Source: a virus. From it: DNA of 33,165 nucleotides. Positions 1 to 33,165 of the stretch are shown here, one piece after another (the first letter of the stretch is position 1; each line of letters starts with the position of its first letter). The position numbers and the translations under genes were made by a program. Below the pieces are notes generated by a model, which saw nothing but the letters and a program-made list of their open reading frames with translations, did no database searches and was not told where the DNA came from. Location of the stretch: positions 1 to 33,165 of IMG/VR virus record IMGVR_UViG_3300028394_000210. One strand, written 5' to 3'.

Positions 1-551
1 ATTCCAGATGCTTGCAAAAAAGATTGAGTAAAGTATCTATTAAAAAACATATCAAGAACATTGGTAAATTGTCCCTGAACTTCTCCACCTGGTTTATTAA
101 TTTGAATAGGATTGGGCGTAAAGATAGTTTCTTCACCATTTTGAAATACAAGAACACTTGAGTTTTTGGGTTTAATAGTAATTGGAATTCCCTTTTCCAT
201 AATTTCTGCTTTATTAAAAAATGGTGTAGTAGACCCTCTGCTTATAGATTGTGATTGTTTAAATGAATATGTAAAAACAAGATTATTAGATGTAAGAGTA
301 TAGTCAATATCGTATAGCCTTGCTTCTGGGCTTCCAGTCATATACCATTCATAAACATGATGTAGTCTTTGTGGGTCAAGTTTTGCATTAGTATCAATAA
401 ATTGTTTTGCTATTTCTACTGCACTAGCACCAAGTTCATTTAAAAATTTTGTCTTACCTAATTTAGCACCGTCAACATATCCGTTTGAATATTCTGCAAT
501 ATTCATAATGTCTCTAAATAAATTTTTATCATCAAATTTTACTGTTATCAT
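1..551 (-). CDS. virion neck/tail-completion-like protein, 3' part missing
   Basis: Open frame reading from ATG at 551 to the left edge (183 codons, no stop), so the C-terminus lies outside the window. It starts MITVKFDDKNLFRDI and contains an aromatic stretch VYEWYMTG followed by beta-rich sequence. The ATG overlaps the stop of the upstream gene (ATGA). Its place, third after the capsid connectors in the direction of transcription, is where many phages encode an HK97-gp10-like neck or tail-completion protein. That assignment is from position, not from a motif I can name. A lone virion protein of another kind is possible. Confidence 0.7.
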   Translation of the reverse strand, partial: MITVKFDDKNLFRDIMNIAEYSNGYVDGAKLGKTKFLNELGASAVEIAKQFIDTNAKLDPQRLHHVYEWYMTGSPEARLYDIDYTLTSNNLVFTYSFKQSQSISRGSTTPFFNKAEIMEKGIPITIKPKNSSVLVFQNGEETIFTPNPIQINKPGGEVQGQFTNVLDMFFNRYFTQSFLQASG

Positions 552-997
552 ATGTCCGTTCCTTGATTTTCTGAACGTTTAACAATTATTTTATAATACT
601 CTACACTTCCAAATGGACCAACCACTGGCTCAAATGTTGCAAGTTCAAATATTGTTGGCTGTCCAGAACGTGAACCAGAAGTTTCTAAATAAATAACATT
701 GCTATTATTATCTCTAATATTAGTTATTAGAATATTTGTGAGAGCATTTCTTTCGTCTTCACTTGAAAATCTTATATCGGTTCTTACCCTACCATTTAAA
801 GCATTATCAATATTTAGTTTAGCATCTGGTTGAATGTCTTTTTTATTTTTTAAACCACTAGCAACAAATGCACATGAAATACTTTTATCTAATACCCAGT
901 TTCTTTTTACATCTCCATAAGCACCTTGCTCAACTATTGGATAATAAACATCTGCAAGCATTGGAAATAAAAAATCTGTGGTTTCGCATATTGCCAT
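548..997 (-). CDS. head-closure / head-tail joining-like protein
   Basis: 149 aa, no signal peptide or membrane segment. It overlaps its neighbours at both ends by a few bases, so it is translated as part of the capsid-to-tail operon. Size, mixed alpha/beta character and position (after the long connector, before the neck-like gene) match head-closure proteins of long-tailed phages, which plug the connector and join it to the tail. I see no diagnostic motif, so the name rests on synteny. The start ATG (997) overlaps the stop of the upstream gene. Confidence 0.6.
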   Translation of the reverse strand: MAICETTDFLFPMLADVYYPIVEQGAYGDVKRNWVLDKSISCAFVASGLKNKKDIQPDAKLNIDNALNGRVRTDIRFSSEDERNALTNILITNIRDNNSNVIYLETSGSRSGQPTIFELATFEPVVGPFGSVEYYKIIVKRSENQGTDI

Positions 998-2205
998 TAC
1001 AACACCCCTGGGTGAGTAATAGTCTTGAAATATTTAGATAAAATTTTATCTACAAGAATATTTCCTGTTCCCTCAAAAACAGCAGTATCAAACTTAACAT
1101 CAAATTGGTCAGTATTGTAGGCATTGATGTATCTTTTATAATAATCAAGTCTTCCACATTCAATGTCGTCAATAATCATTTCAGTTGCTTTTTTAATGTC
1201 AGATGGGACCATTAGGTATCCATCTTCACCAACAATTGTATAATCGTTACCAGCAGCAAATCCACGACCACCGTACATAAGACCAATATAGTCTGAGGAA
1301 CCAGCTGGAAAAATTGATGGAGTTGATTCTCTTCTATTTATTTCGCCAGTATAGTCTAGGGTTAATGCGGTTTGGTCTGGCGTGAATACATATTGAGATG
1401 TCCAATATTTTTTAACAGAACCAAATTTAGTTTCTGCAGAAACTTGTGCAGATGTTATGGTTTTACCTGTAAGTCTAAGTCCATACAATCCAGCATTTTC
1501 TAACAATTCATATATAGTGTATGTTCCGTCAAGATTGGTTGAACCTTGAATTGTAACAATATCTCCTACAGAATAATCTAACTTACTAAGTGTTTTTAGA
1601 CCAAGATTACTGTTTGATGTTGGGTTAGCATCCCAAAATCCTGTAATTTCAATATTGTCTTCATCTTTATAAACAAGAACATTGTTTTCATATAAAGCAA
1701 TAACTCTTTTTAGGTTATCCCAAACAGCAAGATAATCACTACCCAAACCAAGAGTATTAATTAGGTGTCGTTTATAATAAAATCCATCTGTAACAATAGA
1801 GTCAATAATTGCTCGTGCTAGTGCTTCTTGGTCTTTATATTTGGCTACCTCACTTGCTACTGTTGATTTTGTGGTGGGGTCTACATATGGTCTACGAACT
1901 TCGTAGTAGTCCTCAAAAAATAAATTACTTGGAATAGCACTTGTTCCAGAATAAACCTGAACCTTGTAGTCTGCATCATATTTAAGTGGAACAACAACAT
2001 CAATTCCATTAAACGAAACCCTAGTCCAACCTACTTCATAAACAATGCTAAAGTCAAGCATATCTGTTACTACCAAATATGCAGTAGACCCACTAAAGCT
2101 ATCTGGAAAGTCTATTGTAAATACAAATTTATTTGTTGCAAAATTTTTGTATGTCCAGCCTGTTGTGCTTTGTGGTGTTCCAGAATTTACTTTAATGATT
2201 TCCAT
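997..2205 (-). CDS. head-tail connector-like protein with inserted domain
   Basis: 402 aa, long for a head-tail adaptor (usually about 100-200). Residues ~1-105 look like a beta-sandwich (many Val, Tyr and Thr). A helical stretch with EALARAIIDSIVTDGFYYKR (~125-145) resembles the helical connector core. A beta-rich insert follows (~155-270, with DIVTIQGSTNLDGTYTIYEL). The C-terminal part (~315-390, including KKATEMIIDDIECGRLDYYKR) returns to connector-like helices. This suggests a connector that carries a decoration or Ig-like domain. The function is inferred from position between capsid and head-closure genes. It touches both neighbours (stop/start overlap). Confidence 0.55.
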   Translation of the reverse strand: MEIIKVNSGTPQSTTGWTYKNFATNKFVFTIDFPDSFSGSTAYLVVTDMLDFSIVYEVGWTRVSFNGIDVVVPLKYDADYKVQVYSGTSAIPSNLFFEDYYEVRRPYVDPTTKSTVASEVAKYKDQEALARAIIDSIVTDGFYYKRHLINTLGLGSDYLAVWDNLKRVIALYENNVLVYKDEDNIEITGFWDANPTSNSNLGLKTLSKLDYSVGDIVTIQGSTNLDGTYTIYELLENAGLYGLRLTGKTITSAQVSAETKFGSVKKYWTSQYVFTPDQTALTLDYTGEINRRESTPSIFPAGSSDYIGLMYGGRGFAAGNDYTIVGEDGYLMVPSDIKKATEMIIDDIECGRLDYYKRYINAYNTDQFDVKFDTAVFEGTGNILVDKILSKYFKTITHPGVL

Positions 2206-2579
2206 TAATTATCAAATGCCTCTTTAATTTCTTTTGGTGTAACAAATCTAATGTGAATTCTAGTCATCCATTTATCGGCTTGTTCTTGTGTTACAAAGTT
2301 GTAGCCACGTTGGACTTCTCCCACACCTTCCCAAAAAACATTTCTGCTAGAATACAGTGCAACCTTTTTCTTTTTAAGTTCTTCCTTTTTAGGTTCTTCT
2401 TTTTCAATGCTAGAGCCAATTGTATTATTAATTATTGAATCTGCTGAAGCTTTTGTGTTGGTCTTTTTCTTTGGTATAGTTATTACAACATTTTCTTCTT
2501 CTACCGCTTCAATTTTTGAAACAGAAATACCAAATTCATTTGCGGTCTTTTCAACCTGAGTGATTTTTTGTTCTGACAT
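2205..2579 (-). CDS. small virion-associated protein, Lys-rich linker plus C-terminal domain
   Basis: 124 aa. The N-terminal ~70 residues are charged and low-complexity (KKKTNTKAS, KEEPKKEELKKKK). The C-terminal ~50 residues look folded (VALYSSRNVFWEGVGEVQRG...WMTRIHIRFVTPKEI). The ATG at 2579 has GGAGGA just upstream and is the first gene after the capsid terminator. Small proteins of this form sit right after the major capsid gene in several actinophages. Head decoration or connector accessory is a guess. No catalytic motif is visible. Confidence 0.6.
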   Translation of the reverse strand: MSEQKITQVEKTANEFGISVSKIEAVEEENVVITIPKKKTNTKASADSIINNTIGSSIEKEEPKKEELKKKKVALYSSRNVFWEGVGEVQRGYNFVTQEQADKWMTRIHIRFVTPKEIKEAFDN

Positions 2580-2619
2580 TATTCCTCCGATTATATTATA
2601 ACAGATTAATAAACCAAAA

Positions 2620-2647
2620 GGGGATAGAAGCCGAAGCCCCTACCCCC
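2620..2647 (-). terminator. intrinsic terminator after the capsid gene
   Basis: On the minus strand a 12-bp hairpin (with G-U pairs) closes on a TTCG tetraloop: GGGGGTAGGGGC / GCTTCTATCCCC, followed by TTTT. It lies 22 bp past the capsid stop and would raise capsid mRNA relative to the downstream connector genes by partial termination. Confidence 0.8.
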
Positions 2648-2668
2648 TCTAAGTGGGTTAACTCAAGA

Positions 2669-3790
2669 TTATAGGCTTGAGTCGATTGAGTCGCTGTCAA
2701 CGTATGCGATAGCGTCTTGTTCTTCCCATTGAATACCGAAACGTACGAATACGGTGTATTCAACTGTGTCCTTCTTTGGCACGTAGAAGCGGTTTACAGT
2801 GATATCTCTCTGGAAACCCCAAATACGGTTGCTTGGGAAGGTAAGGTCTACGAAACCTTCTGGGTAGTAAGGAACTTCCATAACTGGAATACCTAGTACA
2901 CGAGTAACACGAGCGTCACCAAGTACAATGTCATTACCGTTAAGGTACTGATTGCGGTACTCGTATGACCAAATGTTGTTGTTGTTTGTACCATTTTGAC
3001 GTACGATGCCCTGGAATGCTGAAGTTCCTGCGTAGAACTTTAGACCAGTCTTTAGAGCACGATACTTGCGTGGTAGGCGGTCAACAACTTGCTGTAGTAC
3101 TTCTGGTGTGAATGCGTTAGCTGTAACTGTAGCAACGTATTCGTGTGCCCAACCATCAGTCTTAGTACGGTTTACGAAACCTTCCATAATGTTAAGGAAT
3201 GCGTTCGCACCTGTACCAGTACCATTGATTGCTAGGTCTTCGATGTCATTAGCAAAAGCCTGTGTCATCAAACGAACTAGGTGGTCTTCAAGAGCAGCAC
3301 CTTCGATGTTGTCTTCAAGGGCTTCGGATGATACTTCCCAGTCAAGACGAATCTTTTTGGTAGTAAGTTCAACCTTAGTGAATGTAGCACCTGCGTTTGT
3401 GTAGGTTGCATCACCTTGGTTGGCAGCACGAATAACACGCTCTCCAACGTTAACCTTTTCAAGTTCCATTGTGTTAGCTCGCATTGTTACACGACGACCG
3501 TCCTTAGCAAGAACAGTACCGTCCCAAACGTATTCGATGAATCTACGAGCCTGTTCAGGACGTAGAATACCAGCACCAGCAAAAGTTGGGTTGGCATCGT
3601 AGGATGGAGTAACAGCGTTTGGACCAGTTGTTACACCAAATTGTGCAGTTGGGATGTTACCAAGTGTTGAAGCACCTGGGCTAGTTACACCACCAATGTT
3701 TCCAGATGCAAAGCCACCCTGAGCATTTACTTCTGCTGCAGTGTAACCACCTGAACCTGGATAGTTTTTATTAATAATTTCTTCCGACAT
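2669..3790 (-). CDS. major capsid protein (HK97 fold)
   Basis: 373 aa from the ATG at 3790, which has GGAGGT 7 nt upstream. An in-frame GTG at 3799 lies inside that Shine-Dalgarno sequence and is unlikely to be the start. The N-terminal ~75 residues are Gly/Ala/Asn-rich and flexible. The body has features of HK97-fold capsids: an E-loop-like stretch, DIEDLAINGTGTG (~190), a helix with VVDRLPRKYRALKTG, and a C-terminal P-domain strand set (LGIPVMEVPYYPEG, NRIWGFQRDITVNRF, VEYTVFVRFGIQWEEQDAIAYV). It lies directly after the protease-scaffold gene and before a strong terminator. It forms the icosahedral shell. Codon choice differs from the fibre genes, consistent with high expression. Confidence 0.9.
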   Translation of the reverse strand: MSEEIINKNYPGSGGYTAAEVNAQGGFASGNIGGVTSPGASTLGNIPTAQFGVTTGPNAVTPSYDANPTFAGAGILRPEQARRFIEYVWDGTVLAKDGRRVTMRANTMELEKVNVGERVIRAANQGDATYTNAGATFTKVELTTKKIRLDWEVSSEALEDNIEGAALEDHLVRLMTQAFANDIEDLAINGTGTGANAFLNIMEGFVNRTKTDGWAHEYVATVTANAFTPEVLQQVVDRLPRKYRALKTGLKFYAGTSAFQGIVRQNGTNNNNIWSYEYRNQYLNGNDIVLGDARVTRVLGIPVMEVPYYPEGFVDLTFPSNRIWGFQRDITVNRFYVPKKDTVEYTVFVRFGIQWEEQDAIAYVDSDSIDSSL

Positions 3791-3816
3791 AATTTTCACC
3801 TCCTAGTGAATTTGAT

Positions 3817-4335
3817 TTATCTAAACAAATCGGATGTTTTGAGGAAACTTCCGCCCCATAGGGATTTCTCAACCTGTTCTGGTTGATGCTGTAGAACCTC
3901 ACTGAGGTCTCCAGATTTACGGAAAGCGGTATCTGCTTCTACTGCGTCAATTCGCTTTCCGAAATTGTTAAAGTCTGATTCTGCATCTTCAATTTTTGCT
4001 GATACAAAATTTACTGACTTTTTAAGTTCTGCCAAGTCGTTAGCTAGTGATGCATTTGCATCTGCTAGTGACTTGACAATTGCTGTGATGTCGCTAAAGG
4101 CTGTTGTAACAGTTGAAGTTAGTTCGGTAACTGACTTAGCAATTGCTTCGTCTTCACCAACAACTTCTTCTACAACTTCTTCTACAATGGCTGGGTCTGC
4201 GTCAACGTCAGGAGCCTCTACGGCTTCTTCTGCAACAACAGTCTCAACAACTTCTTCTGTAGCAGGAGCGTCAACTACAACTTCTGCCTCTGGAGCGACT
4301 TCGGCTACTTCTTCATTTACGATTTCGATTGCCAT
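3817..4335 (-). CDS. nested scaffold protein, internal start in the protease gene
   Basis: In-frame ATG at 4335 (MAIEIVNEEV...) inside the protease-scaffold gene would give a 172-aa product. It has AAGGAG at 4350-4345, 9 nt upstream, a better ribosome site than that of the full-length gene. The product starts exactly at the acidic linker and holds the whole coiled-coil region, so it would be a protease-free scaffold. Lambda makes Nu3 from within C in the same way. Inferred, not proven. Confidence 0.6.
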   Translation of the reverse strand: MAIEIVNEEVAEVAPEAEVVVDAPATEEVVETVVAEEAVEAPDVDADPAIVEEVVEEVVGEDEAIAKSVTELTSTVTTAFSDITAIVKSLADANASLANDLAELKKSVNFVSAKIEDAESDFNNFGKRIDAVEADTAFRKSGDLSEVLQHQPEQVEKSLWGGSFLKTSDLFR

Positions 4336-5094
4336 GTTATCATTCTCCTTATTTATCTTAGTAACGTTAATGCCTTTAGCACTATTAACTAAGAACTTTA
4401 GCATTTCTGTTTTTTCGTTATCATTTTTCTCAACGAAACCAATGTTCTGCATAGGTACCCCAGTTGTTGGGCTTACCTCTGTTTCCTTTTCTGAAAGCAG
4501 GACTAATCCTGATTCAGCATCCCAGAATACATTTTCGATAAGTGTTTCAATGCTTTCACCTTTGAAAACATCAACTCCATCTATCTTTTCAACAGAAAGA
4601 ATACTTGCAAATTGATTTGCAGGGGTGTCGACTAGAGATAGTTCCATCAGGTCGTAGTCTTTAATGATACGAACTTTTTTTGAAAGTTCTTCATTATAGG
4701 CAGTATCATATTTGTTCATTTTACCGCCAATAGAAAAACCAGAAAGAGTTCCGTCTAGAACTTTCTCCCAAGTGTCTTGAGCACCCTTTGAAATATATGT
4801 GGATACGTAAATACCAGAATACATCTTTTTTGTTTCTGGGTCAAAGTATTTGTCTTCTTTAAATGAGACCATTTTACCAACGGCTACTGGTTGGTGCATT
4901 TCACGAATGTTGCCACGAAATTTTTGGAATGCCTTCATTGAGGCTTCGGGCGTGACAATATCATTCTGTCTATCAACGTTATCGAGTGTGGCGAAGCCAG
5001 AGACGATACGCCTCTCTTTGTCTACTTTATTAAATGGCATCGATAAGCGAACGTTGTCGCCATCGGTATCCCAATGAGCTTTTTGAATAGTCAT
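3817..5094 (-). CDS. prohead protease (XkdF-like) fused to scaffold domain
   Basis: 425 aa. Residues ~15-175 are a prohead protease: RIVSGFATLDNVDRQNDIV, then MHQPVAVGKMVSF (His of the catalytic pair), VLDGTLSGFSIGGKM (Ser in SGFSIGG), and LMELSLVDTPANQFA. These match XkdF-like/U35 serine proteases that cleave capsid and scaffold during head maturation. Residues ~250-300 are a low-complexity acidic Ala/Val/Glu segment. Residues ~315-400 look coiled-coil (ADANASLANDLAELKKS, FNNFGKRIDAVEAD), a scaffold signature. The same frame carries an internal start for a separate scaffold product. The ATG at 5094 has AAGG 5 nt upstream. Confidence 0.88.
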   Translation of the reverse strand: MTIQKAHWDTDGDNVRLSMPFNKVDKERRIVSGFATLDNVDRQNDIVTPEASMKAFQKFRGNIREMHQPVAVGKMVSFKEDKYFDPETKKMYSGIYVSTYISKGAQDTWEKVLDGTLSGFSIGGKMNKYDTAYNEELSKKVRIIKDYDLMELSLVDTPANQFASILSVEKIDGVDVFKGESIETLIENVFWDAESGLVLLSEKETEVSPTTGVPMQNIGFVEKNDNEKTEMLKFLVNSAKGINVTKINKENDNMAIEIVNEEVAEVAPEAEVVVDAPATEEVVETVVAEEAVEAPDVDADPAIVEEVVEEVVGEDEAIAKSVTELTSTVTTAFSDITAIVKSLADANASLANDLAELKKSVNFVSAKIEDAESDFNNFGKRIDAVEADTAFRKSGDLSEVLQHQPEQVEKSLWGGSFLKTSDLFR

Positions 5095-5151
5095 GTTACC
5101 TTAATTATATACCCTTTTTTACAAGTATTGTTATTATATTGTAACACACTT

Positions 5152-6759
5152 TTATTGAGAAGCTCTTCCCTCACCCTGTGCGTTTCTTCCAGCAATAGTT
5201 GCAGTGCTGTCAGATGCATTGTTTGCTCTTTCAGCATCCCTTGCCCTATTCCCTGCTAGATTAGCACGAGCATCAGTTGCCTGTCTTGCCGATAGTTCCA
5301 TAGGTGTTGAGCCATCGCCATCTGGTCTTTGTGGAAGACCAAGAACTTCACGAGCTTCGTCTGGAAGCATAATCTGAGTTTTAACATAACGCTCAAGAAT
5401 TTGTGACTGAGCAACTTCGTCTGTAAGAGTAAGTTCATTAAACTTAAATTCTAAGAGGTCTGTCTTTTCTTTTACTATTCTGTTAATCATTTTTTCTAGT
5501 GATGTTTGTGCTGGTCTTGCTACCTGCTCTTTGAATGTTCGGTCTTGTGCTAGTGCTGCTGCAACTCCTCCTGCATCACCACCACCAATTTTTGAAAGTG
5601 GAACTTGGTGAGCAACAAGAATGTCATCACGGTTACGAATACGATATTCATTAAATGATGCCTCCTGGACACCATTCTCAACAGGTTCCATTTTAAACTC
5701 AACCTTGTTTGTTTCTGAGTCTCCTGGAAGTGGAATATAAAGTGTTCTATGGTTTTGACCTTTTAGGCTAGTCTGCAAGAATCTAAACATTTTATCTTCT
5801 GCGTCAGACGATAGCTTTGCTCCCTTTAAAGTAATGATGTAACGTGGGACACCCTTATTGCCAAAATAGTCGATATTGTATTGTGATGCAAGCTGGTCAC
5901 CTTGTAGTGCTGTAATTGCAGAAATAATATCTGGAACACCATAGTAAGTGTTTAGTGGAGAGTATTCTTTAAAGTGAATAATCTCATTTGGTCGTGGGTC
6001 GTCCGTAATTAGGTTTTGATTGGTTGCCCCAAAATTACGGAAATAAACAACCTTGTCTGCAATAATCTGAACGTATCCGTCCTTAAGTCTACGAACACGC
6101 ATTGTTACTGCTGGGATATGACCAAGGTAACCAATTTCTCCTGTGGTTGTTCTACCAATCTCAAGATATCCATTACCCATTGACTGAACATCTGTGTAGA
6201 CTTTCATCATGGTATTTGTAAAAGAGTCTTCATCATTTAGTGATTCTATCCAGTCATTAATTTCTACCTTGGCTCGTTCTAAACGTTTACGAGCTTTTTC
6301 TGTGGCAGATTCATTGGTTGACGCTTCTAGCATCATCATGGTCTTGCGAGTTGTTTGGAACATATAACCAAGACCAACAATGTTTTCTACTTTTGCATCA
6401 ATGGCTGCGTGATTAGCAAATGATGTGTCATAATAGTTTGCAAGTTCGAACAGATTCCAAGGTGGCGTGATTACGTCAAAGAGTCCATAGACATTTCTAA
6501 ATACTGTTCCTGGATTAATCTCTTTTGACTGTGCTCCATTAATACCAGAACTAATACCCATAGCACTATCTATGTATTGTGCTGAGGGTTCTGCTTTGGT
6601 AAATGAACGACTTATTCTTCTCTTAAAATTAGAGTTAAGACCGTTGAGAGTTTTTACATCGTCCCATGATTTAGTGAATGGGTCTTGTTCTGCAAACTGA
6701 TTACGTTCTTCTTCAAGTTCCGATAGCGATGCAGGAATTCTGTATTCATATTCTTCCAT
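5152..6759 (-). CDS. portal protein (PBSX/SPP1-like family)
   Basis: 535 aa, usual portal length. Recognisable elements include FDVITPPWNLFELANYYD (~95), HAAIDAKVENIVGLGY, GNGYLEIGRTTTGEIGYLGHIP (~195), IIHFKEYSPLNTYYGVPDII (~265), and the helical crown/stem segment SFNEYRIRNRDDILVAHQVP with a Gly-rich IGGGDAGGVAAA. The C-terminus is Ala/Asn/Arg-rich and disordered. It forms the dodecameric ring at the capsid vertex through which DNA passes. It sits directly upstream of the protease, as in PBSX-type morphogenesis operons. Its ATG overlaps the stop of the small gene before it. The terminase that normally precedes a portal is absent. Confidence 0.9.
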   Translation of the reverse strand: MEEYEYRIPASLSELEEERNQFAEQDPFTKSWDDVKTLNGLNSNFKRRISRSFTKAEPSAQYIDSAMGISSGINGAQSKEINPGTVFRNVYGLFDVITPPWNLFELANYYDTSFANHAAIDAKVENIVGLGYMFQTTRKTMMMLEASTNESATEKARKRLERAKVEINDWIESLNDEDSFTNTMMKVYTDVQSMGNGYLEIGRTTTGEIGYLGHIPAVTMRVRRLKDGYVQIIADKVVYFRNFGATNQNLITDDPRPNEIIHFKEYSPLNTYYGVPDIISAITALQGDQLASQYNIDYFGNKGVPRYIITLKGAKLSSDAEDKMFRFLQTSLKGQNHRTLYIPLPGDSETNKVEFKMEPVENGVQEASFNEYRIRNRDDILVAHQVPLSKIGGGDAGGVAAALAQDRTFKEQVARPAQTSLEKMINRIVKEKTDLLEFKFNELTLTDEVAQSQILERYVKTQIMLPDEAREVLGLPQRPDGDGSTPMELSARQATDARANLAGNRARDAERANNASDSTATIAGRNAQGEGRASQ

Positions 6760-7148
6760 TATTCTTCATCTCCATAAAGTGCAATAGTGTCTTGAGCAGC
6801 TTTTACAGCACCAAGGTCATTTAGATTTGGAATAAGACCTTGCTTCATTCTGTCCACCTGCTCGCTGTGTTCTTCATCTGAAATTCTTCCAAGACCAGGA
6901 TAGAATAGTGGGGTACCGTTTGGCTCTCCCCAATATGTAGCTGCGTCTTTAAGTTTTTTAACTTGTTCAGTATCATTCTTTTTTGAAGGGATGTTTAGAA
7001 TATTTCCTTCATTATCTAGGAACGGCTTACCATTCTCTCTAATCCAAACATATAGTCCCCAGTCATAGTGTTTGTCAATAACTTGGATTTTAGCACTGGA
7101 TAACGCTCTTTCCATAGCGTCCATTGGTTCTTTTTCTGGTTTTCTCAT
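6759..7148 (-). CDS. small protein upstream of portal, unknown
   Basis: 129 aa, soluble, with charged N-terminus and motifs HYDWGLYVWIRENGKPFLDNEGN and ATYWGEPNGTPLFYPGLGRISDEEHSEQVDRM. A protein of this size in front of the portal is common in actinophages, but I know no function for it. A packaging accessory role is possible. TATACT lies exactly 6 nt before the ATG, so the mRNA is probably leaderless and this gene opens the portal-protease-capsid operon. It overlaps the portal start by one base (position 6759). Confidence 0.65.
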   Translation of the reverse strand: MRKPEKEPMDAMERALSSAKIQVIDKHYDWGLYVWIRENGKPFLDNEGNILNIPSKKNDTEQVKKLKDAATYWGEPNGTPLFYPGLGRISDEEHSEQVDRMKQGLIPNLNDLGAVKAAQDTIALYGDEE

Positions 7149-7154
7149 ACCAAT

Positions 7155-7163
7155 AGTATACCA
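7155..7163 (-). promoter_or_regulatory. extended -10 promoter, leaderless start of portal operon
   Basis: Minus-strand TGG-TATACT followed by 6 nt and then ATG at 7148. Transcription would begin at about the A of the start codon. Confidence 0.6.
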
Positions 7164-7165
7164 TA

Positions 7166-10100
7166 TTATAGAGGTATTGCGTCAGATGTGGTAGTCTCTA
7201 TTGCCATAAATGCTCTATATAAGAACGATTGTGGTATTAGATATGGATACGAATAGTCTTTTCCAACAATCTTTTTACCTGTTCCAGAAAATACTTCCTG
7301 AATATTTGATGGATTTGTACCAACAAATACTGATGTTGCTGGACTTGTTGCCACATCTTGCCAAGTTAATGCAGTATAGTCATTCCATGTTTTTGATGCA
7401 ATTGCAGAATATCTAACATTAATCCATTTTGGATATATGTATATTGGTGAATTTCTTTGACTTGAGTTTGGTTGGAAATACTCAAAATGATTTATTAATT
7501 GTTTGCCAGAGAAATTAAACTTTCCAGCTTTTGAGTTAAGGCTATAATCAGTTGTAAACTTAATGCCTAGCATAAACCATTCATCTATAGAAACAATCGC
7601 TCTATCTACCTCTACACCATTTAGATAATACTTTAAGCTTGTGTATGCTGCTCCAGATTGGTCTTTGGCATAAATTCTACCTCTAGTCAAAGCTGATGTT
7701 TCTCCAATTACATAAAACTTTACCTTCGTTGAATCATCAACATTTTCTAATTCAAACATTAATGTTTCAGTATTTGCAAATTGTGTTAATGGGAACTTTG
7801 CTGAAAATTGAATAGCACCAATACTAAAATCATCATACTTGTCTTTATTTATATTTGAATAATATCCCCTAGTTGATGCATTTGTTCCTACCACCCTAAA
7901 TCCAGACTGTGATGTTAAATAATAATATGGGTCATTAGACTTAGAAATAAGTATAGGATTATTTCCTGCTCCAAAAGAAATAAGTTCATCTCCGTTTGTT
8001 CCAATTGTTGTACTTGAACCAATTGCTTGTGCAGCAATTTGTAAATGTCTTATGTTGGTCGGATTCATAATAACTCCAGGACTGTTTGTTTCTATATGAA
8101 TTCCTAGCGTTAATGTACTAGATGAAACATTTGTTGGTATGTATACAACTGTTCCATCAGTTACTTGATATTTAGTATTTGTCCAAGCACTAGTAATATT
8201 TAGATATCTATCTGTTCCAACAATTGTTGTGTTTGCAAATGTTGTGATATCTGGGTTTCCGCCAGTTTGAAAAGTTAGATATGTTTTAGTATCTGCACTT
8301 GTAGCATCTATTTGATTTGGATAGTCAACGTTAAATTGTAGGTAATCAAGTCTATACTGACCATCTACCGTTTTTGCAAGACGACTTAGAGGAACAATAT
8401 CTTGCCAATATGAATTTACTGCAATATCCATAAATGATTGTCCACTCCAACCATTATTTAATAAAAGAGTATAATTTGCAATGTGTGTGTTTAAACTTCC
8501 TGCTGTTATAGTTGAATAGTATCCATCGGGATTAAATGATGAAGATACCTTGCCATAGTTTCTTAAATCACCAAAACCAACTATGTATATTTTTCCAGTA
8601 AATGTTTGGTCGTCTGTAAAATCTTTTGAACCGCCAACATAAATTTTTAGATTTTCTCTATTGGCAAAAAACTTTGAAAAATTTGAATTTTTTGTAACTA
8701 AATTTGTAATATTTATTGCAGCTGCATATTTAGTATTTAGTGATGATGCACTAAAAGTTGCAAGCGTTGAAGCGGTATCTGAATTGTAGTAAAAATAATA
8801 TCCAAGAGTATTATTTAAAATAGATACTTCTAAATAATTTTTAGGTTTATTTATATCTACAATTTGAAAAATAATTTGCTTAGTGTCTGTGTTATTTTCT
8901 GATTTATCAAATACTGTATAGAACATATCAATATCATTTGAAATTTGTTTAAAGTTATTAAAAGATATTCTTGACTCTATTCCATTCCAAGTGCTGTTTG
9001 GTTGAAGGTCAAAGTACGTTGCATTAATTGATGATAATGCATTTAGCATATCTGTTTGAGTTAGTGTGCTAGATGGCTCTATCTCAATTATTGGCAAAGT
9101 ATAATTTGGTGTTGAAAGTGTATCCTTGTCTACAATAAAATTATTATTTGTTACTGCACTTTTCCAAGTATTAGATTGTGACACTCCATAATTTTGATTA
9201 TTAGCATATTTTGCAAGAGTATAGTCTGGAACAATTGCTGAACCAGAATAAGCAGACACCACATCTTTTGGAAAACCTACTGCTTGACCATAAGAAAATC
9301 TAGATAAAGCTGTTGATTTTGTAATTCCATAATTATATACAGCAACACAAGATACTTCTAATGAAACATTAGAATGAGCATAAAAGCCTATCCAGTCTTG
9401 TTCTATATTTGATGCTGGTGTTCTATAAACATATGGATTAGCTAATGTAGATTGTTGGAATAATGCCCCATCATAATACACAGTTTTTCCAGAATCACCT
9501 ACTGCAAATGTTGTGCTTGAATATGTATAAGGTCTTGCATATGCTGGAACAGTTGGAGATGTTCCGACGGTTTCTGGAACTGTAAAAGTATAAGTTACTC
9601 TTGTCCAATCTGAAGACGAAATTGTTGTTGCTGGTCCAATAGATGAACTTCCAGAAATCAAACCTAGCGATGAGTCATAATAATCTATTACATTGTTATA
9701 TTGCTTTCCTGTATTTACATCTTTCATGTAAATAGAATAAGTGTATGTATTTCCAGGAGATATTGGAATTAGTTTTGTATTTGTAGATGTAGATGAACCT
9801 ATACCATCTGTTACGGTTGTGGTTGTGGCATTAGCAACAACAAAATATGTGTCTGTTACTTCCGTAACAGTAAATGTTCCGTTATATCCTGCTGGTGCTA
9901 AGTTAGAGGTTGTTACAGTATCACCTACGGAATAAATATTATTTCCTGTATATTTTACATAGCCAACAGATGGAGAACTTGGAGTAACAGCAGTAATAGC
10001 AACCGTTGTTGGGGCTGTTACTGTATTGATACCACCAGTTGTTCCAGTAGAGCCAACAGTGTAAAGAATTGATGCAGAGCCTATAAAAGAATCACCAGTA

Positions 10101-11317
10101 GAGCGAGCATTCGTTCCATTTCTGGTTCCCCAGCCAACGTTATGATTTTCAAAATTAGAGTTAATAATTTTATTGTCTAAAGTTGTTGGATAATAATATT
10201 CAGAAAGTAATATGTCTTTGATATCATATTTAAGATTTCCAACACTATCTCCATTTATAAACATTTCTGCACTACTTTGTGAAGTTACAATTTGAACTAA
10301 CATTGGTCTATCCCATTCACCAATATAATATGAAATAAAGTTAGTTCCTACCTTAAGAATTAAATTTGCTAAATCTACATATAGTCCATCATTACTAGAT
10401 ATTGGACCCATTATTCTTTTCATTGACAATGTAGATGAATTTATCTTTAACCACATTTCATATGTTTTTGTTTTATACTTATCTACTTCATTTAAAAATC
10501 CATACCCTGGAAGAATCAGCGATGGTTCATTTGCGGTATATGGATAAATCTTAGTAGAATTTGTGCAACCATAAACCATTGGATGTCCAGTATTTCTTGC
10601 ATAGGAGACATCGCCTTGAACAACATAATATCCTTGCTTATCTGTATAGGTTCCTGTTGGTTGATTAAAAGCTGTATTATATTGTGATGCTAAAATACCA
10701 GATGTTTTTGGAATAGCTATTGTTGTTGGAATTGTTGATTTTTGACTTCCTAAGTCTTCTACGTTAAAATCTTCTGCCCATTTTCCAACGGTAAGTCCAT
10801 TAACCATAACAGCAACTCTGTCTGCAGATGCTGGAGCAGAATAATTAAATCTTAAAACAACTTTTGCTCCAGTAACCGTGGTATTAAAAGTAGCAGAAAC
10901 ATATTGATAATTATACATATCTTCTGTAATTGTAATGGTTGGAGTTGAATATGTAATTGTTCCACCAATATCATATCCTATCGCAATCTGTGTAATATAT
11001 GGACTTGCTTTTGAAACATATGCACCAATAGTAAAACTATCGCTATTTGAGTTAAATGTAAAATCACTTGTTGCTGTAAAAAATGTTCCAGAATTAACGC
11101 CATCTTTATACAGCAATGATACTGTTGTTCCAAGTTTAGGGTTTAATTCAGTTGTGGTTGTACCCAAAAAACTTGAGGTAAAAGTCCAGTTAGTGGATAA
11201 ACTTCTTTGTGCATCTGTAATTAAAGATAGATATTTGGCATCACTATCTAGTGTCCACAAAGCTAATGGGTGCTGTTGTAGAATTTTGTCTGCATAAAGA
11301 TTGGAAGAGTTTGCCAT
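7166..11317 (-). CDS. giant tail protein with LamG-like domains
   Basis: 1383 aa from MANSSNLYADKILQ. A longer in-frame GTG start upstream would run through the -10 element, so ATG 11317 is preferred. YADKILQQHPLALWTLD at the N-terminus is typical of phage tail proteins with concanavalin/LamG folds. Several beta-sandwich repeats follow, for example TYEMWLKINSSTLSMKRIMG...LYVDLANLILKVG (~290-340) and a later YNPE-like segment near 1200-1300. Thr/Ser/Asn content is high and Cys very low. It is probably a virion-surface adhesion or receptor-binding protein that touches host glycans. It lies between the RNR gene and the portal operon, an unusual place for a tail gene. Confidence 0.75.
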   Translation of the reverse strand: MANSSNLYADKILQQHPLALWTLDSDAKYLSLITDAQRSLSTNWTFTSSFLGTTTTELNPKLGTTVSLLYKDGVNSGTFFTATSDFTFNSNSDSFTIGAYVSKASPYITQIAIGYDIGGTITYSTPTITITEDMYNYQYVSATFNTTVTGAKVVLRFNYSAPASADRVAVMVNGLTVGKWAEDFNVEDLGSQKSTIPTTIAIPKTSGILASQYNTAFNQPTGTYTDKQGYYVVQGDVSYARNTGHPMVYGCTNSTKIYPYTANEPSLILPGYGFLNEVDKYKTKTYEMWLKINSSTLSMKRIMGPISSNDGLYVDLANLILKVGTNFISYYIGEWDRPMLVQIVTSQSSAEMFINGDSVGNLKYDIKDILLSEYYYPTTLDNKIINSNFENHNVGWGTRNGTNARSTGDSFIGSASILYTVGSTGTTGGINTVTAPTTVAITAVTPSSPSVGYVKYTGNNIYSVGDTVTTSNLAPAGYNGTFTVTEVTDTYFVVANATTTTVTDGIGSSTSTNTKLIPISPGNTYTYSIYMKDVNTGKQYNNVIDYYDSSLGLISGSSSIGPATTISSSDWTRVTYTFTVPETVGTSPTVPAYARPYTYSSTTFAVGDSGKTVYYDGALFQQSTLANPYVYRTPASNIEQDWIGFYAHSNVSLEVSCVAVYNYGITKSTALSRFSYGQAVGFPKDVVSAYSGSAIVPDYTLAKYANNQNYGVSQSNTWKSAVTNNNFIVDKDTLSTPNYTLPIIEIEPSSTLTQTDMLNALSSINATYFDLQPNSTWNGIESRISFNNFKQISNDIDMFYTVFDKSENNTDTKQIIFQIVDINKPKNYLEVSILNNTLGYYFYYNSDTASTLATFSASSLNTKYAAAINITNLVTKNSNFSKFFANRENLKIYVGGSKDFTDDQTFTGKIYIVGFGDLRNYGKVSSSFNPDGYYSTITAGSLNTHIANYTLLLNNGWSGQSFMDIAVNSYWQDIVPLSRLAKTVDGQYRLDYLQFNVDYPNQIDATSADTKTYLTFQTGGNPDITTFANTTIVGTDRYLNITSAWTNTKYQVTDGTVVYIPTNVSSSTLTLGIHIETNSPGVIMNPTNIRHLQIAAQAIGSSTTIGTNGDELISFGAGNNPILISKSNDPYYYLTSQSGFRVVGTNASTRGYYSNINKDKYDDFSIGAIQFSAKFPLTQFANTETLMFELENVDDSTKVKFYVIGETSALTRGRIYAKDQSGAAYTSLKYYLNGVEVDRAIVSIDEWFMLGIKFTTDYSLNSKAGKFNFSGKQLINHFEYFQPNSSQRNSPIYIYPKWINVRYSAIASKTWNDYTALTWQDVATSPATSVFVGTNPSNIQEVFSGTGKKIVGKDYSYPYLIPQSFLYRAFMAIETTTSDAIPL

Positions 11318-11325
11318 GATAATTA

Positions 11326-11334
11326 ATTTTACCA
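11326..11334 (-). promoter_or_regulatory. extended -10 promoter for the LamG tail gene
   Basis: Minus-strand TGG-TAAAAT, 8 nt before ATG 11317, with no Shine-Dalgarno between. A leaderless or near-leaderless mRNA is expected. Confidence 0.5.
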
Positions 11335-11353
11335 CACTACAAACAAAAATACC

Positions 11354-11376
11354 CTGCCAAATTAATGACAGGGCAT
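11354..11376 (-). terminator. intrinsic terminator after the RNR gene
   Basis: Minus-strand hairpin GCCCTG / CAGGGT with a 12-nt loop, followed by ATTTTTGTTTG. It closes the RNR transcript before the LamG gene promoter. Confidence 0.75.
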
Positions 11377-11388
11377 CTCTGTGAGTTT

Positions 11389-13428
11389 TTACTTTTTGTC
11401 TGGAATTTTGATTTCACAGTAGTCAGTGGTGCAGTATGCCTCACCCTGTGCCTCAAGATTGTCTACGCCGTCATAGATAGCAGAGAAGTCAATCTTTGCT
11501 AGTCTTCCAATGTAGTAGTCGTACTCTTCTTCTGTAATTTCAGAGTATGGCTGCTGTGGGTAAACTGTGTTTCCCATTGGCAAGAATGAAACTGCCTTTA
11601 GCTGTCCCTCATACATATTTAGTACAGAAGAGATATGCTGCTTTTCAGTTGCGGTATCAAATGATAGCGTTACTGAAACACCATTGTCTGACCAGTACTT
11701 CTGAGCAGTAGCAGCAAGGGCTGTCTTCTCAAATAGAGTTACATCCTTCTCTGCTCGCTTCTGTCCTGAAGCAATCGGGAAGTATACTACAGAAGTATTT
11801 GCTGAAACTAGGTCTGCCTCAATCTTATACCCTGCTGCTTTGAACAAGTGTAGCATTGGGTCTGTGTTTCCAAAACGAATTGCTCTTAGGTAGAACTTTC
11901 CGCCTGGACCCCAGTGAACACCAGGTGTTGCACCTGAAAGGATTGACACAGAACCAGATGGCTTTACTGTGGTTACACGAATTGATTCACGAACACACAT
12001 CCACTCTGAGTACTTGTTATCGTAGTAACGAATCTTGTTATAGCCATCGTCCATCCATTCACGAGTGGCAGGTAGTCCATGCTCGTCAGCAAATGATGCA
12101 ATACCTGTTAGCGATGTTCCGATTCTACGGTTTCTCTGCATGATGCCGTTGGTTTGCTGCCAGTGTGTAGGAAGAAGCGTTACAGTCTTTCCATATAGGT
12201 AAGCAAACTTTAGAGTGCGTAGGAAGTCTTCCTTGCTCTCGTGACGGTTTAGGTGTACTTCTACTAGGGTACATAGCTCGTATGACTCTAGTGGCTGTTC
12301 TGCACACGGATTGAACCCCATCACACGATAGTCCTTGCCATCTGCAGGGTCTGCTAGGCGACCATAATTACGAGCAACATCTAGCCAAATAAATCCTGGC
12401 TCTCCATTGTCAACGATGCGGTCTACATACTTCTCGTAGTCCATTCCTACGGTTGCTTCGATAGAGTTGTTAGACATCCAAGCCCAACCTGGGTTTTCTG
12501 GGTCATATGAATTACGCTCTGGGAATACATCTGCATTCTTTAGGTTTAGGAAATCTTCATCTCCATCTACCCCGAGTGCAAGAGTAGCAGAACGACGAAC
12601 GTTACCAGAAACAACACAAGTACCAATAAGGTTGATAAGGTCAACGATGGCACGAGCATCTAGTTGTTCTCCAACACGACCAGTCAGAACGTGACTGATT
12701 CTTTCGTGTAGTTTGATTAGTGGTTCTGGACCAGAGGCTACGCCACCAAATCCTTTAATTGGAGCACCTTCTAGGCGAACTTCTGAATAGTCAAACTTCT
12801 GGATGTTTTGACCTGAACGAAGATATGAGTTGATTAGAAGACGAGTTGCTTCTACCCAACCTTCACGAGTGTCGGGAACAACATAAGTTACTTCTGGTTC
12901 TGTTGGTGCATAGATTGGAAAATTCTTATCTTTTCCAAGGGTGTCAAAGCCAACTCCAATACCAAGCATAAGAGCATCCATCACCCAAGCAAAAAGAGCA
13001 CCTGGGTCATTCTTGTCTAGGTCTTTAGTTGATACCATTGCACAGTTTTGTAGAGCTGCTGAGTTACGCTTTTCCATTGTGAGTGGTGTTCCAAATGTCC
13101 ACATACCACGACCTGGTGGTGTCCACTTAAGATTAAACATTCTATCGAATGCTTCCTGTGCTGACTTCTGTGCCTTATAGTCATTCCAGGGGAGACGATT
13201 CTCCTTTGCATGGTTTTTCTGGACAGAATACATACCTTCAATAACTCTGCGTACTACTTCGTACCAGCGTTCTTTAGTTCCGTCTTCTTTGACTCGTGAG
13301 TAGGTGCGAACAAAGGTAATTTCTCCAAGAGCATTACCTCCTGCATCCACGAATCCAAAGGGTGATTCGACTGATTTGTACTTTTCAACAAAATCATTCG
13401 GTAGGGTAAATGAGAAAAATTCCGACAT
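11389..13428 (-). CDS. nrdJ: adenosylcobalamin-dependent ribonucleoside-triphosphate reductase (class II, monomeric)
   Basis: 679 aa. It reduces ribonucleotides to deoxyribonucleotides with a B12-derived radical, feeding phage DNA synthesis without oxygen dependence. Visible family marks are WTPPGRGMWTFG (~102), NCAMVS (first active-site Cys), GNVRRSATLALG (~275), NPCAEQPLESYELCTLVE (radical-site Cys and second redox Cys, ~370-390), VKPSGSVSILSGATPGVHWG (~490), and a C-terminal YCTTDYCEIK pair that re-reduces the active site. It is slightly shorter than Lactobacillus RTPR (about 740 aa), with no ATP-cone seen at the N-terminus. It has its own TGG-TATACT promoter, a ribosome site (AAAGGTGG) and a terminator, so it is an independent cassette inside the virion-gene block. 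The host must supply or import cobalamin. Confidence 0.93.
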   Translation of the reverse strand: MSEFFSFTLPNDFVEKYKSVESPFGFVDAGGNALGEITFVRTYSRVKEDGTKERWYEVVRRVIEGMYSVQKNHAKENRLPWNDYKAQKSAQEAFDRMFNLKWTPPGRGMWTFGTPLTMEKRNSAALQNCAMVSTKDLDKNDPGALFAWVMDALMLGIGVGFDTLGKDKNFPIYAPTEPEVTYVVPDTREGWVEATRLLINSYLRSGQNIQKFDYSEVRLEGAPIKGFGGVASGPEPLIKLHERISHVLTGRVGEQLDARAIVDLINLIGTCVVSGNVRRSATLALGVDGDEDFLNLKNADVFPERNSYDPENPGWAWMSNNSIEATVGMDYEKYVDRIVDNGEPGFIWLDVARNYGRLADPADGKDYRVMGFNPCAEQPLESYELCTLVEVHLNRHESKEDFLRTLKFAYLYGKTVTLLPTHWQQTNGIMQRNRRIGTSLTGIASFADEHGLPATREWMDDGYNKIRYYDNKYSEWMCVRESIRVTTVKPSGSVSILSGATPGVHWGPGGKFYLRAIRFGNTDPMLHLFKAAGYKIEADLVSANTSVVYFPIASGQKRAEKDVTLFEKTALAATAQKYWSDNGVSVTLSFDTATEKQHISSVLNMYEGQLKAVSFLPMGNTVYPQQPYSEITEEEYDYYIGRLAKIDFSAIYDGVDNLEAQGEAYCTTDYCEIKIPDKK

Positions 13429-13463
13429 AGTGTTTCCACCTTTCCATAACTGTGATTAGTATA

Positions 13464-13472
13464 AGTATACCA
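13464..13472 (-). promoter_or_regulatory. extended -10 promoter of the RNR cassette
   Basis: Minus-strand TGG-TATACT. It is followed by TTATACTAATCACAG and GGAAAGGTGG before ATG 13428. The start region resembles that of the rightward gene at 23494. Confidence 0.6.
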
Positions 13473-13492
13473 TAGTTTTTAAAAAAGTAAAA

Positions 13493-13669
13493 CTATGTTA
13501 ATTCTTGCTCAAAAATTATGTCAGAATATTCAGTTTGGCAGGGACCACAAATTATTGAAGGTCTTTCTTCATTGTTTGTAACATAATATAGCCTAGCATT
13601 TTCAGTAGGGCACTCTTCTCCATGACAAGTTATCCACCAACCAAAACGTTTTACTACTTCATCTTCCAT
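13493..13669 (-). CDS. zinc-ribbon-like mini-protein
   Basis: 58 aa (MEDEVVKRFGWW...). The Cys pattern CHGEEC then CGPC suggests one small zinc-binding knuckle. The ATG at 13669 overlaps the stop of the fibre gene (TAATG), so it is translationally coupled to the fibre. An upstream in-frame ATG (MGI) would lie inside the fibre gene and is less likely. No function known. Confidence 0.65.
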   Translation of the reverse strand: MEDEVVKRFGWWITCHGEECPTENARLYYVTNNEERPSIICGPCQTEYSDIIFEQELT

Positions 13670-15612
13670 TATGCCCACGCTCCAAAACTGTTACTAGATG
13701 TTGCAGAACCTATTGGTGTAAGTTTTATAAATGAGTCGGCACCTAGAGTTAGGGTTAGGGTTGCTGGGGCAATTCCGTTTGTTCCACCAAAGTTAATAGA
13801 AAAACTTCCAGCTGTTGTGGAAGTTCTAATTATTCCACGCATTACAATTCTATGCCAGTTTCCGCTTGCTGTAACAACTGTAAGTGTTCTGTTAGTATTT
13901 TGTTGCATTGCATAAAATGATGAAGCAGTAGATATAGTAGTTACTGCAGCAACGTTTTGAATAATGTTTCCTTCAGCTAGTATTGTTGTGCCAGTAGGAT
14001 ATGAAAATGTTATGGCTTCCGAAGTTGGTGCATTTGTTGTGTATGATGTCTGTAAATATAAAGTTGCTTCAATTTGATATGCAGTAGATGTAGCCAATGG
14101 AAGAGCAAGTCCAAATACGCTTCCAGAAATAGCAGCACCACCAGTAGATGTTCCAGTAACAGCAATAGAACTTTGATTTGAATAGAAATAATTTGATTCA
14201 ATTAGTGCCCTGCCAGATGTGGTAAATGGGGTAGCTAAAAAGTTTGCATTATTATACTCCACAGCACCAGCAACTGGTGTACTTAAAACAGAACTAGATG
14301 CACTAAAGTATAGTGGGGCTGTGTCTACTGCTGTTCCACCTGCTCTAAGGTCTACTGAACTTGCGAATGTAGTGATACCAGTAATTGATATATTAGCACT
14401 TGCATTTCCAATAGTTAAAGAGTCTGTATTTGATGTTCCAATAGAAATAGTGCCATTTCCATTTGATAATGGTCCACTTCCAAGACCACCGTTGATGGTT
14501 ACATCTCCACCAACACCACCTGTTGTATTTGAAGCACCACCAGTAATAAAAATGTCTCCACCACTTGCAGTGCTAGTTCCAGTAGTTGCCGAACCACCAG
14601 TAATAGTTAGGCTACCGCCAGTACCAGTTGTGTTTGTGGTTCCACCAGCAGTAATTGTAATTGCTCTACCAGGTGAAGTAGCAATTGGTGTTCCCATAGC
14701 AATTGCAAGGGTAGCTGATGTGCTAGTAATGTCTCCACCATTTACAGCAATGTCTCCAGTAAATGTATTTGTTGCTGCTCCAAGAGAAGCATATGTTCCA
14801 GATAGGTCAGGAATATCTGTTGATACTAATGCACGGAAAGCAGGTGATGCACTTGGTCCTGCTGCTGGCCCAGCAAGAACATAGTTTGTAGTTTTAGAAC
14901 CATATGGATTTGTAGTATCTCCATATCCAATAGATGCTGCAGAAATTGCTGTTCCATTACCAGAAAGCAAACCAGTAATACTTGTTGTCAGAGTGATGGC
15001 TGGTGTGGTTGTTGCATTTGCTACTGTTCCAGCAAAACCATTGGCAGAAACTACCGATAGTGTTGTAACTGTTCCATCTCCACTACCTGCTCCAATGTCT
15101 GACCTAAAGTTTGCTGCCGACCTTGCAGTTACTGTATTGTCTGCATTTATTCTTAAAAATGTAATTGCTGATGGATTTGTAAGTGTAAATATATTTGAGC
15201 CAACAGTTGTGGCTCCTAAAGATGTTCTACCTGTTGCTGGTGTAAGACCTGTACTTCCACCGTCCCATTGAGCACGTTCATTGTAGGCAGTTGTCCAATA
15301 TCCTTGTGTTGTCGTATCTGGAATAGAGTATCCAGAAGCTAAAGATATTGCAAATGTTCCAGAAGTAGTAATTGTTGATGGAGTTACAGACAATCCTGTA
15401 GGAACCGTCATTCCTACCGAGGTTACTGTTCCAGAACCTCCTCCACCTGCAGCAGTAGAAAAATAAGATAGGGACGACCATTGAGTTGTGCCATCACCTA
15501 TCTTAAATTTTACTGTATCAGTTTCGTAACCAATTTCTCCTGCAGCAAGCACTGGGTCTAAAGCAGACCATCTACCTGAAGTACCTCGTTTTTGCTGCTG
15601 GATATTTGCCAT
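13669..15612 (-). CDS. tail fibre, Mtd-like N-terminus, Gly/Thr repeat shaft
   Basis: 647 aa. The N-terminus (residues 1-55: RGTSGRWSALDPVLAAGEIGYETD, then VKFKIGDGTTQWSSL) matches the virion-attachment domain found on many phage fibres (Mtd N-terminal type). A shaft of Gly/Thr/Ser/Ala-rich repeats follows (for example TGTGGSLTITGGSATTGTST). The C-terminal ~190 residues form a receptor-binding domain preceded by AGAVEYNNANFLATPF and ending in GAWA. The same arrangement occurs in the fibre at 16673-17740, so the two share a C-terminal module. It starts 1 bp after the upstream chaperone-like gene. Confidence 0.82.
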   Translation of the reverse strand: MANIQQQKRGTSGRWSALDPVLAAGEIGYETDTVKFKIGDGTTQWSSLSYFSTAAGGGGSGTVTSVGMTVPTGLSVTPSTITTSGTFAISLASGYSIPDTTTQGYWTTAYNERAQWDGGSTGLTPATGRTSLGATTVGSNIFTLTNPSAITFLRINADNTVTARSAANFRSDIGAGSGDGTVTTLSVVSANGFAGTVANATTTPAITLTTSITGLLSGNGTAISAASIGYGDTTNPYGSKTTNYVLAGPAAGPSASPAFRALVSTDIPDLSGTYASLGAATNTFTGDIAVNGGDITSTSATLAIAMGTPIATSPGRAITITAGGTTNTTGTGGSLTITGGSATTGTSTASGGDIFITGGASNTTGGVGGDVTINGGLGSGPLSNGNGTISIGTSNTDSLTIGNASANISITGITTFASSVDLRAGGTAVDTAPLYFSASSSVLSTPVAGAVEYNNANFLATPFTTSGRALIESNYFYSNQSSIAVTGTSTGGAAISGSVFGLALPLATSTAYQIEATLYLQTSYTTNAPTSEAITFSYPTGTTILAEGNIIQNVAAVTTISTASSFYAMQQNTNRTLTVVTASGNWHRIVMRGIIRTSTTAGSFSINFGGTNGIAPATLTLTLGADSFIKLTPIGSATSSNSFGAWA

Positions 15613-15613
15613 A

Positions 15614-15847
15614 CTACTCTACTGTTAGTTTATCAAGTTCAGCCTGATACTCTGTAATGGCTGCAGTCAAAGTTGCAATTGCATCATTAGCTTGCTCCAA
15701 AAGATTTTCATCAATTGGGTCTTTTGACTCTGCTACTTGCTTGTTCAAAGTGTGCTGATATCCTTCTGCTGCAAACTGTTGAATACGTTGAGTTAGAAGG
15801 TTTTGTTTTTGCTCTGTAGTTAAAAGAGCACCGAAATCAATTGACAT
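15614..15847 (-). CDS. small helical protein, probable fibre accessory
   Basis: 77 aa, nearly all helical: MSIDFGALLTTEQKQNLLTQRI then a coiled-coil C-terminus (ATLTAAITEYQAELDKL). It has a GAAAGGAAT ribosome site and its own extended -10. It lies 1 bp before the fibre start. Similar small proteins precede fibre genes in other phages. A chaperone or virion-linker role is inferred. Confidence 0.65.
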   Translation of the reverse strand: MSIDFGALLTTEQKQNLLTQRIQQFAAEGYQHTLNKQVAESKDPIDENLLEQANDAIATLTAAITEYQAELDKLTVE

Positions 15848-15882
15848 GATATTCCTTTCGAATAGATTAATTGTGTATATTG

Positions 15883-15891
15883 ATTATACCA
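15883..15891 (-). promoter_or_regulatory. extended -10 promoter for fibre operon
   Basis: Minus-strand TGG-TATAAT, 35 nt before ATG 15847. It diverges from the lysin promoter at 15950. Confidence 0.6.
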
Positions 15892-15949
15892 TAGAGTCTT
15901 CTGTGAACATAACAAATATTTTAAAATTGTAGTTTTTGGCATTAATATT

Positions 15950-15958
15950 TGGTATAAT
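15950..15958 (+). promoter_or_regulatory. extended -10 promoter of the lysin cassette
   Basis: Plus-strand TGG-TATAAT with no good -35. The predicted start is near 15965, right at the first hairpin of the leader. Confidence 0.6.
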
Positions 15959-15965
15959 TGTATTG

Positions 15966-16055
15966 AACTTCCCACAAGGAAGTTTTTGCTTTATCGGACT
16001 CTACTTCATAAAGAATACTGTCTGCCAGAATACCGTTGCAATTTAACGGTAGAGT
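15966..16055 (+). ncRNA. structured 5' leader of the lysin mRNA with terminator-like hairpin
   Basis: Three successive perfect stems occur: AACTTCC/GGAAGTT (15966-15984, loop CACAA, followed by TTT); CTTTAT/ATAAAG (15989-16013); TACCGTT/AACGGTA (16031-16051, 7-nt loop). ACTCTAC at 15998 can also pair with GTAGAGT at 16049, which competes with the last two stems. The first stem plus T-run looks like an attenuator. I recognise no known riboswitch and it does not fold as a tRNA. Confidence 0.5.
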
Positions 16056-16084
16056 AACAACATAAAAAATAAGGAGGTAGCAAA

Positions 16085-16639
16085 ATGATTAAAAAATTTG
16101 CTGCAGTAGGCGTAATGGTTTTAACGCTTACAACGTGTTCAACACCTGCACAAGGTATTGTACAAAAACCAATTGTTTCAAATGTAACACAAAGTAATTT
16201 TGATAATAAGCCATCTATTAGTTTTGAAAAACAAATAGTCTTAAAATCAAATACTAAAAAATTAAATAATGCAATTGCTAAACTTAAGCAATATGTAGGA
16301 AAGACTTGGTATGTCTTTTCAGGCAATACCCCTAATGGTTGGGATTGCTCAGGTCTAACAATGTGGACCTATCAACAACTCGGAATTGAGTTAAAGCACA
16401 GTGCAAGTGCCCAGAAAAACTCTGGTAAAAAATATAAAACCCCAAAAATTGGTGACGTAGTTGCTTTCGGATGGAAAAACTATTCTGGAGCACAACACGT
16501 TGGTATATACATTGGTAATGGAAATATGATTCATTCTCCAGCTCCTGGACATAGGACACAAATTATAAGTGTTAAAAAATGGACTAAGATGAATTGGAAT
16601 ACTAAAGTCACATATACTAGATTTATAGAAACAAATTAA
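16085..16639 (+). CDS. secreted NlpC/P60 peptidoglycan hydrolase (lysin)
   Basis: 184 aa. The N-terminus MIKKFAAVGVMVLTLTTCSTPAQG is a signal peptide, and LTTC could be a weak lipobox, so the protein may be exported by the host Sec system and possibly lipidated. A linker runs to ~60. The NlpC/P60 domain follows (~65-180): NGWDCSGLTMW (catalytic Cys), GDVVAFGWKN, AQHVGIYIGNGNMIHSPAPG (catalytic His). It would cut a peptide bond in host peptidoglycan. It is the only rightward gene inside the leftward virion block, with its own promoter, structured leader, strong AAGGAGGT site and shared terminator. It may be the endolysin, or a cell-wall modifying moron. Confidence 0.82.
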   Translation: MIKKFAAVGVMVLTLTTCSTPAQGIVQKPIVSNVTQSNFDNKPSISFEKQIVLKSNTKKLNNAIAKLKQYVGKTWYVFSGNTPNGWDCSGLTMWTYQQLGIELKHSASAQKNSGKKYKTPKIGDVVAFGWKNYSGAQHVGIYIGNGNMIHSPAPGHRTQIISVKKWTKMNWNTKVTYTRFIETN

Positions 16640-16641
16640 TA

Positions 16642-16672
16642 AAATACCCTGGCTCAAAAGGTCGGGGTATTT
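16642..16672. terminator. bidirectional terminator between lysin and fibre gene
   Basis: AAATACCC/GGGTATTT stem with a 15-nt loop. It is T-rich on the right side and AATAAAAT on the other strand. The two genes converge on it and the fibre stop codon overlaps the T-run side. Confidence 0.75.
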
Positions 16673-17740
16673 TTATGCCCATCCGCCAATGTTGATTTCT
16701 GATGCACTTGAACCTAATGCAGTAATTTTACAATAAGAACCAGTCTTAACAATCATTTGAGTTGTATAGGTAGCTCCACTACCAGTTGCACTTAATGTAA
16801 ATGCTGGTCCAAAATTGCCTCCTCCAGAACCAGTCTGAATTATTCCAGACCATCTAAAAATAGAGTATCCATTATCAGATGCAGCATATGAGGTTCTAAT
16901 TGCCTTGCTAACTCCAAGACCAGACAAAAACTCAAATGTTGGTGTTCCTGCAGTTGCAAGAGTTGCCATGAGCATCTGATTTTGTGTATCAATTTCATAA
17001 CTAGTATTTGTTGGACCCTTTAGCAAAAATGTAATAGAACCAGAACCAGAACCATTATATGTCAAATTGTGATAAACCCTAATTGACATTTCTACAAAAT
17101 ATGCTTGAGAACCAGCAAGGTAAATGCTTTTATTGAAAGCATAAAAATCTGTAGTTATTGGAGCACCTGCAGAAGAAACCGACTGTGTATTATCTGAGTT
17201 TAATCTAAGAATATTTTGTGCTGGCAGTAAACCACGACCTGCTGTAGTATTATTTACTTTTGGGGTAGCGTAAATAACGTTTCCATCATACTCAAATGCT
17301 CCAGCACTAGGATTTGTAAGTTTTGTACCAGATGTCATAATTATTGGTGCAATGCTAGTTGTTCCAGCAACAAGATTGAGAGTTCCATTTAGCGTTGTAT
17401 TGTCTGCATATAGCTTTAATGCAGAAATGTTTGTTGTGCTTGTTCCATTTCTAGTTATTCGTAATTCCGCTGATGTATCTCCTGAGCTTGAACCTGCCTG
17501 GGCGTACATTACACCGCTGGACGCAAGAAATCTACCTTCTGTTGTTGTGGCATCATTAAAAAGTAGTTGAGTAGCAGCACTCATTGTTATTGGAGCAGTA
17601 AAAGTGTTTGCTCTTGCTAGTACTGCAACACCATCAGAGATATCTGTGTGGTAGTTGGTAAGAGCAGTAACAATATTTGCAGAGTCAGATAGGGCTGGTA
17701 CTGTAGCGTCCAAGCTATTGGCTGTAATGGTAGGAGACAT
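16673..17740 (-). CDS. tail fibre / receptor-binding protein
   Basis: 355 aa. The N-terminal ~40 residues (SPTITANSLDATVPALSDSAN) are a probable attachment segment. The middle holds a fibre motif, GAFEYDGNVIYATP then RGLLP. The C-terminal ~180 residues form a beta-rich knob ending in EINIGGWA. The knob matches the other fibre (15612-13669) in layout and in the terminal Gly-x-Trp-Ala. Both resemble fibre ends of many marine and soil podo/siphophages. TGA-TATAAT ends 6 nt before its ATG, so the mRNA is probably leaderless. No Shine-Dalgarno is visible. Confidence 0.78.
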   Translation of the reverse strand: MSPTITANSLDATVPALSDSANIVTALTNYHTDISDGVAVLARANTFTAPITMSAATQLLFNDATTTEGRFLASSGVMYAQAGSSSGDTSAELRITRNGTSTTNISALKLYADNTTLNGTLNLVAGTTSIAPIIMTSGTKLTNPSAGAFEYDGNVIYATPKVNNTTAGRGLLPAQNILRLNSDNTQSVSSAGAPITTDFYAFNKSIYLAGSQAYFVEMSIRVYHNLTYNGSGSGSITFLLKGPTNTSYEIDTQNQMLMATLATAGTPTFEFLSGLGVSKAIRTSYAASDNGYSIFRWSGIIQTGSGGGNFGPAFTLSATGSGATYTTQMIVKTGSYCKITALGSSASEINIGGWA

Positions 17741-17746
17741 GGTTAA

Positions 17747-17755
17747 ATTATATCA
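17747..17755 (-). promoter_or_regulatory. extended -10 promoter, leaderless fibre gene
   Basis: Minus-strand TGA-TATAAT then exactly 6 nt then ATG 17740. It begins 4 bp after the stop codon of the preceding gene. Confidence 0.6.
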
Positions 17756-17758
17756 TAT

Positions 17759-18238
17759 CTAGCTTGCAGATTCGTATGTTCCAGAAAGATAAAAATAATC
17801 TGCAGTTGCAGCAGAAACTGGAGCCGAATGATTCATTACAACCTCATTTCCAGAACCTGCTGAATGCCACAAAGACATTGTTGTTGAATTTATTGTAGCA
17901 TGAGCAGATAGTTCATATTGGTTGCCATTAGAACCTTTTAAATAAAGCATATTTCTAAATACATAATCAGCTACTGGTGCAAATGGTAAAGTTATGTTAT
18001 ATTGATTGTTAGCTCCTGAGCCAAAAGAAGTAACTGTTGTATAAAGAACTTTAATTCTAAAATTAACTAATTTTCCTTGTTTCATGTATGAGCCTGTTGC
18101 TGGTGTTCCTGTAAAAGTAAGTGATGTTGTCCCACCACTACTTGAAAATACTGGGCTGTACACAGTTGGTGTTGCTGCTGGACCAGTTTCTCCAATTGGT
18201 CCTGGCATGGGTACAATCTTAACGATTGGGTTTGTCAT
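17759..18238 (-). CDS. collagen-like virion surface protein
   Basis: 159 aa from ATG 18238, with AAGGAGG 8 nt upstream. A longer frame reading back into the preceding gene is rejected. The N-terminus has a short collagen-like run (PMPGPIGETGPAAT), then a beta-rich domain of ~125 residues (SGGTTSLTFTGTPATGSYMKQGKLVNFRI...). This resembles small tail-spike knobs or decoration proteins. It starts 1 nt after the upstream stop. Confidence 0.65.
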   Translation of the reverse strand: MTNPIVKIVPMPGPIGETGPAATPTVYSPVFSSSGGTTSLTFTGTPATGSYMKQGKLVNFRIKVLYTTVTSFGSGANNQYNITLPFAPVADYVFRNMLYLKGSNGNQYELSAHATINSTTMSLWHSAGSGNEVVMNHSAPVSAATADYFYLSGTYESAS

Positions 18239-18239
18239 A

Positions 18240-18626
18240 TTATAATCCTCCTTTAGTTTCCCCAAGGACTGTAATAGTTCCAATAATTGGAGTCCAAACT
18301 GTTCCATCAGTTTTAGTCACTTGAAGGTCGAAAGCTAGTTCTGCAACTACTTTCGTATAGCCAGTACCCCATGTTTGTGTAATAGCTTTTGGTGCAACAA
18401 TATCAACATAAGTAGCACCAACAGTAACCGTTAGTTGGTCAAGAACTTCGCCTTTAAAATTATAGGCATACGATAAATATGTCCACCCAGTAGTAGTATA
18501 TGCCGTTGTTTCATCATCTTCAAGAAAATAAACACGGAATGAAGCTGTATCGCCACGAACAATAGTCCATCTGGCGTTAAGTGGGTCTGCACCAAAAGTG
18601 GTGTCTTCAGGACAACATGAGGTCAT
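18240..18626 (-). CDS. small virion protein, first gene of the late block
   Basis: 128 aa (MTSCCPEDTTFGADPLNARW...). Beta-rich, with WTIVRGDTASFRVYFLEDDE, a pattern I associate with phage virion proteins carrying an Ig-like or upper-baseplate fold. ATG 18626 is preferred over upstream GTGs because TATAAT lies exactly 6 nt before it, which makes it a leaderless gene. It is the most upstream gene of the leftward virion block, next to the control region. Confidence 0.6.
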   Translation of the reverse strand: MTSCCPEDTTFGADPLNARWTIVRGDTASFRVYFLEDDETTAYTTTGWTYLSYAYNFKGEVLDQLTVTVGATYVDIVAPKAITQTWGTGYTKVVAELAFDLQVTKTDGTVWTPIIGTITVLGETKGGL

Positions 18627-18632
18627 ATTAGT

Positions 18633-18654
18633 ATTATACACCACAAATCAAACA
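18633..18654 (-). promoter_or_regulatory. main leftward (late) promoter
   Basis: Minus-strand TGTTTG, 10 bp, TATAAT, then 6 nt to ATG 18626. The TGTTTG-N10 spacing resembles the rightward TGTCTG-N10 array. The 9-bp-arm inverted repeat at 18659-18710 lies immediately upstream. Confidence 0.6.
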
Positions 18655-18658
18655 AAAG

Positions 18659-18710
18659 TGCTAGTATCTTCGGCGGTGGGTATGTGAGAGAGACACCAAA
18701 AATACTAGCA
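18659..18710. repeat. 9-bp inverted repeat upstream of the late promoter
   Basis: TGCTAGTAT (18659-18667) and ATACTAGCA (18702-18710) are perfect inverted arms around 34 bp. That interior holds a smaller GGTG/CACC dyad. It could be an operator for a late-gene regulator or fold as RNA. Confidence 0.6.
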
Positions 18711-18729
18711 GTAATATTATATCACAGGC

Positions 18730-18898
18730 TGTGGATAACTCTGTGTATAAAATCGTTATACAAAATTTACATGAATTTAGCACAAAAAGGGCTTGACAAA
18801 AGTTCAATGTGTGGTACTATATATTATATAGATAGATAGATGATATTTATATATTAAGTTATAAGATATATATTAAATATAATAATAATAACAAATTC
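18730..18898. other. possible replication origin or control region: DnaA boxes plus AT-rich tract
   Basis: TGTGGATAA (18730-18738) and TGTGTATAA (18742-18750) are a perfect and a one-mismatch DnaA box, in tandem and the same orientation. From 18815 to 18898 the DNA is almost pure A/T (ATATATTATATAG, GATA repeats, ATAATAATAATAAC), a plausible unwinding element. It sits at the boundary between divergent gene blocks. Confidence 0.4.
18793..18820 (+). promoter_or_regulatory. consensus host-type promoter, rightward
   Basis: TTGACA (18793-18798), 16 bp, TGG-TACTAT. This is the only perfect -35 paired with an extended -10 that I found. It would fire toward the small-gene region and antisense to the holin-like gene. 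Confidence 0.55.
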
Positions 18899-18899
18899 G

Positions 18900-19187
18900 C
18901 TATTTCTGACGAGAAATGTATTCAACAAACATCTTTGTTAAACTATCAATTTTAGTATCCAGCTTTTCGTGATACTCTTCACCTTTATGATTCTGAACTT
19001 TTAAATCTAGAATGTCTGATTCCATTTTATTAACCTGGTCTTTAATAGAAGAACCACCATTAGGCTTCATTTCTTGTTTAATTTCTGCAAAGTAGTGTTT
19101 AGTTAACCATCTAACACCCAATGCTGATGATGTAATAATTGTAGTAACACTAATAACTAAAGCAAGCACAGATTCTAACATTGTCAT
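18900..19187 (-). CDS. holin-like / DUF2746-like membrane protein
   Basis: 95 aa. One N-terminal membrane segment (~3-25: LESVLALVISVTTIITSSALG) is followed by a charged, helical coiled-coil tail (IKDQVNKMESDILDLKVQNHKG...LDTKIDSLTKMFVEYISRQ). This matches the small single-TM proteins often annotated as holins or DUF2746 in actinophages. It may permeabilise the membrane or control lysis. It is leftward, lies in the control region and is separated from the lysin by 2.3 kb. A -10 TATAAT is 7 nt before the ATG. Confidence 0.6.
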   Translation of the reverse strand: MTMLESVLALVISVTTIITSSALGVRWLTKHYFAEIKQEMKPNGGSSIKDQVNKMESDILDLKVQNHKGEEYHEKLDTKIDSLTKMFVEYISRQK

Positions 19188-19194
19188 ACTGCCT

Positions 19195-19200
19195 ATTATA
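19195..19200 (-). promoter_or_regulatory. -10 element of holin-like gene
   Basis: Minus-strand TATAAT, 7 nt before ATG 19187, no Shine-Dalgarno. Probable leaderless transcript. Confidence 0.45.
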
Positions 19201-19213
19201 CCTGATTATTTAG

Positions 19214-19241
19214 TTTTTCGGCGGTAAAACGTTTCGAAAAA
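19214..19241. repeat. inverted repeat in divergent gap
   Basis: TTTTTCG / CGAAAAA perfect arms with a 14-bp centre, between the leftward holin-like gene and the rightward gene at 19309. It could act as operator or terminator for antisense transcripts. Confidence 0.35.
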
Positions 19242-19293
19242 TCGGCGTGAATAGAGTATCCATACACAATAACCAGCATAGCTGCACTATGTG

Positions 19294-19302
19294 TGATAAA
19301 AT
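19294..19302 (+). promoter_or_regulatory. extended -10 promoter, leaderless
   Basis: TGA-TAAAAT then 6 nt then ATG 19309. It has no TGTC-N10 element, unlike the array that starts at 19.92 kb. Confidence 0.5.
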
Positions 19303-19308
19303 AAGTAT

Positions 19309-19518
19309 ATGCCTAAAAGAACAGATGACGTAACATTCTTTGATTTATTTGACCCAAATGAACCTAGAAGCGATAAAGAGCTTATAGAAAAGCGTTTGGC
19401 AATATGTAACGAATGTCCATTTTTTAATAAAACATTTATGAAATGTAGAATATGTGGATGTTTTATGAAGTTGAAAACGACTTTACAAGATGCTACTTGT
19501 CCAGATGATAGATGGTAA
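19309..19518 (+). CDS. small zinc-ribbon phage protein
   Basis: 69 aa. The Cys pattern CNECPFF...CRICGCFMKLKTTLQDATCP gives CxxC, CxxCxC and a last Cys, fitting one or two zinc sites. The FMKLKT...ATCP.DRW ending recurs in small proteins of many marine and T4-like phages. Function unknown; a DNA- or protein-binding adaptor is plausible. It is the first rightward gene after the control region. Confidence 0.75.
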   Translation: MPKRTDDVTFFDLFDPNEPRSDKELIEKRLAICNECPFFNKTFMKCRICGCFMKLKTTLQDATCPDDRW

Positions 19519-19524
19519 ATCAAG

Positions 19525-19539
19525 GAAAGCTTCGCTTTC
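19525..19539 (+). terminator. weak hairpin after the zinc-ribbon gene
   Basis: GAAAGC-TTC-GCTTTC stem followed by TATATA, no real T-run. Possibly an mRNA stabiliser rather than a terminator. Confidence 0.3.
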
Positions 19540-19578
19540 TATATACCCCAAAAATATTTATACACCCATAGGAGAGAA

Positions 19579-19689
19579 ATGAAACAAAAAGATTATCCTG
19601 GAGCATTTGCTTTTATTGTATTTGGCATATGCTTTATGTGCTTATTTTATTATGTTGGATATAACTTTGTATTCCCTGGTCAGAGATAA
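19579..19689 (+). CDS. 36-aa single-TM peptide
   Basis: MKQKDYPG then a hydrophobic segment (AFAFIVFGICFMCLFYYVGY), ending PGQR. AGGAGA lies 3 nt before the ATG. One membrane span with a charged N-terminus. No known family. Confidence 0.55.
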   Translation: MKQKDYPGAFAFIVFGICFMCLFYYVGYNFVFPGQR

Positions 19690-19769
19690 TCTGAATACCC
19701 TGCAAATCTGAAAAATATTTTATACCCTGCAAAAATTGACTTTGCTCATTTTCTGAAAAAATTTTTAAA

Positions 19770-19817
19770 TTGACAAAAATCTGAATATTTTGTAGATGTG
19801 AATGATTTGAGTATACT
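19770..19817 (+). promoter_or_regulatory. possible promoter(s) in AT-rich gap 19690-19922
   Basis: TTGACA at 19770 with weak TAGATG 17 bp on, and TATACT at 19812. The gap also has two ATACCCTGCAAA copies (near 19695 and 19725) and C-tracts at 19852-19872. Otherwise nothing coding is visible. Confidence 0.3.
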
Positions 19818-19922
19818 ACACCCCTACCTAATTTCTTTAGTGAGCACACTATCCCCCCTACTCCACCCCCTATTGAGTTTTATAACAACTTGATAACAAC
19901 TAAAAAAATGTCGTGTTTTGGT

Positions 19923-19951
19923 AGATAAATGTCTGCTAATACTGATAGAGT
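19923..19951 (+). promoter_or_regulatory. array promoter 1 (TGTCTG-N10-TAGAGT)
   Basis: AGATAAATGTCTG, 10 bp, TAGAGT. Weak -10. Drives the micropeptide at 19982. A partial TGTC copy lies 22 bp upstream. Confidence 0.5.
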
Positions 19952-19981
19952 AATAACAACAAGAAAGAAAAGGAAAAGAAA

Positions 19982-20047
19982 ATGCCACTAGTAATACTAA
20001 ACCTAATCACAATCTCAATGTTGATTGTCGTAATCGCTACCCGATAA
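19982..20047 (+). CDS. 21-aa hydrophobic micropeptide
   Basis: MPLVILNLITISMLIVVIATR, a single membrane-spanning stretch. AAGGAAAAGAAA precedes the ATG. Its stop codon TAA lies inside the next promoter. Similar in kind to the peptides at 21165 and 29698. Translation is inferred from promoter, ribosome site and spacing. Confidence 0.5.
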   Translation: MPLVILNLITISMLIVVIATR

Positions 20048-20070
20048 ATGTCGGCACTATCCGCTAAACT
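20043..20070 (+). promoter_or_regulatory. array promoter 2 (TGTCGG-N10-TAAACT)
   Basis: Overlaps the stop of the 21-aa gene. Drives the gene at 20100. Confidence 0.7.
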
Positions 20071-20099
20071 AATAACAACAACAAAGAACGGAAAATGAA

Positions 20100-20240
20100 A
20101 TGAACGAAATACTAAACGCAAAACTAGCCCTAGACCTAGCCAAGCAAAACCTAGATACGCTTATCGCTAAGGGTTGGGATACTGATGAAGACTATAACGA
20201 AGTGTATTGGTTAGAAATGGAAGTCAAGCGGTTATCTTGA
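20100..20240 (+). CDS. 46-aa helical protein, unknown
   Basis: Starts MNEILNAKLALDLAKQNLD and ends WLEMEVKRLS. Charged, probably two helices. The first ATG (20095) reads ATG-AAA-TGA, so the second is used. CGGAAAA precedes. Followed by GC-rich hairpins. Confidence 0.6.
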   Translation: MNEILNAKLALDLAKQNLDTLIAKGWDTDEDYNEVYWLEMEVKRLS

Positions 20241-20293
20241 TGCCCTCGCCAGGGCAACACGCCCGACAGCGTGGGTGCCCCCCCTTGGCGTGT
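20241..20293 (+). terminator. GC-rich hairpins with GGTGCCCCC element 1
   Basis: TGCCCT-CGCC-AGGGCA hairpin, then ACACGCC (20257) pairing with GGCGTGT (20287). The loop holds GGTGCCCCC (20274-20282). No T-run, so terminator function is inferred from position after a gene. Confidence 0.5.
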
Positions 20294-20355
20294 CGTGCCA
20301 AATGTAACAGTTACGTAACAACTACGATTTCTCCTGATTATCTCCTGATTTTTAC

Positions 20356-20384
20356 TAATAAATGTCGGAGGGTAGCCATAGACT
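20356..20384 (+). promoter_or_regulatory. array promoter 3 (TGTCGG-N10-TAGACT)
   Basis: ACTAATAAATGTCGG, 10 bp, TAGACT. Upstream are TTACGTAAC, ACTACGAT and two TCTCCTGATT copies. Drives 20469 through an ~80-nt leader with the GAGCCT repeats. Confidence 0.65.
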
Positions 20385-20399
20385 ATGAACATAAAGAAA

Positions 20400-20445
20400 T
20401 GAGCCTTAGCAAATAAACGAGCAATCGGTGAGCCTAAGCAAATAA
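20400..20445 (+). repeat. paired TGAGCCT(T/A)AGCAAATAA repeat, copy A
   Basis: Two copies 29 bp apart (20400-20416, 20429-20445). Each reads as a five-codon frame (ATG or GTG, then SLSK, stop) in the mRNA leader. A second pair is at 21872-21917. Confidence 0.5.
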
Positions 20446-20468
20446 GTTCTAACAGGAAAGGGAAACTA

Positions 20469-20606
20469 ATGAAGTTTTTAATCACACGCATCGACGGCTC
20501 TGCTCGCAACTACTCTTTTGACTCACGCATTTCTGCCGATGCTCTAAAGTTCTACCGCTGGATGAAGCGTAACGGCAAGATTGCTGACTACAAGATTGTA
20601 GATTAG
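20469..20606 (+). CDS. 45-aa basic protein, unknown
   Basis: MKFLITRIDGSARNYSFD...FYRWMKRNGKIADYKIVD. Alpha/beta character, rich in Arg and Lys. GGAAAGGGAAACTA gives the ribosome site. No known family. Confidence 0.6.
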   Translation: MKFLITRIDGSARNYSFDSRISADALKFYRWMKRNGKIADYKIVD

Positions 20607-20608
20607 CA

Positions 20609-20657
20609 ACACACCCGACAGCGTGGGGGCACCGCCTGTGGATAACTCTGTGTATAA
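20609..20657. repeat. 39-bp direct repeat copy 1 with GGGGGCACC and DnaA boxes
   Basis: 20609-20647 is identical to 21384-21422. It contains GGGGGCACC (20625-20633) and TGTGGATAA (20637-20645). A second box, TGTGTATAA, follows at 20649-20657. Confidence 0.75.
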
Positions 20658-20705
20658 CTTTGTTACGTATCTGTTATAAAACCCCCATAAAAAAGGCGTG
20701 TTTTA

Positions 20706-20736
20706 GCAAATAAATGTCCGAGGGGGTGTTTATAAT
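20706..20736 (+). promoter_or_regulatory. array promoter 4 (TGTCCG-N10-TATAAT)
   Basis: GCAAATAAATGTCCG, 10 bp, TATAAT. Drives 20769. Confidence 0.8.
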
Positions 20737-20768
20737 AAAGGTAGATAGAAAAAGAAATGAGAAATGAA

Positions 20769-20999
20769 ATGAACAAAGAACAAGACTTCCAAATAAACGC
20801 TAATGGCTTTGTAGTGCTAGACGCTCGTGATGGATACCGCCAAGATAACCGCCTATGGTTTGGCAAGTGTTCAGAATGTGGTGATGATGTAACCAACTCA
20901 GCCCTAGATGGTATTTGGCAACACAGACTAATCTTGGCACAAAGCGGTCTAAGCACTACTAGCAGACAGATTGACTACTGCCCTAAAAACAATGTCTGA
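20769..20999 (+). CDS. 76-aa zinc-finger-like protein
   Basis: Starts MNKEQDFQINANGF; the in-frame ATG at 20757 belongs to a leader word (AAAGAAATGAGAAAT) shared with genes at 21528 and 21966. It has CSECGDD, then an HR...C at the end (DYCPKNNV), suggesting a small zinc site. The last codons AAT-GTC-TGA form the TGTCTG of the next promoter. Unknown function. Confidence 0.62.
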   Translation: MNKEQDFQINANGFVVLDARDGYRQDNRLWFGKCSECGDDVTNSALDGIWQHRLILAQSGLSTTSRQIDYCPKNNV

Positions 21000-21014
21000 C
21001 CCTAATGCTAAAAT
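20988..21014 (+). promoter_or_regulatory. array promoter 5 (TGTCTG-N10-TAAAAT), inside gene end
   Basis: The TGTCTG includes the TGA stop of the gene at 20769. Drives 21039. Confidence 0.7.
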
Positions 21015-21038
21015 CAAATCAAGAACAGAAAGAAAAAA

Positions 21039-21164
21039 ATGAACGCTATCCAAATGAAATCTCGATACAACGAACTACTACGCCTAGCAAAGAATGGTGA
21101 CTACTTTTCTATGGCAGAACTTGACGAACTTATCCGCTTGTCGAAAGACTTGGGGATAATCTAA
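21039..21164 (+). CDS. 41-aa helical protein, unknown
   Basis: MNAIQMKSRYNELLRLAKNG then DELIRLSKDLGII. Two amphipathic helices, HTH-sized but too short to call. The upstream AGAAAGAAAAAA is a weak ribosome site. Confidence 0.55.
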   Translation: MNAIQMKSRYNELLRLAKNGDYFSMAELDELIRLSKDLGII

Positions 21165-21221
21165 ATGTCGGTAGCCGTTGTTATGCTTGTTATTGTAATC
21201 GTTGTTCTATTCAATCAGTAA
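21165..21221 (+). CDS. 18-aa hydrophobic micropeptide
   Basis: MSVAVVMLVIVIVVLFNQ, a single membrane-spanning stretch. The ATG abuts the preceding TAA. It reads through an ATGTCGG word with a poor -10 (TATGCT), so the site may now serve as a start codon rather than a promoter. Resembles the peptide at 29698. Confidence 0.45.
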   Translation: MSVAVVMLVIVIVVLFNQ

Positions 21222-21231
21222 AGGAAAAAAA

Positions 21232-21354
21232 ATGTCCCCTACACTATCTTGGATTTTTATCCTATCTCTTGCTTGGGCTTGCCACGCTTGGGTAAATCGT
21301 ATGCACATCCGTTCTTTGCAGGATGAGATTGAGAAGCTTCAGCCTCCGTTCTGA
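21232..21354 (+). CDS. 40-aa single-TM protein with LQPPF tail
   Basis: MSPTLSWIFILSLAWACHAW is a membrane segment; the tail RSLQDEIEKLQPPF is helical. AAAGGAAAAAAA precedes the ATG. The tail matches that of the protein at 23255. Confidence 0.6.
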   Translation: MSPTLSWIFILSLAWACHAWVNRMHIRSLQDEIEKLQPPF

Positions 21355-21383
21355 TACCGCCAACGCCTAGGGTTGTGTCTGCG

Positions 21384-21422
21384 ACACACCCGACAGCGTG
21401 GGGGCACCGCCTGTGGATAACT
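21384..21422. repeat. 39-bp direct repeat copy 2 with GGGGGCACC and one DnaA box
   Basis: Identical to 20609-20647. GGGGGCACC at 21400-21408 and TGTGGATAA at 21412-21420. A GTGTC-TGC-GACAC hairpin lies just before. Confidence 0.75.
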
Positions 21423-21470
21423 TGTTTACGTAATGTTCATTAAATCTCCTAAAAATAAGCTCCTATTTTA

Positions 21471-21500
21471 GCAATAAATGTCGGTGGGTCGTGATACCTT
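21471..21500 (+). promoter_or_regulatory. array promoter 7 (TGTCGG-N10-TACCTT)
   Basis: GCAATAAATGTCGG, 10 bp, TACCTT. Poor -10. Drives 21528. Confidence 0.5.
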
Positions 21501-21527
21501 ATAGGTATAGAAAGAAATGAGAAATAA

Positions 21528-21656
21528 ATGAGAATGAACTTGACCCCTCGTGAAAAGCAAATCCACAAGTGCCAACTTTGTGGTCGCCCTGCCGACTTTG
21601 TTGCGATAATGAAAATCGCTGGCACTAAGTTTCTATGCAATCGCTGTGCAAAATAA
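21528..21656 (+). CDS. 42-aa zinc-ribbon mini-protein
   Basis: MRMNLTPREKQIHKCQLCGR...FLCNRCAK: CxxC plus CxxC with about 25 residues between, a plausible zinc ribbon. The stop TAA is part of the next promoter (AAATAAATGTC). A start at 21534 is possible. Confidence 0.65.
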   Translation: MRMNLTPREKQIHKCQLCGRPADFVAIMKIAGTKFLCNRCAK

Positions 21657-21679
21657 ATGTCTTACCCTACTGCTAAACT
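21651..21679 (+). promoter_or_regulatory. array promoter 8 (TGTCTT-N10-TAAACT)
   Basis: Overlaps the stop of the 42-aa gene. Drives 21705. Confidence 0.65.
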
Positions 21680-21704
21680 AAAAGTAACAAAAGAAAGGAA
21701 CAAA

Positions 21705-21854
21705 ATGTTCACTAACCAAGATGTAATCGTAGCAAGCGTATCCTATGACGACCGCTACTACACCAGCCCATCCTGTGCCGAGTGTGGCGAGTTCTTGTCC
21801 GCAAGAACAATGGCAGACCTAGAAGCCCAAATGCGAGAACACTACTGCGAGTAA
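21705..21854 (+). CDS. 49-aa zinc-finger-like protein
   Basis: MFTNQDVIVASVSYDDRYYT, then CAECGEF and a final HYCE (C-x2-C...H-x2-C). The helix DLEAQMREH between is finger-like. GAAAGGAACAAA precedes the ATG. A longer frame beginning at the ATG of the promoter (21657) is rejected. Confidence 0.65.
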   Translation: MFTNQDVIVASVSYDDRYYTSPSCAECGEFLSARTMADLEAQMREHYCE

Positions 21855-21871
21855 AGTTTTAGGGTCAGGTT

Positions 21872-21917
21872 TGAGCCTAGCAAATAAGTCGGTAAGCCGA
21901 ATGAGCCTAGCAAATAA
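21872..21917 (+). repeat. paired TGAGCCTAGCAAATAA repeat, copy B
   Basis: 21872-21887 and 21902-21917, 30 bp apart, with TCGG-TAAG-CCGA between. The second copy runs into array promoter 9. The first looks like a promoter upstream half without ATGTC. Confidence 0.5.
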
Positions 21918-21940
21918 ATGTCTGACCCTAATGATATTCT
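21911..21940 (+). promoter_or_regulatory. array promoter 9 (TGTCTG-N10-TATTCT)
   Basis: CAAATAAATGTCTG, 10 bp, TATTCT. Drives 21966. Confidence 0.65.
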
Positions 21941-21965
21941 GTAATCACTAAAGAAATGAGAAATA

Positions 21966-22094
21966 ATGAAACCATCCACTTACTTCAAAGTTACTTACTT
22001 GCTTGACGGCAAGCAATGGGTATCCGCTGTTCAGGCTCGTGACTTGACCGCTTTTGTGTTTTCACACAATGTTCTAAAAGTAGAGAGAGGCTAA
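21966..22094 (+). CDS. 42-aa protein, unknown
   Basis: MKPSTYFKVTYLLDGKQWVSAVQARDLTAFVFSHNVLKVERG. A small beta-hairpin plus helix. The leader word AAAGAAATGAGAAAT precedes. It is followed 2 nt later by the next gene. Confidence 0.6.
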   Translation: MKPSTYFKVTYLLDGKQWVSAVQARDLTAFVFSHNVLKVERG

Positions 22095-22096
22095 AA

Positions 22097-22183
22097 ATGA
22101 TAATCCTAACTTTTGAGACTTGGGAAGAGTATGACGAGGCTATTGCCTCAATCGCTACCGCCTACCTACCAGAGGCGGAATAG
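22097..22183 (+). CDS. 28-aa acidic peptide, unknown
   Basis: MIILTFETWEEYDEAIASIATAYLPEAE. It begins 2 nt after the upstream stop and AGAGAGGC is available for ribosome binding. Probably co-translated with it. Confidence 0.45.
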   Translation: MIILTFETWEEYDEAIASIATAYLPEAE

Positions 22184-22198
22184 CGACACGCCAGGGGC

Positions 22199-22207
22199 GG
22201 TGCCCCC
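22199..22207. repeat. GGTGCCCCC element 4
   Basis: GGTGCCCCC after the unit ending at 22183, next to the left arm of the 16-bp inverted repeat. Confidence 0.6.
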
Positions 22208-22250
22208 CGACGTTACCAAAACGTTATTAAATAAGGTTAAGATGTTCCCC

Positions 22251-22276
22251 ATAATGTCTGTGGGTCTTGGTAAACT
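22251..22276 (+). promoter_or_regulatory. array promoter 10 (TGTCTG-N10-TAAACT)
   Basis: TTCCCCATAATGTCTG, 10 bp, TAAACT. Drives 22304. Confidence 0.65.
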
Positions 22277-22303
22277 TGAATTACATCAACGAAAGGACAC
22301 ACT

Positions 22304-22387
22304 ATGTGCGAAGACTACCCTTGCTGCGGACACGACTTTGGAGGTTGCTCTGATTCAGGTCTATTTAGTTGGCAGGAAGAAAACTAG
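22304..22387 (+). CDS. 27-aa Cys-rich peptide
   Basis: MCEDYPCCGHDFGGCSDS... Four Cys and one His in 15 residues could hold one zinc ion. Leader ACGAAAGGACACACT. Peptides starting this way occur in other phages, as far as I recall. Function unknown. A longer frame across 22113-22427 in another frame is not coding. Confidence 0.6.
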   Translation: MCEDYPCCGHDFGGCSDSGLFSWQEEN

Positions 22388-22402
22388 CCAACTCCCTTCG
22401 GG

Positions 22403-22411
22403 GGTGCCCCC
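22403..22411. repeat. GGTGCCCCC element 5
   Basis: Core of GGGGGTGCCCCC (22400-22411), next to a CCC-TTC-GGG hairpin and the right arm of the 16-bp inverted repeat. Confidence 0.6.
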
Positions 22412-22454
22412 GATAACGTTTTGGTAACACTTTACGTAGTGGATTAAAAACCTC

Positions 22455-22482
22455 CTAAAATGTCGGTGGTTCATTCTATAAT
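22455..22482 (+). promoter_or_regulatory. array promoter 11 (TGTCGG-N10-TATAAT)
   Basis: CCTAAAATGTCGG, 10 bp, TATAAT, leader TACAACGAAAGGAAG. Drives 22507. Confidence 0.8.
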
Positions 22483-22506
22483 GTAACTACAACGAAAGGA
22501 AGACTA

Positions 22507-22611
22507 ATGAAAAGGTTTCTAAACCTATGCCAACAGACTGGCAACCCATTCTCAGCAATGTGGATTATGCTTTACTGGACAGACAAGCGAATCGCAAAGC
22601 GTTTCAAATAA
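22507..22611 (+). CDS. 34-aa basic amphipathic protein
   Basis: MKRFLNLCQQTGNPFSAMWIMLYWTDKRIAKRFK. Mid-part hydrophobic, ends basic; may lie on the membrane. The stop overlaps the next promoter. Confidence 0.55.
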   Translation: MKRFLNLCQQTGNPFSAMWIMLYWTDKRIAKRFK

Positions 22612-22634
22612 ATGTCTGTGGTATGCCGTAAAAT
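22606..22634 (+). promoter_or_regulatory. array promoter 12 (TGTCTG-N10-TAAAAT)
   Basis: TCAAATAAATGTCTG, 10 bp, TAAAAT, leader AACTACAACGAAAGG. Drives 22658. Overlaps the upstream stop. Confidence 0.75.
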
Positions 22635-22657
22635 GTAACTACAACGAAAGGAAAACT

Positions 22658-22828
22658 ATGCAAGACACACGCAACCACTATGTAATCGAAATGGACAACG
22701 GAGTTACTTTTGAGGTAGACACACCGCTTGAAGAAGACCAATCAGCATTCTTCATCGACAACTACTACTCTGGGCGTATCTCTCGCCTATGGATAAATGG
22801 CATTGAGTGGCTTGAGCCTACCGAATAA
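22658..22828 (+). CDS. 56-aa acidic protein, unknown
   Basis: MQDTRNHYVIEMDNGVTFEV...ISRLWINGIEWLEPTE. Predicted beta-rich (short strand pairs). GAAAGGAAAACT ribosome site. The stop overlaps the next promoter. Confidence 0.65.
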   Translation: MQDTRNHYVIEMDNGVTFEVDTPLEEDQSAFFIDNYYSGRISRLWINGIEWLEPTE

Positions 22829-22850
22829 TGTCGGTGGCTACCGCTATAAT
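22823..22850 (+). promoter_or_regulatory. array promoter 13 (TGTCGG-N10-TATAAT)
   Basis: GAATAATGTCGG, 10 bp, TATAAT. Overlaps the stop at 22826. Drives 22879. Confidence 0.8.
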
Positions 22851-22878
22851 AAAACTAACAAACAAAGGACAGGAAACA

Positions 22879-23082
22879 ATGGCTAAAATGGCAGACCTAC
22901 TCGCAGAGCAAACCTCTATTCCAACCTTTACCGAAATGGTAGAAGAGTTTGAGGCATTGGTAAAAGCAGAATATCCAAACGACGATTTGGCAATGATTTA
23001 CTCTCGTTGCTATGGCATTGCTTTGGCTCACCTAACAAAAGAACAGATGACCGAAATAATCAAAAACCGAAAGGCTAAATAA
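22879..23082 (+). CDS. 67-aa helical protein, unknown
   Basis: MAKMADLLAEQTSIPTFTEM...YSRCYGIALAHLTKEQMTEI. All-helical. The frame can be extended to the promoter ATG at 22828, but the extension encodes the -10 and leader and is rejected. AGGA precedes the ATG. First gene of a three-gene unit ending at 23389. Confidence 0.65.
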   Translation: MAKMADLLAEQTSIPTFTEMVEEFEALVKAEYPNDDLAMIYSRCYGIALAHLTKEQMTEIIKNRKAK

Positions 23083-23084
23083 TA

Positions 23085-23255
23085 ATGATGACCAGAAAAG
23101 ACTATGTGACCACAGCAGAAATCCTGCGTGGACATCTACCCGACATTGACGACCCAACCTTCGACAGCCTTGTTGAGAGTTTTGGTTTGATGTTCAAAGA
23201 AGACAACGAGCGTTTTATGCTTGATAAGTTTGTAGACGCTTGCTGGGGGGAATAA
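23085..23255 (+). CDS. 56-aa MTRKDY-type phage protein
   Basis: MMTRKDYVTTAEILRGHL...FGLMFKEDNERFMLDKFVDAC. Resembles the many small actinophage proteins starting MTRKDY or MTRKHY, whose function is unknown. Helical. The second ATG (23088) is equally possible. Its stop overlaps the next start (TAATG). Confidence 0.7.
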   Translation: MMTRKDYVTTAEILRGHLPDIDDPTFDSLVESFGLMFKEDNERFMLDKFVDACWGE

Positions 23256-23389
23256 TGAATGATTGGCTTGGTTTGCTTCTTGGCATTGTTGCTTTTGGTA
23301 TTCTTTCTCTTGGGGCAATGAACTTCTATCTACTGCGTGTTATTCGTGAACTAGAGATTGAGAACGAAGGTCTTCAGCCACCCTTCTAG
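23255..23389 (+). CDS. 44-aa single-TM protein with LQPPF tail
   Basis: MNDWLGLLLGIVAFGILSLG is a membrane segment; the tail RELEIENEGLQPPF is helical and matches the tail of the protein at 21232. Translationally coupled to the upstream gene. Confidence 0.65.
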   Translation: MNDWLGLLLGIVAFGILSLGAMNFYLLRVIRELEIENEGLQPPF

Positions 23390-23397
23390 GGTGTGCT

Positions 23398-23406
23398 GGG
23401 GGCACC
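23398..23406. repeat. GGTGCCCCC element 6 (reverse orientation)
   Basis: GGGGGCACC after the unit ending 23389. TTACGTTACGAT and array promoter 14 follow. Confidence 0.6.
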
Positions 23407-23440
23407 GCCAGCCTGGGAAAAGCTCCTTTACGTTACGATA

Positions 23441-23467
23441 ATAAATGTCCCACCCCCAATGTATACT
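23441..23467 (+). promoter_or_regulatory. array promoter 14 (TGTCCC-N10-TATACT)
   Basis: TTACGTTACGATAATAAATG, then TCCC, 10 bp, TATACT, leader ACTAACAACGAAAGG. Drives 23494. Confidence 0.75.
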
Positions 23468-23493
23468 TATACTAACAACGAAAGGGAAACTAA

Positions 23494-24015
23494 ATGTCAT
23501 ACACTAAAATCTATTCCGCTATCGCTAAGAAAGCAACCTTTGGTCAGGTTGAACAAGCCACCAAGTGGTATCTTGATGCAGAGACTGTTGCTCGTGAAGT
23601 TGCTACTAACCTAAACACTACCCTTGAGATTGGAGCAACTGTTGTATCTGCTTTTAGCCCTCGTGAGCGTTGGTCTCGTAATGTTACTAATGCAGTAAAG
23701 TTTTCACTAGGTCACGAACTAAAGGGTGTGCTAGGCAACAACATTCGTATGGCAGAAAAAGGATTGACGCTAGGCTTTGACGCTCTAAAGGGTATGAAAA
23801 CTAACGCCTTTGCTAAGGCTATCGCTGGTAATGAAAATGCAGTCGTGATAGATGTTTGGATGTTGCGAGCATTAGGCATTGAGAAAAAGACACCTACGCA
23901 GTCGCAGTATAAAGAAATGGCAGACGCTGTAACTGCTGTTGCTACTCTGCACGGAATGACACCTAGAGCAATGCAAGCCCTAATCTGGATTGTAGTGAGA
24001 GGGAGTGGCGAGTAA
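23494..24015 (+). CDS. conserved phage protein, possibly HhH-glycosylase-like fold
   Basis: 173 aa, helical. Motifs: VVSAFSPRERWSRNVTNAVK (~52), then KTNAFAKAIAGNENAVVIDVWMLRALG (~102), and a C-terminal MTPRAMQALIWIVVRG. SPR-x-RW...N and A-I-x-G-x(4)-V-x-I-D are recurrent in an actinophage family that, to my memory, resembles helix-hairpin-helix DNA glycosylases. The IDVW position would hold the catalytic Asp-like residue. A base-excision or DNA-binding role is therefore possible but unproven. GAAAGGGAAACTAA precedes the ATG. Confidence 0.65.
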   Translation: MSYTKIYSAIAKKATFGQVEQATKWYLDAETVAREVATNLNTTLEIGATVVSAFSPRERWSRNVTNAVKFSLGHELKGVLGNNIRMAEKGLTLGFDALKGMKTNAFAKAIAGNENAVVIDVWMLRALGIEKKTPTQSQYKEMADAVTAVATLHGMTPRAMQALIWIVVRGSGE

Positions 24016-24029
24016 TCGCTACCCCCAGG

Positions 24030-24038
24030 GGTGCCCCC
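24030..24038. repeat. GGTGCCCCC element 7
   Basis: GGTGCCCCC inside CCCCCAGGGGTGCCCCCCC, followed by TTTACGTTACGAT and promoter 15. Confidence 0.6.
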
Positions 24039-24070
24039 CCTCGCACTCAAACAACTTTACGTTACGATGA

Positions 24071-24097
24071 ATAAATGTCCTACCCATAATGTATACT
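24071..24097 (+). promoter_or_regulatory. array promoter 15 (TGTCCT-N10-TATACT), leaderless
   Basis: ATAAATGTCCT, 10 bp, TATACT, 6 nt, ATG 24104. Confidence 0.75.
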
Positions 24098-24103
24098 AAT
24101 ACT

Positions 24104-24274
24104 ATGAAAAAGAAAAAGAAACCACTGAGTAAACTAAACGAAGCAACTCGCAAGGCTCACTCTAAGGAGTTGTTTGCTAGTCTTATGCTGAATAAGCACC
24201 TTATCGTTACCCCTGAAAACCGCAAGGGAAGTCGTCAAGCAAACATTCGTAAGGCTATCAAGGAGAGTTACTAA
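24104..24274 (+). CDS. 56-aa basic protein, leaderless
   Basis: MKKKKKPLSKLNEATRKAHS...RKGSRQANIRKAIKESY. Strongly basic, helical; may bind nucleic acid. The ATG is 6 nt past TATACT with no ribosome site. An in-frame ATG at 24089 lies within the -10 region and cannot be transcribed from this promoter. One base overlaps the next gene. Confidence 0.65.
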   Translation: MKKKKKPLSKLNEATRKAHSKELFASLMLNKHLIVTPENRKGSRQANIRKAIKESY

Positions 24275-24408
24275 TGATAAGCATCGAAAAACTAATCGAA
24301 CTAGGCGTGTTGCGTAAGTCTATGTTTAGCAATCTAAATAGCGAATGGTATGTTATCTATACCGAGAATGGTCCAGTGGATATTTCTCTTGCTGACCTTA
24401 CTGACTAA
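24274..24408 (+). CDS. 44-aa protein, unknown
   Basis: MISIEKLIELGVLRKSMFSN...YTENGPVDISLADLTD. AAGGAGAG lies in the upstream gene, whose stop overlaps this ATG. The second stop nearby (TAATAA) runs into promoter 16. Confidence 0.6.
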   Translation: MISIEKLIELGVLRKSMFSNLNSEWYVIYTENGPVDISLADLTD

Positions 24409-24435
24409 TAAAATGTCTGTGGCTACCCCTATACT
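24407..24435 (+). promoter_or_regulatory. array promoter 16 (TGTCTG-N10-TATACT)
   Basis: AATAAAATGTCTG, 10 bp, TATACT. Overlaps the upstream stop. Drives 24458. Confidence 0.75.
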
Positions 24436-24457
24436 ATAACTAACAAGAAAGAGAAGA

Positions 24458-24934
24458 ATGACTACTATCGAAAAACTAACCGCAAGCGTAACTACTGACT
24501 GCCTATGCGAGAACGAAGACGGAACACCAGCAAGCGAATGTTTTGACTGCTACGAATGGCAGAAGGAAGACGTTTTCGAGTTGCTAGGGGAATGGCAAAA
24601 GTCTAACAACATTGACGAAGACGACACTATCCTAATCAACGGAACAAAAATGGGTTGGGCTAAACAAGACGGATACAAATACACAAACATTCTTGAACTA
24701 CACGGAGCGTTAGCACTTGACGGAGACTTCCGTATCGAATGGTATCTTGAGAACAACGAACTAACCGCTAGGCGTTGGAGCCACGATGAACCAGTTGGAA
24801 CTGGTTTGTTTACCTTTACTGTCTATCGCTCTTGCGACAAGTGTGGTGAGCCTATCCTTGCTGATGTTCACGCTGAGGAACTTGGTATGTGTGTTGAATG
24901 CTCAAACGCCTACTTCAACCACGAAGACGAATAA
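24458..24934 (+). CDS. 158-aa protein with N- and C-terminal Cys motifs
   Basis: N-terminal CLCENEDG...CFDCYEW, middle beta-rich acidic domain (ILINGTKMGW, FRIEWYLENNELTARRW), C-terminal zinc-ribbon (CDKCGEP...GMCVECS). Unknown family to me. The paired zinc knuckles at both ends suggest a protein- or nucleic-acid-binding adaptor. The stop is part of promoter 17. Confidence 0.68.
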   Translation: MTTIEKLTASVTTDCLCENEDGTPASECFDCYEWQKEDVFELLGEWQKSNNIDEDDTILINGTKMGWAKQDGYKYTNILELHGALALDGDFRIEWYLENNELTARRWSHDEPVGTGLFTFTVYRSCDKCGEPILADVHAEELGMCVECSNAYFNHEDE

Positions 24935-24957
24935 ATGTCGGTAGGTCATTCTATAAT
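24931..24957 (+). promoter_or_regulatory. array promoter 17 (TGTCGG-N10-TATAAT)
   Basis: GAATAAATGTCGG, 10 bp, TATAAT, leader AACTAACAACGAAAGG. Overlaps the stop at 24932. Drives 24982. Confidence 0.8.
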
Positions 24958-24981
24958 AGAACTAACAACGAAAGGTAACTA

Positions 24982-25107
24982 ATGCTCACTAATGACGAAT
25001 GGCAGTTTCTTGCCGAACTACTATACTCAAGCAATAACCCAATGGCTATGAATGTCCTAGACAAACTAGACAACATTGTAATCGAATACGGATTGGAAAA
25101 TGACTAA
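24982..25107 (+). CDS. 41-aa acidic helical protein
   Basis: MLTNDEWQFLAELLYSSNNP...KLDNIVIEYGLEND. GAAAGGTAACTA precedes. Its stop overlaps the next start. Confidence 0.6.
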   Translation: MLTNDEWQFLAELLYSSNNPMAMNVLDKLDNIVIEYGLEND

Positions 25108-25592
25108 TGGGAACTCGCAATCTAACTAAGGTAATCGACAAAGACGGCGTTATCAAGGTAGCACAATACGGACAATGGGATGGCTACCCTAGCGGACAGG
25201 GAATGAACGCTCTCTACCACGCTCACAACCACAAGCAAATCGAAACAGGTTTGGCTCGTGTTCGTTGGGCAGAGCAGGAAGAGTTGGACAAAATCCATTC
25301 TTCATTGCCAGAGATGAACCTTTTTGGAACTGACGACAACAAAAACTTTGGTTTGCTTTATCCTAATCTAACCAGAGATACTTGTGCAGACATTTTAGGC
25401 GTAGTTGCTTGGTCTGTTGGCGAAGTAATCTTGGTTGACCACAGCGACTTTGAGGAAGATATAATGTGTGAGGGTGTTTACACGATTGACTTTCAAAAGC
25501 GAAAGTTTATTTCTTGGTATGGCAGAAAGACATTTGAGTTTGACTTGGATAATCTGCCAAGCAAGGAAGAATACTTGGCTGTTTGGGAGTAG
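25107..25592 (+). CDS. conserved GTRNLT-type phage protein
   Basis: 161 aa. The start MGTRNLTKVIDKDGVIKVAQ and YGQWDGYPSGQG are a highly conserved signature of uncharacterised proteins in many phages and prophages. The C-terminal half is beta-rich (MCEGVYTIDFQKRKFISWYG). The family function is unknown to me. Translation is coupled to the 41-aa gene (start/stop overlap). Confidence 0.75.
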   Translation: MGTRNLTKVIDKDGVIKVAQYGQWDGYPSGQGMNALYHAHNHKQIETGLARVRWAEQEELDKIHSSLPEMNLFGTDDNKNFGLLYPNLTRDTCADILGVVAWSVGEVILVDHSDFEEDIMCEGVYTIDFQKRKFISWYGRKTFEFDLDNLPSKEEYLAVWE

Positions 25593-25611
25593 GGCTTAGG
25601 CTCTACCCCCA

Positions 25612-25620
25612 GGGGGCACC
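25612..25620. repeat. GGTGCCCCC element 8 (reverse orientation)
   Basis: GGGGGCACC, then TTTACGATTACG at about 25640, then promoter 18. Confidence 0.6.
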
Positions 25621-25670
25621 GACTTTACCCCAAACCTATTTACGATTACGTGAATAATCTCCCATTTCCC

Positions 25671-25700
25671 AAAATAAATGTCGGTAGGTCACTCTATAAT
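25671..25700 (+). promoter_or_regulatory. array promoter 18 (TGTCGG-N10-TATAAT)
   Basis: AAAATAAATGTCGG, 10 bp, TATAAT. No gene starts before the next promoter 80 bp on, so it is the upstream member of a tandem pair. Confidence 0.8.
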
Positions 25701-25750
25701 AGAACCATAGCAAAGAAGCAGAAATAAATAACTAAGTCCAGAGCGACAAA

Positions 25751-25779
25751 TAATAAATGTCTGTCCCTCTTGCTATAAT
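25751..25779 (+). promoter_or_regulatory. array promoter 19 (TGTCTG-N10-TATAAT)
   Basis: TAATAAATGTCTG, 10 bp, TATAAT, ~45 nt leader. Drives 25828 together with promoter 18. Confidence 0.8.
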
Positions 25780-25827
25780 GGAGGTATCAACAAAAGTTGG
25801 TATCTAATAACTAATGAAAGAAGCAAA

Positions 25828-25980
25828 ATGAACATCTCTGTTCCTGCTGTTGGCTCGCAGTTCACCACTCTAAAGTCAGGAGTTTCTGGCATTGTTCAGG
25901 AAGTCGTGGCTAACAAGAACGGCACTTATCGTGTCCGTCTTGATGTTGCTGGTCAGCCTCGCTGGTCTACAATCAAGTAA
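25828..25980 (+). CDS. 50-aa small beta-barrel-like protein
   Basis: MNISVPAVGSQFTTLKSGVSGIVQEV...NGTYRVRLDVAGQPRWSTIK. Alternating strands, SH3-like in size. Very similar small proteins occur in actinophages as I recall, of unknown function. GAAAGAAGCAAA precedes the ATG. Confidence 0.68.
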   Translation: MNISVPAVGSQFTTLKSGVSGIVQEVVANKNGTYRVRLDVAGQPRWSTIK

Positions 25981-26019
25981 TCAAATGTGCTGGGTATCAC
26001 CATAAACTACCCAACCACA

Positions 26020-26047
26020 AATAAATGTCCGTAGTCCCCACTATAAT
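26020..26047 (+). promoter_or_regulatory. array promoter 20 (TGTCCG-N10-TATAAT)
   Basis: CAAATAAATGTCCG, 10 bp, TATAAT. Drives 26082. Confidence 0.8.
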
Positions 26048-26081
26048 AGAGTTACAACCCAAAGAAAAAGGAGAACGCCTA

Positions 26082-26531
26082 ATGGCAACACTAGCAGTAA
26101 AAGTCCCAACCCACAAGGTTATCGAAATGATTGAGCAGAAGTTAGCAGAGATTGACGAAGCAATCGCTAACTACCCTGCTCTTGTTCTGGCTTACAAGCA
26201 AGCACAGGTAGAGTTTGAGAAGTCACTCGTTGCTCTTACCATTGACGCTCTAACCAACAAGCCAGAGTTGATTGGTAGCGAACACAATGACCCTATTCGT
26301 GTGTCTGTAAATAACTACTCACGACCTAGCGTAAATGTTTCTATTGACGCTGACGCTCTTGGTTTTCCAAAGCCACCTGTTAGCCCAGACAACCCAGACA
26401 GCAAAGAGTATGTTGGTCGTGAGTATGTTTCCAAGCGTGAAATCTTGATGAACACTCTTCGCACTCTCCGTATGACGGAACAGGAAACTATCAACGCAAG
26501 CACTTATGCGAATGTGATGAAGTTTCTCTAA
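26082..26531 (+). CDS. 149-aa helical protein, unknown
   Basis: From MATLAVKVPTHKVIEMIEQ, with AAAAAGGAGAACGCCTA upstream. The frame can be extended to the promoter ATG (26025), which is rejected because the extension encodes the promoter. Long N-terminal coiled coil (~10-55), then beta strands (IRVSVNNYSRPSVNVSID) and a C-terminal helix pair (REILMNTLRTLRMTEQETI). Could be an oligomerising structural or DNA-associated protein; no family recognised. Confidence 0.65.
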   Translation: MATLAVKVPTHKVIEMIEQKLAEIDEAIANYPALVLAYKQAQVEFEKSLVALTIDALTNKPELIGSEHNDPIRVSVNNYSRPSVNVSIDADALGFPKPPVSPDNPDSKEYVGREYVSKREILMNTLRTLRMTEQETINASTYANVMKFL

Positions 26532-26575
26532 ACTGAAACACCACCTGAGTATGTGGCTAAACTGCTCACCCTAGG

Positions 26576-26584
26576 GGTGCCCCC
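26576..26584. repeat. GGTGCCCCC element 9
   Basis: GGTGCCCCC (CTAGGGGTGCCCCC), then TTTACGAT and C-tract before promoter 21. Confidence 0.6.
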
Positions 26585-26626
26585 AAAGCTTGCTAGTATC
26601 ATTTACGATAGGCATTAAGTTCCCCC

Positions 26627-26655
26627 AAATAAATGTCCGAGGTAGGCATTATAAT
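26627..26655 (+). promoter_or_regulatory. array promoter 21 (TGTCCG-N10-TATAAT), leaderless
   Basis: CAAATAAATGTCCG, 10 bp, TATAAT, 6 nt, ATG 26662. Confidence 0.8.
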
Positions 26656-26661
26656 AAAGGT

Positions 26662-26787
26662 ATGAAAGATGAACAAGCAGAAGAAATCATTGCCAACCTA
26701 AAAGACTATTTCGAAAACCCAGAGGACTACTCACTGGAAGAATGGGAAGACATTTTTCAAGACCGTGACCCTTTTGAGTTTCTATAA
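26662..26787 (+). CDS. 41-aa acidic protein, leaderless
   Basis: MKDEQAEEIIANLKDYFENPED...EDIFQDRDPFEFL. Very acidic, helical. The ATG is 6 nt past TATAAT. An upstream ATG (26590) in frame would lie before the promoter and is rejected. The stop overlaps promoter 22. Confidence 0.65.
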   Translation: MKDEQAEEIIANLKDYFENPEDYSLEEWEDIFQDRDPFEFL

Positions 26788-26813
26788 TAAATGTCCGTAG
26801 TCCCCTTTATAAT
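26787..26813 (+). promoter_or_regulatory. array promoter 22 (TGTCCG-N10-TATAAT)
   Basis: ATAATAAATGTCCG, 10 bp, TATAAT. Overlaps the end of the 41-aa gene. Drives 26839. Confidence 0.8.
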
Positions 26814-26838
26814 AAAACTAATCACAAGAAAGAAGAAA

Positions 26839-27315
26839 ATGGAAGACATCAACAACACACCAGACTTTACCCCTAATACTCACCCTGTTCTACAAGCCCT
26901 CAATGAGAAGGTTGCCAAGTTAGAGAACGACCTATCTCTAATGACTGCCCAGAAGGATGCTGTAACAAGAGAAAAAGAGTTTATCAACACTCAACTAATC
27001 AACGCTCGTGACAAGTATCGTTCGGCAGAGTATTCACTTACTGACCTACTCAAAGAGTTGATTACTGACGAAGACATCACCATTGAGAACGCCCAGCGTA
27101 TCGCAGACATCTTCGACAATGTATTGCTAACCAAGCGTGTAACCATTCGCTACGACATTGTTGCTACTGTTGAGTTGGAAGTTCCATTCGGCAAGGAAGA
27201 CGACGAAGTAGCAGACAACACCTATTGCGACAGAGTTACTTTTGAGACCTATGAAGAAGACAGCGAAGTTCTAGAAGTAGACTTTGATGTTACGGATTGG
27301 AATGTAGTTTCATAG
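26839..27315 (+). CDS. 158-aa coiled-coil protein
   Basis: From MEDINNTPDFTPNTHP. A coiled coil (~20-80: LNEKVAKLENDLSLMTAQKD...) is followed by a beta-rich acidic C-terminus (RVTIRYDIVATVELEVP...). The promoter ATG extension (26791, MSVVP...) is rejected. Unknown function; could oligomerise. Confidence 0.65.
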   Translation: MEDINNTPDFTPNTHPVLQALNEKVAKLENDLSLMTAQKDAVTREKEFINTQLINARDKYRSAEYSLTDLLKELITDEDITIENAQRIADIFDNVLLTKRVTIRYDIVATVELEVPFGKEDDEVADNTYCDRVTFETYEEDSEVLEVDFDVTDWNVVS

Positions 27316-27361
27316 GGGGCTATGAACGTCCTGAGCATGACGGTAAAAAGCTCCCTTTAGG

Positions 27362-27370
27362 GGTGCCCCC
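27362..27370. repeat. GGTGCCCCC element 10
   Basis: GGTGCCCCC, then ATTACGTTCATTTACGAT and a C-tract before promoter 23. Confidence 0.6.
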
Positions 27371-27430
27371 GCCTAACCCAAATCTCTATTACGTTCATTT
27401 ACGATAACCCCCATTTTCCCCAAGATAAAT

Positions 27431-27459
27431 AAATAAATGTCTGAGGGTCTTGCTATACT
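27431..27459 (+). promoter_or_regulatory. array promoter 23 (TGTCTG-N10-TATACT)
   Basis: AAATAAATGTCTG, 10 bp, TATACT. Drives the DUF932-like gene at 27498. Confidence 0.8.
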
Positions 27460-27497
27460 AAATACATCAGCAAATCCACTAATGAAAGGTGACCACT

Positions 27498-28517
27498 ATG
27501 GCTCACGAACTAGAAATAGATGAACTAACAGGCGAGGCTTCTTTTGCCTCGCTTCGCCAACCTGCTTGGCACAACCTCGGAACTGTCTTTGAAGAGGAAG
27601 TCAATACCCAGCAAATGCTAAAACTCGCACACCTTGACGAATGGAATGTTCGCCTTGAAGATGTTGCTATCCCTGAGAACTTTGAGAGCGACAAGTCTTA
27701 CTCATTCGTTACTCGCACAAACCCATTTGACAAAACCAAGAACGATGTTCTAGGCGTTGTTGGTGAGCGTTATGTTCCACTACAAAACGAAGACCTATTT
27801 TCGTTTGGGGATAACCTACTAGACGGCGGAGGTCGTTGGGAAACCGCAGGTTCAATCAAGGGTGGCAGACAAGTCTTTGGCTCTATTGCTTTGACTAACT
27901 CTATCACGCTAGACCCAAAGGGCATTGCCGACAAGATAGACAACTATCTGCTAATCAACACAAGCCACGACGGAAGCATCGCTATTCAGGCAAGCATTAC
28001 CCCTGTTCGTGTAGTCTGTGCTAACACTCTCAACCTTGCTCTGTCTTCATTCAAGGGCAAGAAAGCAGCCAAGCAATCTTTCAAAATCCGTCACACCTCT
28101 ACTGCCGAAGGCAAGATTTCTGTTGCTCGTGAGGCTTTGGGATTGGCTAACGCCTACATTGACGAGTTTAGCAAAATGGCTAACGAGATGATTGGCAAGA
28201 CTATTACCGACAATCAGTTTATGGAAATCGTTACCCTTGCTTACCCAGAACCAGAGAAAGACGCTAAGGGTTCGTTCAAGAAATACAATGGCAAGGTTGA
28301 TTTGCTACAAGGTATCTATCGTGGCGAATACAACGACACGATTGCTGGAACGGCTTGGGGGGCATACAACGCTCTAACCGAACGCCTAGATTGGTATCGC
28401 TCGGCTCGTGGTGGAAGCAACGAAAGCATTTACGCTTCTGCTTCTGGCTTTGACCCTGTGATGAACGCAGAGAAAAACCGCTTGATGAAGATTGTTCAGC
28501 AGGTCGTAATGGCGTAA
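27498..28517 (+). CDS. DUF932 / TIGR03299-type phage-plasmid protein
   Basis: 339 aa. N-terminus SLRQPAWHNLGTVFEEEV, then VLGVVGERYVPLQNED, LDGGGRWETAGSIKGGRQVFGSI and VVCANTLNLALSS match the phage/plasmid-like family known as DUF932 (TIGR03299), present in plasmids, phages and integrative elements. The role is unclear; family members have been linked to plasmid maintenance or recombination functions. GAAAGG lies 8 nt before the ATG, after an ~40-nt leader. The start at 27489 is a GTG inside the ribosome site and is rejected. It is the largest gene of the rightward region, alone in its unit. Confidence 0.82.
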   Translation: MAHELEIDELTGEASFASLRQPAWHNLGTVFEEEVNTQQMLKLAHLDEWNVRLEDVAIPENFESDKSYSFVTRTNPFDKTKNDVLGVVGERYVPLQNEDLFSFGDNLLDGGGRWETAGSIKGGRQVFGSIALTNSITLDPKGIADKIDNYLLINTSHDGSIAIQASITPVRVVCANTLNLALSSFKGKKAAKQSFKIRHTSTAEGKISVAREALGLANAYIDEFSKMANEMIGKTITDNQFMEIVTLAYPEPEKDAKGSFKKYNGKVDLLQGIYRGEYNDTIAGTAWGAYNALTERLDWYRSARGGSNESIYASASGFDPVMNAEKNRLMKIVQQVVMA

Positions 28518-28532
28518 GCCATTCTTCCTCTG

Positions 28533-28574
28533 GCTCTCCTGCCCTTATGGGTGGGGGAGCTGGGCGGTGCCCCC
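28533..28574 (+). terminator. terminator-like hairpin plus GGTGCCCCC element 11
   Basis: GCTCTCC..CCC-TTAT-GGG..GGGGAGC (28533-28560) is a strong stem after the DUF932-like gene. GGTGCCCCC (28566-28574) follows. No T-run. Confidence 0.55.
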
Positions 28575-28619
28575 CTCCCAGGGCAACCAGGCTATTTACG
28601 ATAGGCTTACGATTCCCCT

Positions 28620-28648
28620 AAATAAATGTCTGAGGTTGTATGTATACT
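28620..28648 (+). promoter_or_regulatory. array promoter 24 (TGTCTG-N10-TATACT)
   Basis: CTAAATAAATGTCTG, 10 bp, TATACT, leader AACAACAAGGAAAGG. Drives a multi-gene unit starting at 28675. Confidence 0.8.
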
Positions 28649-28674
28649 AATAACAACAAGGAAAGGAAACCCTA

Positions 28675-28854
28675 ATGCCAACTTACAATGTAAAAGTAGT
28701 TGTTGAATACGAATACGAAGTAGATGTAGAGAACGAAGAACTAGCCGAGAAAGAAGGCTGGAACTACGAAGAGTATGCTCACCACGCTTCCGTCTATTCG
28801 ATAGATGTAGAAGAACTAGAAGACTATGACGAAGAGGAAGAGGTAGAAGACTAA
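28675..28854 (+). CDS. 59-aa acidic VEANDP-family protein
   Basis: MPTYNVKVVVEYEYEVDVENEELAEKEGW... ends in an acidic tail (DYDEEEEVED). A strand-strand-helix form shared with genes at 29370, 30463 and the start of 29892. GAAAGGAAACCCTA ribosome site. First of a cluster of tightly overlapped small genes. Confidence 0.65.
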   Translation: MPTYNVKVVVEYEYEVDVENEELAEKEGWNYEEYAHHASVYSIDVEELEDYDEEEEVED

Positions 28855-28994
28855 TGGCTTTTGACCCTAATCGTAAAACAGGTGACTTACTACCCCCTTG
28901 CCCTAAGTGTGGCAGGATTGATAAGTATAATGTTTCAGAACATACCCACGACCTAGACCACATTTTTGGATTTGGAGACCCAGATGACGACTAA
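28854..28994 (+). CDS. 46-aa zinc-site mini-protein
   Basis: MAFDPNRKTGDLLPPCPKCGRIDKY...EHTHDLDHIFG. One CxxC plus an HxH...H cluster, able to hold zinc. The ATG overlaps the upstream stop by one base. Confidence 0.6.
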   Translation: MAFDPNRKTGDLLPPCPKCGRIDKYNVSEHTHDLDHIFGFGDPDDD

Positions 28995-29097
28995 CATCGA
29001 AGACTATCGTAAACTCTTAGAGGCTATAATGTCTGAGGGGCTTGCTAAAATAGAAGCACTATCAGATGAAGAACTGAGAAAGGTTATAAATGAGTAA
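28984..29097 (+). CDS. 37-aa helical peptide
   Basis: MTTNIEDYRKLLEAIMSEGLAKIEALSDEELRKVINE. Starts inside the end of the 46-aa gene. The middle codons form an array promoter word (TGTCTG-N10-TAAAAT) at 29030. Coding and promoter uses may both be real. Confidence 0.55.
   Translation: MTTNIEDYRKLLEAIMSEGLAKIEALSDEELRKVINE
29027..29051 (+). promoter_or_regulatory. array promoter 25 (TGTCTG-N10-TAAAAT), intragenic
   Basis: ATAATGTCTG, 10 bp, TAAAAT inside the 37-aa gene. Would drive 29090 and following genes. Confidence 0.5.
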
Positions 29098-29173
29098 ACA
29101 CGAACACACTTGGATTTGCGACTTCTGCGAATGCGGAGCGTATCTAATAACCCCACCAAAGAAGGATAAATAA
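29090..29173 (+). CDS. 27-aa Cys-rich peptide
   Basis: MSKHEHTWICDFCECGAYL...KKDK. CDFCEC and two His, possible zinc knuckle. The ATG overlaps the previous gene's stop by 8 bp and its own stop overlaps the next start (TAATG). Confidence 0.55.
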   Translation: MSKHEHTWICDFCECGAYLITPPKKDK

Positions 29174-29373
29174 TGGCTGATTACTTTTCACACGATTCTG
29201 CTTGGATTGCAGACGACGGTTCTTATGGAGCAGGTCTGGTTATGTATTTTAGCCCTGACGCCCTGACCGAAGAACAATGGGATGTTCTAGATAACCTAAA
29301 TGACGGAGCGAAGTTTGACTATGTTCACGCTGTTCTAAATAACGAAGACCTATCGGAATGGGAAGACAGATGA
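29173..29373 (+). CDS. 66-aa acidic protein, unknown
   Basis: MADYFSHDSAWIADDGSYGAG...FSPDALTEEQWDVLDNLND. A helix-rich C-terminal half after a beta start. Coupled to both neighbours by overlapping stop/start codons. Confidence 0.62.
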   Translation: MADYFSHDSAWIADDGSYGAGLVMYFSPDALTEEQWDVLDNLNDGAKFDYVHAVLNNEDLSEWEDR

Positions 29374-29543
29374 CTAAGTATCTTGTTACAGGTTACTACA
29401 CTACCCCTTGGACTATTGAGGTAGAAGCCAATGACCCAGATGAAGCATACAAACTTGGCTATGATGCTTTGTTCTATGCTAACGAGGGTAACGAAGGCGA
29501 AGGCGAATGGCTAGATGAACTAGAAGTAGAGGAAGCAGAATGA
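29370..29543 (+). CDS. 57-aa VEANDP-family protein
   Basis: MTKYLVTGYYTTPWTIEVEA then NDPDEAYKLGYDALFYANEG, acidic C-terminus. Strand-strand-helix layout shared with 28675, 30463 and 29892. ATGA overlap with the previous gene; an upstream in-frame ATG at 29358 is rejected. Confidence 0.65.
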   Translation: MTKYLVTGYYTTPWTIEVEANDPDEAYKLGYDALFYANEGNEGEGEWLDELEVEEAE

Positions 29544-29698
29544 CCCAGATAGAAAGCCTATTGGCAGAACGCAAAGCAATCGAAAAGGACTATCAGAAGT
29601 TTGGCACTAAGTTAGACCCTTGGACCCATGACCTATTTATAAATAGACTAGACATGATTGAGGATATGCTTGATAACGAAGGATACTACAACCGATAA
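29540..29698 (+). CDS. 52-aa helical protein, unknown
   Basis: MTQIESLLAERKAIEKDYQKF...INRLDMIEDMLDNEGYYNR. Two helices. ATGA overlap with the previous gene. Stop overlaps the next start. Confidence 0.6.
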   Translation: MTQIESLLAERKAIEKDYQKFGTKLDPWTHDLFINRLDMIEDMLDNEGYYNR

Positions 29699-29757
29699 TG
29701 TCAGAGTTAGTAGTTATATTGTTAGTGTTTGTAATACTTTGGATATTTAGCCAGTAG
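29698..29757 (+). CDS. 19-aa hydrophobic micropeptide
   Basis: MSELVVILLVFVILWIFSQ, single membrane-spanning stretch. The ATG overlaps the upstream stop (TAATG). Similar in length, start (MS-V) and ending (Gln) to the 18-aa peptide at 21165. It reads through a TGTCAG-N10-TATATT word, so this site may also be a weak promoter. Confidence 0.5.
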   Translation: MSELVVILLVFVILWIFSQ

Positions 29758-29763
29758 GGAGCT

Positions 29764-29771
29764 GGGGCACC
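29764..29771. repeat. GGTGCCCCC element 12 (8 of 9, reverse)
   Basis: GGGGCACC after the 19-aa gene. Two ATTACGATG words and a C-tract lead to promoter 27. Confidence 0.55.
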
Positions 29772-29840
29772 ATCCCTATGTATCTTTATTAATATACTTT
29801 ATCTATTACGATGCATTACGATGTTCCCTAAATTTCCCCT

Positions 29841-29869
29841 AAATAGATGTCGGTGGTCTGTCGTATACT
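29841..29869 (+). promoter_or_regulatory. array promoter 27 (TGTCGG-N10-TATACT)
   Basis: AAATAGATGTCGG, 10 bp, TATACT, leader AACTACAAAGAAGGAG. Drives 29892. Confidence 0.75.
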
Positions 29870-29891
29870 ATAACTACAAAGAAGGAGAGAT

Positions 29892-30422
29892 ATGCATACA
29901 TTACATTGGATTGCTGTAGAAGCAAATGATAAAGACGAAGCAACTACTAACGCTACCTCGCTACTTGAAGCACAAATGGGTAACGAAGACAACTACACAT
30001 CTTGGTATGACTGGTTCATAGTTGGTGGAGGTCGTTGGAATACCACCGAGGATGACGGTATTATGGAAGGTTATAAGACCAAGACTAATATGATTATCTC
30101 ATACAAGGAAGACCCTAACGCTTTCAGGGCTAAGATTGACGACTGTATCCAACAGCGTATGGTTGATTACAAGCAGTATCTTGCTGAGGTCAAGGAAAGC
30201 AACATCATTCACAAACTAGATAACTATGGTGGGGCTATGTCTTATGACTACCACTTCTACGCATTGAACGCTCTACTAAGGTTTCAAATGGGTTCGTGGT
30301 CTCACGACAGTTGGTTCTATGACTTCATTACCGACAGCACTAACGCTACCCACATTCTTAGCAAACTAGACAACAACGAAGGTGAAAACTTTTACCTTGT
30401 CCCTATTGACTTCCACTTCTAA
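29892..30422 (+). CDS. 176-aa VEANDK-start protein, unknown
   Basis: MHTLHWIAVEANDKDEATTN, then WYDWFIVGGGRWNTTEDDG, long helical stretch (ITDSTNATHILSKLDNNEG). The GGGRW motif with a DWF before it is a conserved patch I associate with unnamed phage proteins. AAGGAGAGAT ribosome site. Its N-terminus is related to the VEANDP family. Confidence 0.68.
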   Translation: MHTLHWIAVEANDKDEATTNATSLLEAQMGNEDNYTSWYDWFIVGGGRWNTTEDDGIMEGYKTKTNMIISYKEDPNAFRAKIDDCIQQRMVDYKQYLAEVKESNIIHKLDNYGGAMSYDYHFYALNALLRFQMGSWSHDSWFYDFITDSTNATHILSKLDNNEGENFYLVPIDFHF

Positions 30423-30462
30423 ACCTGCTACACTATTATCCTAAGAGAAAGAGAAAACGCAA

Positions 30463-30669
30463 ATGGCACTATTCAAAGTATCCCTATCATTCCACTTTGA
30501 CGACGAGTATGAAGTCAATGCAGACAGTTATGACGAAGCAGAGCAATTGGCTATCGAAATGGCTGAAGAGTGGAAGCCTTACTCTTCCGAGAAGGGCGTT
30601 ACCTACGATTGGTATTCCGTAGATGTAGAAGGTGTTTACACAGACGAAGAGTTGGATGAAGATGAGTGA
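30463..30669 (+). CDS. 68-aa acidic VEANDP-family protein
   Basis: MALFKVSLSFHFDDEYEVNADSYDEAEQLA..., very acidic C-terminus (TDEELDEDE). Same layout as 28675 and 29370. AAAGAGAAAACGCAA precedes the ATG; a TGC-TACACT word near 30430 may be a weak promoter. No TGTC-N10 element here. Confidence 0.65.
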   Translation: MALFKVSLSFHFDDEYEVNADSYDEAEQLAIEMAEEWKPYSSEKGVTYDWYSVDVEGVYTDEELDEDE

Positions 30670-30835
30670 GTGTGATTGCGACAAAGTTGTTTGTCCTAAG
30701 CACCACGGCAGTTTTGACTGCAATTCCTTTTGCGACATTTGCGAAGGTAATACAGAATACTGCCCTACCCACGATGAGTATTCAGATATACAAGCAAAGA
30801 TTTATCTAAACACCTATAAGGAAGAAAATGCCTAG
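30662..30835 (+). CDS. 57-aa Cys/His-rich zinc-finger protein
   Basis: MSECDCDKVVCPKHHGSFDC...FCDICEGNTEYCPTHDEYSD. Eight Cys and three His, enough for two zinc ions. Overlaps the previous stop by 8 bp (ATGAGTGA); an upstream in-frame ATG at 30632 is rejected. Confidence 0.68.
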   Translation: MSECDCDKVVCPKHHGSFDCNSFCDICEGNTEYCPTHDEYSDIQAKIYLNTYKEENA

Positions 30836-31241
30836 ACTTACCTATGACGAATGGTTTGACACGTTCAAGCCTATCAAGAACAAGCACAGTATTGATAGTG
30901 ATTACTCTGGCATTACCGCTTTCGAAACCTATGGCGAAGAACTAGAGTTTGTTCGCTCTCAACCAGACAACACTATCTGGACTGAGATGGATGGTGACAG
31001 CGGTGTATACATTGTTGAAGGCTACCACCTAGTAAACCGTATTCAGTATTACATCACCGAAGTCCCCTACGACCCTGAGCAGTCCTATGAGATTCCTATC
31101 AGTATTGACAAGGAATGTGATTGTATGTCTGAGGGTGGTGCTAACATTGATTGTGATGAATGCAACGGCAATGGCTACATTACTATTTGGATTGACACAC
31201 GAGAAGAAATGGAAGAAATTTATGGAACCGAGAATGTTTGA
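30828..31241 (+). CDS. 137-aa protein with Cys-rich DnaJ-like knuckle
   Basis: MPRLTYDEWFDTFKPIKNKH..., beta-rich middle, then CDCMSEGGANIDCDECNGNG, which resembles a CxxCxGxG-type zinc knuckle of DnaJ proteins. The start overlaps the upstream stop. Confidence 0.65.
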   Translation: MPRLTYDEWFDTFKPIKNKHSIDSDYSGITAFETYGEELEFVRSQPDNTIWTEMDGDSGVYIVEGYHLVNRIQYYITEVPYDPEQSYEIPISIDKECDCMSEGGANIDCDECNGNGYITIWIDTREEMEEIYGTENV

Positions 31242-31425
31242 AGAATGGCAGATTGACAAGGAGAACTTTGAGAGTTTCCTTGACGCAGACTTAGTAGACC
31301 TACCACTGTCTGATGAAGTATGGAAAACTATCATCAGTGACGTAGAAGGTTCAGTGGCTAACTATCTTGATGAACTTCTACAGCGAACTGCTTTGGATGT
31401 TCAGGAAGGCTTCTACGATGAGTAA
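31222..31425 (+). CDS. 67-aa acidic helical protein
   Basis: From MEPRMFEEWQIDKENFESFL; the first ATG has GGAAG 6 nt upstream, and ATG 31234 is an alternative. Helical, acidic. The end overlaps the next gene. A much longer frame back to 31087 shares this frame but runs antisense-free through another gene and is rejected. Confidence 0.6.
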   Translation: MEPRMFEEWQIDKENFESFLDADLVDLPLSDEVWKTIISDVEGSVANYLDELLQRTALDVQEGFYDE

Positions 31426-31756
31426 AGAGTGGGACCTAAACATCTTCTTCAGGAAAGATTACAACGCCGATACTGAAGAGACTACAATGGACGACGTACT
31501 AACGATTAACCCTGTAGTGTGGACCATGGAAGACGGAGTCACCCAGACGTGGTATACCGACATCATCTATACCACAACGTTTGCAGAGGCTCGTTACCTT
31601 CGTAGCCAGTATGCAGAAAAAGAGTATGGCTATGACTGGACGGACAATCTAGAGAACTTCCTAGAGATTGCTCCACCTAGGCTTGCAAGTCTGCTCAAGA
31701 CCCTTCCTGAACCAGGCAAGTTCTTTGACGAACACCTTTTAAGCTTGGTAGGTTGA
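31418..31756 (+). CDS. 112-aa protein, unknown
   Basis: MSKEWDLNIFFRKDYNADTEETT...VVWTMEDGVTQTWYTDIIYTTTFAEARYL. Alpha/beta, with an aromatic patch WTMEDG...TWYTD. Overlaps the previous gene by 8 bp. Last gene of the unit that began at 30463. Confidence 0.62.
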   Translation: MSKEWDLNIFFRKDYNADTEETTMDDVLTINPVVWTMEDGVTQTWYTDIIYTTTFAEARYLRSQYAEKEYGYDWTDNLENFLEIAPPRLASLLKTLPEPGKFFDEHLLSLVG

Positions 31757-31811
31757 GTTTACTCCTTACCATGGTAGAGAATATCTAAGGGGTTGGGTAT
31801 GGCTCTACAGG

Positions 31812-31850
31812 GGGGCTGGGATTCTTTCCTTTCTTGTCCTAGTCCCCCAA
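31812..31850 (+). terminator. GC-rich hairpin after the 31.4-31.76 kb unit
   Basis: GGGGG-CT-GGA / TCC-AG-CCCCC with internal mismatches and a T/C-rich loop. No T-run. Precedes promoter 28. Confidence 0.5.
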
Positions 31851-31861
31851 ACAACTTCCCC

Positions 31862-31887
31862 ATAATGTCTGGGGTATCAGGTATAAT
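31862..31887 (+). promoter_or_regulatory. array promoter 28 (TGTCTG-N10-TATAAT)
   Basis: TTCCCCATAATGTCTG, 10 bp, TATAAT. Drives 31914. Confidence 0.8.
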
Positions 31888-31913
31888 GGAAAAGATAACT
31901 AAATAGGAGAGTA

Positions 31914-32117
31914 ATGCGTAAGAAACTAATAACACCAGAACAGAAAGTAGCGACTAAGATAGCAAGTCTAGTTAGTGATGTAACAATTGACTTAGAACAA
32001 GTAGGTATCTCAATCGCAAGGGATAATCCCAATGTAGTCTATCGAAGATTACAGGAAATCGCAGAAGTAGCAGAACACGATAAAATGTCGAAGGGTCAGG
32101 GTATAATAGAAGTATGA
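31914..32117 (+). CDS. 67-aa basic helical protein
   Basis: MRKKLITPEQKVATKIASLV...PNVVYRRLQEIAEVAEHDKM. Helical, basic N-terminus. Its last 12 codons encode an array promoter (TGTCGA-N10-TATAAT), and the stop overlaps the next start by ATGA. Confidence 0.65.
   Translation: MRKKLITPEQKVATKIASLVSDVTIDLEQVGISIARDNPNVVYRRLQEIAEVAEHDKMSKGQGIIEV
32081..32107 (+). promoter_or_regulatory. array promoter 29 (TGTCGA-N10-TATAAT), intragenic and leaderless
   Basis: ATAAAATGTCGA, 10 bp, TATAAT, then 6 nt to ATG 32114. Lies wholly in the end of the 67-aa gene. Confidence 0.75.
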
Positions 32118-32395
32118 ACACACCAATAGAAACACAAACAGAAATCCTAGCAGAACTATGGATGGACTATCGTGACGAGCAATACTTTGCCGAGTTCTTT
32201 GAGTATGCTGACTTAGGTTTGCCACTAGCCTATCTACTCAACACAGGCACAGTTGTTCGTAATCCAGAGACAGACAGATTTATTGGCGATACTTGGTCAG
32301 TATTCTTAGGTATCTGTGGACACAATGAAGACACAGGCTTTGAGTATCTAGTAGATGTCCTAGTAGATAGTCCATTCGACCTCAAAGACGAATAG
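32114..32395 (+). CDS. 93-aa conserved actinophage-type protein
   Basis: MNTPIETQTEILAELWMDYRDE...FEYADLGLPLAYLLNTG...FIGDTWSVFLGICGHN...GFEYLVDVL. The LGLPLAYL and W-x(3)-L patches recur in unnamed actinophage proteins. Leaderless by its promoter position. Last rightward gene in the window. Confidence 0.72.
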   Translation: MNTPIETQTEILAELWMDYRDEQYFAEFFEYADLGLPLAYLLNTGTVVRNPETDRFIGDTWSVFLGICGHNEDTGFEYLVDVLVDSPFDLKDE

Positions 32396-32966
32396 TATAA
32401 CTAGACTGCCTATCTTCGGATAGGTGGTTTGGTCGTGCACCACACCTTATCCCATTTGTCAAGTATTAAATATAACAAATTGATTACGATATTACGATAG
32501 TATCCCTAAATTCCCAAATAAACTATTTATCATATACAGACATTACGATGGAAGCTAAAAAATCCCAGAATGTTTTATATATACCTATAGGGATAATGTC
32601 AATAGATATCTTATATACCCCCACGTAGTGGCTGGCTATGCCAGGGTATATAGAGAATATCTCTTGATTTCCCCTAGTAGAAATACATATAATAAAAACA
32701 TTACGATATGAGTATATTTTCCCCAAAAGGGTATATGTTTCTATCTATTTAGATAGTGTTTATGCATATATATACCACATATTTGGCTATTTGTCAAGGG
32801 GTATCTGGGGGTATGCAGATACTAGATATAGTGGTTTGGGGGAAGGTTGGCTACTATATATAGGCTCTATTATCCATTCCCTTTCTCTCCATTTCTCTCC
32901 ACAATGACTATCAAAACAATCAGTAAGATTTATGTGTGGATAACTATGTGTATAACCTGTGGATAA
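32396..32966. other. AT-rich non-coding region, possible origin
   Basis: No convincing gene over ~570 bp. It holds a CCTATC-TTCG-GATAGG hairpin (32409-32424), TTACGAT words at about 32482, 32490, 32542 and 32698, a promoter-like module without TGTC near 32510, and an inverted repeat GTATCTG/CAGATAC (32801-32822). At the right end lie TGTGGATAA (32935), TGTGTATAA (32947) and TGTGGATAA (32958), three same-orientation DnaA boxes 11-12 bp apart. These are hallmarks of a replication origin, but not proof. Confidence 0.5.
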
Positions 32967-33165
32967 CTATCCATTTTTGTAGTGTTCAACGATATGTGAC
33001 AACTTGATTAAAAACCCTTTAGACGGATTTGGTTCTATCTTACACTCTATAGGTTTACCTTTAGTAGATGTTATTTCTACTAGGTCTGAAGTTGCTATTA
33101 TTACTACCATACCCTCCAAAACAAACGCATAGTGTGTTGCTTTAGATACAGACAAACCTGATGGT
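32967..33165 (-). CDS. leftward protein cut by the right edge
   Basis: The frame stays open to the edge; the last readable residues are HIVEHYKNG. Contains KATHYAFVLEGMVVIIATSDLVEI and KPIECKIEPNPSKGFLIKL, beta-rich, with no motif I can name. The real start lies to the right of the window. It marks a switch back to leftward transcription. Confidence 0.6.
   Translation of the reverse strand, partial: PSGLSVSKATHYAFVLEGMVVIIATSDLVEITSTKGKPIECKIEPNPSKGFLIKLSHIVEHYKNG

Follow-up and report, generated by a model that had tools for sequence, protein, structure and literature searches.

A block of small genes in a phage contig appears to be read from co-oriented promoters in which a box, WAAATGTCNGWSS, takes the place of the -35 hexamer at a fixed distance from the -10, and we consider it rather probable that these promoters serve the block and that a box-binding, probably phage-encoded factor makes good the missing -35. 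The features discussed (Table 1) are located in the window, i.e., the whole stretch of 33,165 nucleotides that was analysed (IMG/VR record IMGVR_UViG_3300028394_000210).

Table 1. Promoters and genes of the array region and a structural gene, with positions in the window
Feature	Position	Strand	Remarks
Whole array	19921..32121	+	about 27 strong box promoters, mostly shortly upstream of a small ORF
Box promoter	19929..19951	+	-10 TAGAGT, +1 19958
Box promoter	20048..20070	+	TAAACT, +1 20077
Box promoter	20362..20384	+	TAGACT, +1 20391
Box promoter	20714..20736	+	TATAAT, +1 20743
Box promoter	20992..21014	+	TAAAAT, +1 21021
Weak minimal-pattern match, uncertain	21165..21187	+	absent from weight-matrix list
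Box promoter	21478..21500	+	TACCTT, +1 21507
Box promoter	21657..21679	+	TAAACT, +1 21686
Box promoter	21918..21940	+	TATTCT, +1 21947
Box promoter	22254..22276	+	TAAACT, +1 22283; no ORF of at least 38 aa within 350 nt
Box promoter	22460..22482	+	TATAAT, +1 22489
Box promoter	22612..22634	+	TAAAAT, +1 22641
Box promoter	22828..22850	+	TATAAT, +1 22857
Box promoter	23445..23467	+	TATACT, +1 23474; upstream of DUF7178 gene
Box promoter	24075..24097	+	leaderless gene, ATG at +1 24104; same in 8/8 orthologues
Box promoter	24413..24435	+	TATACT, +1 24442
Box promoter	24935..24957	+	TATAAT, +1 24964
Box promoter	25678..25700	+	TATAAT, +1 25707
Box promoter	25757..25779	+	+1 25786
F7, 50-aa array protein	25828..25980	+	
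Box promoter	26025..26047	+	+1 26054; upstream of F6 gene
F6, 149-aa early protein	26082..26531	+	ORF open from 26025
Box promoter	26633..26655	+	leaderless, ATG at +1 26662
Box promoter	26791..26813	+	TATAAT, +1 26820
Box promoter	27437..27459	+	TATACT, +1 27466; upstream of DUF932 gene
DUF932 protein	27489..28517	+	marker for sampling homologous arrays
Box promoter	28626..28648	+	TATACT, +1 28655
Box promoter	29029..29051	+	TAAAAT, +1 29058
Weak minimal-pattern match, uncertain	29698..29720	+	absent from weight-matrix list
Box promoter	29847..29869	+	TATACT, +1 29876
Canonical-type promoter within array	30406..30434	+	TTGACT-N17-TACACT, TG before -10
Weak minimal-pattern match within ORF, probably chance	31125..31147	+	absent from weight-matrix list
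Box promoter	31865..31887	+	TATAAT; initiator AG, not YA
Box promoter	32085..32107	+	leaderless, ATG at +1 32114
Major capsid protein	2669..3799	-	about 40% identity to Streptomyces phage homologues

A search of the window with the minimal pattern ATGTC-N12-TANNNT returned 30 matches, all on the plus strand between 19929 and 32107, against a chance expectation of 1.86 (mean of 100 dinucleotide shuffles; maximum 5). An earlier note on this DNA had described about 29 near-identical rightward copies, with none on the minus strand of the array region, and both statements hold, as do its counts of -10 types (11 TATAAT, 6 TATACT, 3 TAAAAT and 3 TAAACT) except that the weaker class has seven members and not six. 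Occurrence at a random genome-wide frequency, which the same note had named as one outcome that would speak against its claim, is not what the comparison of the window with its shuffles shows. The stricter pattern AATGTCNG-N10-TANAMT is found 19 times forward, never in reverse and never when the pattern is read backwards, and a 45-bp weight matrix scores 27 sites above 7 bits on the plus strand and nothing above 3 bits on the minus strand. About 27 of the 30 minimal-pattern matches are strong box promoters; the three outside the weight-matrix list (21165, 29698 and 31125) may be chance. The relative of the motif reported at 18633-18654 does exist, but it lies on the minus strand, just upstream of structural-side genes.

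The conserved box spans approximately -32 to -20 and is longer than the word first noticed. Beyond it, a YA initiator and an A-rich transcript start are conserved (among 171 sites, 89% have A at +1 and 94% have a pyrimidine at -1), and the box promoters share their -10 hexamer and initiator with standard sigma-70/sigma-A promoters. The fixed spacing of the upstream word to the -10 could be confirmed in ten arrays, where 98 occurrences of TGT[CT]NG-N-TATAAT have N=10, none has N=8, 9 or 11-21, and exceptionally one has N=22 and one N=23. Leaders measure 15-24 nt in 116/195 cases, and at 20 sites from about ten gene families the ATG lies exactly at the predicted +1, whereas the six preceding positions hold two start codons and the nine following ones hold one; one gene is leaderless in 8/8 orthologues. 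Judged by the -10, the initiator, the leader lengths and the ATG at +1, the array appears to consist of real co-oriented promoters. It is hardly credible that chance or coding constraint produced AT-rich repeats that resemble promoters: three of the 30 matches are indeed weak, but the shuffles, strand bias, spacing, initiator and leaderless starts all contradict such an origin.

Canonical TTGACA-N17-TATAAT promoters are present in the same contigs as the box arrays. When promoters were called in ten arrays from the -10 and start alone, with a matrix trained on box promoters, the sense promoters comprised 132 with the box only, 11 with a -35 only, eight with both and 18 with neither, besides three antisense promoters. 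A TTGACA-like -35 at 16-18 nt is hence rarer with the box (8/140) than without it (11/29; p 1.8e-5), and across 80 loci the corresponding fractions are 74/543 and 75/212. Across loci, however, the anticorrelation between the densities of the box and of TTG-N17 is no more than weak (rho -0.19, p 0.015). Consensus promoters are not enriched in 19700-32500 (14 on both strands, as against 24.3 in shuffles). Orthologues of the promoter at 25757..25779 include some with the box only, others with a canonical -35 (G003, G004, G007 and G008) and one with the box plus a -35 (G001); the canonical-type promoter at 30406..30434 groups, by its gene, with the -35 promoter of G001. Because canonical promoters coexist in these contigs and orthologues carry the box, a -35 or both, the box seems, at the level of sequence, to substitute for the -35 and to exchange with it at orthologous promoters, and the earlier statement that the upstream word is not a sigma-70 -35 stands. 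In box-rich loci with identical promoters dropped, F7 promoters comprise 42 with the box, 13 with both elements, seven with a -35, 12 with none and 23 without a -10; the numbers are 37 box, 11 -35, 10 none and 38 without a -10 for F6, and 23 box, 26 both, three -35, six none and 42 without a -10 for the DUF932 gene. The idea that an activator operon alone keeps a canonical promoter, which seemed attractive from the F7 promoter in ten contigs, was given up, as the wider loci show nothing special.

The same data bear on whether the box could be an operator, bound by a phage repressor or silencer at every early promoter, which we regard as very unlikely. Cluster A mycobacteriophage operators and stoperators are described as repressor-bound, asymmetric repeats aligned with transcription (PMC9283540), and the box resembles them in being asymmetric, in one orientation and in many copies, with a layout as in L5-type sites. 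Stoperators, however, occupy short intergenic spaces besides promoters and have no fixed spacing to a -10, whereas the box sites are always tied to one distance, and a repressor would not require the -35 to be absent, as it mostly is where the box is present.

The array recurs across numerous contigs belonging to a single phage clade. This clade is a distant relative of Karimac and other Streptomyces phages and appears to be a large, widespread, uncultured group of actinobacterial phages; their hosts are probably actinobacteria since the phages carry WhiB. In loci sampled through a protein, and so blind to the box, at least two sense sites were found in 78/80 and 65/66 loci of two samples, with 1068 sense versus 31 antisense sites in the 80 loci and 691 versus 0 in the 66; Karimac-query loci have at least two sites in 32/80, with 129 sense versus 29 antisense sites. 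The array has no megablast match among named phages, and the motif was not found named in the literature searched, of which coverage was partial. Among 96 loci retrieved by pattern from viral_contigs, 65 have at least two sites and 65/65 of these share gene families with the clade, to which multi-site loci are thus confined in this set; 14 of 17 single-site loci share none.

This confinement counts against a reading by host machinery, since an element read by the host should also turn up in unrelated phages that infect those hosts. In such a scheme, which we think unlikely though worth taking seriously, sigma-A, polymerase spacer contacts or a host activator such as WhiA would read the box, the -35 would be dispensable and no phage factor would be needed. 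The block is probably early, which makes a host-only reading plausible; each end of the Karimac genome holds this block, hybrid promoters with box and -35 are common, and the WhiA motif, given as GACAC (PMC4850268), resembles GACAT in the complement of the box. On the other hand, canonical promoters outside the arrays are mostly without the box, and a stricter pattern in genome_contigs, although insensitive and run on stretches that may not include the phage hosts, returned 34 bacterial or archaeal stretches with none titled actinobacterial and one titled only 'Bacterium'. Many of these 34 stretches come from one Mollicutes MAG.

An alternative sigma factor, as suggested in the earlier note together with a search for one, is not supported: in 16 array-bearing records, some of them incomplete, Sigma70 region 2 was matched in 0/16 and region 4 above the cut-off in 0/16 (with two partial hits below it), while positive-control genomes were matched for both; besides, the -10 keeps the canonical form, and promoters with a canonical -35 occur alongside. 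The dedicated phage activator that the note also named is retained as a putative component. One candidate is a phage WhiB-like protein that would sit on sigma-A region 4 with altered DNA specificity, the box being its site; we think this quite unlikely, less so than an operator. A gene of this family occurs in 11/16 and 23/24 contigs from the clade and from related phages (the five misses among the 16 being records of less than 70 kb), though not in the window fragment, and Wbl proteins are described as binding sigma-A region 4, which in one WhiB3 crystal is off the -35 (PMC10245118). Against it, box-poor phages and Karimac carry WhiB as well, its C-terminal tail looks equally conserved in the box-poor contig G019, and WhiB7 makes its AT-rich contacts beyond a -35 that is present, whereas the box lies at -32 to -20 and the -35 is mostly absent. 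As its presence does not track the box, WhiB as sole cause was largely given up.

Among 77 families, the presence of F6 tracks the box best, but F6 changes only three times on the tree, which leaves little phylogenetic independence. The 22 loci lacking F6 are still box-enriched (32 sites at N=10 versus about seven on average at other spacings), one of them, L261, having eight box sites, and two F6-positive loci are without any box. F6 is predicted to consist of a single long helix together with strands (pLDDT 85.7). Pfam and PHROG gave no hit for the member in the window and weak hits at best for other members (best E 0.005 and 0.009); the best PDB sequence match has E 0.16, and no fold match was obtained at E 0.001. 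The F7 family is present in 11/11 box-rich, 3/3 intermediate and 3/6 box-poor contigs, and F7 is modelled as a small all-beta fold (mean pLDDT 85.5). It was considered as a CarD/Tudor-like factor and set aside, as no PDB match reached E 0.001. Neither F6 nor F7 has a tblastn match in named phages.

The promoter anatomy, the fixed geometry, the restriction of multi-site loci to one clade, the exchange with the canonical -35 and the lack of a sigma factor in the 16 records can be read from the sequences; what we infer is that transcription takes place, when it does so, and that an activator of phage origin is involved. We favour a MotA-like phage activator of the host sigma-A polymerase. The small-gene block of the actinobacteriophage, probably early, would be transcribed from co-oriented box promoters that each keep a normal sigma-A -10 and initiator, with the clade-specific box standing for the -35; host sigma-A RNA polymerase would read the -10, and a box-binding protein touching sigma or core, most likely phage-encoded, would supply the absent -35 contact, as MotA/AsiA do at T4 middle promoters. 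More tentatively, at slightly less than even weight, we propose that widespread uncultured actinobacteriophages evolved their own sigma appropriation independently of T4: a phage protein recognising the AAATGTC box would take over from the -35 contact, and dozens of genes would have had their promoters converted singly, from canonical through hybrid to box-only, with all stages extant in relatives.

These hundreds of natural promoters form one class, and as their orthologue sets include canonical, hybrid and box-only versions, one can follow directly how a viral regulon was rewired step by step. If the inference is true, it points to a new factor directing actinobacterial RNA polymerase, and phages may carry their own means of steering the host enzyme through the AAATGTC box promoters of many tiny genes. 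The box also offers a sharp in-silico marker with which the small-gene block of the clade can be recognised in metagenomes.

Karimac and its relatives (Stanwilliamsviridae) have a homologous small-gene block with a DUF932 gene and a similar repeated -10 and start region, but no box; read from the -10/start pattern, 12/19 Karimac matches have TTG 17-18 nt before the -10, while an EM motif search of Karimac yielded no clean motif, and 21/22 Karimac-like loci (L263-L284) have fewer than two box sites. As a counterpoint, homology to Karimac suggests that the block may enter and be read first, before new phage protein. Cluster K start-associated sequences, like the array, are repeats before non-structural genes, but they are described as typically lying at the ribosome-binding site, 3-7 bp ahead of the start codon (PMC3203893); the earlier remark that the spacing and sequence of the array differ from these and from stoperators proved right. 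In the Gordonia phage Vardy (cluster DJ), a 50-bp promoter-like repeat with TATAAT is reported in five copies (PMC9671010), as against seven similar TATAAT contexts counted by us, and resembles the array as a repeated intergenic actinophage motif, but its upstream words are different and it has no TGTC peak at the array spacing. T4 middle promoters, where the MotA box replaces the -35 through MotA/AsiA sigma appropriation (PMC6755090), differ in the sequence of the box and in its core, centred between -30 and -31 as against near -27 here; the MotA_activ domain was matched in 0/16 of our records, in a search in which no positive control was matched, and the array phages carry WhiB, probably infect actinobacteria and have hybrids with a canonical -35. 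Both systems nevertheless place a phage-specific box for the -35 at roughly the same fixed position before a canonical -10, and in both -37 to -33 is little conserved.

The earlier note had described about 29 near-identical rightward promoters, and the coordinates, counts and strand that it gave are borne out by pattern and matrix scans of the window. The pattern ATGTC-N12-TANNNT has 30 matches, three of them weak, all on the plus strand (1.86 in shuffled sequences), and a 45-bp weight matrix identifies 27 strong sites on the plus strand and none on the minus strand. The window spans the entire virus record (33,165 bases), which is probably a fragment, because related contigs are 85-117 kb long and the distantly related Streptomyces phage Karimac has 132 kb. 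Within the array are numerous ORFs, 41-176 aa in length, and a 342-aa DUF932 gene, and the left part of the window encodes, on the minus strand, a capsid protein, a protease, a portal and a B12-type ribonucleotide reductase; the capsid protein is ~40% identical to homologues in Streptomyces phages such as Karimac, Wakanda and Daubenski. Karimac has a similar layout, in which a small-gene block with a DUF932 relative is divergent from the reductase and structural genes and lies at both genome ends, as judged from gene order and lengths. Given this arrangement, the array is probably an early block, a timing that we infer.

Positions of the features discussed in the text
Feature	Position	Strand
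B12-dependent ribonucleotide reductase	11389-13428	-
Promoter-like TATAAT (or near) with hairpin	~18640-18760	-
Array of box promoters	19929-32107	+
50-aa protein (F7)	25828-25980	+
149-aa protein (F6)	26082-26531	+
DUF932 gene	27489-28517	+

The reductase is 96% identical in the related contig G004 and 92% in G007, while other genes of G004 are more diverged (e.g., 65% for the capsid protein), which may reflect recent transfer or strong constraint. Between the array and the structural genes, the promoter-like TATAAT is followed by a ~50-nt hairpin with a conserved CATACCCAC on its loop side, in several cases by a T-run after the hairpin, and in most a second TATAAT-like site is present. The element occupies the same place in G001, G002, G003, G004, G007, G008 and G011 and is perhaps a tiny phage RNA with its own promoter; Rfam gave no matches in the window.

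The box, a clade-specific AAATGTC element upstream of the -10, appears to replace the -35, a reading well supported by sequence comparisons. In ten contigs, TGT[CT]NG-TATAAT occurs inside the arrays 98 times at a spacing of 10 and twice at all other tested spacings. Outside the arrays, [TG]TGACA-TATAAT peaks at a spacing of 17 (12 versus 0-4 elsewhere), and thus canonical promoters are present in the same phages. Promoters picked by -10 and start alone comprise 132 with the box, 11 with a canonical -35, 8 with both and 18 with neither, a count tilted towards box promoters by the matrix, whose training set they formed. Promoters with the box have a -35 less often (8/140) than those without it (11/29; p = 1.8e-5), as also in 80 loci (74/543 versus 75/212; p = 1e-10), these p-values being optimistic because the loci are related. 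For the gene of the 50-aa protein, the window, G002, G016 and G018 have a box-only promoter, G001 one that combines box and -35, and G003, G004, G007 and G008 a canonical one; ahead of some of these genes another promoter, of the box type, lies farther upstream.

In the Karimac block no box site scores in the matrix scan, and in 12 of 19 matches to the -10/start pattern TTG precedes the -10 by 17 or 18 nt. Following the tree, Karimac-like phages have a box density of 0-1.6 per 10 kb, a group with 35-39% GC rich in TTG-N17 has 0.8-7.6, and L183 has 18.7; L183 is the contig of G001, and of the capsid proteins compared its own is nearest to that of the window (85%). The 35-39% GC relatives (L299-L340), mostly box-poor, are possible intermediates between Karimac-like and window-like phages. 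Across loci, box density and TTG-N17 are weakly anticorrelated (rho -0.19), and the replacement is therefore incomplete and mixed.

There is strong sequence support for box promoters as a clade-wide promoter class. An exact pattern scan of viral_contigs yielded 96 loci, of which 65 have at least two matrix sites (in 63 all in one orientation), 17 have one and 14 none; every one of the 65 has gene families in common with these phages, and 14 of the 17 have none. Sampling by the DUF932 protein, which is blind to the box, gave 80 loci, 78 of which carry two or more sense sites (1068 sense and 31 antisense sites in total; at least two antisense in 8 loci), though five of six sequences in the query alignment came from box phages. 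A distant DUF932 member as query added 66 new loci, 65 of them with two or more sense sites (691 sense, 0 antisense); with the Karimac protein as query this holds for 32 of 80 (129 and 29), and 21 of 22 Karimac-like loci (L263-L284) have fewer than two sites. Some of the loci share a contig with others.

Among 171 sites from ten contigs, AATGTC at -30 to -25 is nearly invariant (the selecting matrix itself contained it); -31 is A in 76%, -23 is G in 93% and -22 is A/T in 96%. Positions -21/-20 are mostly GG (119) or CC (32), mixed pairs being rare (AG 10, GC 4); -22 to -20 reads TGG, AGG or ACC, making two sub-classes of the box. The -10 consensus is TANANT, a pyrimidine occupies -1 in 94% and A occupies +1 in 89%, and +4 to +8 is A-rich. 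For the 195 box sites followed by an ORF, 116 predicted leaders, counted from +1 onward only, are 15-24 nt long. Recounted from the -10 end, ATG lies exactly at the predicted +1 in 20 sites from about ten gene families; the six preceding positions hold two starts and the nine following ones hold one. All eight orthologues of one gene and all three of another are predicted to be leaderless. Leaderless mRNAs are common in actinobacteria.

We infer an activator that would act at box promoters. No sigma factor was found in 16 records, nor a MotA domain, for which no positive control matched either; WhiB is present in 11/16 and 23/24 contigs, box-rich or not. Ten contigs seeded 77 families, of which F6 shows the best pattern: it is present in 11/11 box-rich contigs (85-117 kb), 0/6 box-poor ones (74-132 kb), 2/3 intermediate ones and 4/5 others, contigs that may be incomplete. 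The corresponding counts for F56, a membrane-protein-like family, are 11/11, 0/6, 3/3 and 0/5. Of 132 loci that extend 4 kb or more upstream of DUF932, 112 contain F6, with a median of 7.7 sites per 10 kb, and 20 lack it, with a median of 0.7. Its gain or loss amounts to three changes only on the tree, a small box excess persists in loci lacking it, and two loci have it without any box. As the factor, F6 is a lead rather than a finding.

Comparison with the consulted portions of published accounts led us to reject the box as a stoperator (PMC9283540) or a start-associated sequence (PMC3203893). Cultured Nanopelagicales phages, as partly described in PMC10202952, encode WhiB and a sigma-70 factor; none of the latter was found in the 16 records of the present phages. 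Repeated promoter motifs are known from the actinophage Vardy (excerpt of PMC9671010), but differ from the box motif. Vardy, a Gordonia phage (L483), has seven TATAAT sites preceded by words like CTCGCA and ATTACAC, by eye with no TTGACA-like -35, and its repeat is possibly another -35-less promoter class. In T4 middle promoters, according to part of PMC6755090, a phage box likewise stands at the expense of the -35 ahead of a good -10; the present box differs in sequence and place, and no MotA was found. Box promoters would by analogy work like the middle promoters of T4.

Follow-up and report, generated by a model that had tools for sequence, protein, structure and literature searches.

A lineage-specific sequence tag at the ends of early transcription units in related phages, a probable protein-binding site

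Introduction

What does a short GC-rich sequence do when it stands after one transcription unit after another, pointing either way, and changes from one phage to the next? The question was raised by a 33,165-base IMG/VR virus record from an incomplete phage genome (the whole record is called the window here). The right half of the window is rich in small genes, grouped into short units that each have a promoter-like element of their own.

Results

Tag copies in the window. The 9-mer GGTGCCCCC occurs in the window in 11 exact copies, 7 on the plus strand and 4 on the minus strand, whereas 100 dinucleotide shuffles gave an expectation of 0.03 and a maximum of 1. A sequence-only reading of the window had counted twelve copies of the 9-mer. 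Twelve is the correct count for the 8-bp core GGGGCACC, which is common to all sites, but not for the 9-mer, because the twelfth site keeps the exact core and has a mismatch in the longer sequence. The twelve tags are as follows:

20274..20282, plus strand, tag copy 1, GGTGCCCCC
20625..20633, minus strand, tag copy 2, DnaA-box-like TGTGGATAAC directly downstream
21400..21408, minus strand, tag copy 3, TGTGGATAAC directly downstream
22199..22207, plus strand, tag copy 4
22403..22411, plus strand, tag copy 5, directly after CCC-TTCG-GGG
23398..23406, minus strand, tag copy 6, GGTCGGGC at the corresponding site of relative G001
24030..24038, plus strand, tag copy 7, upstream 30 nt identical in G001, tag there GGTCGGGC
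25612..25620, minus strand, tag copy 8
26576..26584, plus strand, tag copy 9
27362..27370, plus strand, tag copy 10, GGTCGGGC at the corresponding site of G001
28566..28574, plus strand, tag copy 11, strong hairpin (-26 kcal/mol) before the tag
29763..29771, minus strand, tag copy 12, TGGGGCACC, one mismatch in the 9-mer, core GGGGCACC exact

All twelve are intergenic and lie within 20274-29771, and no copy of GGTGCCCCC or GGGGCACC was found elsewhere in the window, inside genes or otherwise. Each lies 5 to 49 nt past a stop codon, which bears out the placement after the last gene of units, and about 45 to 89 nt before the next promoter of the ATGTC..TATAAT type (distances for the two nearest tags, 23398 and 24030, were read by eye). 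The use of both orientations (7 plus, 5 minus) and the AT-rich background (about 39% GC in the window) were also as first described.

Neighboring motifs. Early promoters at 20362-29851 and in the relatives share an ATGTCNG element, preceded by AATAA in the window and by TTGACA in several relatives; the remainder of the promoter element varies by lineage (ATGTCGGTGG, ATGTCAGTGG, ATGTCAGACCCC). The sequence CGACACGCC/GGCGTGTCG, found near 20250-20295 and in many relatives (such as L012, L114, and L123), appears repeatedly close to tags and ahead of promoters; its sequence, unlike that of the tag, is constant between lineages. TTTACGA/TTAAGA motifs follow most tags (20300-29820 and the G-series phages); they are also repeated many times toward the end of the terminal repeat in cluster BE. 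The first tags of the region have a DnaA-box-like TGTGGATAAC immediately after them, in many cases in tandem (20637 and 21412; also L014, L015, and L114). In the structural-gene half of the window, TCTGGAACA occurs in 10 copies versus 0.34 expected and is probably an internal protein repeat.

Different tags at matching places in relatives. Relatives were viral contigs fetched through three proteins of the record. The 9-mer is almost absent among them, even from the closest relative (L112/G001), whose proteins are 90-95% identical and which carries its own tag, GGTCGGGC, in 16 copies at matching transcription-unit ends. The two phages share an identical 30 nt upstream of the tag at 24030, where the tag alone differs; clear alignment extends to both sides at 23398 and 27362, and at several other sites only the downstream side aligns well. 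Matching sites do not always have the tag in the same orientation. Further relatives carry GGCCGACC, GCGCGGCC, GGGGTACC, GGCTAGCC, GCCCGGGC, GGGGACCC, GGTCGATC, GGTCGGCA, and others; tags called in 43 early regions comprise about two dozen versions, and some relatives (short fragments or contigs with weak signal) had no callable tag. The search of related phages for the 9-mer, proposed at the outset, showed that its place is shared with relatives and its sequence is private to the phage of this record.

In the best-tagged large genomes (G001, G002, G008, and G010), tags are confined to an early region of ~9-13 kb; in some other contigs, a weak signal or a common 8-mer kept confinement from being judged. 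Among relatives with long contigs, 2 of 171 tag copies lie inside conserved genes or open reading frames. The contig G006 has an identical 8,517-bp overlap of its ends.

Symmetry and probable drift of the tag set. Palindromy of the tag set was 0.646, compared with 0.431 (standard deviation, 0.050) for shuffled tags. The nearest-neighbor distance between tags was 1.21 changes, compared with 1.91 (standard deviation, 0.14), and 0 of 500 shuffles were as close. Because tags were called partly by enrichment and then used in the statistics, within-phage uniformity is inflated. Three genomes hold one-base mixtures: GGGCG[A/G]CC in G003, GGCCGC[A/C]C in G005, and GGGGCGC[A/C] in L143. Most phages with a non-palindromic tag use both orientations, and all seven tags of G010 have one orientation. 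Given the symmetry enrichment, the single-base closeness, and the mixtures, tag variation looks like the drift of a family of sites with a two-fold symmetric reader protein, not like wholesale replacement.

These results bear on the suggestion that the elements are recombination seams, or copies of a small mobile repeat that has spread. Such an origin would agree with the many identical copies in each genome and with the unit-by-unit mosaicism of the early region. However, positions are kept while the sequence is replaced, at one site next to an identical 30-nt upstream flank, no longer repeat surrounds the tag, and the one-base mixtures and single-step network argue for drift, so that we regard this origin as highly improbable. 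Neither the single copy at each unit end nor the lineage-specific replacement is consistent with Chi-like or REP-like repeats. The proposal of a protein-binding site is instead supported by the two orientations, the two-fold symmetry, and the turnover of sequence between phages at fixed positions; the tag is probably a DNA-binding site.

Tags in cultured Streptomyces phages. The cluster BE phages were reached via the DUF932 gene described below. Their direct terminal repeats are ~11 kb long (PMC5764925), and at each unit end within the repeats a UUCG hairpin is followed by a tag and then by a promoter. In complete cluster BE genomes, every CCGCCCCGG copy among the matches listed, which reach partway into the sixth of eight genomes, lies in the two terminal repeats, a confinement seen for cluster BE alone. 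Karimacvirus phages and Riptide carry CCGCCCCGGC, and Samistivirus phages carry the related TGTCSGGSCCCGGACA. A single tag is common to Karimacvirus phages isolated on S. griseus, S. lividans, and S. scabiei, and phages of S. griseus carry two tag types; the tag is thus determined by the phage, and determination by the host is contradicted.

At the repeat end, in the phages examined, a conserved putative small RNA is followed by a tag, and no gene is annotated past this point. The stretch of the putative RNA (about 740-840 in L280, NootNoot, and at the same place in L282 and L286) combines long complementary arms with a promoter-like sequence of its own and gave no Rfam match.

This terminal tag is relevant to the idea that tags are operators of the early promoters that follow them, at which a repressor or activator would switch off or tune pre-early genes. 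The next promoter element does lie about 45-89 nt downstream, with TTACG/TTAAGA motifs between it and the tag. That distance is too great for direct occlusion, however, many early promoters within units lack a tag (the window has 27 promoter-like elements and 12 tags), and the cluster BE tag lies past the final transcript of the repeat. An operator role therefore appears unlikely.

Hairpins and transcript ends. A hairpin of -5 kcal/mol or better precedes 81% of 323 tags compared with 41% of nearby positions, a difference that is partly compositional because the control positions were not GC-matched. The hairpin ends no more than a few bases upstream of the tag, and some copies directly follow UUCG or GAAA hairpins. 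A stem with a T-rich tail on the transcribed strand was found at 1 of the 12 tag sites (29763), and the Rfam search gave no family at threshold. One tag of L112 is placed after a tRNA; together with the putative small RNA, this points to action where transcripts end more than at promoters. Because tags come after presumed transcript 3' ends and usually after a hairpin, they could plausibly be roadblock-type terminators.

The same data could be read at the level of RNA, hairpin and tag then being a joint signal in the transcript, either a variant terminator or a protection against decay; as the hairpin forms, the RNA:DNA hybrid would lie at the tag. The frequent upstream hairpins, including the UUCG and GAAA cases, and the tRNA and small RNA contexts agree with this. 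An RNA motif, though, should not tolerate both orientations in the same context, perfect 8-bp palindromes cannot make their own hairpins, a GC-rich tag would give a stable hybrid (the opposite of a U-tract), and no Rfam family was recovered. We think it unlikely that the tag works as RNA. Also rejected was an RNA that would act in trans by pairing with the tag: all 16 copies of the G001 8-mer lie in the tagged region, with none elsewhere in 93 kb.

Candidate tag readers. The proteins of the window that were considered include the following:

32114..32395, plus strand, 93-residue acidic all-helical protein whose family similarity tracks tag identity beyond background
27498..28517, plus strand, DUF932 protein, the sole tag-region family found in both the environmental and the cluster BE phages
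26082-26531, 149-residue protein, conserved at both ends and highly variable in the center

A first gene-versus-tag scan (partial Mantel) gave nothing that passed correction. In a relatedness-corrected comparison of 32 phages, similarity within the 93-residue family was associated with tag similarity (partial r, -0.356; permutation P = 0.0004; clade-restricted P = 0.0008); because about 60 families were examined, the association is borderline to significant after correction. Genes neighboring that of the 93-residue protein showed no association with tags. At the level of residues, the association is diffuse, and the net charge of the family, -12 to -21 in 32 of 32 members, is unusual for a DNA binder. 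The protein matched nothing in sequence-family searches. Its model (pLDDT, 92.6) had no significant match in a fold search, in which the weak Foldseek list contained many XRE-type helix-turn-helix chains; a second look at the fold returned generic helical bundles only (Z below 4). The protein was not found in cluster BE phages (nine Streptomyces phage genomes, searched without a positive control), so at best it would explain one branch. It is the clearest lead and may be a partner, a specificity factor, an antagonist, or a coincidence; its direct involvement is a tentative idea that we would not favor.

DUF932 is unlikely to set specificity alone, as pairs of 95-96% identity have different tags and the association was weak (P = 0.014); apparent 100% identical pairs with different tags were fragments of one mixed-tag phage. 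The 149-residue protein is 35% identical to its G001 counterpart between flanking genes that are 70-95% identical, and it has no Pfam or PHROG match. It was rejected as a reader since it is nearly identical, by eye, in G006 and G021 despite their different tags and showed no tag association. Helix-turn-helix proteins of the replication block were also rejected, with recognition helices conserved across phages that have different tags. A gene swap in Riptide, a BE1 phage with a BE2-type tag, yielded no DNA-binding candidate.

Discussion

A working model can be proposed from these observations. The tag would be an 8- to 9-bp double-stranded DNA site, one for each early transcription unit, placed just past the last gene of the unit and usually just past an RNA hairpin. 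A phage-encoded and probably dimeric DNA-binding protein would recognize it in either orientation and, once bound, would most likely block or insulate RNA polymerase at early-unit ends. Each early unit would then be controlled by its own promoter only, and the units could be shut off together. Protein and sites would drift jointly in single-base steps, which would account for the lineage-specific versions of the tag. We infer the existence of this protein, its phage origin, and its effect on termination. That the tag acts on transcript ends, as a block or an insulator, seems to us evenly balanced, and we give the whole stoperator-like model, in which the protein insulates or terminates early units, the same even weight. 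One difficulty is that hairpin and roadblock do not obviously cooperate, because a polymerase stopped at a tag-bound protein would halt before the hairpin is fully made.

A more speculative proposal, which we hold to be possible but doubtful, is that tags form a lineage-private address code: a new DNA-binding system, in a large group of virulent actinobacterial phages, that would mark every pre-early transcript end in the first-entering DNA and exist in many versions, perhaps blocking cross-control of early genes between coinfecting phages.

Multicopy sites that turn over in concert offer a rare view of a protein and a dozen sites coevolving, and two dozen tag versions with several intermediates are at hand for such a study. 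Since the hairpin-tag unit occurs in culturable Streptomyces phages, the delimiting and shutoff of terminal-repeat (pre-early) genes are directly testable. Tags are also a quick marker of early regions in uncultured phage genomes.

Comparison with known systems

No published description of such tags was found in the open-access literature, and the cluster BE paper (PMC5764925) does not mention them. The closest parallel is with the stoperators of cluster A mycobacteriophages (L5, Bxb1, and Trixie), in which 20 to 30 short identical sites per genome, mostly away from promoters, are proposed or shown to block elongation, and the motif differs among relatives and drifts with the repressor (PMC6550527). 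Tags resemble stoperators in number, in place (many intergenic copies of one site), and in drift. Stoperators, however, are 13 bp long, predominantly in one orientation relative to transcription, and bound by the immunity repressor of temperate phages, whereas tags are 8-9 bp long, occur in either orientation (mixed in the window and in most relatives), adjoin hairpins, and are confined to the early or terminal-repeat region. The phages are apparently virulent; no tyrosine integrase was found in 26 related records, many of them incomplete. Tags would thus work like stoperators but are not classed with them, because the orientation rule fails and there is no known repressor or sign of lysogeny (judged from tyrosine integrases only).

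A second parallel is phage T5, which carries its pre-early genes in the terminal repeat; the way in which they are turned off is an open question (PMC7472727). The size of the cluster BE repeats has been set against that of the T5 and SPO1 repeats (PMC5764925); the likeness to the first-step-transfer DNA of T5 lies in the terminal repeats. Finally, tags share with intrinsic (Rho-independent) terminators a hairpin shortly past the last gene, but in place of the U-tract there is mostly a GC-rich, lineage-specific 8-mer.
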